Assembly: GCF_011397635.1 (NCBI RefSeq)
Contig: NC_064765.1
Coordinates: forward strand, 34,143,132-34,207,131
Source of the DNA: Epinephelus fuscoguttatus
Lineage: Eukaryota > Chordata > Actinopteri > Perciformes > Serranidae
Length of the DNA: 64,000 nt
Direction: 5' to 3'
Position numbers and translations under genes: made by a program. Shown one piece after another: positions 1 to 64,000 of the stretch; position 1 is the first letter of the stretch; each line of letters opens with the position of its first letter. The notes beneath the pieces were generated by a model that saw only the letters and a list, made by a program, of their open reading frames with translations, searched no databases and had not been told where the DNA came from.

Positions 1-98
1 ATCAGGGGCCCAGATTTAACTCAAAATCATAAATTCCTCAAACGCTTCTTGTACCCCCCCACCCCCCCGAAGTGAAACTTGAATCCTTTTATTTCCAG

Positions 99-3000
99 AG
101 GAACATCACCCTCATCAAAAATCCAGCTGTGCGAGACACCATCTTGAACCTGACCTTGGCAGCCCTTGCTCCTGAATTTGAAGAATTTGAGCCTGAAGAC
201 TTTGAACTGTGGTTCCAGCGCCATTTGACTCCTGTGATGGCAAGCCTCCGCCCTGGCAGCTTGGTGGTGATCCCCAGAAACATCAGCTGTGCATCCTACG
301 CAGCTATGTAAGAGACAATATTTCTGAAGTCCACAGCTCAACATTTTGGGTTTGCATCATGATGTCAGACTTTAGCTCCGGACAAGTCACAAAGATGTCT
401 CTTTTCTTCCTTCAGCCTCACTGGTCTTCGGCAAAGCTTGGAATCTCTGCCACTGGACATTTCCTATGATGTCAGATCAAGCATAAAGTCACTCAAGAAG
501 AGATTCCCACGTGCGTGGCAAATGTTCACCTGACAAACTGTTTTCAGAAAAGCCAGTTACCACTACAATGACAAGAGCTGCACTGACGCCATGCCTCCCT
601 TTCAATTTTCTCTCAAACAGGTTGCTCAGTTCCAGATTCCTTCATGGTGAGTTTATGTCTATGGATGTAATTCATGGATCACTGTATATTGGATCGAAAT
701 TTACAGGACACAAGTCTGACACATTAACTTTGGCAAGGTGGCCGCATTAAGGTATTTCAACTTTTAGTAGCTGTAGCCACTCGAATAACAATTATGCTTT
801 GCTTCTCTCCAGTGCAAAGAGACCCGGTTGATGGTAAGTCTGTAAAGTACCAGACATTTTAACTTGGATGACAAGATAGCGTTGTGAAGGTACAATGCCT
901 GATACACGAATATTGTCTTTTCACAGAGGACCACATCTGTGCTGCATTTGAACGGTAGGGCAATGACTGTTTAGTCCAGTGCTAAGTTTGCGTAGGTTCA
1001 GCTTGTCCTCACAGTCTAACTAAGGTGACGGTGATTAACTTGTTATTGCTCTCCTCAGATCTCAAATTGAACACACACTGTCTGTTGACAGTTCCTCAGA
1101 GGCCTTGTGCAATTTCACCATCACTGAGAATGCCTGCTCCTCGGTAAGATTGTTTTACGTAAGCTGTGAATCCCAAAGAAAGATTTGGCTTTGGCTTCAT
1201 TACATTACCCTCGTGATAGAAATCTCCATAAGCTCTGAAACTCTTTGCTTTACTTCCTGTCTAATTTTTCCCAAGGCCACACATCTGACAGCCAGCAACG
1301 TTGCCACATTGATGAATTGCTCACTGCAAAGCCACAGGCCATTACCTGTAGAGGTCTGGAAGCTTTTCTTCCAAAAAGCTTCTACTGCACTAGACGGGCT
1401 CTTATGACATTCGCCACCATGGTAAATCTAATCCCACAGTTTCACAGAATAGTTGTGTGCCCGCTGCAAATCTGTATCAGGCCAAAATGACTTTTTCCAA
1501 TTCCAGGCCCCAGGGACAGCAACCCATCCTTGTCACATATGCTTGAGGCTCTTGGAGAAGTGAGAATTGCCAACTTCAGTCGGGCCCAACTGCAGAACGA
1601 AACCTTTGTCAGCAACTGGTTCCAAACAAAGATTCGTCCATTTTGGCTCTCCATCCCCAACTTCCTATTCTGCCTTAGCGCCAAGAACTTCAGCTGCCAT
1701 ACATACCAGACTGTGTAAGTAAATGTATGATATTTTGCTCCCCTTTGAACAAGGTTGCAGAGGAACCTGCAGATTTACAGTTGTCAAGTGTTTAAAGCCT
1801 TCTTTCAAATTTTAGTATCCAGGCATTCAGCAGCCAAATGGCATACATGGACAGAGAAAGACAGCACACAGTCTACACTCATTTCATCAAGCCATTCCTT
1901 TCAAGAAATGACTCATCAGGTAAAGGCAGGTGCCCAAGCTCAATTTGGTGATGTCCTGATGGCATACAGTGGTTACACCCTGCCAATGTCTTTCTTTCTG
2001 GCTTCTTTGCAGATCCTGGCTGTGTCTCATTTGACGGAGATAGTGAAGAGTGGCTACGGGCAAACCTTGGCGGCTTTTCTGGTTTTGCAACCCTACAGGA
2101 TCTGCAAGCCCAAATGCCAACTTCTCCAGTGTAAGTGGCACCTGTGGTGGTAGCATTCCTTTTCCCAAACTGAAATGTCTTTCCTGTGGCTTTGCAATTC
2201 CAGCTGTCTGATTTTGCATTGATTCCTCTCGTAGGCCGAATCGTTGTCAGTGCTCACTCCTACTCAGGTGGCACAGTTTACACTGAGCTCAGGGCCTTGA
2301 ATGACACAAACCAAATCGACCGTGTGTTTGACCGTCCTGGAGGAGGGCGATGCTCTGGAAAATGTGGACGAATTCCTGACGGAGCTCGCGGCAGAAGAAA
2401 AGGTAGGGTACTCTTGACACCGGAAAAGAAAGACAATGCTAAGCTTTGAAGGAGCATAGTTCATACTTAGATACGCACGGAACCCTCTACATCAGCTGTA
2501 GGGATTCGTTCAAGTGAAATATTTTGTTACATCCCTTCTCGCATCTTGTGTGGTGCACTATGGTATAAAAATCGTCTCATGTCATCATTTGTCAGGAACC
2601 TGATTTCCAGCCTCCTGTCAGAGATCGTGTAATGAATAGGACCTTCGCCATCATCAGTCGCCATTTCCCGCAATTTGAGGAAGCCGACTGGTTCATGTGG
2701 TTCCATGTGACACTGGTTACTTTCCTTCCAAGTTTCAGTCCAATGATGCTGAAGAATGCAACCTCAGACGTAAACTGCACAAACTACCATGTTGTGTGAG
2801 TAGCATTTCACATACAAGCAAGTTTGCATTGCAAAAAATACAACTGATGAAGGACTCCTTAAGAATGTTCCTTTTTGCCCTTTGCAGTGTGAGTGGGTTG
2901 GCCAAAGCTCACCCTGCAATGAGCCCACATAGACAACAAGAAATCACACGTGTTCTACTTGGTTACATGAGAAAATCTGTCCGTGTCATCAACAAGCCAG

Positions 3001-3875
3001 GTAGGAGTAATACAACAAACTGCGCCACGTGGTCGTCTTGTTCCATGTGTATCAACAAAGAAATTATGCTTGCTAAATTGTGCAGATGCTAACATCCATC
3101 TTTGTGCCTTAGTCTGCAGGCAGGGAATTGAGAATGATAGCGAATGGGTTGGGGCAAACTTGGGACCATTTTCCCAACACGCATAGCGTACTCTGACCTC
3201 AAAGTCTTCAACCTTTCTAAGGTAAGTCATACGTTTTTCTCTCCTTCTTTTAACCAGTCTTCCTTGAAAACAGTAGCACAATATGCAGAACGTGGGAATC
3301 TGCATAGAGCGGTGGTTTTTCCATGTCAGAGCGAAAAGGAATTCATATATCCTCTTTGTTTGTGTCATCAGGGGGAGGTTCTGGAATCCCTCTCACCAAA
3401 CCAGAAGGCTGAGCTGCTCCTGGATCCAGACAGCGGTGCTTTGGAGGATGAGGTCTTCGTGAGGACGGTGTTGACAGGCTTGACAGAGTCCCCTGATGAT
3501 GACCAGCTCGAGGAGTTTTTTGAGGCTTTTGCAGACATCAATAAGCAGGTGAATGCTTAACTTTGAGATTGCCATATTTTCCCACAAAGTTGCCTTGCAA
3601 AGCAACCACTTAAAACTTGCCCTGGGCTTGCAGAATTCTTGCCATATCTAATCAGGGGCCCAGATTTAACTCAAAATGATAAATTCCTCAAACGCTTCTT
3701 GTATCTGTTGTCCTTGATGATGGCTTGAGTCATTCCCCTGATGCACTATAGTACAAAGGTGCTTCACCAAACTTGCTCTCAATTCTACACTGATTTCAGA
3801 AATGTAAAATACTCGCACCCGCACCCACCCCCACCCCCACCCCCCGAAGTGAAACTTGAATCCTTTTATTTCCAG
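99..3875 (+). repeat. Block 1 (15 exons)
   Basis: Exons: 99-307, 416-510, 621-646, 813-833, 927-954, 1059-1143, 1276-1421, 1507-1714, 1816-1919, 2013-2130, 2235-2402, 2596-2795, 2888-3000, 3113-3221, 3372-3548. Lengths off the intended pattern: exon 4 (21 rather than 22), 7 (146 rather than 147), 8 (208 rather than 212), 10 (118 rather than 119) and 14 (109 rather than 107). Exon 11 has a lost G and a gained C that nearly cancel. The intron before exon 1 (up to 98) is much shorter than in all other blocks: the usual sequence between the TTCTTGTA motif and the C-rich tract is missing. Exon 15 has a unique REV to RTV change. Confidence 0.9.
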
Positions 3876-6800
3876 AGAAACATCACCCTCATTAAAAATG
3901 CAGCTGTGCGAGACACCATCTTGAACCTGACCTTGGCAGCCCTTGCTCCTGAATTTGAAGAATTTGAGCCTGAAGACTTTGAACTGTGGTTCCAGCGCCA
4001 TTTGACTCCTGTGATGGCAAGCCTCCGCCCTGGCAGCTTGGTGGTGATCCCCAGAAACATCAGCTGTGCATCCTACGCAGCTATGTAAGAGACAATATTT
4101 CTGAAGTCCACAGCTCAACATTTTGGGTTTGCATCATGATGTCAGACTTTAGCTCCGGACAAGTCACAAAGATGTCTCTTTTCTTCCTTCAGCCTCACTG
4201 GTCTTCGGCAAAGCTTGGAATCTCTGCCACTGGACATTTCCTATGATGTCAGATCAAGCATAAAGTCACTCAAGAAGAGATTCCCACGTACGTGGCAAAA
4301 TGTTCACCTGACAAACTGTTTTCAGAAAAGCCAGTTACCACTACAATGACAAGAGCTGCACTGACGCCATGCCTCCTTTCAATTTTTCTCTCAAACAGGT
4401 TGCTCAGTTCCAGATTCCTTCATGGTGAGTTTATGTCTATGGATGTAATTCATGGATCACTGTATATTGGATCGAAATTTACAGGACACAAGTCTGACAC
4501 ATTAACTTTGGCAAGGTGGCGCATTAAGGTATTTCAACTTTTAGTAGCTGTAGCCACTCGAATAACAATTATGCTTTGCTTCTCTCCAGTGCAAAGAGAC
4601 CCGGTTGATGGTAAGTCTGTAAAGTACCAGACATTTTAACTTTGATGACAAGATAGCGTTGTGAAGGTACAATGCCTGATACAGAATATTGTCTTTTCAC
4701 AGAGGACCACATCTGTGCTGCATTTGAACGCAGTAGGGCAATGACTGTTTAGTCCAGTGCTAAGTTTGCGTAGGTTCAGCTTGTCCTCACAGTCTAACTA
4801 AGGTGACGGTGATTAACTTGTTATTGCTCTCCTCAGATCTCAAATTGAACACACACTGTCTGTTGACAGTTCCTCAGAGGCCTTGTGCAATTTCACCATC
4901 ACTGAGAATGCCTGCTCCTCGGTAAGATTGTTTTACGTAAGCTGTGAATCCCAAAGAAAGATTTGGCTTTGGCTTCATTACCCTCGTGATAGAAATCTCC
5001 ATAAGCTCTGAAACTCTTTGCTTTACTTCCTGTCTAATTTTTCCCAAGGCCACACATCTGACAGCCAGCAACGTTGCCACATTGATGAATTGCTCACTGC
5101 AAAGCCACAGGCCATTACCTGTAGAGGTCTGGAAGCTTTTCTTCCAAAAGCTTCTACTGCACTAGACGGGGCTCTTATGACATTCGCCACCATGGTAAAT
5201 CTAATCCCACAGTTTCACAGAATAGTTGTGTGCCCGCTGCAAATCTGTATCAGGCCAAAATGACTTTTTCCAATTCCAGGCCCCAGGGACAGCAACCCAT
5301 CCTTGTCACATATGCTTGAGGCTCTTGGAGAAGTGAGAATTGCCAACTTCAGTCGGGCCCAACTGCAGAACGAAACCTTTGTCAGCAACTGGTTCCAAAC
5401 AAAGATTCGTCCATTTTGGCCTCTCCATCCCCCAACTTCCTATTCTGCCTTAGCGCCAAGAACTTCAGCTGCCATACATACCAGACTGTGTAAGTAAATG
5501 TGTGATATTTTGCTCCCCTTTGAACAAGGTTGCAGAGGAACCTGCAGATTTACAGTTGTCAAGTGTTTAAAGCCTTCTCTCAAATTTTAGTATCCAGGCA
5601 TTCAGCAGCCAAATGGCATACATGGACAGAGAAAGACAGCACACAGTCTACACTCATTTCATCAAGCCATTCCTTTCAAGAAACGACTCATCAGGTAAAG
5701 GCAGGTGCCCAAGCTCAATTTGGTGATGTCCTGATGGCATACAGTGGTTACACCCTGCCAATGTCTTTCTTTCTGGCTTCTTTGCAGATCCTGGCTGTGT
5801 CTCATTTGACGGAGATAGTGAAGAGTGGCTACGGGCAAACCTTGGCGGCTTTTCTGGTTTTGCAACCCTACAGGATCTGCAAGCCCTAAATGCCAACTTC
5901 TCCAGTGTAAGTGGCACCTGTGGTGGCATTCCTTTTCCCAAACTGAAATGTCTTTCCTGTGGCTTTGCAATTCCAGCTGTCTGATTTTGCATTGATTCCC
6001 TCTCGTAGGCCGAATCGTTGTCAGTGCTCACTCCTACTCAGGTGGCACAGTTTACACTGAGCTCAGGGCCTTGAATGACACAAACCAAATCGACCGTGTG
6101 TTTGACCGTCTGGAGGAGGGCGATGCTCTGGAAAATGTGGACGAATTCCTGACGGAGCTCGCGGCAGAAGAAAAGGTAGGGTACTCTTGACACCCGGAAA
6201 AGAAAGACAATGCTAAGCTTTGAAGGAGCATAGTTCATACTTAGATACGTACGGAACCCTCTACATCAGCTGTAGGGGATTCTTTCAAGTGAAATATTTT
6301 GTTACATCCCTTCTCGCATCTTGTGTGGTGCACTATGGTATAAAAATCGTCTCATGTCATCATTTGTCAGGAACCTGATTTCCAGCCTCCTGTCAGAGAT
6401 CGTGTAATGAATAGGACCTTCGCCATCATCAGTCGCCATTTCCGCAATTTGAGGAAGCCGACTGGTTCATGTGGTTCCATGTGACACTGGTTACTTTCCT
6501 TCCAAGTTTCAGTCCAATGATGCTGAAGAATGCAACCTCAGACGTAAACTGCACAAACTACCATGTTGTGTGAGTAGCATTTCACATACAAGCAAGTTTG
6601 CATTGCAAAAAATACAACTGATGAAGGACTCCTTAAGAATGTTCCTTTTTGCCCTTTGCAGTGTGAGTGGGTTGGCCAAAGCTCACCCTGCAATGAGCCC
6701 ACATAGACAACAAGAAATCACACGTGTTCTACTTGGTTACATGAGAAAATCTGCGGGTGTCATCAACAAGCCAGGTAGGAGTAATACAACAAACTGCGCC

Positions 6801-9800
6801 ACGTGGTCGTCTTGTTCCATGTGTATCAACAAAGAAATTATGCTTGCTAAATTGTGCAGATGCTAACATCCATCTTTGTGCCTTAGTCTGCAGGCAGGGA
6901 ATTGAGAATGATAGCGAATGGGTTGGGGCAAACTTGGGACCATTTTCCCAACACGCAACGTACTCTGACCTCAAAGTCTTCAACCTTTCTAAGGTAAGTC
7001 ATACGATATTCTCTCCTTCTTTTTAACCAGTCTTCCTATAAAACAGTAGCACAATATGCAGAACGTGGGGAATCTGCATAGAGCGGTGGTTTTTCCATGT
7101 CAGAGCGAAAAGGAATTCATATATCCTCTTTGTTTGTGTCATCAGGGGGAGGTTCTGGAATCCCTCTCACCAAACCAGAAGGCTGAGCTGCTCCTGGATC
7201 CAGACAGCGGTGCTTTGGAGGATGAGGTCTTCGTGAGGGAGGTGTTGACAGGCTTGACAGAGTCCCCTGATGATGACCAGCTCGAGGAGTTTTTTGAGGC
7301 TTTTGCAGACATCAATAAGCAGGTGAATGCTTAACTTTGAGATTGCCATATTTTCCCACAAAGTTGCCTTGCAAAGCAACCACTTAAAACTTGCCCTGGG
7401 CTTGCAGAATTCTTGCCATATCTAATCAGGGGCCCAGATTTAACTCAAAATGATAAATTCCTCAAACGCTTCTTGTATCTGTTGTCCTTGATGATGGCTT
7501 GAGTCATTCCCCTGATGCACTATAGTACAAAGGTGCTTCACCAAACTTGCTCTCAATTCTACACTGATTTCAGAAATGTAAAATACCCACCCCACCCCCA
7601 CCCCCGACGTGAAACTTGAACCCTTTTATTTCCATAGAAACAACACCCTCATCAAAAATCCATCTGAGCGACACACCATCTTGAACCGGACCATGGCAGC
7701 CCTTGCTCCTGAATTTGAAGAATTTGAGCCTGAAGACTTTGAACTGTGGTTCCAGCGCCATTTGACTCCTGTGATGGCAAGCCTCCGCCCTGGCAGCTTG
7801 GTGGTGATCCCCAGAAACATCAGCTGTGCATCCTACGCAGCTATGTAAGAGACAATATTTCTGAAGTCCACAGCTCAACATTTTGGGTTTGCATCATGAT
7901 GTCAGACTTTAGCTCCGGACAAGTCACAAAGATGTCTCTTTTCTTCCTTCAGCCTCACTGGTCTTCGGCAAAGCTTGGAATCTCTGCCACTGGACATTTC
8001 CTATGATGTCAGATCAAGCATAAAGTCACTCAAGAAGAGATTCCCACGTACGTGGCAAAATGTTCACCTGACAAACTGTTTTCAGAAAAGCCAGTTACCA
8101 CTACAATGACAAGAGCTGCACTGACGCCATGCCTCCCTTTCAATTTTTCTCTCAAACAGGTTGCTCAGTTCCAGATTCCTTCATGGTGAGTTTATGTCTA
8201 TGGATGTAATTCATGGATCACTGTATATTGGATCGAAATTTACAGGACACAAGTCTGACACATTAACTTTGGCAAGGTGGCGCATTAAGGTATTTCAACT
8301 TTTAGTAGCTGTAGCCACTCGAATAACAATTATGCTTTGCTTCTCTCCAGTGCAAAGAGACCTGGTTGATGGTAAGTCTGTAAAGTACCAGACATTTTAA
8401 CTTTGATGACAAGATAGCGTTGTGAAGGTACAATGCCTGATACACGAATATTGTCTTTTCACAGAGGACCACATCTGTGCTGCATTTGAACGGTAGGGCA
8501 ATGACTGTTTAGTCCAGTGCTAAGTTTGCGTAGGTTCAGCTTGTCCTCACAGTCTAACTAAGGTGACGGTGATTAACTTGTTATTGCTCTCCTCAGATCT
8601 CAAATTGAACACACACTGTCTGTTGACAGTTCCTCAGAGGCCTTGTGCAATTTCACCATCACTGAGAATGCCTGCTCCTCGGTAAGATTGTTTTACGTAA
8701 GCTGTGAATCCCAAAGAAAGATTTGGCTTTGGCTTCATTACCCTCGTGATAGAAATCTCCATAAGCTCTGAAACTCTTTGCTTTACTTCCTGTCTAATTT
8801 TTCCCAAGGCCACACATCTGACAGCCAGCAACGTTGCCACATTGATGAATTGCTCACTGCAAAGCCACAGGCCATTACCTGTAGAGGTCTGGAAGCTTTT
8901 CTTCCAAAAGCTTCTACTGCACTAGACGGGCTCTTATGACATTCGCCACCATGGTAAATCTAATCCCACAGTTTCACAGAATAGTTGTGTGCCCGCTGCA
9001 AATCTGTATCAGGCCAAAATGACTTTTTCCAATTCCAGGCCCCAGGGACAGCAACCCATCCTTGTCACATATGCTTGAGGCTCTTGGAGAAGTGAGAATT
9101 GCCAACTTCAGTCGGGCCCAACTGCAGAACGAAACCTTTGTCAGCAACTGGTTCCAAACAAAGATTCGTCCATTTTGGCCTCTCCATCCCCCAACTTCCT
9201 ATTCTGCCTTAGCGCCAAGAACTTCAGCTGCCATACATACCAGACTGTGTAAGTAAATGTGTGATATTTTGCTCCCCTTTGAACAAGGTTGCAGAGGAAC
9301 CTGCAGATTTACAGTTGTCAAGTGTTTAAAGCCTTCTCTCAAATTTTAGTATCCAGGCATTCAGCAGCCAAATGGCATACATGGACAGAGAAAGACAGCA
9401 CACAGTCTACACTCATTTCATCAAGCCATTCCTTTCAAGAAACGACTCATCAGGTAAAGGCAGGTGCCCAAGCTCAATTTGGTGATGTCCTGATGGCATA
9501 CAGTGGTTACACCCTGCCAATGTCTTTCTTTCTGGCTTCTTTGCAGATCCTGGCTGTGTCTCATTTGACGGAGATAGTGAAGAGTGGCTACGGCAAACCT
9601 TGGCGGCTTTTCTGGTTTTGCAACCCTACAGGATCTGCAAGCCCTAAATGCCAACTTCTCCAGTGTAAGTGGCACCTGTGGTGGTAGCATTCCTTTTCCC
9701 AAACTGAAATGTCTTTCCTGTGGCTTTGCAATTCCAGCTGTCTGATTTTGCATTGATTCCCTCTCGTAGGCCGAATCGTTGTCAGTGCTCACTCCTACTC

Positions 9801-12800
9801 AGGTGGCACAGTTTACACTGAGCTCAGGGGCCTTGAATGACACAAACCAAATCGACCGTGTGTTTGACCGTCTGGAGGAGGGCGATGCTCTGGAAAATGT
9901 GGGCGAATTCCTGACGGAGCTCGCGGCAGAAGAAAAGGTAGGGTACTCTTGACACCCGGAAAAGAAAGACAATGCTAAGCTTTGAAGGAGCATAGTTCAT
10001 ACTTAGATACGTACGGAACCCTCTACATCAGCTGTAGGGGATTCGTTCAAGTGAAATATTTTGTTACATCCCTTCTCGCATCTTGTGTGGTGCACTATGG
10101 TATAAAAATCGTCTCATGTCATCATTTGTCAGGAACCTGATTTCCAGCCTCCTGTCAGAGATCGTGTAATGAATAGGACCTTCGCCATCATCAGTCGCCA
10201 TTTCCCGCAATTTGAGGAAGCCGACTGGTTCATGTGGTTCCATGTGACACTGGTTACTTTCCTTCCAAGTTTCAGTCCAATGATGCTGAAGAATGCAGCC
10301 TCAGGCGTAAACTGCACAAACTACCATGTTGTGTGAGTAGCATTTCACATACAAGCAAGTTTGCATTGCAAAAAATACAACTGATGAAGGACTCCTTAAG
10401 AATGTTCCTTTTTGCCCTTTGCAGTGTGAGTGGGTTGGCCAAAGCTCACCCTGCAATGAGCCCACATAGACAACAAGAAATCACACGTGTTCTACTTGGT
10501 TACATGAGAAAATCTGCGGTGTCATCAACAAGCCAGGTAGGAGTAATACAACAAACTGCGCCACGTGGTCGTCTTGTTCCATGTGTATCAACAAAGAAAT
10601 TATGCTTGCTAAATTGTGCAGATGCTAACATCCATCTTTGTGCCTTAGTCTGCAGGCAGGGAATTGAGAATGATAGCGAATGGGTTGGGGCAAACTTGGG
10701 ACCATTTTCCCAACACGCATAGCGTACTCTGACCTCAAAGTCTTCAACCTTTCTAAGGTAAGTCATACGTTTTCTCTCCTTCTTTTAACCAGTCTTCCTT
10801 GAAAACAGTAGCACAATATGCAGAACGTGGGGAATCTGCATAGAGCGGTGGTTTTTCCATGTCAGAGCGAAAAGGAATTCATATATCCTCTTTGTTTGTG
10901 TCATCAGGGGGAGGTTCTGGAATCCCTCTCACCAAACCAGAAGGCTGAGCTGCTCCTGGATCCAGACAGCGGTGCTTTGGAGGATGAGGTCTTCGTGAGG
11001 AGGTGTTGACAGGCTTGACAGAGTCCCCTGATGATGACCAGCTCGAGGAGTTTTTTGAGGCTTTTGCAGACATCAATAAGCAGGTGAATGCTTAACTTTG
11101 AGATTGCCATATTTTCCCACAAAGTTGCCTTGCAAAGCAACCACTTAAAACTTGCCCTGGGCTTGCAGAATTCTTGCCATATCTAATCAGGGGCCCAGAT
11201 TTAACTCAAAATGATAAATTCCTCAAACGCTTCTTGTATCTGTTGTCCTTGATGATGGCTTGAGTCATTCCCCTGATGCACTGTAGTATAAAGGTGCTTC
11301 ACCAAACTTGCTCTCAATTCTACACTGATTTCAGAAATGTAAAATACTCGCACCCGCACCCACCCCCACCCCCCGAAGTGAAACTTGAATCCTTTTATTT
11401 CCAGAGAAACATCACCCTCATCAAAAATCCAGCGAGACACCATCTTGAACCTGACCTTGGCAGCCCTTGCTCCTGAATTTGAAGAATTTGAGCCTGAAGA
11501 CTTTGAACTGTGGTTCCAGCGCCATTTGACTCCTGTGATGGCAAGCCTCCGCCCTGGCAGCTTGGTGGTGATCCCCAGAAACATCAGCTGTGCATCCTAC
11601 GCAGCTATGTAAGAGACAATATTTCTGAAGTCCACAGCTCAACATTTTGGGTTTGCATCATGATGTCAGACTTTAGCTCCGGACAAGTCACAAAGATGTC
11701 TCTTTTCTTCCTTCAGCCTCACTGGTCTTCGGCAAAGCTTGGAATCTCTGCCACTGGACATTTCCTATGATGTCAGATCAAGCATAAAGTCACTCAAGAA
11801 GAGATTCCCACGTGGCAAAATGTTCACCTGACAAACTGTTTTCAGAAAAGCCAGTTACCACTACAATGACAAGAGCTGCACTGACGCCATGCCTCCCTTT
11901 CAATTTTCTCTCAAACAGGTTGCTCAGTTCCAGATTCCTTCATGGTGAGTTTATGTCTATGGATGTAATTCATGGATCACTGTATATTGGATCGAAATTT
12001 ACAGGACACAAGTCTGACACATTAACTTTGGCAAGGTGGCGCATTAAGGTATTTCAACTTTTAGTAGCTGTAGCCACTCGAATAACAATTATGCTTTGCT
12101 TCTCTCCAGTGCAAAGAGACCGGTTGATGGTAAGTCTGTAAAGTACCAGACATTTTAACTTTGATGACAAGATAGCGTTGTGAAGGTACAATGCCTGATA
12201 CACGAATATTGACTATTCACAGAGGACCACATCTGTGCTGCATTTGAACCGTAGGGCAATGACTGTGTAGTCCAGTGCATAGATTGCGTAGGTTCAGCTT
12301 GTCCTCACAGTCTAACTAAGGTGACGGGTGATTAACTTGTTATTGCTCTCCTCAGATCTCAAATTGAACACACACTGTCTGTTGACAGTTCCTCAGAGGC
12401 CTTGTGCAATTTCACCATCACTGAGAATGCCTGCTCCTCGGTAAGATTGTTTTACGTAAGCTGTGAATCCCAAAGAAAGATTTGGCTTTGGCTTCATTAC
12501 CCTCGTGATAGAAATCTCCATAAGCTCTGAAACTCTTTGCTTTACTTCCTGTCTAATTTTTCCCAAGGCCACACATCTGACAGCCAGCAACGTTGCCACA
12601 TTGATGAATTGCTCACTGCAAAGCCACAGGCCATTACCTGTAGAGGTCTGGAAGCTTTTCTTCCAAAAGCTTCTACTGCACTAGACGGGGCTCTTATGAC
12701 ATTCGCCACCATGGTAAATCTAATCCCACAGTTTCACAGAATAGTTGTGTGCCCGCTGCAAATCTGTATCAGGCCAAAATGACTTTTTCCAATTCCAGGC

Positions 12801-15800
12801 CCCAGGGACAGCAACCCATCCTTGTCACATATGCTTGAGGCTCTTGGAGAAGTGAGAATTGCCAACTTCAGTCGGGCCCAACTGCAGAACGAAACCTTTG
12901 TCAGCAACTGGTTCCAAACAAAGATTCGTCCATTTTTGGCCTCTCCATCCCCCAACTTCCTATTCTGCCTTAGCGCCAAGAACTTCAGCTGCCATACATA
13001 CCAGACTGTGTAAGTAAATGTGTGATATTTTGCTCCCCTTTGAACAAGGTTGCAGAGGAACCTGCAGATTTACAGTTGTCAAGTGTTTAAAGCCTTCTCT
13101 CAAATTTTAGTATCCAGGCATTCAGCAGCCAAATGGCATACATGGACAGAGAAAGACAGCACACAGTCTACACTCATTTCATCAAGCCATTCCTTTCAAG
13201 AAACGACTCATCAGGTAAAGGCAGGTGCCCAAGCTCAATTTGGTGATGTCCTGATGGCATACAGTGGTTACACCCTGCCAATGTCTTTCTTTCTGGCTTC
13301 TTTGCAGATCCTGGCTGTGTCTCATTTGACGGAGATAGTGAAGAGTGGCTACGGGCAAACCTTGGCGGCTTTTCTGGTTTTGCAACCCTACAGGATCTGC
13401 AAGCCCTAAATGCCAACTTCTCCAGTGTAAGTGGCACCTGTGGTGGTAGCATTCCTTTTTCCCAAACTGAAATGTCTTTCCTGTGGCTTTGCAATTCCAG
13501 CTGTCTGATTTTGCATTGATTCCCTCTCGTAGGCCGAATCGTTGTCAGTGCTCACTCCTACTCAGGTGGCACAGTTTACACTGAGCTCAGGGGCCTTGAA
13601 TGACACAAACCAAATCGACCGTGTGTTTGACCGTCTGGAGGAGGGCGATGCTCTGGAAAATGTGGACGAATTCCTGACGGAGCTCGCGGCAGAAGAAAAG
13701 GTAGGGTACTCTTGACACCCGGAAAAGAAAGACAATGCTAAGCTTTGAAGGAGCATAGTTCATACTTAGATACGTACGGAACCCTCTACATCAGCTGTAG
13801 GGGATTCGTTCAAGTGAAATATTTTGTTACATCCCTTCTCGCATCTTGTGTGGTGCACTATGGTATAAAAATCGTCTCATGTCATCATTTGTCAGGAACC
13901 TGATTTCCAGCCTCCTGTCAGAGATCGTAATGAATAGGACCTTCGCCATCATCAGTCGCCATTTCCGCAATTTGAGGAAGCCGACTGGTTCATGTGGTTC
14001 CATGTGACACTGGTTACTTTCCTTCCAAGTTTCAGTCCAATGATGCTGAAGAATGCAACCTCAGACGTAAACTGCACAAACTACCATGTTGTGTGAGTAG
14101 CATTTCATATACAAGCAAGTTTGCATTGCAAAAAATACAACTGATGAAGGACTCCTTAAGAATGTTCCTTTTTGCCCTTTGCAGTGTGAGTGGGTTGGCC
14201 AAAGCTCACCCTGCAATGAGCCCACATAGACAACAAGAAATCACACGTGTTCTACTTGGTTACATGAGAAAATCTGGGTGTCATCAACAAGCCAGGTAGG
14301 AGTAATACAACAAACTGCGCCACGTGGTCGTCTTGTTCCATGTGTATCAACAAAGAAATTATGCTTGCTAAATTGTGCAGATGCTAACATCCATCTTTGT
14401 GCCTTAGTCTGCAGGCAGGGAATTGAGAATGATAATGGGTTGGGGCAAACTTGGGACCATTTTCCCAACACGCAACGTACTCTGACCTCAAAGTCTTCAA
14501 CCTTTCTAAGGTAAGTCATACGTTTTTCTCTCCTTCTTTTTAACCAGTCTTCCTTGAAAACAGTAGCACAATATGCAGAACGTGGGGAATCTGCATAGAG
14601 CGGTGGTTTTTCCATGTCAGAGCGAAAAGGAATTCATATATCCTCTTTGTTTGTGTCATCAGGGGGAGGTTCTGGAATCCCTCTCACCAAACCAGAAGGC
14701 TGAGCTGCTCCTGGATCCAGACAGCGGTGCTTTGGAGGATGAGGTCTTCGTGAGGGAGGTGTTGACAGGCTTGACAGAGTCCCCTGATGATGACCAGCTC
14801 GAGGAGTTTTTTGAGGCTTTTGCAGACATCAATAAGCAGGTGAATGCTTAACTTTGAGATTGCCATATTTTCCCACAAAGTTGCCTTGCAAAGCAACCAC
14901 TTAAAACTTGCCCTGGGCTTGCAGAATTCTTGCCATATCTAATCAGGGGCCCAGATTTAACTCAAAATGATAAATTCCTCAAACGCTTCTTGTATCTGTT
15001 GTCCTTGATGATGGCTTGAGTCATTCCTGATGCACTGTAGTATAAAGGTGCTTCACCAAACTTGCTCTCAATTCTACACTGATTTCAGAAATGTAAAATA
15101 CTCTGCACCCGCACTCCACCCCTACCCCCACCCCCCGAAGTGAAACTTGAATCCTTTTATTTCCAGAGAAACATCACCCTCATCAAAAATCCAGCTGTGC
15201 GAGACACCATCTTGAACCTGACCTTGGCAGCCCTTGCTCCTGAATTTGAAGAATTTGAGCCTGAAGACTTTGAACTGTGGTTCCAGCGCCATTTGACTCC
15301 TGTGATGGCAAGCCTCCGCCCTGGCAGCTTGGTGGTGATCCCCAGAAACATCAGCTGTGCATCCTCAGCTATGTAAGAGACAATATTTCTGAGTCCACAG
15401 CTCAACATTTTGGGTTTGCATCATGATGTCAGACTTTAGCTCCGGACAAGTCACAAAGATGTCTCTTTTCTTCCTTCAGCCTCACTGGTCTTCGCAAAGC
15501 TTGGAATCTCTGCCACTGGACATTTCCTATGATGTCAGATCAAGCATAAAGTCACTCAAGAAGAGATTCCCACGTACGTGGCAAAATGTTCACCTGACAA
15601 ACTGTTTTCAGAAAAGCCAGTTACCACTACAATGACAAGAGCTGCACTGACGCCATGCCTCCCTTTCAATTTTTCTCAAACAGGTTGCTCAGTTCCAGAT
15701 TCCTTCATGGTGAGTTTATGTCTATGGATGTAATTCATGGATCACTGTATATTGGATCGAAATTTACAGGACACAAGTCTGACACATTAACTTTGGCAAG

Positions 15801-18800
15801 GTGGCCGCATTAAGGTATTTCAACTTTTAGTAGCTGTAGCCACTCGAATAACAATTATGCTTTGCTTCTCTCCAGTGCAAAGAGACCCCGGTTGATGGTA
15901 AGTCTGTAAAGTACCAGACATTTTAACTTTGATGACAAGATAGCGTTGTGAAGGTACAATGCCTGATACACGAATATTGTCTTTTCACAGAGGACCACAT
16001 CTGTGCTGCATTTGAACGGTAGGGCAATGACTGTTTAGTCCAGTGCTAAGTTTGCGGTTCAGCTTGTCCTCACAGTCTAACTAAGGTGACGGTGATTAAC
16101 TTGTTATTGCTCTCCTCAGATCTCAAATTGAACACACACTGTCTGTTGACAGTTCCTCAGAGGCCTTGTGCAATTTCACCATCACTGAGAATGCCTGCTC
16201 CTCGGTAAGATTGTTGTCCGTAAGCTGTGAATCCCAAAGAAAGATTTGGCTTTGGCTTCATTACCCTCGTGATAGAAATCTCCATAAGCTCTGAAACTCT
16301 TTGCTTTACTTCCTGTCTAATTTTTCCCAAGGCCACACATCTGACAGCCAGCAACGTTGCCACATTGATGAATTGCTCACTGCAAAGCCACAGGCCATTA
16401 CCTGTAGAGGTCTGGAAGCTTTTCTTCCAAAAAGCTTCTACTGCACTAGACGGGCTCTTATGACATTCGCCACCATGGTAAATCTAATCCCACAGTTTCA
16501 CAGAATAGTTGTGTGCCCGCTGCAAATCTGTATCAGGCCAAAATGACTTTTTCCAATTCCAGGCCCCCAGGGACAGCAACCCATCCTTGTCACATATGCT
16601 TGAGGCTCTTGGAGAAGTGAGAATTGCCAACTTCAGTCGGGCCCAACTGCAGAACGAAACCTTTGTCAGCAACTGGTTCCAAACAAAGATTCGTCCATTT
16701 TTGGCCTCTCCATCCCCCAACTTCCTATTCTGCCTTAGCGCCAAGAACTTCAGCTGCCATACATACCAGACTGTGTAAGTAAATGTGTGATATTTTGCTC
16801 CCCTTTGAACAAGGTTGCAGAGGAACCTGCAGATTTACAGTTGTCAAGTGTTTAAAGCCTTCTCTCAAATTTTAGTATCCAGGCATTCAGCAGCCAAATG
16901 GCATACATGGACAGAGAAAGACAGCACACAGTCTACACTCATTTCATCAAGCCATTCCTTTCAAGAAACGACTCATCAGGTAAAGGCAGGTGCCCAAGCT
17001 CAATTTGGTGATGTCCTGATGGCATACAGTGGTTACACCCTGCCAATGTCTTTCTTTCTGGCTTCTTTGCAGATCCTGGCTGTGTCTCATGATTTGAGAT
17101 AGTGAAGAGTGGCTACGGGCAAACCTTGGCGGCTTTTCTGGTTTTGCAACCCTACAGGATCTGCAAGCCCTAAATGCCAACTTCTCCAGTGTAAGTGGCA
17201 CCTGTGGTGGTAGCATTCCTTTTTCCCCAAACTGAAATGTCTTTCCTGTGGCTTTGCAATTCCAGCTGTCTGATTTTGCATTGATTCCTCTCGTAGGCCG
17301 AATCGTTGTCAGTGCTCACTCCTACTCAGGTGGCACAGTTTACACTGAGCTCAGGGGCCTTGAATGACACAAACCAAATCGACCGTGTGTTTGACCGTCT
17401 GGAGGAGGGCGATGCTCTGGAAAATGTGGACGAATTCCTGACGGAGCTCGCGGCAGAAGAAAAGGTAGGGTACTCTTGACACCCGGAAAAGAAAGACAAT
17501 GCTAAGCTTTGAAGGAGCATAGTTCATACTTAGATACGTACGGAACCCTCTACATCAGCTGTAGGGGATTCGTTCAAGTGAAATATTTTGTTACATCCCT
17601 TCTCGCATCTTGTGTGGTGCACTATGGTATAAAAATCGTCTCATGTCATCATTTGTCAGGAACCTGATTTCCAGCCTCCTGTCAGAGATCGTGTAATGAA
17701 TAGGACCTTCGCCATCATCAGTCGCCATTTCCCGCAATTTGAGGAAGCCGACTGGTTCATGTGGTTCCATGTGACACTGGTTACTTTCCTTCCAAGTTTC
17801 AGTCCAATGATGCTGAAGAATGCAACCTCAGACGTAAACTGCACAAACTACCATGTTGTGTGAGTAGCATTTCACATACAAGCAAGTTTGCATTGCAAAA
17901 AATACAACTGATGAAGGACTCCTTAAGAATGTTCCTTTTTGCCCTTTGCAGTGTGAGTGGGTTGGCCAAAGCTCACCCTGCAATGAGCCCACATAGACAA
18001 CAAGAAATCACACGTGTTCTACTTGGTTACATGAGAAAATCTGCGGTGTCATCAACAAGCCAGGTAGGAGTAATACAACAAACTGCGCCACGTGGTCGTC
18101 TTGTTCCATGTGTATCAACAAAGAAATTATGCTTGCTAAATTGTGCAGATGCTAACATCCATCTTTGTGCCTTAGTCTGCAGGCAGGGAATTGAGAATGA
18201 TAGCGAATGGGTTGGGGCAAACTTGGGACCATTTTCCCAACACGCAACGTACTCTGACCTCAAAGTCTTCAACCTTTCTAAGGTAAGTCATCTTTTTCTC
18301 TCCTTCTTTTAACCAGTCTTCCTTGAAAACAGTAGCACAATATGCAGAACGTGGGGAATCTGCATAGAGCGGTGGTTTTTCCATGTCAGAGCGAAAAGGA
18401 ATTCATATATCCTCTTTGTTTGTGTCATCAGGGGGAGGTTCTGGAATCCCTCTCACCAAACCAGAAGGCTGAGCTGCTCCTGGATCCAGACAGCGGTGCT
18501 TTGGAGGATGAGGTCTTCGTGAGGGAGGTGTTGACAGGCTTGACAGAGTCCCCTGATGATGACCAGCTCGAGGAGTTTTTTGAGGCTTTTGCAGACATCA
18601 ATAAGCAGGTGAATGCTTAACTTTGAGATTGCCATATTTTCCCACAAAGTTGCCTTGCAAAGCAACCACTTAAAACTTGCCCTGGGCTTGCAGAATTCTT
18701 GCCATATCTAATCAGGGGCCCAGATTTAACTCAAAATGATAAATTCCTCAAAGCGCTTCTTGTATCTGTTGTCCTTGATGATGGCTTGAGTCATTCCCCT

Positions 18801-21800
18801 GATGCACTGTAGTATAAAGGTGCTTCACCAAACTTGCTCTCAATTCTACACTGATTTCAGAAATGTAAAATACTCGCACCCGCACCCACCCCCACCCCCA
18901 CCCCCACCCCCCGAAGTGAAACTTGAATCCTTTTATTTCCAGAGAAACATCACCCTCATCAAAAATCCAGCTGTGCGAGACACCATCTTGAACCTGACCT
19001 TGGCAGCCCTTGCTCCTGAATTTGAAGAATTTGAGCCTGAAGACTTTGAACTGTGGTTCCAGCGCCATTTGACTCCTGTGATGGCAAGCCTCCGCCCTGG
19101 CAGCTTGGTGGTGATCCCCAGAAACATCAGCTGTGCATCCTACGCAGCTATGTAAGAGACAATATTTCTGAAGTCCACAGCTCAACATTTTGGGTTTGCA
19201 TCATGATGTCAGACTTTAGCTCCGGACAAGTCACAAAGATGTCTCTTTTCTTCCTTCAGCCTCACTGGTCTTCGGCAAAGCTTGGAATCTCTGCCACTGG
19301 ACATTTCCTATGATGTCAGATCAAGCATAAAGTCACTCAAGAAGAGATTCCCACGTCCGTGGCAAAATGTTCACCTGACAAACTGTTTTCAGAAAAGCCA
19401 GTTACCACTACAATGACAAGAGCTGCACTGACGCCATGCCTCCTTTCAATTTTCTCTCAAACAGGTTGCTCAGTTCCAGATTCCTTCATGGTGAGTTTAT
19501 GTCTATGGATGTAATTCATGGATCACTGTATATTGGATCGAAATTTACAGGACACAAGTCTGACACATTAACTTTGGCAAGGTGGCGCATTAAGGTATTT
19601 CAACTTTTAGTAGCTGTAGCCACTCGAATAACAATTATGCTTTGCTTCTCTCCAGTGCAAAGAGACCCGGTTGATGGTAAGTCTGTAAAGTACCAGACAT
19701 TTTAACTTTGATGACAAGATAGCGTTGTGAAGGTACAATGCCTGATACACGAATATTGTCTTTTCACAGAGGACCACATCTGTGCTGCATTTGAACGCAG
19801 GGCAATGACTGTTTAGTCCAGTGCTAAGTATGAGGTTCAGCTTGTCCTCACAGTCTAACTAAGGTGACGGTGATTAACTTGTTATTGCTCTCCTCAGATC
19901 TCAAATTGAACACACACTGTCTGTTGACAGTTCCTCAGAGGCCTTGTGCAATTTCACCATCACTGAGAATGCCTGCTCCTCGGTAAGATTGTTTTACGTA
20001 AGCTGTGAATCCCAAAGAAAGATTTGGCTTTGGCTTCATTACCCTCGTGATAGAAATCTCCATAAGCTCTGAAACTCTTTGCTTTACTTCCTGTCTAATT
20101 TTTCCCAAGGCCACACATCTGACAGCCAGCAACGTTGCCACATTGATGAATTGCTCACTGCAAAGCCACAGGCCATTACCTGTAGAGGTCTGGAAGCTTT
20201 TCTTCCAAAAAGCTTCTACTGCACTAGACGGGCTCTTATGACATTCGCCACCATGGTAAATCTAATCCCACAGTTTCACAGAATAGTTGTGTGCCCGCTG
20301 CAAATCTGTATCAGGCCAAAATGACTTTTTCCAATTCCAGGCCCCCAGGGACAGCAACCCATCCTTGTCACATATGCTTGAGGCTCTTGGAGAAGTGAGA
20401 ATTGCCAACTTCAGTCAGGCCCAACTGCAGAACGAAACCTTTGTCAGCAACTGGTTCCAAACAAAGATTCGTCCATTTTTGGCCTCTCCATCCCCAACTT
20501 CCTATTCTGCCTTAGCGCCAAGAACTTCAGCTGCCATACATACCAGACTGTGTAAGTAAATGTGTGATATTTTGCTCCCTTTGAACAAGGTTGCAGAGGA
20601 ACCTGCAGATTTACAGTTGTCAAGTGTTTAAAGCCTTCTCTCAAATTTTAGTATCCAGGCATTCAGCAGCCAAATGGCATACATGGACAGAGAAAGACAG
20701 CACACAGTCTACACTCATTTCATCAAGCCATTCCTTTCAAGAAACGACTCATCAGGTAAAGGCAGGTGCCCAAGCTCAATTTGGTGATGTCCTGATGGCA
20801 TACAGTGGTTACACCCTGCCAATGTCTTTCTTTCTGGCTTCTTTGCAGATCCTGGCTGTGTCTCATTTGACGGAGATAGTGAAGAGTGGCTACTGGGCAA
20901 ACCTTGGCGGCTTTTCTGGTTTTGCAACCCTACAGGATCTGCAAGCCCTAAATGCCAACTTCTCCAGTGTAAGTGGCACCTGTGGTGGCATTCCTTTTTC
21001 CCCAAACTGAAATGTCTTTCCTGTGGCTTTGCAATTCCAGCTGTCTGATTTTGCATTGATTCCCTCTCGTAGGCCGAATCGTTGTCAGTGCTCACTCCTA
21101 CTCAGGTGGCACAGTTTACACTGAGCTCAGGGGCCTTGAATGACACAAACCAAATCGACCGTGTGTTTGACCGTCTGGAGGAGGGCGATGCTCTGGAAAA
21201 TGTGGACAAATTCCTGACGGAGCTCGCGGCAGAAGAAAAGGTAGGGTACTCTTGACACCCGGAAAAGAAAGACAATGCTAAGCTTTGAAGGAGCATAGTT
21301 CATACTTAGATACGTCACGGAACCCTCTACATCAGCTGTAGGGATTCGTTCAAGTGAAATATTTTGTTACATCCCTTCTCGCATCTTGTGTGGTGCACTA
21401 TGGTATAAAAATCGTCTCATGTCATCATTTGTCAGGAACCTGATTTCCAGCCTCCTGTCAGAGATCGTGTAATGAATAGGACCTTCGCCATCATCAGTCG
21501 CAATTTGAGGAAGCCGACTGGTTCATGTGGTTCCATGTGACACTGGTTACTTTCCTTCCAAGTTTCAGTCCAATGATGCTGAAGAATGCAACCTCAGACG
21601 TAAACTGCACAAACTACCATGTTGTGTGAGTAGCATTTCACATACAAGCAAGTTTGCATTGCAAAAAATACAACTGATGAAGGACTCCTTAAGAATGTTC
21701 CTTTTTGCCCTTTGCAGTGTGAGTGGGTTGGCCAAAGCTCACCCTGCAATGAGCCCACATAGACAACAAGAAATCACACGTGTTCTACTTGGTTACATGA

Positions 21801-24800
21801 GAAAATCTGCGGGTGTCATCAACAAGCCAGGTAGGAGTAATACAACAAACTGCGCCACGTGGTCGTCTTGTTCCATGTGTATCAACAAAGAAATTATGCT
21901 TGCTAAATTGTGCAGATGCTAACATCCATCTTTGTGCCTTAGTCTGCAGGCAGGGAATTGAGAATGATAGCGAATGGGTTGGGGCAAACTTGGGACCATT
22001 TTCCCAACACGCAACGTACTCTGACCTCAAAGTCTTCAACCTTTCTAAGGTAAGTCATACGTTTTCTCTCCTTCTTTTAACCAGTCTTCCTTGAAAACAG
22101 TAGCACAATATGCAGAACGTGGGAATCTGCATAGAGCGGTGGTTTTTCCATGTCAGAAAAAAAGGAATTCATATATCCTCTTTGTTTGTGTCATCAGGGG
22201 GAGGTTCTGGAATCCCTCTCACCAAACCAGAAGGCTGAGCTGCTCCTGGATCCAGACAGCGGTGCTTTGGAGGATGAGGTCTTCGTGAGGGAGGTGTTGA
22301 CAGGCTTGACAGAGTCCCCTGATGATGACCAGCTCGAGGAGTTTTTTGAGGCTTTGCAGACATCAATAAGCAGGTGAATGCTTAACTTTGAGATTGCCAT
22401 ATTTTCCCACAAAGTTGCCTTGCAAAGCAACCACTTAAAACTTGCCCTGGGCTTGCAGAATTCTTGCCATATCTAATCAGGGGCCCAGATTTAACTCAAA
22501 ATGATAAATTCCTCAAACGCTTCTTGTATCTGTTGTCCTTGATGATGGCTTGAGTCATTCCCCTGATGCACTGTAGTATAAAGGTGCTTCACCAAACTTG
22601 CTCTCAATTCTACACTGATTTCAGAAATGTAAAATACTCGCACCCGCACCCACCCCCCCCCCCCGAAGTGAAACTTGAATCCTTTTATTTCCAGAGAAAC
22701 ATCACCCTCATCAAAAATCCAGCTGTGCGAGACACCATCTTGAACCTGACCTTGGCAGCCCTTGCTCCTGAATTTGAAGAATTTGAGCCTGAAGACTTTG
22801 AACTGTGGTTCCAGCGCCATTTGACTCCTGTGATGGCAAGCCTCCGCCCTGGCAGCTTGGTGGTGATCCCCAGAAACATCAGCTGTGCATCCTACGCAGC
22901 TATGTAAGAGACAATATTTCTGAAGTCCACAGCTCAACATTTTGGGTTTGCATCATGATGTCAGACTTTAGCTCCGGACAAGTCACAAAGATGTCTCTTT
23001 TCTTCCTTCAGCCTCACTGGTCTTCGGCAAAGCTTGGAATCTCTGCCACTGGACATTTCCTATGATGTCAGATCAAGCATAAAGTCACTCAAGAAGAGAT
23101 TCCCACGCGTGGCAAAATGTTCACCTGACAAACTGTTTTCAGAAAAGCCAGTTACCACTACAATGACAAGAGCTGCACTGACGCCATGCCTCCCTTTCAA
23201 TTTTTCTCTCAAACAGGTTGCTCAGTTCCAGATTCCTTCATGGTGAGTTTATGTCTATGGATGTAATTCATGGATCACTGTATATTGGATCGAAATTTAC
23301 AGGACACAAGTCTGACACATTAACTTTGGCAAGGTGGCCGCATTAAGGTATTTCAACTTTTAGTAGCTGTAGCCACTGAATAACAATTATGCTTTGCTTC
23401 TCTCCAGTGCAAAGAGACCCGGTTGATGGTAAGTCTGTAAAGTACCAGACATTTTAACTTTGATGACAAGATAGCGTTGTGAAGGTACAATGCCTGATAC
23501 ACGAATATTGTCTTTTCACAGAGGACCACATCTGTGCTGCATTTGAACGGTAGGGCAATGACTGTTTAGTCCAGTGCTAAGTTTGAGGTTCAGCTTGTCC
23601 TCACAGTCTAACTAAGGTGACGGGTGATTAACTTGTTATTGCTCTCCTCAGATCTCAAATTGAACACACACTGTCTGTTGACAGTTCCTCAGAGGCCTTG
23701 TGCAATTTCACCATCACTGAGAATGCCTGCTCCTCGGTAAGATTGTTTTACGTAAGCTGTGAATCCCAAAGAAAGATTTGGCTTTGGCTTCATTACCCTC
23801 GTGATAGAAATCTCCATAAGCTCTGAAACTCTTTGCTTTACTTCCTGTCTAATTTTTCCCAAGGCCACATCTGACAGCCAGCAACGTTGCCACATTGATG
23901 AATTGCTCACTGCAAAGCCACAGGCCATTACCTGTAGAGGTCTGGAAGCTTTTCTTCCAAAAGCTTCTACTGCACTAGACGGGCTCTTATGACATTCGCC
24001 ACCATGGTAAATCTAATCCCACAGTTTCACAGAATAGTTGTGTGCCCGCTGCAAATCTGTATCAGGCCAAAATGACTTTTTCCAATTCCAGGCCCCCAGG
24101 GACAGCAACCCATCCTTGTCACATATGCTTGAGGCTCTTGGAGAAGTGAGAATTGCCAACTTCAGTCAGGCCCAACTGCAGAACGAAACCTTTGTCAGCA
24201 ACTGGTTCCAAACAAAGATTCGTCCATTTTTGGCCTCTCCATCCCCCAACTTCCTATTCTGCCTTAGCGCCAAGAACTTCAGCTGCCATACATACCAGAC
24301 TGTGTAAGTAAATGTGTGATATTTTGCTCCCCTTTGAACAAGGTTGCAGAGGAACCTGCAGATTTACAGTTGTCAAGTGTTTAAAGCCTTCTCTCAAATT
24401 TTAGTATCCAGGCATTCAGCAGCCAAATGGCATACATGGACAGAGAAAGACAGCACACAGTCTACACTCATTTCATCAAGCCATTCCTTTCAAGAAACGA
24501 CTCATCAGGTAAAGGCAGGTGCCCAAGCTCAATTTGGTGATGTCCTGATGGCATACAGTGGTTACACCCTGCCAATGTCTTTCTTTCTGGCTTCTTTGCA
24601 GATCCTGGCTGTGTCTCATTTGACGGAGATAGTGAAGAGTGGCTACGGGCAAACCTTTGGCTTTTCTGGTTTTGCAACCCTACAGGATCTGCAAGCCCTA
24701 AATGCCAACTTCTCCAGTGTAAGTGGCACCTGTGGTGGTAGCATTCCTTTTTCCCCAAACTGAAATGTCTTTCCTGTGGCTTTGCAATTCCAGCTGTCTG

Positions 24801-27800
24801 ATTTTGCATTGATTCCCTCTAGGCCGAATCGTTGTCAGTGCTCACTCCTACTCAGGTGGCACAGTTTACACTGAGCTCAGGGGCCTTGAATGACACAAAC
24901 CAAATCGACCGTGTGTTTGACCGTCTGGAGGAGGGCGATGCTCTGGAAAATGTGGACGAATTCCTGACGGAGCTCGCGGCAGAAGAAAAGGTAGGGTACT
25001 CTTGACACCCGGAAAAGAAAGACAATGCTAAGCTTTGAAGGAGCATAGTTCATACTTAGATACGTACGGAACCCTCTACATCAGCTGTAGGGGATTCGTT
25101 CAAGTGAAATATTTTGTTACATCCCTTCGCATCTTGTGTGGTGCACTATGGTATAAAAATCGTCTCATGTCATCATTTGTCAGGAACCTGATTTCCAGCC
25201 TCCTGTCAGAGATCGTGTAATGAATAGGACCTTCGCCATCATCAGTCGCCATTTCCATAATTTGAGGAAGCCGACTGGTTCATGTGGTTCCATGTGACAC
25301 TGGTTACTTTCCTTCCAAGTTTCAGTCCAATGATGCTGAAGAATGCAACCTCAGACGTAAACTGCACAAACTACCATGTTGTGTGAGTAGCATTTCACAT
25401 ACAAGCAAGTTTGCATTGCAAAAAATACAACTGATGAAGGACTCCTTAAGAATGTTCCTTTTTGCCCTTTGCAGTGTGAGTTGGCCAAAGCTCACCCTGC
25501 AATGAGCCCACATAGACAACAAGAAGTCACACGTGTTCTACTTGGTTACATGAGAAAATCTGCGGGTGTCATCAACAAGCCAGGTAGGAGTAATACAACA
25601 AACTGCGCCACGTGGTCGTCTTGTTCCATGTGTATCAACAAAGAAATTATGCTTGCTAAATTGTGCAGATGCTAACATCCATCTTTGTGCCTTAGTCTGC
25701 AGGCATTGAGAATGATAGCGAATGGGTTGGGGCAAACTTGGGACCATTTTCCCAACACGCAACGCGTACTCTGACCTCAAAGTCTTCAACCTTTCTAAGG
25801 TAAGTCATACGTTGTCTCTCCTTCTTTTTAACCAGTCTTCCTTGAAAACAGTAGCACAATATGCAGAACGTGGGGAATCTGCATAGAGCGGTGGTTTTTC
25901 CATGTCAGAGCGAAAAGGAATTCATATATCCTCTTTGTTTGTGTCATCAGGGGGAGGTTCTGGAATCCTCTCACCAAACCAGAAGGCTGAGCTGCTCCTG
26001 GATCCAGACAGCGGTGCTTTGGAGGATGAGGTCTTCGTGAGGAGGTGTTGACAGGCTTGACAGAGTCCCCTGATGATGACCAGCTCGAGGAGTTTTGAGG
26101 CTTTGCAGACATCAATAAGCAGGTGAATGCTTAACTTTGAGATTGCCATATTTTCCCACAAAGTTGCCTTGCAAAGCAACCACTTAAAACTTGCCCTGGG
26201 CTTGCAGAATTCTTGCCATATCTAATCAGGGGCCCAGATTTAACTCAAAATGATAAATTCCTCAAACGCTTCTTGTATCTGTTGTCCTTGATGATGGCTT
26301 GAGTCATTCCCCTGATGCACTGTAGTATAAAGGTGCTTCACCAAACTTGCTCTCAATTCTACACTGATTTCAGAAATGTAAAATACTCGCACCCGCACCC
26401 ACCCCCACCCCCACCTCCCGAAGTGAAACTTGAATCCTTTTATTTCCAGAGAAACATCACCCTCATCAAAAATCCAGCTGTGCGAGACACCATCTTGAAC
26501 CTGACCTTGGCAGCCCTTGCTCCTGAATTTGAAGAATTTGAGCCTGAAGACTTTGAACTGTGGTTCCAGCGCCATTTGACTCCTGTGATGGCAAGCCTCC
26601 GCCCTGGCAGCTTGGTGGTGATCCCCAGAAACATCAGCTGTGCATCCTACGCAGCTATGTAAGAGACAATATTTCTGAAGTCCACAGCTCAACATTTTGG
26701 GTTTGCATCATGATGTCAGACTTTAGCTCGGACAAGTCACAAAGATGTCTCTTTTCTTCCTTCAGCCTCACTGGTCTTCGGCAAAGCTTGGAATCTCTGC
26801 CACTGGACATTTCCTATGATGTCAGATCAAGCATAAAGTCACTCAAGAAGAGATTCCCACGACGTGGCAAAATGTTCACCTGACAAACTGTTTTCAGAAA
26901 AGCCAGTTACCACTACAATGACAAGAGCTGCACTGACGCCATGCCTCCTTTCAATTTTTCTCTCAAACAGGTTGCTCAGTTCCAGATTCCTTCATGGTGA
27001 GTTTATGTCTATGGATGTAATTCATGGATCACTGTATATTGGATCGAAATTTACAGGACACAAGTCTGACACATTAACTTTGGCAAGGTGGCGCATTAAG
27101 GTATTTCAACTTTTAGTAGCTGTAGCCACTCGAATAACAATTATGCTTTGCTTCTCTCCAGTGCAAAGAGACCCGGTTGATGGTAAGTCTGTAAAGTACC
27201 AGACATTTTAACTTTGATGACAAGATAGCGTTGTGAAGGTACAATGCCTGATACACGAATATTGTCTTTTCACAGAGGACCACATCTGTGCTGCATTTGA
27301 ACGGTAGGGCAATGACTGTTTAGTCCAGTGCTAAGTTTGCGTGAGGTTCAGCTTGTCCTCACAGTCTAACTAAGGTGACGGTGATTAACTTGTTATTGCT
27401 CTCCTCAGATCTCAAATTGAACACACACTGTCTGTTGACAGTTCCTCAGAGGCCTTGTGCAATTTCACCATCACTGAGAATGCCTGCTCCTCGGTAAGAT
27501 TGTTTTGTAAGCTGTGAATCCCAAAGAAAGATTTGGCTTTGGCTTCATTACCCTCGTGATAGAAATCTCCATAAGCTCTGAAACTCTTTGCTTTACTTCC
27601 TGTCTAATTTTTCCCAAGGCCACACATCTGACAGCCAGCAACGTTGCCACATTGATGAATTGCTCACTGCAAAGCCACAGGCCATTACCTGTAGAGGTCT
27701 GGAAGCTTTTCTTCCAAAAAGCTTCTACTGCACTAGACGGGGCTCTTATGACATTCGCCACCATGGTAAATCTAATCCCACAGTTTCACAGAATAGTTGT

Positions 27801-30800
27801 GTGCCCGCTGCAAATCTGTATCAGGCCAAAATGACTTTTTCCAATTCCAGGCCCCCAGGGACAGCAACCCATCCTTGTCACATATGCTTGAGGCTCTTGG
27901 AGAAGTGAGAATTGCCAACTTCAGTCAGGCCCAACTGCAGAACGAAACCTTTGTCAGCAACTGGTTCCAAACAAAGATTCGTCCATTTTTGGCCTCTCCA
28001 TCCCCCAACTTCCTATTCTGCCTTAGCGCCAAGAACTTCAGCTGCCATACATACCAGACTGTGTAAGTAAATGTGTGATATTTTGCTCCCCTTTGAACAA
28101 GGTTGCAGAGGAACCTGCAGATTTACAGTTGTCAAGTGTTTAAAGCCTTCTCTCAAATTTTAGTATCCAGGCATTCAGCAGCCAAATGGCATACATGGAC
28201 AGAGAAAGACAGCACACAGTCTACACTCATTTCATCAAGCCATTCCTTTCAAGAAACGACTCATCAGGTAAAGGCAGGTGCCCAAGCTCAATTTGGTGAT
28301 GTCCTGATGGCATACAGTGGTTACACCCTGCCAATGTCTTTCTTTCTGGCTTCTTTGCAGATCCTGGCTGTGTCTCATTTGACGGAGATAGTGAAGAGTG
28401 GCTACGGGCAAACCTTGGCGGCTTTTCTGGTTTTGCAACCCTACAGGATCTGCAAGCCCTAAATGCCAACTTCTCCAGTGTAAGTGGCACCTGTGGTGGT
28501 AGCATTCCTTTTTCCCCAAACTGAAATGTCTTTCCTGTGGCTTTGCAATTCCAGCTGTCTGATTTTGCATTGATTCCCTCTCGAGGCCGAATCGTTGTCA
28601 GTGCTCACTCCTACTCAGGTGGCACAGTTTACACTGAGCTCAGGGGCCTTGAATGACACAAACCAACTCGACCGTGTGTTTGACCGTCTGGAGGAGGGCG
28701 ATGCTCTGGAAAAATGTGGACGAATTCCTGACGGAGCTCGCGGCAGAAGAAAAGGTAGGTACTCTTGACACCCGGAAAAGAAAGACAATGCTAAGCTTTG
28801 AAGGAGCATAGTTCATACTTAGATACGTCGGAACCCTCTACATCAGCTGTAGGGGATTCGTTCAAGTGAAATATTTTGTTACATCCTTCTCGCATCTTGT
28901 GTGGTGCACTATGGTATAAAAATCGTCTCATGTCATCATTTGTCAGGAACCTGATTTCCAGCCTCCTGTCAGAGATCGTGTAATGAATAGGACCTTCGCC
29001 ATCATCAGTCGCCATTTCCGCAATTTGAGGAAGCCGACTGGTTCATGTGGTTCCATGTGACACTGGTTACTTTCCTTCCAAGTTTCAGTCCAATGATGCT
29101 GAAGAATGCAACCTCAGACGTAAACTGCACAAACTACCATGTTGTGTGAGTAGCATTTCACATACAAGCAAGTTTGCATTGCAAAAAATACAACTGATGA
29201 AGGACTCCTTAAGAATGTTCCTTTTTGCCCTTTGCAGTGTGAGTTGGCCAAAGCTCACCCTGCAATGAGCCCACATAGACAACAAGAAATCACACGTGTT
29301 CTACTTGGTTACATGAGAAAATCTGCGGGTGTCATCAACAAGCCAGGTAGGAGTAATACAACAAACTGCGCCACGTGGTCGTCTTGTTCCATGTGTATCA
29401 ACAAAGAAATTATGCTTGCTAAATTGTGCAGATGCTAACATCCATCTTTGTGCCTTAGTCTGCAGGCAGGGAATTGAGAATGATAGCGAATGGGTTGGGG
29501 CAAACTTGGGACCATTTTCCCAACACGCAACGTACTCTGACCTCAAAGTCTTCAACCTTTCTAAGGTAAGTCATACGTTTTTCTCTCCTTCTTTTTAACC
29601 AGTCTTCCTTGAAAACAGTAGCACAATATGCAGAACGTGGGAATCTGCATAGAGCGGTGGTTTTTCCATGTCAGAGCGAAAAGGAATTCATATATCCTCT
29701 TTGTTTGTGTCATCAGGGGGAGGTTCTGGAATCCCTCTCACCAAACCAGAAGGCTGAGCTGCTCCTGGATCCAGACAGCGGTGCTTTGGAGGATGAGGTC
29801 TTCGTGAGGGAGGTGTTGACAGGCTTGACAGAGTCCCCTGATGATGACCAGCTCGAGGAGTTTTTTGAGGCTTTTGCAGACATCAATAAGCAGGTGAATG
29901 CTTAACTTTGAGATTGCCATATTTTCCCACAAAGTTGCCTTGCAAAGCAACCACTTAAAACTTGCCCTGGGCTTGCAGAATTCTTGCCATATCTAATCAG
30001 GGGCCCAGATTTAACTCAAAATGATAAATTCCTCAAACGCTTCTTGTATCTGTTGTCCTTGATGATGGCTTGAGTCATTCCCTGATGCACTGTAGTACAA
30101 AGGTGCTTCACCAAACTTGCTCTCAATTCTACACTGATTTCAGAAATGTAAAATACTACCGCACCCACCCCCACCCCCACCCCCACCCCCCGAAGTGAAA
30201 CTTGAATCCTTTTATTTCCAGAGAAACATCACCCTCATCAAAAATCCAGCTGTGCGAGACACCATCTTGAACCTGACCTTGGCAGCCCTTGCTCCTGAAT
30301 TTGAAGAATTTGAGCCTGAAGACTTTGAACTGTGGTTCCAGCGCCATTTGACTCCTGTGATGGCAAGCCTCCACCCTGGCAGCTTGGTGGTGATCCCCAG
30401 AAACATCAGCTGTGCATCCTAGCTATGTAAGAGACAATATTTCTGAAGTCCACAGCTCAACATTTTGGGTTTGCATCATGATGTCAGACTTTAGCTCCGG
30501 ACAAGTCACAAAGATGTCTCTTTTCTTCCTTCAGCCTCACTGGTCTTCGGCAAAGCTTGGAATCTCTGCCACTGGACATTTCCTATGATGTCAGATCAAG
30601 CATAAAGTCACTCAAGAAGAGATTCCCACGTGCGTGGCAAAATGTTCACCTGACAAACTGTTTTCAGAAAAGCCAGTTACCACTACAATGACAAGAGCTG
30701 CACTGACGCCATGCCTCCCTTTCAATTTTCTCTCAAACAGGTTGCTCAGTTCCAGATTCCTTCATGGTGAGTTTATGTCTATGGATGTAATTCATGGATC

Positions 30801-33800
30801 ACTGTATATTGGATCGAAATTTACAGGACACAAGTCTGACACATTAACTTTGGCAAGGTGGCGCATTAAGGTATTTCAACTTTTAGTAGCTGTAGCCACT
30901 CGAATAACAATTATGCTTTGCTTCTCTCCAGTGCAAAGAGACCCGGTTGATGGTAAGTCTGTAAAGTACCAGACATTTTAACTTTGATGACAAGATAGCG
31001 TTGTGAAGGTACAATGCCTGATACACGAATATTGTCTTTTCACAGAGGACCACATCTGTGCTGCATTTGAGCAGTAGGGCAATGACTGTTTAGTCCAGTG
31101 CTAAGTTTGCGTATGAGTTCAGCTTGTCCTCACAGTCTAACTAAGGTGACGGTGATTAACTTGTTATTGCTCTCCTCAGATCTCAAATTGAACACACACT
31201 GTCTGTTGACAGTTCCTCAGAGGCCTTGTGCAATTTCACCATCACTGAGAATGCCTGCTCCTCGGTAAGATTGTTTTACGTAAGCTGTGAATCCCAAAGA
31301 AAGATTTGGCTTTGGCTTCATTACCCTCGTGATAGAAATCTCCATAAGCTCTGAAACTCTTTGCTTTACTTCCTGTCTAATTTTTCCCAAGGCCACACAT
31401 CTGACAGCCAGCAACGTTGCCACATTGATGAATTGCTCACTGCAAAGCCACAGGCCATTACCTGTAGAGGTCTGGAAGCTTTTCTTCCAAAAGCTTCTAC
31501 TGCACTAGACGGGCTCTTATGACATTCGCCACCATGGTAAATCTAATCCCACAGTTTCACAGAATAGTTGTGTGCCCGCTGCAAATCTGTATCAGGCCAA
31601 AATGACTTTTTCCAATTCCAGGCCCCCAGGGACAGCAACCCATCCTTGTCACATATGCTTGAGGCTCTTGGAGAAGTGAGAATTGCCAACTTCAGTCAGG
31701 CCCAACTGCAGAACGAAACCTTTGTCAGCAACTGGTTCCAAACAAAGATTCGTCCATTTTTGGCCTCTCCATCCCCCAACTTCCTATTCTGCCTTAGCGC
31801 CAAGAACTTCAGCTGCCATACATACCAGACTGTGTAAGTAAATGTGTGATATTTTGCTCCCCTTTGAACAAGGTTGCAGAGGAACCTGCAGATTTACAGT
31901 TGTCAAGTGTTTAAAGCCTTCTCTCAAATTTTAGTATCCAGGCATTCAGCAGCCAAATGGCATACATGGACAGAGAAAGACAGCACACAGTCTACACTCA
32001 TTTCATCAAGCCATTCCTTTCAAGAAACGACTCATCAGGTAAAGGCAGGTGCCCAAGCTCAATTTGGTGATGTCCTGATGGCATACAGTGGTTACACCCT
32101 GCCAATGTCTTTCTTTCTGGCTTCTTTGCAGATCCTGGCTGTGTCTCATTTGACGGAGATAGTGAAGAGTGGCTACGGGCAAACCTTGGCGGCTTTTCTG
32201 GTTTTGCAACCCTACAGGATCTGCAAGCCCTAAATGCCAACTTCTCCAGTGTAAGTGGCACCTGTGGTGGTAGCATTCCTTTTTCCCCAAACTGAAATGT
32301 CTTTCCTGTGGCTTTGCAATTCCAGCTGTCTGATTTTGCATTGATTCCCTCTCGTAGGCGAATCGTTGTCAGTGCTCACTCCTACTCAGGTGGCACAGTT
32401 TACACTGAGCTCAGGGGCCTTGAATGACACAAACCAAATCGACCGTGTGTTTGACCGTCTGGAGGAGGGCGATGCTCTGGAAAATGTGGACGAATTCTGA
32501 CGGAGCTCGCGGCAGAAGAAAAGGTAGGGTACTCTTGACACCCGGAAAAGAAAGACAATGCTAAGCTTTGAAGGAGCATAGTTCATACTTAGATACGTAC
32601 GGAACCCTCTACATCAGCTGTAGGGGATTCGTTCAAGTGAAATATTTTGTTACATCCCTTCTCGCATCTTGTGTGGTGCACTATGGTATAAAAATCGTCT
32701 CATGTCATCATTTGTCAGGAACCTGATTTCCAGCCTCCTGTCAGAGATCGTGTAATGAATAGGACCTTCGCCATCATCAGTCGCCATTTCCCGCAATTTG
32801 AGGAAGCCGACTGGTTCATGTGGTTCCATGTGACACTGGTTACTTTCCTTCCAAGTTTCAGTCCAATGATGCTGAAGAATGCAACCTCAGACGTAAACTG
32901 CACAAACTACCATGTTGTGTGAGTAGCATTTCACATACAAGCAAGTTTGCATTGCAAAAAATACAACTGATGAAGGACTCCTTAAGAATGTTCCTTTTTG
33001 CCCTTTGCAGTGTGAGTGGGTTGGCCAAAGCTCACCCTGCAATGAGCCCACATAGACAACAAGAAATCACACGTGTTCTACTTGGTTACATGAGAAAATC
33101 TGTCATCAACAAGCCAGGTAGGAGTAATACAACAAACTGCGCCACGTGGTCGTCTTGTTCCATGTGTATCAACAAAGAAATTATGCTTGCTAAATTGTGC
33201 AGATGCTAACATCCATCTTTGTGCCTTAGTCTGCAGGCAGGGAATTGAGAATGATAGCGAATGGGTTGGGGCAAACTTGGGACCATTTTCCCAACACGCA
33301 AAGTACTCTGACCTCAAAGTCTTCAACCTTTCTAAGGTAAGTCATACGTTTTTCTCTCCTTCTTTTTAACCAGTCTTCCTTGAAAACAGTAGCACAATAT
33401 GCAGAACGTGGGGAATCTGCATAGAGCGGTGGTTTTTCCATGTCAGAGCGAAAAGGAATTCATATATCCTCTTTGTTTGTGTCATCAGGGGGAGGTTCTG
33501 GAATCCCTCTCACCAAACCAGAAGGCTGAGCTGCTCCTGGATCCAGACAGCGGTGCTTTGGAGGATGAGGTCTTCGTGAGGAGGTGTTGACAGGCTTGAC
33601 AGAGTCCCCTGATGATGACCAGCTCGAGGAGTTTTGAGGCTTTTGCAGACATCAATAAGCAGGTGAATGCTTAACTTTGAGATTGCCATATTTTCCCACA
33701 AAGTTGCCTTGCAAAGCAACCACTTAAAACTTGCCCTGGGCTTGCAGAATTCTTGCCATATCTAATCAGGGGCCCAGATTTAACTCAAAATGATAAATTC

Positions 33801-36800
33801 CTCAAACGCTTCTTGTATCTGTTGTCCTTGATGATGGCTTGAGTCATTCCCTGATGCACTGTAGTATAAAGGTGCTTCACCAAACTTGCTCTCAATTCTA
33901 CACTGATTTCAGAAATGTAAAATACTGCCGCACCACCCCACACCCCACCCCCACCCCCCGAAGTGAAACTTGAATCCTTTTATTTCCAGAGAAACATCAC
34001 CCTCATCAAAAATCCAGCTGTGCGAGACACCATCTTGAACCTGACCTTGGCAGCCCTTGCTCCTGAATTTGAAGAATTTGAGCCTGAAGACTTTGAACTG
34101 TGGTTCCAGCGCCATTTGACTCCTGTGATGGCAAGCCTCCGCCCTGGCAGCTTGGTGGTGATCCCCAGAAACATCAGCTGTGCATCCTACGCAGCTATGT
34201 AAGAGACAATATTTCTGAAGTCCACAGCTCAACATTTTGGGTTTGCATCATGATGTCAGACTTTAGCTCCGGACAAGTCACAAAGATGTCTCTTTTCTTC
34301 CTTCAGCCTCACTGGTCTTCGGCAAAGCTTGGAATCTCTGCCACTGGACATTTCCTATGATGTCAGATCAAGCATAAAGTCACTCAAGAAGAGATTCCCA
34401 CGTACGTGGCAAAATGTTCACCTGACAAACTGTTTTCAGAAAAGCCAGTTACCACTACAATGACAAGAGCTGCACTGACGCCATGCCTCCCTTTCAATTT
34501 TTCTCTCAAACAGGTTGCTCAGTTCCAGATTCCTTCATGGTGAGTTTATGTCTATGGATGTAATTCATGGATCACTGTATATTGGATCGAAATTTACAGG
34601 ACACAAGTCTGACACATTAACTTTGGCAAGGTGGTATTTCAACTTTTAGTAGCTGTAGCCACTCGAATAACAATTATGCTTTGCTTCTCTCAGTGCAAAG
34701 AGACCCGGTTGATGGTAAGTCTGTAAAGTACCAGACATTTTAACTTTGATGACAAGATAGCGTTGTGAAGGTACAATGCCTGATACACGAATATTGTCTT
34801 TTCACAGAGGACCACATCTGTGCTGCATTTGAACGGTAGGGCAATGACTGTTTAGTCCAGTGCTAAGTTTGCGTAGGTTCAGCTTGTCCTCACAGTCTAA
34901 CTAAGGTGACGGTGATTAACTTGTTATTGCTCTCCTCAGATCTCAAATTGAACACACACTGTCTGTTGACAGTTCCTCAGAGGCCTTGTGCAATTTCACC
35001 ATCACTGAGAATGCCTGCTCCTCGGTAAGATTGTTTTACGTAAGCTGTGAATCCCAAAGAAAGATTTGGCTTTGGCTTCATTACCCTCGTGATAGAAATC
35101 TCCATAAGCTCTGAAACTCTTTGCTTTACTTCCTGTCTAATTTTTCCCAAGGCCACACATCTGACAGCCAGCAACGTTGCCACATTGATGAATTGCTCAC
35201 TGCAAAGCCACAGGCCATTACCTGTAGAGGTCTGGAAGCTTTTCTTCCAAAAGCTTCTACTGCACTAGACGGGCTCTTATGACATTCGCCACCATGGTAA
35301 ATCTAATCCCACAGTTTCACAGAATAGTTGTGTGCCCGCTGCAAATCTGTATCAGGCCAAAATGACTTTTTCCAATTCCAGGCCCCAGGGACAGCAACCC
35401 ATCCTTGTCACATATGCTTGAGGCTCTTGGAGAAGTGAGAATTGCCAACTTCAGTCAGGCCCAACTGCAGAACGAAACCTTTGTCAGCAACTGGTTCCAA
35501 ACAAAGATTCGTCCATTTTTGGCCTCTCCATCCCCCAACTTCCTATTCTGCCTTAGCGCCAAGAACTTCAGCTGCCATACATACCAGACTGTGTAAGTAA
35601 ATGTGTGATATTTTGCTCCCCTTTGAACAAGGTTGCAGAGGAACCTGCAGATTTACAGTTGTCAAGTGTTTAAAGCCTTCTCTCAAATTTTAGTATCCAG
35701 GCATTCAGCAGCCAAATGGCATACATGGACAGAGAAAGACAGCACACAGTCTACACTCATTTCATCAAGCCATTCCTTTCAAGAAACGACTCATCAGGTA
35801 AAGGCAGGTGCCCAAGCTCAATTTGGTGATGTCCTGATGGCATACAGTGGTTACACCCTGCCAATGTCTTTCTTTCTGGCTTCTTTGCAGATCCTGGCTG
35901 TGTCTCATTTGACGGAGATAGTGAAGAGTGGCTACGGGCAAACCTTGGCGGCTTTTCTGGTTTTGCAACCCTACAGGATCTGCAAGCCCTAAATGCCAAC
36001 TTCTCCAGTGTAAGTGGCACCTGTGGTGGTAGCATTCCTTTTTCCCCAAACTGAAATGTCTTTCCTGTGGCTTTGCAATTCCAGCTGTCTGATTTTGCAT
36101 TGATTCCCTCTCGTAGGCCGAATCGTTGTCAGTGCTCACTCCTACTCAGGTGGCACAGTTTACACTGAGCTCAGGGGCCTTGAATGACACAAACCAAATC
36201 GACCGTGTGTTTGACCGTCTGGAGGAGGCGATGCTCTGGAAAATGTGGACGAATTCCTGACGGAGCTCGCGGCAGAAGAAAAGGTAGGGTACTCTTGACA
36301 CCCGGAAAAGAAAGACAATGCTAAGCTTTGAAGGAGCATAGTTCATACTTAGATACGTACGGAACCCTCTACATCAGCTGTAGGGGATTCGTTCAAGTGA
36401 AATATTTTGTTACATCCCTTCTCGCATCTTGTGTGGTGCACTATGGTATAAAAATCGTCTCATGTCATCATTTGTCAGGAACCTGATTTCCAGCCTCCTG
36501 TCAGAGATCGTGTAATGAATAGGACCTTCGCCATCATCAGTCGCCATTTCCGCAATTTGAGGAAGCCGACTGGTTCATGGTTCCATGTGACACTGGTTAC
36601 TTTCCTTCCAAGTTTCAGTCCAATGATGCTGAAGAATGCAACCTCAGACGTAAACTGCACAAACTACCATGTTGTGTGAGTAGCATTTCACATACAAGCA
36701 AGTTTGCATTGCAAAAAATACAACTGATGAAGGACTCCTTAAGAATGTTCCTTTTTGCCCTTTGCAGTGTGAGTGGGTTGGCCAAAGCTCACCCTGCAAT

Positions 36801-39800
36801 GAGCCCACATAGACAACAAGAAATCACACGTGTTCTACTTGGTTACATGAGAAAATCTGCGGTGTCATCAACAAGCCAGGTAGGAGTAATACAACAAACT
36901 GCGCCACGTGGTCGCTTGTTCCATGTGTATCAACAAAGAAATTATGCTTGCTAAATTGTGCAGATGCTAACATCCATCTTTGTGCCTTAGTCTGCAGGCA
37001 GGGAATTGAGAATGATAGCGAATGGGTTGGGGCAAACTTGGGACCATTTTCCAACACGCAACGCGTACTCTGACCTCAAAGTCTTCAACCTTTCTAAGGT
37101 AAGTCATACGTTTTTCTCTCCTTCTTTTTAACCAGTCTTCCTTGAAAACAGTAGCACAATATGCAGAACGTGGGAATCTGCATAGAGCGGTGGTTTTTCC
37201 ATGTCAGAGCGAAAAGGAATTCATATATCCTCTTTGTTTGTGTCATCAGGGGGAGGTTCTGGAATCCCTCTCACCAAACCAGAAGGCTGAGCTGCTCCTG
37301 GATCCAGACAGCGGTGCTTTGGAGGATGAGGTCTTCGTGAGGGAGGTGTTGACAGGCTTGACAGAGTCCCTGATGATGACCAGCTCGAGGAGTTTTTTGA
37401 GGCTTTTGCAGACATCAATAAGCAGGTGAATGCTTAACTTTGAGATTGCCATATTTTCCCACAAAGTTGCCTTGCAAAGCAACCACTTAAAACTTGCCCT
37501 GGGCTTGCAGAATTCTTGCCATATCTAATCAGGGGCCCAGATTTAACTCAAAATGATAAATTCCTCAAACGCTTCTTGTATCTGTTGTCCTTGATGATGG
37601 CTTGAGTCATTCCCTGATGCACTGGAGTATAACTGTGCTTCACCACCCTTGCTCTCAATTCTCCAATGATTTCAGAAATGTAAACTACTCGCACCCGCAC
37701 CCCCCCCCCCCCCCACCCCCACCCCCCGAAGTGAAACTTGAATCCTTTTCTGTCCAGAGAAACATCACCCTCATCAAAAATCCAGCTGAGACACCATCTT
37801 GAACCTGACCTTGGCAGCCCTTGCTCCTGAATTTGAAGAATTTGAGCCTGAAGACTTTGAACTGTGGTTCCAGCGCCATTTGACTCCTGTGATGGCAAGC
37901 CTCCGCCCTGGCAGCTTGGTGGTGATCCCCAGAAACATCAGCTGTGCATCCTACGCAGCTATGTAAGAGACAATATTTCTGAAGTCCACAGCTCAACATT
38001 TTGGGTTTGCATCATGATGTCAGACTTTAGCTCCGGACAAGTCACAAAGATGTCTCTTTTCTTCCTTCAGCCTCACTGGTCTTCGGCAAAGCTTGGAATC
38101 TCTGCCACTGGACATTTCCTATGATGTCAGATCAAGCATAAAGTCACTCAAGAAGAGATTCCCACGTGGCAAAATGTTCACCTGACAAACTGTTTTCAGA
38201 AAAGCCAGTTACCACTACAATGACAAGAGCTGCACTGACGCCATGCCTCCCTTTCAATTTTTCTCTCAAACAGGTTGCTCAGTTCCAGATTCCTTCATGG
38301 TGAGTTTATGTCTATGGATGTAATTCATGGATCACTGTATATTGGATCGAAATTTACAGGACACAAGTCTGACACATTAACTTTGGCAAGGTGGCTGCAT
38401 TAAGGTATTTCAACTTTTAGTAGCTGTAGCCACTCGAATAACAATTATGCTTTGCTTCTCTCCAGTGCAAAGAGACCCCGGTTGATGGTAAGTCTGTAAA
38501 GTACCAGACATTTTAACTTTGATGACAAGATAGCGTTGTGAAGGTACAATGCCTGATACACGAATATTGTCTTTTCACAGAGGACCACATCTGTGCTGCA
38601 TTTGAACGGTAGGGCAATGACTGTTTAGTCCAGTGCTAAGTTTGTGTAGGTTCAGCTTGTCCTCACAGTCTAACTAAGGTGACGGTGATTAACTTGTTAT
38701 TGCTCTCCTCAGATCTCAAATTGAACACACACTGTCTGTTGACAGTTCCTCAGAGGCCTTGTGCAATTTCACCATCACTGAGAATGCCTGCTCCTCGGTA
38801 AGATTGTTTTACGTAAGCTGTGAATCCCAAAGAAAGATTTGGCTTTGGCTTCATTACCCTCGTGATAGAAATCTCCATAAGCTCTGAAACTCTTTGCTTT
38901 ACTTCCTGTCTAATTTTTCCCAAGGCCACACATCTGACAGCCAGCAACGTTGCCACATTGATGAATTGCTCACTGCAAAGCCACAGGCCATTACCTGTAG
39001 AGGTCTGGAAGCTTTTCTTCCAAAAGCTTCTACTGCACTAGACGGGGCTCTTATGACATTCGCCACCATGGTAAATCTAATCCCACAGTTTCACAGAATA
39101 GTTGTGTGCCCGCTGCAAATCTGTATCAGGCCAAAATGACTTTTTCCAATTCCAGGCCCCAGGGACAGCAACCATCCTTGTCACATATGCTTGAGGCTCT
39201 TGGAGAAGTGAGAATTGCCAACTTCAGTCAGGCCCAACTGCAGAACGAAACCTTTGTCAGCAACTGGTTCCAAACAAAGATTCGTCCATTTTGGCCTCTC
39301 CATCCCCCAACTTCCTATTCTGCCTTAGCGCCAAGAACTTCAGCTGCCATACATACCAGACTGTGTAAGTAAATGTGTGATATTTTGCTCCCCTTTGAAC
39401 AAGGTTGCAGAGGAACCTGCAGATTTACAGTTGTCAAGTGTTTAAAGCCTTCTCTCAAATTTTAGTATCCAGGCATTCAGCAGCCAAATGGCATACATGG
39501 ACAGAGAAAGACAGCACACAGTCTACACTCATTTCATCAAGCCATTCCTTTCAAGAAACGACTCATCAGGTAAAGGCAGGTGCCCAAGCTCAATTTGGTG
39601 ATGTCCTGATGGCATACAGTGGTTACACCCTGCCAATGTCTTTCTTTCTGGCTTCTTTGCAGATCCTGGCTGTGTCTCATTTGACGGAGATAGTGAAGAG
39701 TGGCTACGGGCAAACCTTGGCGGCTTTTCTGGTTTTGCAACCCTACAGGATCTGCAAGCCCTAAATGCCAACTTCTCCAGTGTAAGTGGCACCTGTGGTG

Positions 39801-42800
39801 GTAGCATTCCTTTTTCCCCAAACTGAAATGTCTTTCCTGTGGCTTTGCAATTCCAGCTGTCTGATTTTGCATTGATTCCTCTCGTAGGCCGAATCGTTGT
39901 CAGTGCTCACTCCTACTCAGGTGGCACAGTTTACACTGAGCTCAGGGGCCTTGAATGACACAAACCAAATCGACCGTGTGTTTGACCGTCTGGAGGAGGG
40001 CGATGCTCTGGAAAATGTGGACGAATTCTGACGGAGCTCGCGGCAGAAGAAAAGGTAGGGTACTCTTGACACCCGGAAAAGAAAGACAATGCTAAGCTTT
40101 GAAGGAGCATAGTTCATACTTAGATACGTACGGAACCCTCTACATCAGCTGTAGGGGATTCGTTCAAGTGAAATATTTTGTTACATCCCTTCTCGCATCT
40201 TGTGTGGTGCACTATGGTATAAAAATCGTCTCATGTCATCATTTGTCAGGAACCTGATTTCCAGCCTCCTGTCAGAGATCGTGTAATGAATAGGACCTTC
40301 GCCATCATCAGTCGCCATTTCCGCAATTTGAGGAAGCCGACTGGTTCATGTGGTTCCATGTGACACTGGTTACTTTCCTTCCAAGTTTCAGTCCAATGAT
40401 GCTGAAGAATGCAACCTCAGACGTAAACTGCACAAACTACCATGTTGTGTGAGTAGCATTTCACATACAAGCAAGTTTGCATTGCAAAAAATACAACTGA
40501 TGAAGGACTCCTTAAGAATGTTCCTTTTTGCCCTTTGCAGTGTGAGTGGGTTGGCCAAAGCTCACCCTGCAATGAGCCCACATAGACAACAAGAAATCAC
40601 ACGTGTTCTACTTGGTTACATGAGAAAATCTGCGGGTGTCATCAACAAGCCAGGTAGGAGTAATACAACAAACTGCGCCACGTGGTCGTCTTGTTCCATG
40701 TGTATCAACAAAGAAATTATGCTTGCTAAATTGTGCAGATGCTAACATCCATCTTTGTGCCTTAGTCTGCAGGCAGGGAATTGAGAATGATAGCGAATGG
40801 GTTGGGGCAAACTTGGGACCATTTTCCCAACACGCAACGTACTCTGACCTCAAAGTCTTCAACCTTTCTAAGGTAAGTCATACGTTTTTCTCCTTCTTTT
40901 TAACCAGTCTTCCTTGAAAACAGTAGCACAATATGCAGAACGTGGGAATCTGCATAGAGCGGTGGTTTTTCCATGTCAGAGCGAAAAGGAATTCATATAT
41001 CCTCTTTGTTTGTGTCATCAGGGGGAGGTTCTGGAATCCCTCTCACCAAACCAGAAGGCTGAGCTGCTCCTGGATCCAGACAGCGGTGCTTTGGAGGATG
41101 AGGTCTTCGTGAGGGAGGTGTTGACAGGCTTGACAGAGTCCCCTGATGATGACCAGCTCGAGGAGTTTTTTGAGGCTTTTGCAGACATCAATAAGCAGGT
41201 GAATGCTTAACTTTGAGATTGCCATATTTTCCCACAAAGTTGCCTTGCAAAGCAACCACTTAAAACTTGCCCTGGGCTTGCAGAATTCTTGCCATATCTA
41301 ATCAGGGGCCCAGATTTAACTCAAAATGATAAATTCCTCAAACGCTTCTTGTATCTGTTGTCCTTGATGATGGCTTGAGTCATTCCCCTGATGCACTGTA
41401 GTATAAAGGTGCTTCACCAAACTTGCTCTCAATTCTACACTGATTTCAGAAATGTAAAATACTCACACCCGCACCCACCCCCACCCCTACCCCCACCCCC
41501 CGAAGTGAAACTTGAATCCTTTTATTTCCAGAGAAACATCACCCTCATCAAAAATCCAGCTGTGCGAGACACCATCTTGAACCTGACCTTGGCAGCCCTT
41601 GCTCCTGAATTTGAAGAATTTGAGCCTGAAGACTTTGAACTGTGGTTCCAGCGCCATTTGACTCCTGTGATGGCAAGCCTCCGCCCTGGCAGCTTGGTGG
41701 TGATCCCCAGAAACATCAGCTGTGCATCCTACGCAGCTATGTAAGAGACAATATTTCTGAAGTCCACAGCTCAACATTTTGGGTTTGCATCATGATGTCA
41801 GACTTTAGCTCCGGACAAGTCACAAAGATGTCTCTTTTCTTCCTTCAGCCTCACTGGTCTTCGGCAAAGCTTGGAATCTCTGCCACTGGACATTTCCTAT
41901 GATGTCAGATCAAGCATAAAGTCACTCAAGAAGAGATTCCCACGTACGTGGCAAAATGTTCACCTGACAAACTGTTTTCAGAAAAGCCAGTTACCACTAC
42001 AATGACAAGAGCTGCACTGACGCCATGCCTCCCTTTCAATTTTTCTCTCAAACAGGTTGCTCAGTTCCAGATTCCTTCATGGTGAGTTTATGTCTATGGA
42101 TGTAATTCATGGATCACTGTATATTGGATCGAAATTTACAGGACACAAGTCTGACACATTAACTTTGGCAAGGTGGCGCATTAAGGTATTTCAACTTTTA
42201 GTAGCTGTAGCCACTCGAATAACAATTATGCTTTGCTTCTCTCAGTGCAAAGAGACCCGGTTGATGGTAAGTCTGTAAAGTACCAGACATTTTAACTTTG
42301 ATGACAAGATAGCGTTGTGAAGGTACAATGCCTGATACACGAATATTGTCTTTTCACAGAGGACCACATCTGTGCTGCATTTGAACGGGTAGGGCAATGA
42401 CTGTTTAGTCCAGTGCTAAGTTTGTGTAGGTTCAGCTTGTCCTCACAGTCTAACTAAGGTGACGGGTGATTAACTTGTTATTGCTCTCCTCAGATCTCAA
42501 ATTGAACACACACTGTCTGTTGACAGTTCCTCAGAGGCCTTGTGCAATTTCACCATCACTGAGAATGCCTGCTCCTCGGTAAGATTGTTTCGTAAGCTGT
42601 GAATCCCAAAGAAAGATTTGGCTTTGGCTTCATTACCCTCGTGATAGAAATCTCCATAAGCTCTGAAACTCTTTGCTTTACTTCCTGTCTAATTTTTCCC
42701 AAGGCCACACATCTGACAGCCAGCAACGTTTCCACATTGATGAATTGCTCACTGCAAAGCCACAGGCCATTACCTGTAGAGGTCTGGAAGCTTTTCTTCC

Positions 42801-45800
42801 AAAAGCTTCTACTGCACTAGACGGGCTCTTATGACATTCGCCACCATGGTAAATCTAATCCCACAGTTTCACAGAATAGTTGTGTGCCCGCTGCAAATCT
42901 GTATCAGGCCAAAATGACTTTTTCCAATTCCAGGCCCCAGGGACAGCAACCCATCCTTGTCACATATGCTTGAGGCTCTTGGAGAAGTGAGAATTGCCAA
43001 CTTCAGTCAGGCCCAACTGCAGAACGAAACCTTTGTCAGCAACTGGTTCCAAACAAAGATTCGTCCATTTTTGGCCTCTCCATCCCCAACTTCCTATTCT
43101 GCCTTAGCGCCAAGAACTTCAGCTGCCATACATACCAGACTGTGTAAGTAAATGTGTGATATTTTGCCCTTTGAACAAGGTTGCAGAGGAACCTGCAGAT
43201 TTACAGTTGTCAAGTGTTTAAAGCCTTCTCTCAAATTTTAGTATCCAGGCATTCAGCAGCCAAATGGCATACATGGACAGAGAAAGACAGCACACAGTCT
43301 ACACTCATTTCATCAAGCCATTCCTTTCAAGAAACGACTCATCAGGTAAAGGCAGGTGCCCAAGCTCAATTTGGTGATGTCCTGATGGCATACAGTGGTT
43401 ACACCCTGCCAATGTCTTTCTTTCTGGCTTCTTTGCAGATCCTGGCTGTGTCTCATTTGACGGAGATAGTGAAGAGTGGCTACGGGCAAACCTTGGCGGC
43501 TTTTCTGGTTTTGCAACCCTACAGGATCTGCAAGCCCTAAATGCCAACTTCTCCAGTGTAAGTGGCACCTGTGGTGGTAGCATTCCTTTTTCCCCAAACT
43601 GAAATGTCTTTCCTGTGGCTTTGCAATTCCAGCTGTCTGATTTTGCATTGATTCCCTCTCGTAGGCCGAATCGTTGTCAGTGCTCACTCCTACTCAGGTG
43701 GCACAGTTTACACTGAGCTCAGGGGCCTTGAATGACACAAACCAAATCGACCGTGTGTTTGACCGTCTGGAGGAGGGCGATGCTCTGGAAAATGTGGACG
43801 AATTCCTGACGGAGCTCGCGGCAGAAGAAAAGGTAGGGTACTCTTGACACCCGGAAAAGAAAGACAATGCTAAGCTTTGAAGGAGCATAGTTCATACTTA
43901 GATACGTACGGAACCCTCTACATCAGCTGTAGGGGATTCGTTCAAGTGAAATATTTTGTTACATCCCTTCTCGCATCTTGTGTGGTGCACTATGGTATAA
44001 AAATCGTCTCATGTCATCATTTGTCAGGAACCTGATTTCCAGCCTCCTGTCAGAGATCGTGTAATGAATAGGACCTTCGCCATCATCAGTCGCCATTTCC
44101 GCAATTTGAGGAAGCCGACTGGTTCATGTGGTTCCATGTGACACTGGTTACTTTCCTTCCAAGTTTCAGTCCAATGATGCTGAAGAATGCAACCTCAGAC
44201 GTAAACTGCACAAACTACCATGTTGTGTGAGTAGCATTTCACATACAAGCAAGTTTGCATTGCAAAAAATACAACTGATGAAGGACTCCTTAAGAATGTT
44301 CCTTTTTGCCCTTTGCAGTGTGAGTGGGTTGGCCAAAGCTCACCCTGCAATGAGCCCACATAGACAACAAGAAATCACACGTGTTCTACTTGGTTACATG
44401 AGAAAATCTGCGGGTGTCATCAACAAGCCAGGTAGGAGTAATACAACAAACTGCGCCACGTGGTCGCCTTGTTCCATGTGTATCAACAAAGAAATTATGC
44501 TTGCTAAATTGTGCAGATGCTAACATCCATCTTTGTGCCTTAGTCTGCAGGCAGGGAATTGAGAATGATAGCGAATGGGTTGGGGCAAACTTGGGACCAT
44601 TTTCCCAACACGCAACGTACTCTGACCTCAAAGTCTTCAACCTTTCTAAGGTAAGTCATACGTTTTTCTCTCCTTCTTTTTAACCAGTCTTCCTTGAAAA
44701 CAGTAGCACAATATGCAGAACGTGGTGAATCTGCATAGAGCGGTGGTTTTTCCATGTCAGAGCGAAAGGAATTCATATATCCTCTTTGTTTGTGTCATCA
44801 GGGGAGGTTCTGGAATCCTCTCACCAAACCAGAAGGCTGAGCTGCTCCTGGATCCAGACAGCGGTGCTTTGGAGGATGAGGTCTTGGTGAGGGAGGTGTT
44901 GACAGGCTTGACAGAGTCCCCTGATGATGACCAGCTCGAGGAGTTTTTTGAGGCTTTTGCAGACATCAATAAGCAGGTGAATGCTTAACTTTGAGATTGC
45001 CATATTTTCCCACAAAGTTGCCTTGCAAAGCAACCACTTAAAACTTGCCCTGGGCTTGCAGAATTCTTGCCATATCTAATCAGGGGCCCAGATTTAACTC
45101 AAAATGATAAATTCCTCAAACGCTTCTTGTATCTGTTGTCCTTGATGATGGCTTGAGTCATTCCCTGATGCACTGTAGTATAAAGGTGCTTCACCAAACT
45201 TGCTCTCAATTCTACACTGATTTCAGAAATGTAAAATACTCACACCCGCACCCACCCCCACCCCCACCCCCACCCCCCGAAGTGAAACTTGAATCCTTTT
45301 ATTTCCAGAGAAACATCACCTCATCAAAAATCCAGCTGTGCGAGACACCATCTTGAACCTGACCTTGGCAGCCCTTGCTCCTGAATTTGAAGAATTTGAG
45401 CCTGAAGACTTTGAACTGTGGTTCCAGCGCCATTTGACTCCTGTGATGGCAAGCCTCCGCCCTGGCAGCTTGGTGGTGATCCCCAGAAACATCAGCTGTG
45501 CATCCTACGCAGCTATGTAAGAGACAATATTTCTGAAGTCCACAGCTCAACATTTTGGGTTTGCATCATGATGTCAGACTTTAGCTCCGGACAAGTCACA
45601 AAGATGTCTCTTTTCTTCCTTCAGCCTCACTGGTCTTCGGCAAAGCTTGGAATCTCTGCCACTGGACATTTCCTATGATGTCAGATCAAGCATAAAGTCA
45701 CTCAAGAAGAGATTCCCACGTACGTGGCAAAATGTTCACCTGACAAACTGTTTTCAGAAAAGCCAGTTACCACTACAATGACAAGAGCTGCACTGACGCC

Positions 45801-48800
45801 ATGCCTCCTTTCAATTTTTCTCTCAAACAGGTTGCTCAGTTCCAGATTCCTTCATGGTGAGTTTATGTCTATGGATGTAATTCATGGATCACTGTATATT
45901 GGATCGAAATTTACAGGACACAAGTCTGACACATTAACTTTGGCAAGGTGGCGCATTAAGGTATTTCAACTTTTAGTAGCTGTAGCCACTCGAATAACAA
46001 TTATGCTTTGCTTCTCCAGTGCAAAGAGAGTTGATGGTAAGTCTGTAAAGTACCAGACATTTTAACTTTGATGACAAGATAGCGTTGTGAAGGTACAATG
46101 CCTGATACACGAATATTGTCTTTTCACAGAGGACCACATCTGTGCTGCATTTGAACGGTAGGGCAATGACTGTTTAGTCCAGTGCTAAGTTTGTGTAGGT
46201 TCAGCTTGTCCTCACAGTCTAACTAAGGTGACGGTGATTAACTTGTTATTGCTCTCCTCAGATCTCAAATTGAACACACACTGTCTGTTGACAGTTCCTC
46301 AGAGGCCTTGTGCAATTTCACCATCACTGAGAATGCCTGCTCCTCGGTAAGATTGTTTTTCGTAAGCTGTGAATCCCAAAGAAAGATTTGGCTTTGGCTT
46401 CATTACCCTCGTGATAGAAATCTCCATAAGCTCTGAAACTCTTTGCTTTACTTCCTGTCTAATTTTTCCCAAGGCCACACATCTGACAGCCAGCAACGTT
46501 GCCACATTGATGAATTGCTCACTGCAAAGCCACAGGCCATTACCTGTAGAGGTCTGGAAGCTTTTCTTCCAAAAAGCTTCTACTGCACTAGACGGGCTCT
46601 TATGACATTCGCCACCATGGTAAATCTAATCCCACAGTTTCACAGAATAGTTGTGTGCCCGCTGCAAATCTGTATCAGGCCAAAATGACTTTTTCCAATT
46701 CCAGGCCCCAGGGACAGCAACCCATCCTTGTCACATATGCTTGAGGCTCTTGGAGAAGTGAGAATTGCCAACTTCAGTCAGGCCCAACTGCAGAACGAAA
46801 CCTTTGTCAGCAACTGGTTCCAAACAAAGATTCGTCCATTTTTGGCCTCTCCATCCCCCAACTTCCTATTCTGCCTTAGCGCCAAGAACTTCAGCTGCCA
46901 TACATACCAGACTGTGTAAGTAAATGTGTGATATTTTGCTCCCCTTTGAACAAGGTTGCAGAGGAACCTGCAGATTTACAGTTGTCAAGTGTTTAAAGCC
47001 TTCTCTCAAATTTTAGTATCCAGGCATTCAGCAGCCAAATGGCATACATGGACAGAGAAAGACAGCACACAGTCTACACTCATTTCATCAAGCCATTCCT
47101 TTCAAGAAACGACTCATCAGGTAAAGGCAGGTGCCCAAGCTCAATTTGGTGATGTCCTGATGGCATACAGTGGTTACACCCTGCCAATGTCTTTCTTTCT
47201 GGCTTCTTTGCAGATCCTGGCTGTGTCTCATTTGACGGAGATAGTGAAGAGTGGCTACGGGCAAACCTTGGCGGCTTTTCTGGTTTTGCAACCCTACAGG
47301 ATCTGCAAGCCCTAAATGCCAACTTCTCCAGTGTAAGTGGCACCTGTGGTGGTAGCATTCCTTTTTCCCCAAACTGAAATGTCTTTCCTGTGGCTTTGCA
47401 ATTCCAGCTGTCTGATTTTGCATTGATTCCTCTCGTAGGCCGAATCGTTGTCAGTGCTCACTCCTACTCAGGTGGCACAGTTTACACTGAGCTCAGGGGC
47501 CTTGAATGACACAAACCAAATCGACCGTGTGTTTGACCGTCTGGAGGAGGGCGATGCTCTGGAAAATGTGGACGAATTCCTGACGGAGCTCGCGGCAGAA
47601 GAAAAGGTAGGGTACTCTTGACACCCGGAAAAGAAAGACAATGCTAAGCTTTGAAGGAGCATAGTTCATACTTAGATACGTACGGAACCCTCTACATCAG
47701 CTGTAGGGGATTCGTTCAAGTGAAATATTTTGTTACATCCCTTCTCGCATCTTGTGTGGTGCACTATGGTATAAAAATCGTCTCATGTCATCATTTGTCA
47801 GGAACCTGATTTCCAGCCTCCTGTCAGAGATCGTGTAATGAATAGGACCTTCACCATCATCAGTCGCCATTTCCGCAATTTGAGGAAGCCGACTGGTTCA
47901 TGTGGTTCCATGTGACACTGGTTACTTTCCTTCCAAGTTTCAGTCCAATGATGCTGAAGAATGCAACCTCAGACGTAAACTGCACAAACTACCATGTTGT
48001 GTGAGTAGCATTTCACATACAAGCAAGTTTGCATTGCAAAAAATACAACTGATGAAGGACTCCTTAAGAATGTTCCTTTTTGCCCTTTGCAGTGTGAGTG
48101 GGTTGGCCAAAGCTCACCCTGCAATGAGCCCACATAGACAACAAGAAATCACACGTGTTCTACTTGGTTACATGAGAAAATCTGCGGGTGTCATCAACAA
48201 GCCAGGTAGGAGTAATACAACAAACTGCGCCACGTGGTCGTCTTGTTCCATGTGTATCAACAAAGAAATTATGCTTGCTAAATTGTGCAGATGCTAACAT
48301 CCATCTTTGTGCCTTAGTCTGCAGGCAGGGAATTGAGAATGATAGCGAATGGGTTGGGGCAAACTTGGGACCATTTTCCCAACACGCAACGTACTCTGAC
48401 CTCAAAGTCTTCAACCTTTCTAAGGTAAGTCATACGTTTTCTCTCCTTCTTGGTAACCAGTCTTCCTTGAAAACAGTAGCACAATATGCAGAACGTGGGG
48501 AATCTGCATAGAGCGGTGGTTTTTCCATGTCAGAGCGAAAAGGAATTCATATATCCTCTTTGTTTGTGTCATCAGGGGGAGGTTCTGGAATCCCTCTCAC
48601 CAAACCAGAAGGCTGAGCTGCTCCTGGATCCAGACAGCGGTGCTTTGGAGGATGAGGTCTTCGTGAGGGAGGTGTTGACAGGCTTGACAGAGTCCCCTGA
48701 TGATGACCAGCTCGAGGAGTTTTGAGGCTTTTGCAGACATCAATAAGCAGGTGAATGCTTAACTTTGAGATTGCCATATTTTCCCACAAAGTTGCCTTGC

Positions 48801-51800
48801 AAAGCAACCACTTAAAACTTGCCCTGGGCTTGCAGAATTCTTGCCATATCTAATCAGGGGCCCAGATTTAACTCAAAATGATAAATTCCTCAAACGCTTC
48901 TTGTATCTGTTGTCCTTGATGATGGCTTGAGTCATTCCCTGATGCACTGTAGTATAAAGGTGCTTCACCAAACTTGCTCTCAATTCTACACTGATTTCAG
49001 AAATGTAAAATACTCGCACCCGCACCCACCCCCACCCCCACCCCCACCCCCCTAAGTGAAACTTGAATCCTTTTATTTCCAGAGAAACATCACCCTCATC
49101 AAAAATCCAGCTGTGCGAGACACCATCTTGAACCTGACCTTGGCAGCCCTTGCTCCTGAATTTGAAGAATTTGAGCCTGAAGACTTTGAACTGTGGTTCC
49201 AGCGCCATTTGACTCCTGTGATGGCAAGCCTCCGCCCTGGCAGCTTGGTGGTGATCCCCAGAAACATCAGCTGTGCATCCTACGCAGCTATGTAAGAGAC
49301 AATATTTCTGAAGTCCACAGCTCAACATTTTGGGTTTGCATCATGATGTCAGACTTTAGCTCCGGACAAGTCACAAAGATGTCTCTTTTCTTCCTTCAGC
49401 CTCACTGGTCTTCGGCAAAGCTTGGAATCTCTGCCACTGGACATTTCCTATGATGTCAGATCAAGCATAAAGTCACTCAAGAAGAGATTCCCACGTACGT
49501 GGCAAAATGTTCACCTGACAAACTGTTTTCAGAAAAGCCAGTTACCACTACAATGACAAGAGCTGCACTGACGCCATGCCTCCCTTTCAATTTTTCTCAA
49601 ACAGGTTGCTCAGTTCCAGATTCCTTCATGGTGAGTTTATGTCTATGGATGTAATTCATGGATCACTGTATATTGGATCGAAATTTACAGGACACAAGTC
49701 TGACACATTAACTTTGGCAAGGTGGCCGCATTAAGGTATTTCAACTTTTAGTAGCTGTAGCCACTCGAATAACAATTATGCTTTGCTTCTCTCCAGTGCA
49801 AAGAGACCCCGGTTGATGGTAAGTCTGTAAAGTACCAGACATTTTAACTTTGATGACAAGATAGCGTTGTGAAGGTACAATGCCTGATACGAATATTGTC
49901 TTTTCACAGAGGACCACATCTGTGCTGCATTTGAACGGTAGGGCAATGACTGTTTAGTCCAGTGCTAAGTTTGCGTAGGTTCAGCTTGTCCTCACAGTCT
50001 AACTAAGGTGACGGTGATTAACTTGTTATTGCTCTCCTCAGATCTCAAATTGAACACACACTGTCTGTTGACAGTTCCTCAGAGGCCTTGTGCAATTTCA
50101 CCATCACTGAGAATGCCTGCTCCTCGGTAAGATACAATTACGTAAGCTGTGAATCCCAAAGAAAGATTTGGCTTTGGCTTCATTACCCTCGTGATAGAAA
50201 TCTCCATAAGCTCTGAAACTCTTTGCTTTACTTCCTGTCTAATTTTTCCCAAGGCCACACATCTGACAGCCAGCAACGTTGCCACATTGATGAATTGCTC
50301 ACTGCAAAGCCACAGGCCATTACCTGTAGAGGTCTGGAAGCTTTTCTTCCAAAAGCTTCTACTGCACTATAAGGTGCTCTTATGACATTCGCCACCATGG
50401 TAAATCTAATCCCACAGTTTCACAGAATAGTTGTGTGCCCGCTGCAAATCTGTATCAGGCCAAAATGACTTTTTCCAATTCCAGGCCCCCAGGGACAGCA
50501 ACCCATCCTTGTCACATATGCTTGAGGCTCTTGGAGAAGTGAGAATTGCCAACTTCAGTCAGGCCCAACTGCAGAACGAAACCTTTGTCAGCAACTGGTT
50601 CCAAACAAAGATTCGTCCATTTTTGGCCTCTCCATCCCCAACTTCCTATTCTGCCTTAGCGCCAAGAACTTCAGCTGCCATACATACCAGACTGTGTAAG
50701 TAAATGTGTGACATTTTTCTCACCTTTGAACAAGGTTGCAGAGGAACCTGCAGATTTACAGTTGTCAAGTGTTTAAAGCCTTCTCTCAAATTTTAGTATC
50801 CAGGCATTCAGCAGCCAAATGGCATACATGGACAGAGAAAGACAGCACACAGTCTACACTCATTTCATCAAGCCATTCCTTTCAAGAAACGACTCATCAG
50901 GTAAAGGCAGGTGCCCAAGCTCAATTTGGTGATGTCCTGATGGCATACAGTGGTTACACCCTGCCAATGTCTTTCTTTCTGGCTTCTTTGCAGATCCTGG
51001 CTGTGTCTCATTTGACGGAGATAGTGAAGAGTGGCTACGGGCAAACCTTGGCGGCTTTTCTGGTTTTGCAATCCTACAGGATCTGCAAGCCCTAAATGCC
51101 AACTTCTCCAGTGTAAGTGGCACCTGTGGTGGTAGCATTCCTTTTTCCCAAACTGAAATGTCTTTCCTGTGGTTTTGCAGCTGTCTGATTTTGTATTGAT
51201 TCCCTTTCGTAGGCCGAATCGTTGTCAGTGCTCACTCCTACTCAGGTGGCACAGTTTACACTGAGCTCAGGGGCCTTGAATGACACAAACCAAATCGACC
51301 GTGTGTTTGACCGTCTGGAGGAGGGCAATGCTCTGGAAAATGTGGACGAATTCCTGACGGAGCTTGCGGCAGAAGAAAAGGTAGGGTACTCTTGACACCC
51401 GGAAAAGAAAGACAATGCTAAGCTTTGAAGGAGCATAGTTCATACTTAGATACGTACGGAACCCTCTACATCAGCTGTAGGGGATTCGTTCAAGTGAAAT
51501 ATTTTGTTACATCCCTTCTCGCATCTTGTGTGGTGCACTATGGTATAAAAATCGTCTCATGTCATCATTTGTCAGGAACCTGATTTCCAGCCTCCTGTCA
51601 GAGATCGTGTAATGAATAGGACCTTCGCCATCATCAGTCCCCATTTCCCGCAATTTGAGGAAGCTGACTGGTTCATGTGGTTCCATGTGACACTGGTTAC
51701 TTTCCTTCCAAGTTTCAGTCCAATGATGCTGAAGAATGCAACCTCAGACATAAACTGCACAAACTACCATGTTGTGTGAGTAGCATTTCACATACAAGCA

Positions 51801-54800
51801 AGTTTGCATTGCAAAAAATACAACTGATGAAGGACTCCTTAAGAATGTTCCTTTTTGCCCTTTGCAGTGTGAGTGGGTTGGCCAAAGCTCACCCTGCAAT
51901 GAGCCTACCTAGACGACAAGGAATCACAGAAGTTCTTCTTGGTTACTTAAGACAATCTGCCAGTGTCATCAACAAGCCAGGTAGGGCTAACACATTATTC
52001 TGAAATATGCTGAATTGGCACTTAGAACAAAACTGGCACTTCATTTGTTCCACGTTTATCAACAACAAATAATGCCTGCTAAATCAGAACTATGCTAGTG
52101 ACTATCTTTTTGCCTTAGTTTGCAGACAGGGAATTCAGAGTGATGCTGAATGGCTTCAAATAAACCTGGGCCCCTTTTCCCAATACACAACATACGCTGA
52201 CCTCAAAGCTTTCAACCTCTCTGAGGTGAGTCATAAATTTTTCTACATATCTTCTGGGAAAATAGCAGTGTGATATGTGTTTCTCTACCGTATCAGTATG
52301 TGAACGCAACATTTTTTTATTAGTTAAACACATGTTCAACTTGTTCATTGCTTACTTTCTAAGGGCCATTAATATGGACATGAGCATTGTTTATTGGTGT
52401 TTTAAACAAAGTTCGGGCCTGTTGTCAGCTTCCTGTCCAGTTTAAAGGAAAGGAAGAGTTTTGGCCCGAACAGGCTCCCAGACTGTTGTTTTCAAGGGTC
52501 TGTAGTAAGGAAATGGTGTAATCCATAGTGGATTCTCAACTGCCCTCTTGTCAAAGGTTTTGGTGGGCTAATTTCTGAGCAGCAGAGCATTCCAGAGAAA
52601 ATGTGTGTGTGTGAATCTGTAAGGACATAGGATCAAGCAAAACGAGCTCCATCAGAGGGCCCTGCTTGCGTTCATAGGGTTACAAAGATTAATGGTTGCC
52701 CACAACACTGAAAGAAATTTGCAAGAGATTTTGTAACAAGTTGATAGTCTGAAGTTGAAGTCTGAAACAACTATCAGATCAGATTTTGGAGTTGGATTTA
52801 TTACATAGTCAGATGCCCTCTCCAGTAACACTGAAAAAGTGCCTGATTTCAAAAACAGAAGATAATCTTTTACTGACCCAACAAGCTGAATATCTGAAAT
52901 CTGTGTACAGTGTAACTGTTATGAGCACAGGGACAAGACCCACCAGCTGCACCAGAGAACAGCTGCTCAGGCTAGCCCTGAAATATGTGATGAACAAGGC
53001 CTCTAAGATATAGACAACACAGAAATTAATTCATGTTTCTACAGATTTTATCAGTCACTGTATTCCACAAATCAATCTACTAACCTAACAGCCTTAGAGG
53101 ATTTTTTTTAAGTAATGGAATGTTCCATCAGTCGATGATAATTGTGGCCGAACTGGAAACGATAATAACCACTTAAGAGATAAACTCTCCAACTAAATAA
53201 ACTATCTAGGCCTGGACAGATACCCTGCCCAATTTTTTAAAAAAATTCAAAACCCAGCTCTCCCCATTACTACTTTCTGTTTTTGAAGAGTTTTTATCTC
53301 ACTCCCTACCCTTCACTATGCCTCAGGCTGTCATCTCATTCTTTTAAAAAAAAAGATAAAGAGGAGCGTCGGTGGCTTAGTGGATAGAGCAGACGCCCCA
53401 TGTACAAAGGCTTCTTCCTTGCTGCAGTGGTCCTGGTTCAATTCTAGCCTGCAGCCCTTTGCTGCGTGTCCATCATTTCACGTGATCACACAGGTTTCAT
53501 AAAAGGTTGGCACTCCTTCTTCAACATCAGGCGACTTGTAAACAGTACTCAGGAATTGATTCTCACCTTAAATGCTGAAAAGGCATTTGATCGGGTGGAT
53601 TGGGACTTCTTGTTTCACACTTCACAAAAGTTTGGCTTCGGCCCTAAATTTATATCATGGATTAAGATCCTTTATTCATCCCCGGTTGCTGCAGTGCGTA
53701 CTAATAATAAAATATCTCAACTCAACTCAACTTTATTTATAAAGCGCTTTAAAACAACCACAGCTGAAACAAAGTGCTGTACACAGGAGGTCATAAAACA
53801 ACAAAACAGTGAGATAATAAAAAGCAGTTAAAACAAAAAAAACAATAAAAACAGCAACAAACAAATAAAAACAGAATGAGGTCTCATGCTGGGTTAAAAG
53901 CCAGTGAGTAAAAGTGGGTTTTAAGGTGGGTTTTAAAAACAGACAGTGAGGAGGCCTGTCTGATGTGCAGAGGTAGATTATTCCACATTTTTGGAGCAGC
54001 AACGGAGAATGCATGGTCTCGTCTAAGCGTTCGCTTGGACCTCGGTACCTCAAGGAGCAGCTGATCAGCTGACCTGAGGCACCGGGTAGGGGTGTAGGGG
54101 TGAAGAAGCTCAGAGAGGTAGGGCAGGGCGAGGCCATTTAAAGATTTAAAAACAAATAAAAGGATCTTAAAATGAACTCTAAAGTGCACAGGCAGCCAGT
54201 GGAGGGAGGCCAGGATGGGTGTAATGTCCTCTCTCATTCGTACTCCAGTTAGCAGACGAGCGGCAGCGTTCTGGACTAACTGGAGACATGCAAGGGAGGA
54301 CTGGCTAACTCCAAAATAAAGTGCATTGCAGTAATCCAGCTGAGATGTAATGAAGGCATGGATTACTGCTTCAAAGTGCTGATGTACAAGAAAAGGCTTC
54401 ACATGCTGCCTGAGGTGAAAGAAACTCGACTTTAGAACTGCACTAATTTGGCAGTCCAATTTAAAATCACTGTCCATCTTAAAACCCAAGTTAGTAACAG
54501 TAGACTTTGCATAAACTGCTAAAGGACCCAGATCAACAGGGGAGGAAACACAGGAGCCGCTGGGGCCAAACACCATCACCTCTGTTTTTTTTTTTTCATC
54601 AAAATTTAAAAAGTTTAGGGCCATCCAGGCTTTGATATCTTCAAGACATGACAGCAGGGGTTTGAGGGAAAATGCATCGCTTTTACTCAGGGGGACATAT
54701 ATCTGGCTGTCATCAGCATAGCAATGAAAAGTAACACCATGCTTTCTGAGGATAGACCCTAGGGGAAGCATATACAGGGAGAAAAGCAGGGGTCCTAAAA

Positions 54801-57800
54801 TTGAACCCTGTGGGACCCCATATAAAAGCGGAGCGGAGGAGGATTCACACGCACCAAGACCAACATACATAGTCCTGTCGGCTAAATAGGACCTGAACCA
54901 GTCCAGGGTGCTACCACCAATGCCCACTAGCTGCTGCAGACGTTTTAAATCGCCCTTTTTTGAGTTACAATGCGGTACCAGGCAGGGATGTCCTTTATCC
55001 CCACTTTTGTTTGCCTTGGCAATTGAGCCACTTGCCAAGGCTTTGAGAATGTCCGCAGATACCAAAGGGGTTAAACGAGGAGGCCTAGAACATAATGTAT
55101 CATTGTATGCTAAGGACATGTTACTTTATATATCCGATCCGTCTTCTAGTTTACCACACTTTATAGAACTGCTTAATAAATTTGGTCAGTTATCCAGCTA
55201 TAAAGTCAATTTTCAGAAAAGCAAATTCATGCCAATTGGAACTGCAAACCAGGATGCTTCTTTTTCTTTAATCCCCTTTAAAATCAGCTCCAAAAAAATT
55301 AGATATCTGGGAATTTGGATTACACGTTATTATAAAGATCTATATAAAGCCAATTATAAACCGCTTTTGTTACATATGAAGCAGGACCCATTATCCCTCT
55401 CTCTTAGAGGAAGAATGAACTCAATCAAGATGATTATTTTACTGAAACCTTTCTATATTTTCAGAGTCTGCCAATATTTATTACAAAATCTTTTTTCAGC
55501 AATTTAAACAGTCAAATTTCAACTTTCATTTGGACAAGAAACCACCCAGGACAAAAGAAAGAATACTACAAAGACCTTGTAAAACAGGGGGCATGTCACT
55601 TCCAATTTTTTATACTATTATTGGTCAGCTAACATTACAGCAATATTATATTGGTTAAGAAAAGACATTACTGCTAGCTGGGTAATAATGGAGAGAGCAT
55701 TCATGCAGTTTGCTCGTCTATCAATACTATGTGGTCATAAGTACTATATCGTAGGCAACTGGACTTGTTTGCGTTTGTTTCGCCTCTCATCCAAGAAGCT
55801 TCTTCAGTTCTAAATGACTGGTACGAAGTTGCAGGCTTTAAACCCTGTGTGCATGGGAACCCTTGCAGAGTCAGTAAGTGGTGTCGTAAGCCACCCCCTC
55901 TGTTTAACGATGGTCGTTCCAGCTTGACGAAGATGGCTTCTTAGAAACAAAGACTGTGATAGTGGCAATTTAGCACATAGTATTGTCAGTGAAGATTCTC
56001 AGTCAGTTCCAGCTTGACGTAGATGGCCATAGCCAATTGTAATAGCGCTTACAATTACCATGACCTGGATGACAGAGAATCTACACTGACAATACTATGA
56101 TTAAATTGCCACTATCACAGTCTTTGCCTAACGTCACATTAAATCCAGTTGTAAAGTCTGCTATTAAGATTTTTTTATCAGTTCAGACGACACTTCAAAC
56201 TAACAGACTCTTCACTTGCTGCACCAGTGGCAAAGAACCAAATGTTTACTCCGTCTACAATAGATGCAGCATTTGATACATGGTCAAACAGTCAAATCAC
56301 CTCGGTACGTGATCTCTATATTGATGACACTTATGCCTCTTTTGACCAGCTAGTTACAGTTACTCGCAGCTCCAAAGCTTTGCGGCTTCTCATCTTGGGT
56401 GTTTCCCTTCCTGCCCTTACCCATCCCTCTTAGATTCTGTTTTTGAATGTAACATAGCTAAAAAACAGTCCATAAGTCAAACATACGAATTACTCAATGC
56501 TCATAATCTTGCAGCCTTGGACTCTATAAAGCAGAGATGGGAGGAGGATAATGGAGAACAGATATCAGACGAGGTGTAGCATAAAGCTATTCAAAAAATG
56601 TATTAATCTTCTATTTGTCTGAGACATGTTGTTGTTCAATTTAAGATTGTACACCGACTCCACTGGTTCAGAGCTTGGTTGGCTAAGATTAGCAGTTATA
56701 CTGATCTTACATGCGACAGGTGTAAACAGTCTTTAGCCACTTTATGTCACACCTTCTGGTCATGTCCAAAACTTTTTTATTTCTGGGATTTAATATCTAA
56801 AACTTTTTCCAACAATGCTTGGACAGCTAGTTGCCCCATCTATGTCCATGGCAATATTTGGAGTTACTCCTCTGGATGTTAACTTAAGTAGAGCCCAAGC
56901 GGACATTGTCCCTTTCTGCTCACTTTCGGCCAGAAGGCTCATCCTGTGTAAATGGAAAGACTCTTTACCTCAGATTTATGGGCATTGGATTAAGGATGTT
57001 GTGCATCATTTACAATTGGCGAAAATTTGTTGTTTTATCAAAGGATTAACTGCACGCTTCTATACCACCAGGCAACCATTTTTAACATTTGTAGCAAGTA
57101 TGGAAGCTGAAAAATTGTAATGAAACATGCAAAACATGCTACACTCCCCTAGTTATGTCACACATGTTAATTAATTTGTCGTTATTTTTCCTTTTTTATT
57201 TTATTGATTTAAAAAAATATATTTTTTCATTTATTTATTTTTTTTCTTGTCTACTGGATTTCCTTTTGCTGATCTGGCTTTCTCTGTTTGTTTCTGGGTT
57301 GTTGGGTGGATGCAGTTGTCTTTTTGCTCTTGTTGGTTCTATGTTTGTTGATGCTTGTGCATCTTTATTGAATTATCAATAAAAATACCTTGTTTAAAAA
57401 AAATTAATATTTCTGATGTTTTTTGTCTTCTGTTCCTCTCTTAGGCGACAGTACTAGACTCTCTGTCTTCAGCACAAAAAGCGGAATTGCTCCTTGAACC
57501 AAAGAAATTGTCAAATGAAACCCTTGTGAGAATTGTGTTCACAGAACTTACTGCGTCATCACGTGTGGAAGACCTTGGCTCTTTCTTTGACAGATTTGTT
57601 AGTGGTGCTGCAGAGGTAAGTATTTTCATCACATTTAGTTATGAATTTTTCCACTAAATAAAAAAAGTATCAAATGACTTATTTATTTAAAATTTCTTTT
57701 TTTTTTCTAGCAAAACCTGACAACCATTGACCCAAGAGTGCGTAACACCATTCTAAATCTGACACTAGTTGCACTTGGCCCAGAACTATCCATGCTAGAT

Positions 57801-60800
57801 GCTGAGGGATTCAAGTTATGGTTCCAGGTCTACCTACCCCTGTTCCTCCCAGGCATCATGTCAAGCACATTTGAAATCATTCCACGGAATATCAGCTGTG
57901 ACTCATATCAAGAGATGTGAGTGGAAACAATTTTTCTATTCCTCCAGAAATGTTTAAAAAGGGAATGGAAAAAGAAAATGGAAACATTCTGCTACACATT
58001 TTGGTGAATAGAGGAATTTTTCATTGTTTTCACAGTGTCAAGGGTTGCAACAATGTTTTCACTCACCTCTCCGTGAGGCAGACCCAACAGGTTTTTGCAT
58101 TCATAATGGACTTTCTTCGGACACATTCCTCATCAGGTAACTTAGATGGAATAATTGCATGACATTGCATTTGCTAGTACTTGTGTGCTGTAAATTGTCT
58201 ATAAATCCACATTGCAATGATTTGTATGCCATGTTCAATTTAAAAAGTCAGTATCTTGATACTTAGGTCGCTCCTGCATTGAACCTGTAAATGATGACAG
58301 ACGTTGGCTCAAAGACAACTTTGGTCAGTTCCGTGTGCATGCCTCCTACATGGATTTTGTGACCCTGAAGAACAATTTTAATGGAGTAAGTGTTGCCTTT
58401 TACTCCTTGTCACTTTCATAGTCACACTGGCTCATTACAAATGCACCAAGGGGTGTAAATATATAGTCATGTGGACAGACAGGTAACTTATCAAGTGGAC
58501 CGTTTTGGTGATTGTCATCCTCCATCATCAGTGCTACATGGAACCTTATGTGTTAGTATATATTCTCCACTGACGCAAAGAGGTCATGAAACAATAACTT
58601 ATTATGAGCATTATTGCTTAAAACTAAAACTTGACTATAAATGTTCTGAATAATGATGAAGAAGTAGAAATAGGATGAAAAAGAGGAGTCTTGCAGGGGG
58701 TATGGTTACTGTAGGATCACCATGATTCGCTCACTTTTTAAAAAGGAACTGCCAAAATACTCTGCCCTGGATACAAGCACAACACACCACTTTTTCAATC
58801 CATTTACTCTCTGATGGATTCAGGAAATTCCCCATAATTCCATGGTAACAAGAATATGAGTTACCATGATTAACATGTACTGTATATACTGGTAATACAG
58901 ATTGTTTATAATTTCACCTCCATTAGAGTTCATAATCAGCAGATTTAACAGTATTTTAATTTTTGAATTAATACCAAAAAATCCAGACACAAGAGTGGGC
59001 TTAGAAATGAACCAACTCAATTCAGTTTTTTAGTACAAACAAGAGTCTGATGGACAAATTTCACACCAACCTAGACAATCTGAATCTAACAGGCAAATGG
59101 GGAAAAGCACTGCAGTTAGTTGAACCAAGGACCCTATCTCAAACCTGGCTCACAGCAACACACAATAGAGCTGTCATTGCTATTTTCAGACCAACACAGT
59201 TGTCATTTTGATGGCCAGTGCCCATGTTATGTAAATAGCAACTGTACTTGTGCCCGTCTGTGTGCAGGTCTTAAAATGAGGTGTGTTCAGGTTGTGTATT
59301 ACTATTTTGACCAGCAGAAAGTGACTGCGCCACTGACCAACAAAAACCTGGTCTAAGAGAGGCGCTGTGTGCATTTATGCCCAAGGAGCCAGTGTTAATT
59401 TTGGCAGCAAGTCTTAATTTTAGTCTTCAGAAAAAAATGCTTGTTAGTTTTAGTCACATGTTATTTATTTTTATTCTTCATAGTTTTAGTCTAGTTTTAG
59501 TTGACAACAGCTCCAAAAATTAAGTTGACAAAAACTCATTACATTTTGGTAAACTTTTTTAAACTTTTTCTTTTTCTTCTGATCCAATTGGGCTAAAACA
59601 GGTATCAGAAATAGGAATAAAGGTGACAGGATATATCAAGTGATGAAATTTCATTTCATTTTAATTTTTTCTTCTTCATACTTTAAACACACTACTTTTT
59701 CCTCTATTTCTCAGAGTTTTTGACAGGTTTAAAGAATGATTTACCAGCACACACATGCTCATCATCATTTGCAAAGCTCCAAATCTCTCTAAGGTTTTGA
59801 GACCATAAATACCTAATTTCAGACAACTAGACAACTACTTGTTTGTTTCCAGGTTCACTGTAACCTTTGACTTATCAACCTCACATTTAAGAAGCAGATA
59901 AATATTACTTTGTCATAGTTTTCATTAACAAAATGAACACTGGTTTTGTCACTGGACATTACTTGCCTTTGTTCCTTCTACAAGACAAAAAATATTTTAC
60001 ACAGTGACTGCAAATACTAAAAAGTCAGGTGATTAGCTTACTTTGTGACAATAGGTGAGAATTCCACTGTTGTGTTTGCTTACTGAAATGCTGCTTGTCA
60101 CTTTTAGGTGGAGGTTGCAGATCTTCTTACTATCAGTCAGCTGGCCCACCTTGCAGCAACTCCCTCACAGCTACAGGACATGGAAGACGTGACAGAAATT
60201 ATGACAGCCATTGACCCTGTTGACTTTGGGACTTTCTTTGACACAGTCTCACCAGCCATTGAGGTAAACGTTAGTATAGCTGACATTTTCTTTTTTGCTT
60301 AATAATACTCAAATTGCTTCATTTTCATTTTTGCGTCACTCAAACACAAGCCAACAGATTTGAAACATGCTTTATCAAATAGTAACTTTATAACCCCACT
60401 GAAATTAAAATGCATGGCTTTTGCAATATTATTAACACTGAAATGCCAGTTTATTGAGCAGACTTAGCTAAAACCAATGTGGTCTGCCCTGCAATAAATC
60501 CTAGCTTCATTAACTTCCGCGTCAGCCTACAGAAAAATGGCATCCCTCGGGCACTCTATACTGAGAGGCATTACTAATACTTTGCCCAGCTATTTACATC
60601 AGTTACATTAAACTATTTTTGTAGCAGTTACATGAGACAGCTAAATATAAACAAATTTTGGTTCTTTAGGTATCTCCTTGTGGCTTGTTGAACAAGCTAG
60701 CATAAAGAAAAAGGTGTCATTTTGTGTCCACCTCCTGAAACTGTTTTATTGTAGCAATAACATGAGTAAGAAATTACCTGTAAACAACAGCAAATATTAT

Positions 60801-62830
60801 ATTTTTAGACAGGCAAACATCCTGACTTTCATCGTGGCTTGTTGAACATGCTAGCAAACACTTGCTAACATAATTTTTCAGGCTAACTTAAGACAACTAA
60901 CAGTCAACTAATCAGCTGCTGTAGCATGCTTTGAAGTCAATATTCCTGCAATTGTGAAGGTTGGTTATTTCAAGTGCAGAATGGGGTGGTCCTGTTTCTT
61001 CAGTACCACAGCTAACATTTCATTGTTTTCAGTTTTTAACTTAGTGAGCCTGCTAAACTCTCAAGCAGGCACAGTGGCCCACCTTCCCAGAGGCTCAAAG
61101 CTAGTGCATGTCTTGATATTTCCATAGATGTTTTTTTAGCCCGTTTAAAAGCAACAAGGGAACAAAAATATTTGGCTTTCTCAAATACAAGCAGACAAAT
61201 GACTCATAAATGGTAACATGATCAATAACATACCATTTTTTCTATCCTGTAAACCATTCAGTTCCAACTCTTATTTATTTTATGCAAAATTCTCCCAGGA
61301 ACACCCAGTCAACTACACAGAGGAGGTGAAATCTGCCTTCCTCCAGGCAGTAATTGACAGAGGGGATCTGTCCTCCTCGGCCATCAATGACACAGAGTTC
61401 CTGCAGTGGCTCAGGATTCGACTGAGCCCTCTGGTGGTTAATCTCTCTCCCAGCCTGGTGACACCTTTATTTGACATCGGGAATAACAGGAGTTGTAACA
61501 GCAGCCAAGAGTTGTAAGAATTTCTTTGGTCTGGGTCATAATCATTGGGATTATATATATTTTTTAATTGCTTCAGACTAATTTTAATCTGAATTTAGGA
61601 TTAAATTGCTGGACGCACAACACTTGACACTCAGCAATGACACCCAAAAGGAAATTGGCAAAAGCATCCTCCTCTTCCTCCAAGGTTTGTGCAACAGATA
61701 CACATCTATAAATAACGAAAAATGTTAATATTGTTGTTAAATAGCCTGTGCCTATTTCAGTATGTTTTTTTCCTCAAATTTTATAATTTTGTATCAGGGT
61801 ACACAGTGATTTCATTTGTGTTCAACACAGGTCCAACACCCCTCAAGTGTTACAGTGGTGGAAGCTTCTACAACTATTTGAGAAACACTTTTCTCAGCTT
61901 TGATTTTCCAGATTTGTCGATGTTCACATCTCTCCTGCCACAGACACGCGAGTCAGAGGTATACTTAAACAAAACAATACTTTTTTTTTTTTGCCTCATT
62001 TTTAAATCCCAAAACAGACGGTAAAGTAAGAGTTACCACCTGCCATAATGCAAATGCCCACATATGTTGTGCTGTTAACTTTTTCAACCACTTATTTCTT
62101 TTCTTTCAGCTCCTCAGTACCATCAGCACCTCAGAGCTGAATCAGTTCCTCAGTCAACCCAATGTGATTGATAAAGACTCTGACATCTGTGTCATCTTCA
62201 ACAACTACAACAACACTCCTGCTTTCCTTGAAACTGTATGTCCTTCTTCTAAATCGAGCCATATAACTAACATTATTACTTATAAGACATGTCACTTTTA
62301 CATGCTGATATAAGTTGCATCTAAGTGGTGATTTTGTCACCATATACACCAGTTCTCTGTAATACACCATTTGATCATCAATTTGAAATTAAAGATTTAA
62401 CACTGGCCTCTCATTAAACGTAAATAAATACATGTGTATGTCATTAGGAGGATGTGCCAGATGATGTGAAGGAGGACATCCTCCCCTGTGTTTGGCCTTT
62501 GGCGCTGAGCAGCAACAGCAGAGCCGAGGTTAACGCCTGGTTTGACCAACGGTTGACAAACTATCTTAGATTCCTCAGAAAGAGCCTCATCAGCTCCAAT
62601 GAAGTGCAGAATGCTTCGTGTCTTGCCTTCCAGAAATTGTAAGTCTCCCTTTTTTTTTTTTTTTTTTTTGTTACAGTGTCAGAAAGTTTAGTGACAATAG
62701 GGCTATCATTATATTTTGTGTTGTTTTTCCTCCTGTAGTGTCTCTGTACTGGGAAATAACTTCACATACAACAACTCTGAATTTGGACAGCAGGATGTAT
62801 ACACCACCATCAGTACATACTTGATGACTG
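99..62830 (+). CDS. Giant tandem-module glycoprotein gene (partial, both ends missing)
   Basis: All plus-strand coding exons in the window appear to belong to one gene: 14 blocks of 15 exons (one lacking its last exon) followed by 12 diverged single-copy exons. Junction phases are compatible throughout, and every D exon ends in phase 0 before an A exon. Intended coding length is about 8,900 residues. The modules are rich in N-x-S/T sequons and have paired cysteines, which suggests an extracellular or lumenal protein. No start codon with signal peptide, no transmembrane segment and no stop exon is visible, so the gene runs past both edges. The A parts (L-x-x-L-(S/T)-x-x-Q-x-A-x-L) and D parts (N-L/F-G-x-F ... 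D-L-x-x-L) loosely resemble helical repeats of the mesothelin/otoancorin/stereocilin group; this is inference only. Many array exons carry indels that break frame as written. Confidence 0.8.
3876..7635 (+). repeat. Block 2 (15 exons)
   Basis: Exons: 3876-4084, 4193-4287, 4399-4424, 4590-4610, 4703-4730, 4837-4921, 5049-5194, 5280-5489, 5591-5694, 5788-5906, 6009-6175, 6371-6569, 6662-6774, 6887-6993, 7146-7322. Frame-changing lengths are in exons 4 (minus 1), 7 (minus 1), 8 (minus 2), 11 (minus 1) and 12 (minus 1), all in homopolymers. The exon 5 donor context is altered (two extra bases before GTAGGG). The C-rich tract upstream of exon 1 spans about 3815-3845. Confidence 0.9.
7636..11404 (+). 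repeat. Block 3 (15 exons)
   Basis: Exons: 7636-7844, 7953-8047, 8160-8185, 8351-8371, 8465-8492, 8597-8681, 8809-8953, 9039-9248, 9350-9453, 9547-9664, 9770-9937, 10133-10332, 10425-10536, 10649-10757, 10908-11083. The acceptor AG of exon 1 is changed to AT at 7634-7635; the nearest AG is two bases downstream. The stretch 7580-7700 beside the C-rich tract carries a cluster of substitutions seen in no other block. Frame-changing indels are in exons 4, 7, 8, 10, 13, 14 and 15. Confidence 0.88.
11405..15166 (+). repeat. Block 4 (15 exons)
   Basis: Exons: 11405-11608, 11717-11811, 11919-11944, 12110-12129, 12223-12250, 12356-12440, 12568-12713, 12799-13009, 13111-13214, 13308-13426, 13533-13700, 13896-14092, 14185-14295, 14408-14510, 14663-14839. 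Exon 1 lacks 5 bases. Exon 4 is 20 nt. Exon 12 lost GT near 13928, which as written makes an early TAG. Exon 14 lacks 4 bases. The exon 2 donor is reduced to GTGGCA. Several substitutions cluster at 12,200-12,290. Confidence 0.88.
15167..18942 (+). repeat. Block 5 (15 exons)
   Basis: Exons: 15167-15372, 15480-15573, 15684-15709, 15876-15897, 15991-16018, 16120-16204, 16332-16477, 16563-16774, 16876-16979, 17073-17190, 17297-17464, 17660-17859, 17952-18063, 18176-18282, 18432-18608. Exon 4 is the full 22 nt and exon 8 the full 212 nt. Exon 1 has an in-frame loss of 3 bases. Exons 2, 7, 10 and 13 are each one base short, and exon 10 has scrambled bases near 17,090. Confidence 0.9.
18875..18912. 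repeat. C-rich (CCCCCA) tract upstream of exon 1, present in every block
   Basis: This is one of the longest copies of a short tandem tract that ends about 30 bp before the exon 1 acceptor. Others lie at about 54-68, 3815-3845, 7588-7606, 11349-11374, 15105-15136, 22639-22664, 26388-26420, 30160-30191, 33928-33959, 37691-37727, 41466-41501, 45243-45278 and 49017-49051. Repeat number differs from copy to copy. The opposite strand has runs of four or more G in regular spacing and could form G-quadruplexes. Confidence 0.85.
18943..22694 (+). repeat. Block 6 (15 exons)
   Basis: Exons: 18943-19151, 19260-19354, 19465-19490, 19656-19676, 19770-19797, 19898-19982, 20110-20255, 20341-20551, 20652-20755, 20849-20968, 21073-21240, 21436-21625, 21718-21830, 21943-22049, 22198-22373. 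The donor of exon 5 is destroyed at 19,798 (GAACGCAGGG with no GT). Exon 12 lacks 10 bases around 21,500. Exons 4, 7, 8, 10 and 15 change frame. This is the first block with CAG instead of CGG in the FSxAQL stretch of exon 8. The C-rich tract (18,875-18,912) is among the longest. Confidence 0.9.
22695..26449 (+). repeat. Block 7 (15 exons)
   Basis: Exons: 22695-22903, 23012-23106, 23217-23242, 23408-23428, 23522-23549, 23652-23736, 23864-24006, 24092-24303, 24405-24508, 24602-24718, 24823-24990, 25184-25382, 25475-25583, 25696-25799, 25951-26122. The exon 2 donor is altered (CACGCGTGG). Exons 4, 7, 10, 12, 13, 14 and 15 are off length. The 4-base loss at the start of exon 13 is also found in block 8. 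Confidence 0.88.
26450..30221 (+). repeat. Block 8 (15 exons)
   Basis: Exons: 26450-26658, 26766-26860, 26971-26996, 27162-27182, 27276-27303, 27409-27493, 27619-27765, 27851-28062, 28164-28267, 28361-28479, 28586-28754, 28947-29145, 29238-29346, 29459-29565, 29717-29893. This is the only block with an intact 147-nt exon 7 (five A and four G in its two homopolymers). Exons 8, 9 and 10 are also full length, so module 2 reads through completely here. Exons 4, 11, 12 and 13 are off length, and the exon 2 donor is altered (CACGACGTGG). Confidence 0.9.
30222..33989 (+). repeat. Block 9 (15 exons)
   Basis: Exons: 30222-30426, 30535-30629, 30741-30766, 30932-30952, 31046-31073, 31180-31264, 31392-31536, 31622-31833, 31935-32038, 32132-32250, 32358-32523, 32719-32918, 33011-33117, 33230-33336, 33489-33662. 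Exon 1 lost 4 bases at its ACGCAG site, which as written makes a TAG at about 30,419. Exon 13 has an in-frame 6-base loss. Exons 4, 7 and 11 are short. Exon 15 has a net loss of 3 made of separate events. Confidence 0.88.
33990..37757 (+). repeat. Block 10 (15 exons)
   Basis: Exons: 33990-34198, 34307-34401, 34514-34539, 34694-34714, 34808-34835, 34940-35024, 35152-35296, 35382-35592, 35694-35797, 35891-36009, 36117-36283, 36479-36675, 36768-36879, 36991-37098, 37250-37425. Exons 4, 7, 8, 11, 12, 13, 14 and 15 are off length by 1-3 bases. The intron between exons 3 and 4 lacks about 9 bases at its CGCATTAAG site (near 34,634). Confidence 0.88.
37758..41531 (+). repeat. Block 11 (15 exons)
   Basis: Exons: 37758-37962, 38071-38165, 38274-38299, 38466-38487, 38581-38608, 38713-38797, 38925-39070, 39156-39364, 39466-39569, 39663-39781, 39888-40054, 40250-40448, 40541-40653, 40766-40872, 41022-41198. 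Exon 4 is the full 22 nt. Exon 1 lacks 4 bases. Exons 7, 8, 11 and 12 are short. A cluster of substitutions flanks the C-rich tract (about 37,620-37,755), as in block 3. Confidence 0.88.
41022..42578 (+). CDS. Module 1 of the block, reference copy (A, B, C plus a split D)
   Basis: This gives one reference copy of module 1, from block 11 exon 15 to block 12 exon 6. A (41022-41198, 59 codons) starts [17 protein letters not shown] and ends [14 protein letters not shown] (41532-41740) has sequons NIT, NLT and NIS, the LWFQRHLTP motif and the ending ISCASYAA. C (41849-41943) is an amphipathic helix around [13 protein letters not shown] and ends in basic SLKKRFP. The place of the usual single D exon is taken by four small exons (26, 22 or 21, 28 and 85 nt) encoding a Cys-rich stretch with RCSVP, CKET, HICAAF, ALCNFT and ACSS. 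Phases are 0-2-1 and then 0 at the end. The disulfide role of the cysteines is inferred. Confidence 0.8.
42704..43557 (+). CDS. Module 2 of the block, reference copy (A-B-C-D)
   Basis: A (42704-42848, intended 147 nt) reads THLTASNV... with an NCS sequon and ends in TFATM. B (42934-43143, intended 212 nt) has NFS and NET sequons, the [10 protein letters not shown] motif and the ending [10 protein letters not shown] (43242-43345, 104 nt) has [19 protein letters not shown] (43439-43557, 119 nt) starts [10 protein letters not shown], has [12 protein letters not shown] and ends [11 protein letters not shown] and D are among the best preserved exons: C has no length change in any of the 14 copies. 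Function is unknown; the helical pattern and sequons fit an extracellular solenoid-like protein. Confidence 0.8.
43665..44650 (+). CDS. Module 3 of the block, reference copy (A-B-C-D)
   Basis: A (43665-43832, 168 nt) has [17 protein letters not shown], an NDT sequon and [14 protein letters not shown] (44028-44226, intended 200 nt) has NRT, NAT and NCT sequons, the [12 protein letters not shown] motif and the ending VNCTNYHV. C (44319-44431, 113 nt) reads [21 protein letters not shown] (44544-44650, 107 nt) starts [10 protein letters not shown], has [11 protein letters not shown] and ends VFNLSK. Placed beside modules 1 and 2, the W, Cys and Tyr positions and all intron phases match, which shows descent from one four-exon ancestor. 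Confidence 0.8.
45309..49082 (+). repeat. Block 13 (15 exons)
   Basis: Exons: 45309-45516, 45625-45719, 45831-45856, 46020-46036, 46130-46157, 46262-46346, 46474-46619, 46705-46915, 47017-47120, 47214-47332, 47439-47606, 47802-48000, 48093-48205, 48318-48424, 48576-48750. Exon 4 is reduced to 17 nt. Exons 1, 7, 8 and 12 are one base short and exon 15 two bases short. Confidence 0.9.
51868..51980 (+). CDS. C exon at the array edge (chimeric)
   Basis: The first third is identical to the other 13 copies. From about 51,905 it differs at many positions (for example [12 protein letters not shown] in place of [13 protein letters not shown]) while staying open, 113 nt long and in the right phases. 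The homogenised array therefore ends within this coding exon. Confidence 0.85.
52119..52225 (+). CDS. Diverged D exon after the array
   Basis: Acceptor TTGCCTTAG, 107 nt, donor GTGAGT. It encodes [20 protein letters not shown] and ends in FNLSE, clearly homologous to exon 14 of the blocks but with many substitutions and no indel. It has no frameshift, unlike many array copies. Confidence 0.88.
52226..53362 (+). other. Intron sequence without recognised gene
   Basis: This is the first 1.1 kb of the 5.2 kb intron at the array edge. It is AT-rich with scattered stops in all frames, and no conserved motif was recognised. It ends in an A-rich run at 53,345-53,360 just before the SINE. Confidence 0.6.
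53363..53471 (+). mobile_element. tRNA-derived SINE (5' part)
   Basis: The head has a tRNA-like internal promoter: an A box near 53,373 (TGGCTTAGTGG) and a B box near 53,435 (GGTTCAATTC). It is followed by the CAGCCCTTTGCTGCGTGTC stretch typical of a widespread teleost SINE. It breaks off where L1 coding sequence begins, so its tail is missing or replaced. Confidence 0.75.
53717..54948 (-). mobile_element. L2-type LINE fragment inserted antisense in the L1
   Basis: On the minus strand an open frame (down to 53,884, upstream edge about 54,948) encodes the C-terminal half of a reverse transcriptase: [25 protein letters not shown], the catalytic CYADDSQIY (codons near 54,720) and a Cys-less C-terminal tail with [15 protein letters not shown]. 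Its 3' end is an AAAGCGC-type UTR ending in a repeated TTGAG tail at about 53,717, typical of fish L2 elements. It is 5' truncated. The frame also runs into flanking L1 sequence, which is not part of the element. The RT core is open, so this insertion is younger than the L1. Confidence 0.85.
55752..56125 (-). mobile_element. Penelope-like element terminal fragment (tentative)
   Basis: This non-L1 stretch lies inside the L1. Its minus strand contains GAAGAAGCTTCTTGGATGAG followed by GCGAAAC and AAGTCCAGTTGCC, and further up a stretch resembling terminal regions of fish Penelope-like elements. I recall this from known fish repeats and could not check it here. The right half is a large hairpin (separate entry). 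No coding region is present. Confidence 0.5.
55949..56125. repeat. Long inverted repeat (hairpin)
   Basis: The left arm is 55,949-56,000 and the right arm 56,075-56,125. They are reverse complements over about 51 bp with only a few mismatches and are separated by about 74 bp. The loop contains a smaller palindrome (ATTGTAA ... TTACAAT near 56,037-56,056). A stretch starting GTTCCAGCTTGACG occurs twice, at about 55,916 and 56,006. Confidence 0.85.
57445..57615 (+). CDS. Diverged A exon
   Basis: Acceptor CTCTTAG, donor GTAAGT, 171 nt, phase 0 at both ends. It encodes [19 protein letters not shown] and ends [11 protein letters not shown], homologous to exon 15 of the blocks. It lies 40 bp beyond the L1 tail, so the LINE nest inserted close to the acceptor without destroying it. 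Confidence 0.9.
57711..57916 (+). CDS. Diverged B exon
   Basis: 206 nt between a pyrimidine-rich acceptor and GTGAGT. It has [17 protein letters not shown], the [12 protein letters not shown] motif and the ending NISCDSYQE, closely parallel to exon 1 of the blocks, including the NLT and NIS sequons and the Cys and Tyr positions. It leaves in phase 2. Confidence 0.92.
58036..58136 (+). CDS. Diverged C exon
   Basis: 101 nt, phase 2 to 1. It encodes [20 protein letters not shown] and continues to [11 protein letters not shown], the same helical C part seen in the blocks. It has an additional cysteine (KGCN) absent from block C exons. Confidence 0.88.
58267..58385 (+). CDS. Diverged D exon
   Basis: 119 nt, phase 1 to 0, donor GTAAGT. 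It encodes [21 protein letters not shown] and ends TLKNNFNG. It matches the D exons of modules 2 and 3 (Cys near the start, W-L-x-x-N-F-G-x-F) and completes a normal single-exon D, unlike module 1 of the blocks. Confidence 0.9.
58386..60107 (+). other. Intron without recognised gene
   Basis: This is a 1.7 kb AT-rich intron. The part at about 59,390-59,560 (TTTTAGTCTAGTTTTAGTTGAC and neighbours) resembles a dispersed fish repeat that I cannot classify. No conserved exon was recognised in the rest. Confidence 0.55.
60108..60263 (+). CDS. Diverged A exon of the second single-copy module
   Basis: 156 nt, phase 0 at both ends. It encodes [17 protein letters not shown] and ends [13 protein letters not shown], the A pattern of L-L-x-I-S-Q-L-A-x-L and a terminal F-F. 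Donor GTAAAC. Confidence 0.85.
60264..61298 (+). other. Intron without recognised gene
   Basis: A 1.0 kb AT-rich intron. Short similar phrases recur (CTTGTTGAACAAGCTAGC near 60,680 and CTTGTTGAACATGCTAGC near 60,838), which may be an old local duplication. No exon or mobile element is recognised. Confidence 0.55.
61299..61513 (+). CDS. Diverged B exon of the second single-copy module
   Basis: 215 nt, acceptor CTCCCAG, donor GTAAGA, leaving in phase 2. It has [18 protein letters not shown], the [10 protein letters not shown] motif in place of WF, and the ending NRSCNSSQE with the conserved cysteine but no Tyr. Sequons NYT, NDT and NSS occur. Confidence 0.87.
61599..61684 (+). CDS. Diverged C exon of the second single-copy module
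   Basis: 86 nt, phase 2 to 1. It encodes [19 protein letters not shown] and then SILLFLQ, a short amphipathic helix as in other C exons. The donor is a less usual GTTTGT. Confidence 0.8.
61831..61958 (+). CDS. Diverged D exon of the second single-copy module
   Basis: 128 nt, phase 1 to 0. It encodes [20 protein letters not shown] and ends QTRESE. The Cys near the start is kept. The W of the W-L motif is replaced ([10 protein letters not shown]). Donor GTATAC. Confidence 0.82.
62110..62235 (+). CDS. Diverged A exon of the third single-copy module
   Basis: 126 nt, phase 0 at both ends. It encodes [18 protein letters not shown] with a Cys in SDICVIF and ends NNTPAFLET. It is shorter than other A exons. 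Donor GTATGT. Confidence 0.8.
62448..62638 (+). CDS. Diverged B exon of the third single-copy module
   Basis: 191 nt, leaving in phase 2. It starts [18 protein letters not shown], has the [11 protein letters not shown] motif and ends NASCLAFQK, keeping the N-x-S-C signature. An extra cysteine (LPCVW) could pair with the one in the preceding A exon. Donor GTAAGT. Confidence 0.87.
62739..62830 (+). CDS. Diverged C exon of the third single-copy module
   Basis: 92 nt, phase 2 to 1. It encodes [19 protein letters not shown] and ends STYLMT, with NFT and NNS sequons. Donor GTAAGA. The D exon that should follow is not seen before the window ends. Confidence 0.82.
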
Positions 62831-64000
62831 GTAAGAAGAATTTTTGAGCAAATGTGTGTGGGGGTGTGGCTCGAAAGGACCTACATTTTACTGTCCATGC
62901 TTAGTCTAACTTTAACTCTAGGTTGAATGAACACAGCTGAAACTATAAATATTTTTTTAGAGCAAGAGCTTGCTAAAGGTTTTCTGGGCAAGAGTTTTTG
63001 ATTTTGTTTTTAAAGGTCTGTTGTGTAAGCTTTAGGGGGATATACTGGCAGAAATGGAATACAATATGTATAAATGTTTTCATGAGCAGAGGTGGGTATA
63101 AGTACTTTGATTACTTTTTGCAGGAACGAGTAACCTAACGCATTAGTTTGCTGTTTGAGTAATCAAATACTTGAGTATATTTTGAAACAAGCCATCAGTT
63201 ACTTTCGTTACTTTTAGAATGCTGGTCCTTCAGCTCCAAAACAGCAACGACTGTCTTTTGGTTCTAATAACAGAGATAACATTAAACCTATCAGGCTGAA
63301 AGAAGCCATGAAGCTTGTGGCTCGCTATGTGGAGAAGAAATGCTGCCATTGTGTTATGGTGGAGTCTAAAAAAAGGTGGAGGGGGACTCGTTGACAGACA
63401 GGTCAGACTCAGGACTTGCATTATGCCTGGTTTACACTACACGAGTTTTCTGCCCGTTCTGAGAGTCACTATGTCACATTACACGATTGTGGAGTCATCG
63501 TGTCCTATTTTTATTACTTTTACTATCATCTGAATCACTGTTTCTGTTCATATGCCAGCCGAAATGTTGTCACCTAGCAGATGGCAGGAGCTACATTTGA
63601 AGTACCGTACACAAACATTCAAGCTGCTGTATCCTCCACAACCAAGTTCCTACAAATGTTTCACAATAAAAAGCCTATTTAGAAAGTGGAGGGATTCTCT
63701 CAGTCGAGGTTATAAGGGGCTTTAATTCTTTGAAACAAATTCAGGAAGTGTTGAGTTTGAAATGATGGTGCAATATGTTAACTTTATAAAGACAACGGGA
63801 GCAGATAAAAAGTAAAAATATAAGGATACAGAGGGATTAATAAATAATGGACTGTCTATAATGTAGTTTGTTTCAAATGAAGCTGGGAGCCTCTGCAGTT
63901 GTGGTGAGTAAAAGCCCCGCCACTATTTGTTAATGTTATTACTTTATGTCCGACCGTGAGGATGTACCATTGTTTGCTAGCTTGATGCTAACGACAGTAA
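62831..64000 (+). other. Terminal intron stretch with repeat-like pieces
   Basis: No exon is recognised. Around 63,088-63,215 there is AGAGGTGGGTATAAGTACTT followed by several GTAAC/AGTACT-like phrases, resembling a dispersed non-autonomous DNA transposon family in fish. Around 63,425-63,510, GCCTGGTTTACACTACACGA and the following bases also look like dispersed repeat sequence. Neither has clear termini. Confidence 0.45.

Follow-up and report, generated by a model that had tools for sequence, protein, structure and literature searches.

A tandem array of 604-codon, 15-exon blocks in a probable very large mesothelin-type gene of Epinephelus fuscoguttatus

Can a row of near-identical multi-exon units, none of which is open as assembled, be part of one gene encoding one very large protein? 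The question is raised by a stretch of 64,000 nucleotides from Epinephelus fuscoguttatus (assembly GCF_011397635.1, contig NC_064765.1, positions 34,143,132 to 34,207,131 of the forward strand), which is called the window here. The first-pass annotation of this DNA had proposed that a 15-exon block was expanded in frame, to at least 14 copies, inside a single gene.

Structure of the array and of the gene beyond it

The unit starts were marked by a 24-mer found in 14 copies, at positions 1, 3651, 7425, 11186, 14942, 18711, 22476, 26225, 29996, 33765, 37528, 41301, 45079 and 48853. The final repeated 24-mer begins at 51882, and the array proper stops near 51.9 kb. Thirteen complete units, each about 3.77 kb long, stand head to tail in the window and showed 98.85 to 99.81% pairwise identity with gaps left out of the count; they are followed by a 14th unit whose last three exons are diverged. 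Since the array enters the window across its left edge, 14 units is a lower bound. The earlier count of at least 14 copies was correct, but in copy 14 the near-identity to the others is lost early in exon 13.

1..3650, + strand: unit 1; exon 1 from 99; preceding intron short by about 124 bases
3651..7424, + strand: unit 2; exon 1 at 3876, exon 15 end at 7322
7425..11185, + strand: unit 3; exons 7636-11083
11186..14941, + strand: unit 4; exons 11405-14839
14942..18710, + strand: unit 5; exons 15167-18608
18711..22475, + strand: unit 6; exons 18943-22373
22476..26224, + strand: unit 7; exons 22695-26122
26225..29995, + strand: unit 8; exons 26450-29893
29996..33764, + strand: unit 9; exons 30222-33662
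33765..37527, + strand: unit 10; exons 33990-37425
37528..41300, + strand: unit 11; exons 37758-41198
41301..45078, + strand: unit 12; exons 41532-44976
45079..48852, + strand: unit 13; exons 45309-48750
48853..51980, + strand: unit 14; exons 1-12 (49083-51775) near-identical to the array; near-identity ends within exon 13 (51868-51980)

The intron bases lacking ahead of exon 1 in unit 1 (window 1-100) are present in all other units. The intron before exon 1 of every unit contained a C-rich CCCACC short repeat whose length differs per unit (for example 18885-18911); it could aid slippage or breakage, or could be a stretch that is hard to sequence. Antisense open reading frames of about 151 residues were rejected as genes, being open mirror frames across exon 1.

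The exons were read on an adjusted consensus, in which any base found in three or more units was retained. On this consensus the exon lengths were 209, 95, 26, 22, 28, 85, 147, 212, 104, 119, 168, 200, 113, 107 and 177 nt. Together they make 1,812 nt, or 604 codons, running from phase 0 to phase 0 without a stop, and every intron is GT-AG; the exon lengths, their sum and the phase 0 borders given by the first-pass annotation were all reproduced. For the consensus frame to be open, a minority base has to be accepted five times (twice in exon 7 and once each in exons 4, 8 and 12), and exon 14 measures 109 nt if a minority 2-base insertion is included. The last exon of a unit runs on into the first exon of the following one in phase 0, and the splice sites at this junction are good. 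The intended exons visible in the window amount to 26,782 nt, about 8,927 residues, close to the figure of about 8,900 put forward before, and the gene structure thus predicts a very large protein.

The block divides into three modules of 204, 201 and 199 residues. By hhalign, modules 2 and 3 matched with a probability of 99.7% (E 1.7e-26) and modules 1 and 3 with 99.0% (E 2.7e-18), while the match of modules 1 and 2 was weaker (83.4%, 43 columns). Each module is composed of four exons with lengths of 2, 2, 2 and 0 modulo 3, except that the third exon of module 1 is replaced by four (26, 22, 28 and 85 nt). From this shared exon pattern we infer that an older four-exon module was tripled and the triple then amplified. 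Three consecutive micro-exons (exons 3, 4 and 5) lie in module 1, and modules 2 and 3 contain none.

The reading frame passes from the array into single-copy exons, and ten further exons follow unit 14 up to position 62830. The 14 exons in 51576-62830 join to 2,011 nt (670 residues) with no stop and no frameshift, all with GT-AG introns. Past the array, the exon pattern of the modules recurs in two complete single-copy modules and in the beginning of a further one. The 14 exons aligned one to one with those of the Epinephelus coioides models P0064 and P0066; exons that could be aligned singly matched at 89.8 to 100%.

52119..52225, + strand: diverged exon 14 of unit 14; 107 nt
57445..57615, + strand: diverged exon 15 of unit 14; 171 nt, behind an intron of about 5.2 kb with transposon debris
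57711..60263, + strand: single-copy module 1; exons 57711-57916, 58036-58136, 58267-58385 and 60108-60263; 582 nt
61299..62235, + strand: single-copy module 2; exons 61299-61513, 61599-61684, 61831-61958 and 62110-62235; 555 nt
62448..62830, + strand: first two exons of single-copy module 3; 191 and 92 nt; the gene continues past the window end

The intron between exons 14 and 15 of unit 14 contained two overlapping reverse-transcriptase open reading frames, at 53884-55116 on the minus strand and 54908-55504 on the plus strand (RVT_1, E 7.7e-14 and 1.2e-14), which are apparently nested LINE debris.

Frameshifts within the units

As written, none of the 14 units has all exons at the intended length. 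Each unit carried 2 to 11 frameshifting exonic indels, 107 in total (107 of the 111 exonic indel events shift the frame), so no copy in the assembled sequence has an intact block frame, a point that the first-pass annotation did not raise. Seven splice sites were off consensus, all beside indels.

For the counts against the adjusted consensus, and for the variant counts, the beginning of unit 1 and the C-rich part of the intron were masked. Compared with the adjusted consensus there were 215 indel events, at densities per kb per unit of 4.43 (exons) and 3.90 (introns), and deletions outnumbered insertions by 205 to 10, a consensus of this kind itself favouring deletion calls. Measured against the majority consensus, the units showed 233 substitutions and 187 indel events, of which 125 were deletions and 62 insertions. 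One-base deletions fell within runs of three or more in 116 of 149 cases, such runs making up 19.8% of positions, and indels recurred at identical homopolymers in scattered units. In the 13 exons past exon 12 of unit 14 (1,811 nt) no frameshift was found, versus 7.8 expected at the array rate (Poisson P about 4e-4). The E. coioides model, which comes from a separate assembly, has the same residues with no indels at the corresponding places. Because the indel density is equal in exons and introns, the deletions are biased to homopolymers, indels are about as many as substitutions and the uniquely mappable exons are intact, the array frameshifts are best read as errors of an unpolished long-read consensus, not as decay.

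The distinct variants among the window units comprised 49 nonsynonymous and 15 synonymous changes, a ratio of 3.3 versus 2.96 expected, with no sign of coding constraint. This fits errors and neutral recent variants alike, and dN/dS among the units is uninformative. There were 19 substitution variants common to two or more, but not all, units, so the array is not a single read multiplied.

Relatives in other teleosts and homogenisation of the blocks

Protein searches in three length classes, with the length of a candidate confined to between 0.55 and 1.75 times that of the query, gave 63 + 11 + 22 = 96 matches; in the search yielding 63, scoring was limited to the 7,990 candidates with the most shared words. 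All matches carrying an organism name were from teleosts. In proteins of many teleosts these searches recovered the 604-residue block in the same register. Most relatives are predicted gene models, and many database entries are fragments that cover a single block or two. Database names were uncharacterized, mesothelin-like, 'putative threonine-rich GPI-anchored' or seemingly wrong. Apparent misnames are seen in P0073 and P0078, where a Sarotherodon galilaeus protein is labelled as G-protein beta-3 subunit and one of Dissostichus eleginoides as chromosomal replication initiator DnaA.

The nearest relative was an uncharacterised E. coioides model of 6,983 residues with a signal-like start, a mesothelin-type region and a GPI-like tail. 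It contains nine block-like repeats, 98% identical to the block of the window, and an exon is missing in two of them. Full blocks were also found in Parambassis ranga (seven, and a nearly complete first), Sebastes umbrosus (five), Eleginops maclovinus (four) and Hypomesus transpacificus (about five), and the same-register block occurs in Esox lucius, Thunnus albacares and others. The copy number thus differs among the gene models of different species. In models reaching both ends, the array opens at block residue 1, and the module ahead of it is diverged (36 to 51% where seen). It closes near residue 599, and the modules that follow are diverged as well (22 to 26%). As the array starts and ends at the same block residues, the unit of amplification is common to the species. 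The splice phases, the frame continuing past the array and, above all, these teleost proteins with an uninterrupted 604-residue block in the same register support the proposed in-frame expansion inside one gene. The first-pass annotation had not noticed the three-module make-up of the block, the mesothelin type of the gene or the concerted evolution of the array.

Three E. coioides models with one locus tag (P0065, P0066 and P0068) measure 6,469, 5,865 and 5,261 residues, in steps of exactly 604, which could reflect block skipping in transcripts or an effect of annotation. The N-terminal region of another E. coioides model, P0064, contained a near-duplicate of about 90 residues (residues about 28-115 and 255-342).

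PF06060 was found in five of the 14 proteins scanned (P0063, P0086, P0091, P0095 and P0096; E 2.2e-81 to 1.6e-71) and was not found in the other nine, which are mostly partial models; database labels place it in further models, including that of E. coioides. Judged by eye, six of 12 termini had a signal-like start, and in most proteins the C-terminus is first rich in Thr and then hydrophobic. A dibasic [KR]R site inside the mesothelin-type region, likewise judged by eye as a putative cleavage site, was present in 21 of 22 aligned rows and the strict form R-X-[KR]-R in 11 of 22, several rows being of the same gene. It is situated about 360 to 500 residues from the C-terminal end in the four proteins measured, and in P0063 it lies 22 residues ahead of the match to solved mature human mesothelin. 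Judging from these relatives, the gene would be of mesothelin type, with the mesothelin-type region, signal peptide and C-terminal tail lying outside the window.

The repeated modules did not align as mesothelin domains (hhalign of the three modules against the mesothelin-type region, probability at most 1.3%). Pfam searches with parts of the block gave nothing above threshold and no ZP match, with an EF-hand match below threshold (E 0.14), and phmmer of module 2 against solved structures gave no match at E up to 1. Weak Pfam matches on relatives (Pox_I5, DUF6025) were dismissed, no single domain having passed. Predicted structures were helical solenoids (mean pLDDT 83.8 and 87.5). Among the matches listed, Foldseek and VIA-align returned generic HEAT or ARM solenoids only; mesothelin chains were absent from these listed matches, which has no bearing either way. 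All 12 cysteines of the block were kept in 26 to 28 of 28 block representatives, and nine of its 16 sequons recur in 25 or more of the 28. Because of this conservation, the block was probably maintained as a folded extracellular unit across teleosts.

Of the 96 proteins, 30 were hand-picked, and 27 gave at least one near-full block. The resulting set comprised 72 blocks, 71 from these 27 proteins of 24 species plus the window consensus. Only blocks at least 45% identical to the window block entered the block table and tree, diverged end copies being dropped. The tree was a quick one with SH-aLRT only, with long branches flagged in Sinocyclocheilus, Poeciliopsis and Anguilla. Repeats were more alike within than between species: the mean block identity within a protein was 91.5 to 100% (lowest pair 88.5%, in Hypomesus), versus 54.7 to 83.8% for the closest block of another species, with the window and second proteins of one species left out. 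Species labels changed 24 times on the tree, the minimum for 25 groups, and none of 200 shuffles, which ignore relatedness, was as low. The blocks formed a single group in 15 of the 16 species with two or more blocks. The exception was E. coioides, whose last block falls outside its other seven and the window and shares a diverged end with window unit 14.

The two groupers could be compared residue by residue. At residues 5, 75, 81, 172, 280, 289 and 516, all readable array units shared a residue that differed from the one common to all readable E. coioides blocks; residue 427 was likewise a fixed difference, save in unit 14. The end copy of the window retains the E. coioides state at 427 and 516. 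The interior copies were thus replaced together after the two groupers split, with the end copy lagging. In Esox lucius, two proteins with different LOC numbers (P0074 and P0088) had blocks 78% alike between them and 94 to 99% alike inside each, and these are perhaps two arrays homogenised separately.

Explanations and significance

We consider it probable, taking the evidence as a whole, that the locus is one very large teleost gene with an in-frame, homogenised array of superblocks, in which the frameshifts are born of error and the product is a secreted rod. The window would represent the middle and later part of this gene. The layout, as seen in relatives, would begin with a signal-like segment and a diverged module, continue with n 604-residue blocks and further diverged modules, and close with a mesothelin-type region, a stretch rich in Thr and a hydrophobic terminus. 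The copy number would change, and variants would spread, through unequal crossing-over and gene conversion among the units of about 3.8 kb. The product may enter the secretory pathway, be N-glycosylated at about 16 sites per block and form a long Armadillo-like helical rod whose length is set by the number of blocks. A possible cut at the dibasic site would release the block-bearing rod from a short GPI-anchored stub, or leave it bound to the stub. Such a protein would most likely serve as a long, glycan-rich, repetitive ligand-binding or spacer element at an epithelial surface, with reach and valency scaling with the number of blocks.

Long near-identical arrays are prone to assembly error, and the gene and the block may be real while the assembled copy number is wrong, by collapse or expansion. 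The unpolished look of the consensus and the E. coioides models, which hold nine block-like repeats or fewer, speak for such an error; since an array of eight clean blocks is also modelled in Parambassis ranga, long arrays recur, and we regard a wrong copy number as unlikely. A decaying pseudogene, with real frameshifts, untranslated expanded blocks and only the flanking exons intact, would agree with the lack of any unit intact as written and with the neutral look of the unit variants (49:15, versus 2.96 expected). We judge it very improbable, because indels nearly as frequent as substitutions (187 versus 233), 116 of 149 one-base deletions in homopolymer runs and the recurrence at the same homopolymers make up the pattern of long-read error, and the frames are open both in those exons that map uniquely and in the E. 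coioides model blocks. Slightly less credit still is due to the reading that the blocks, singly or a few at a time, belong to separate genes or transcripts and that no giant protein is made. It could account for the many database models that span one or two blocks only, and for the E. coioides models 604 residues apart if these mean block skipping, but no stop or start is needed at the block borders, exon 15 runs into exon 1 in phase 0, and several models of other species span four to eight blocks.

For the function, a gamete or seminal recognition protein, with a concerted array under sexual conflict as proposed for VERL, was considered as a rival. Concerted arrays that diverge fast between species are described for VERL (PMC3567151), and a catshark semen list includes a 'mesothelin-like protein' (PMC11083954), the link being one of name only. 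In the other direction, PMC7316992 reports a salmon gene with human best match MSLNL measured in gill, linked here through the match label only, and the parts of the block searched in Pfam gave no ZP-N match. A role in gametes is judged unlikely, and the epithelial surface remains the preferred setting. We might also speculate, at long range and with little confidence in the full combination, on a teleost-wide, undescribed giant mesothelin-type glycoprotein of at least ten thousand residues here: a furin-released rod of variable length, rewritten in each lineage by unequal exchange, which would give a species, and perhaps an individual, a uniform multivalent surface for gamete or mucosa recognition.

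Multi-exon repeats expanded within one gene are known from the long homologous repeats of complement receptor 1, the repeats of MUC16 and the super-repeats of nebulin, all of which differ from this gene in fold and family. Closer in form is the human LPA kringle IV type 2 VNTR, described in PMC11462820 as a 5.6 kb unit of two exons with 1 to about 40 units per allele, where multi-exon tandem units of several kb, repeated in frame, encode highly similar copies and account for the greater part of the protein. In the window we likewise found whole-exon tandem genomic units in frame inside one gene, with frameshifts as written; unlike LPA, a unit has 15 exons and 604 residues, the protein family is another, and homogenised arrays occur in many teleost lineages, within-species polymorphism being the feature of LPA. 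Abalone VERL, an egg coat receptor, is presented in PMC3567151 as a giant glycoprotein with about 22 homogenised tandem repeats; the likeness lies in the concerted evolution of the repeats, VERL having ZP-N repeats of about 150 residues instead of 604-residue helical superblocks in a mesothelin-type gene. The mesothelin/stereocilin/otoancorin superfamily was predicted to form GPI-anchored ARM-type superhelices, with a cleavage in the mesothelin precursor that separates the N-terminal part from the anchored part (PMC2628672). Relatives of the grouper gene resemble it in having PF06060 on the C-terminal side, an internal dibasic site and a GPI-like tail, and differ from it in the huge N-terminal array; no sequence homology could be detected between the modules of this array and the mesothelin-type region.

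The principle is thus known from LPA KIV-2 and VERL, and the fish gene is undescribed as far as open-licence PMC papers reach: a search of these found no description of gene or array. The sequences themselves are already deposited in public databases, so the novelty to that extent would lie in the description and not in the gene. Such genes stay hidden because assemblies carry frameshifts and annotation cuts them into short 'uncharacterized' pieces, some of them misnamed.

If translated as one chain, the product would be among the largest known vertebrate extracellular proteins, and the gene would be a multi-exon coding VNTR with a unit far larger than that of LPA KIV-2. Between the two groupers, eight residues of the block are already different in almost every copy. 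As the block is homogenised separately in many teleost lineages, it offers a replicated natural experiment on the concerted evolution of whole protein repeats.
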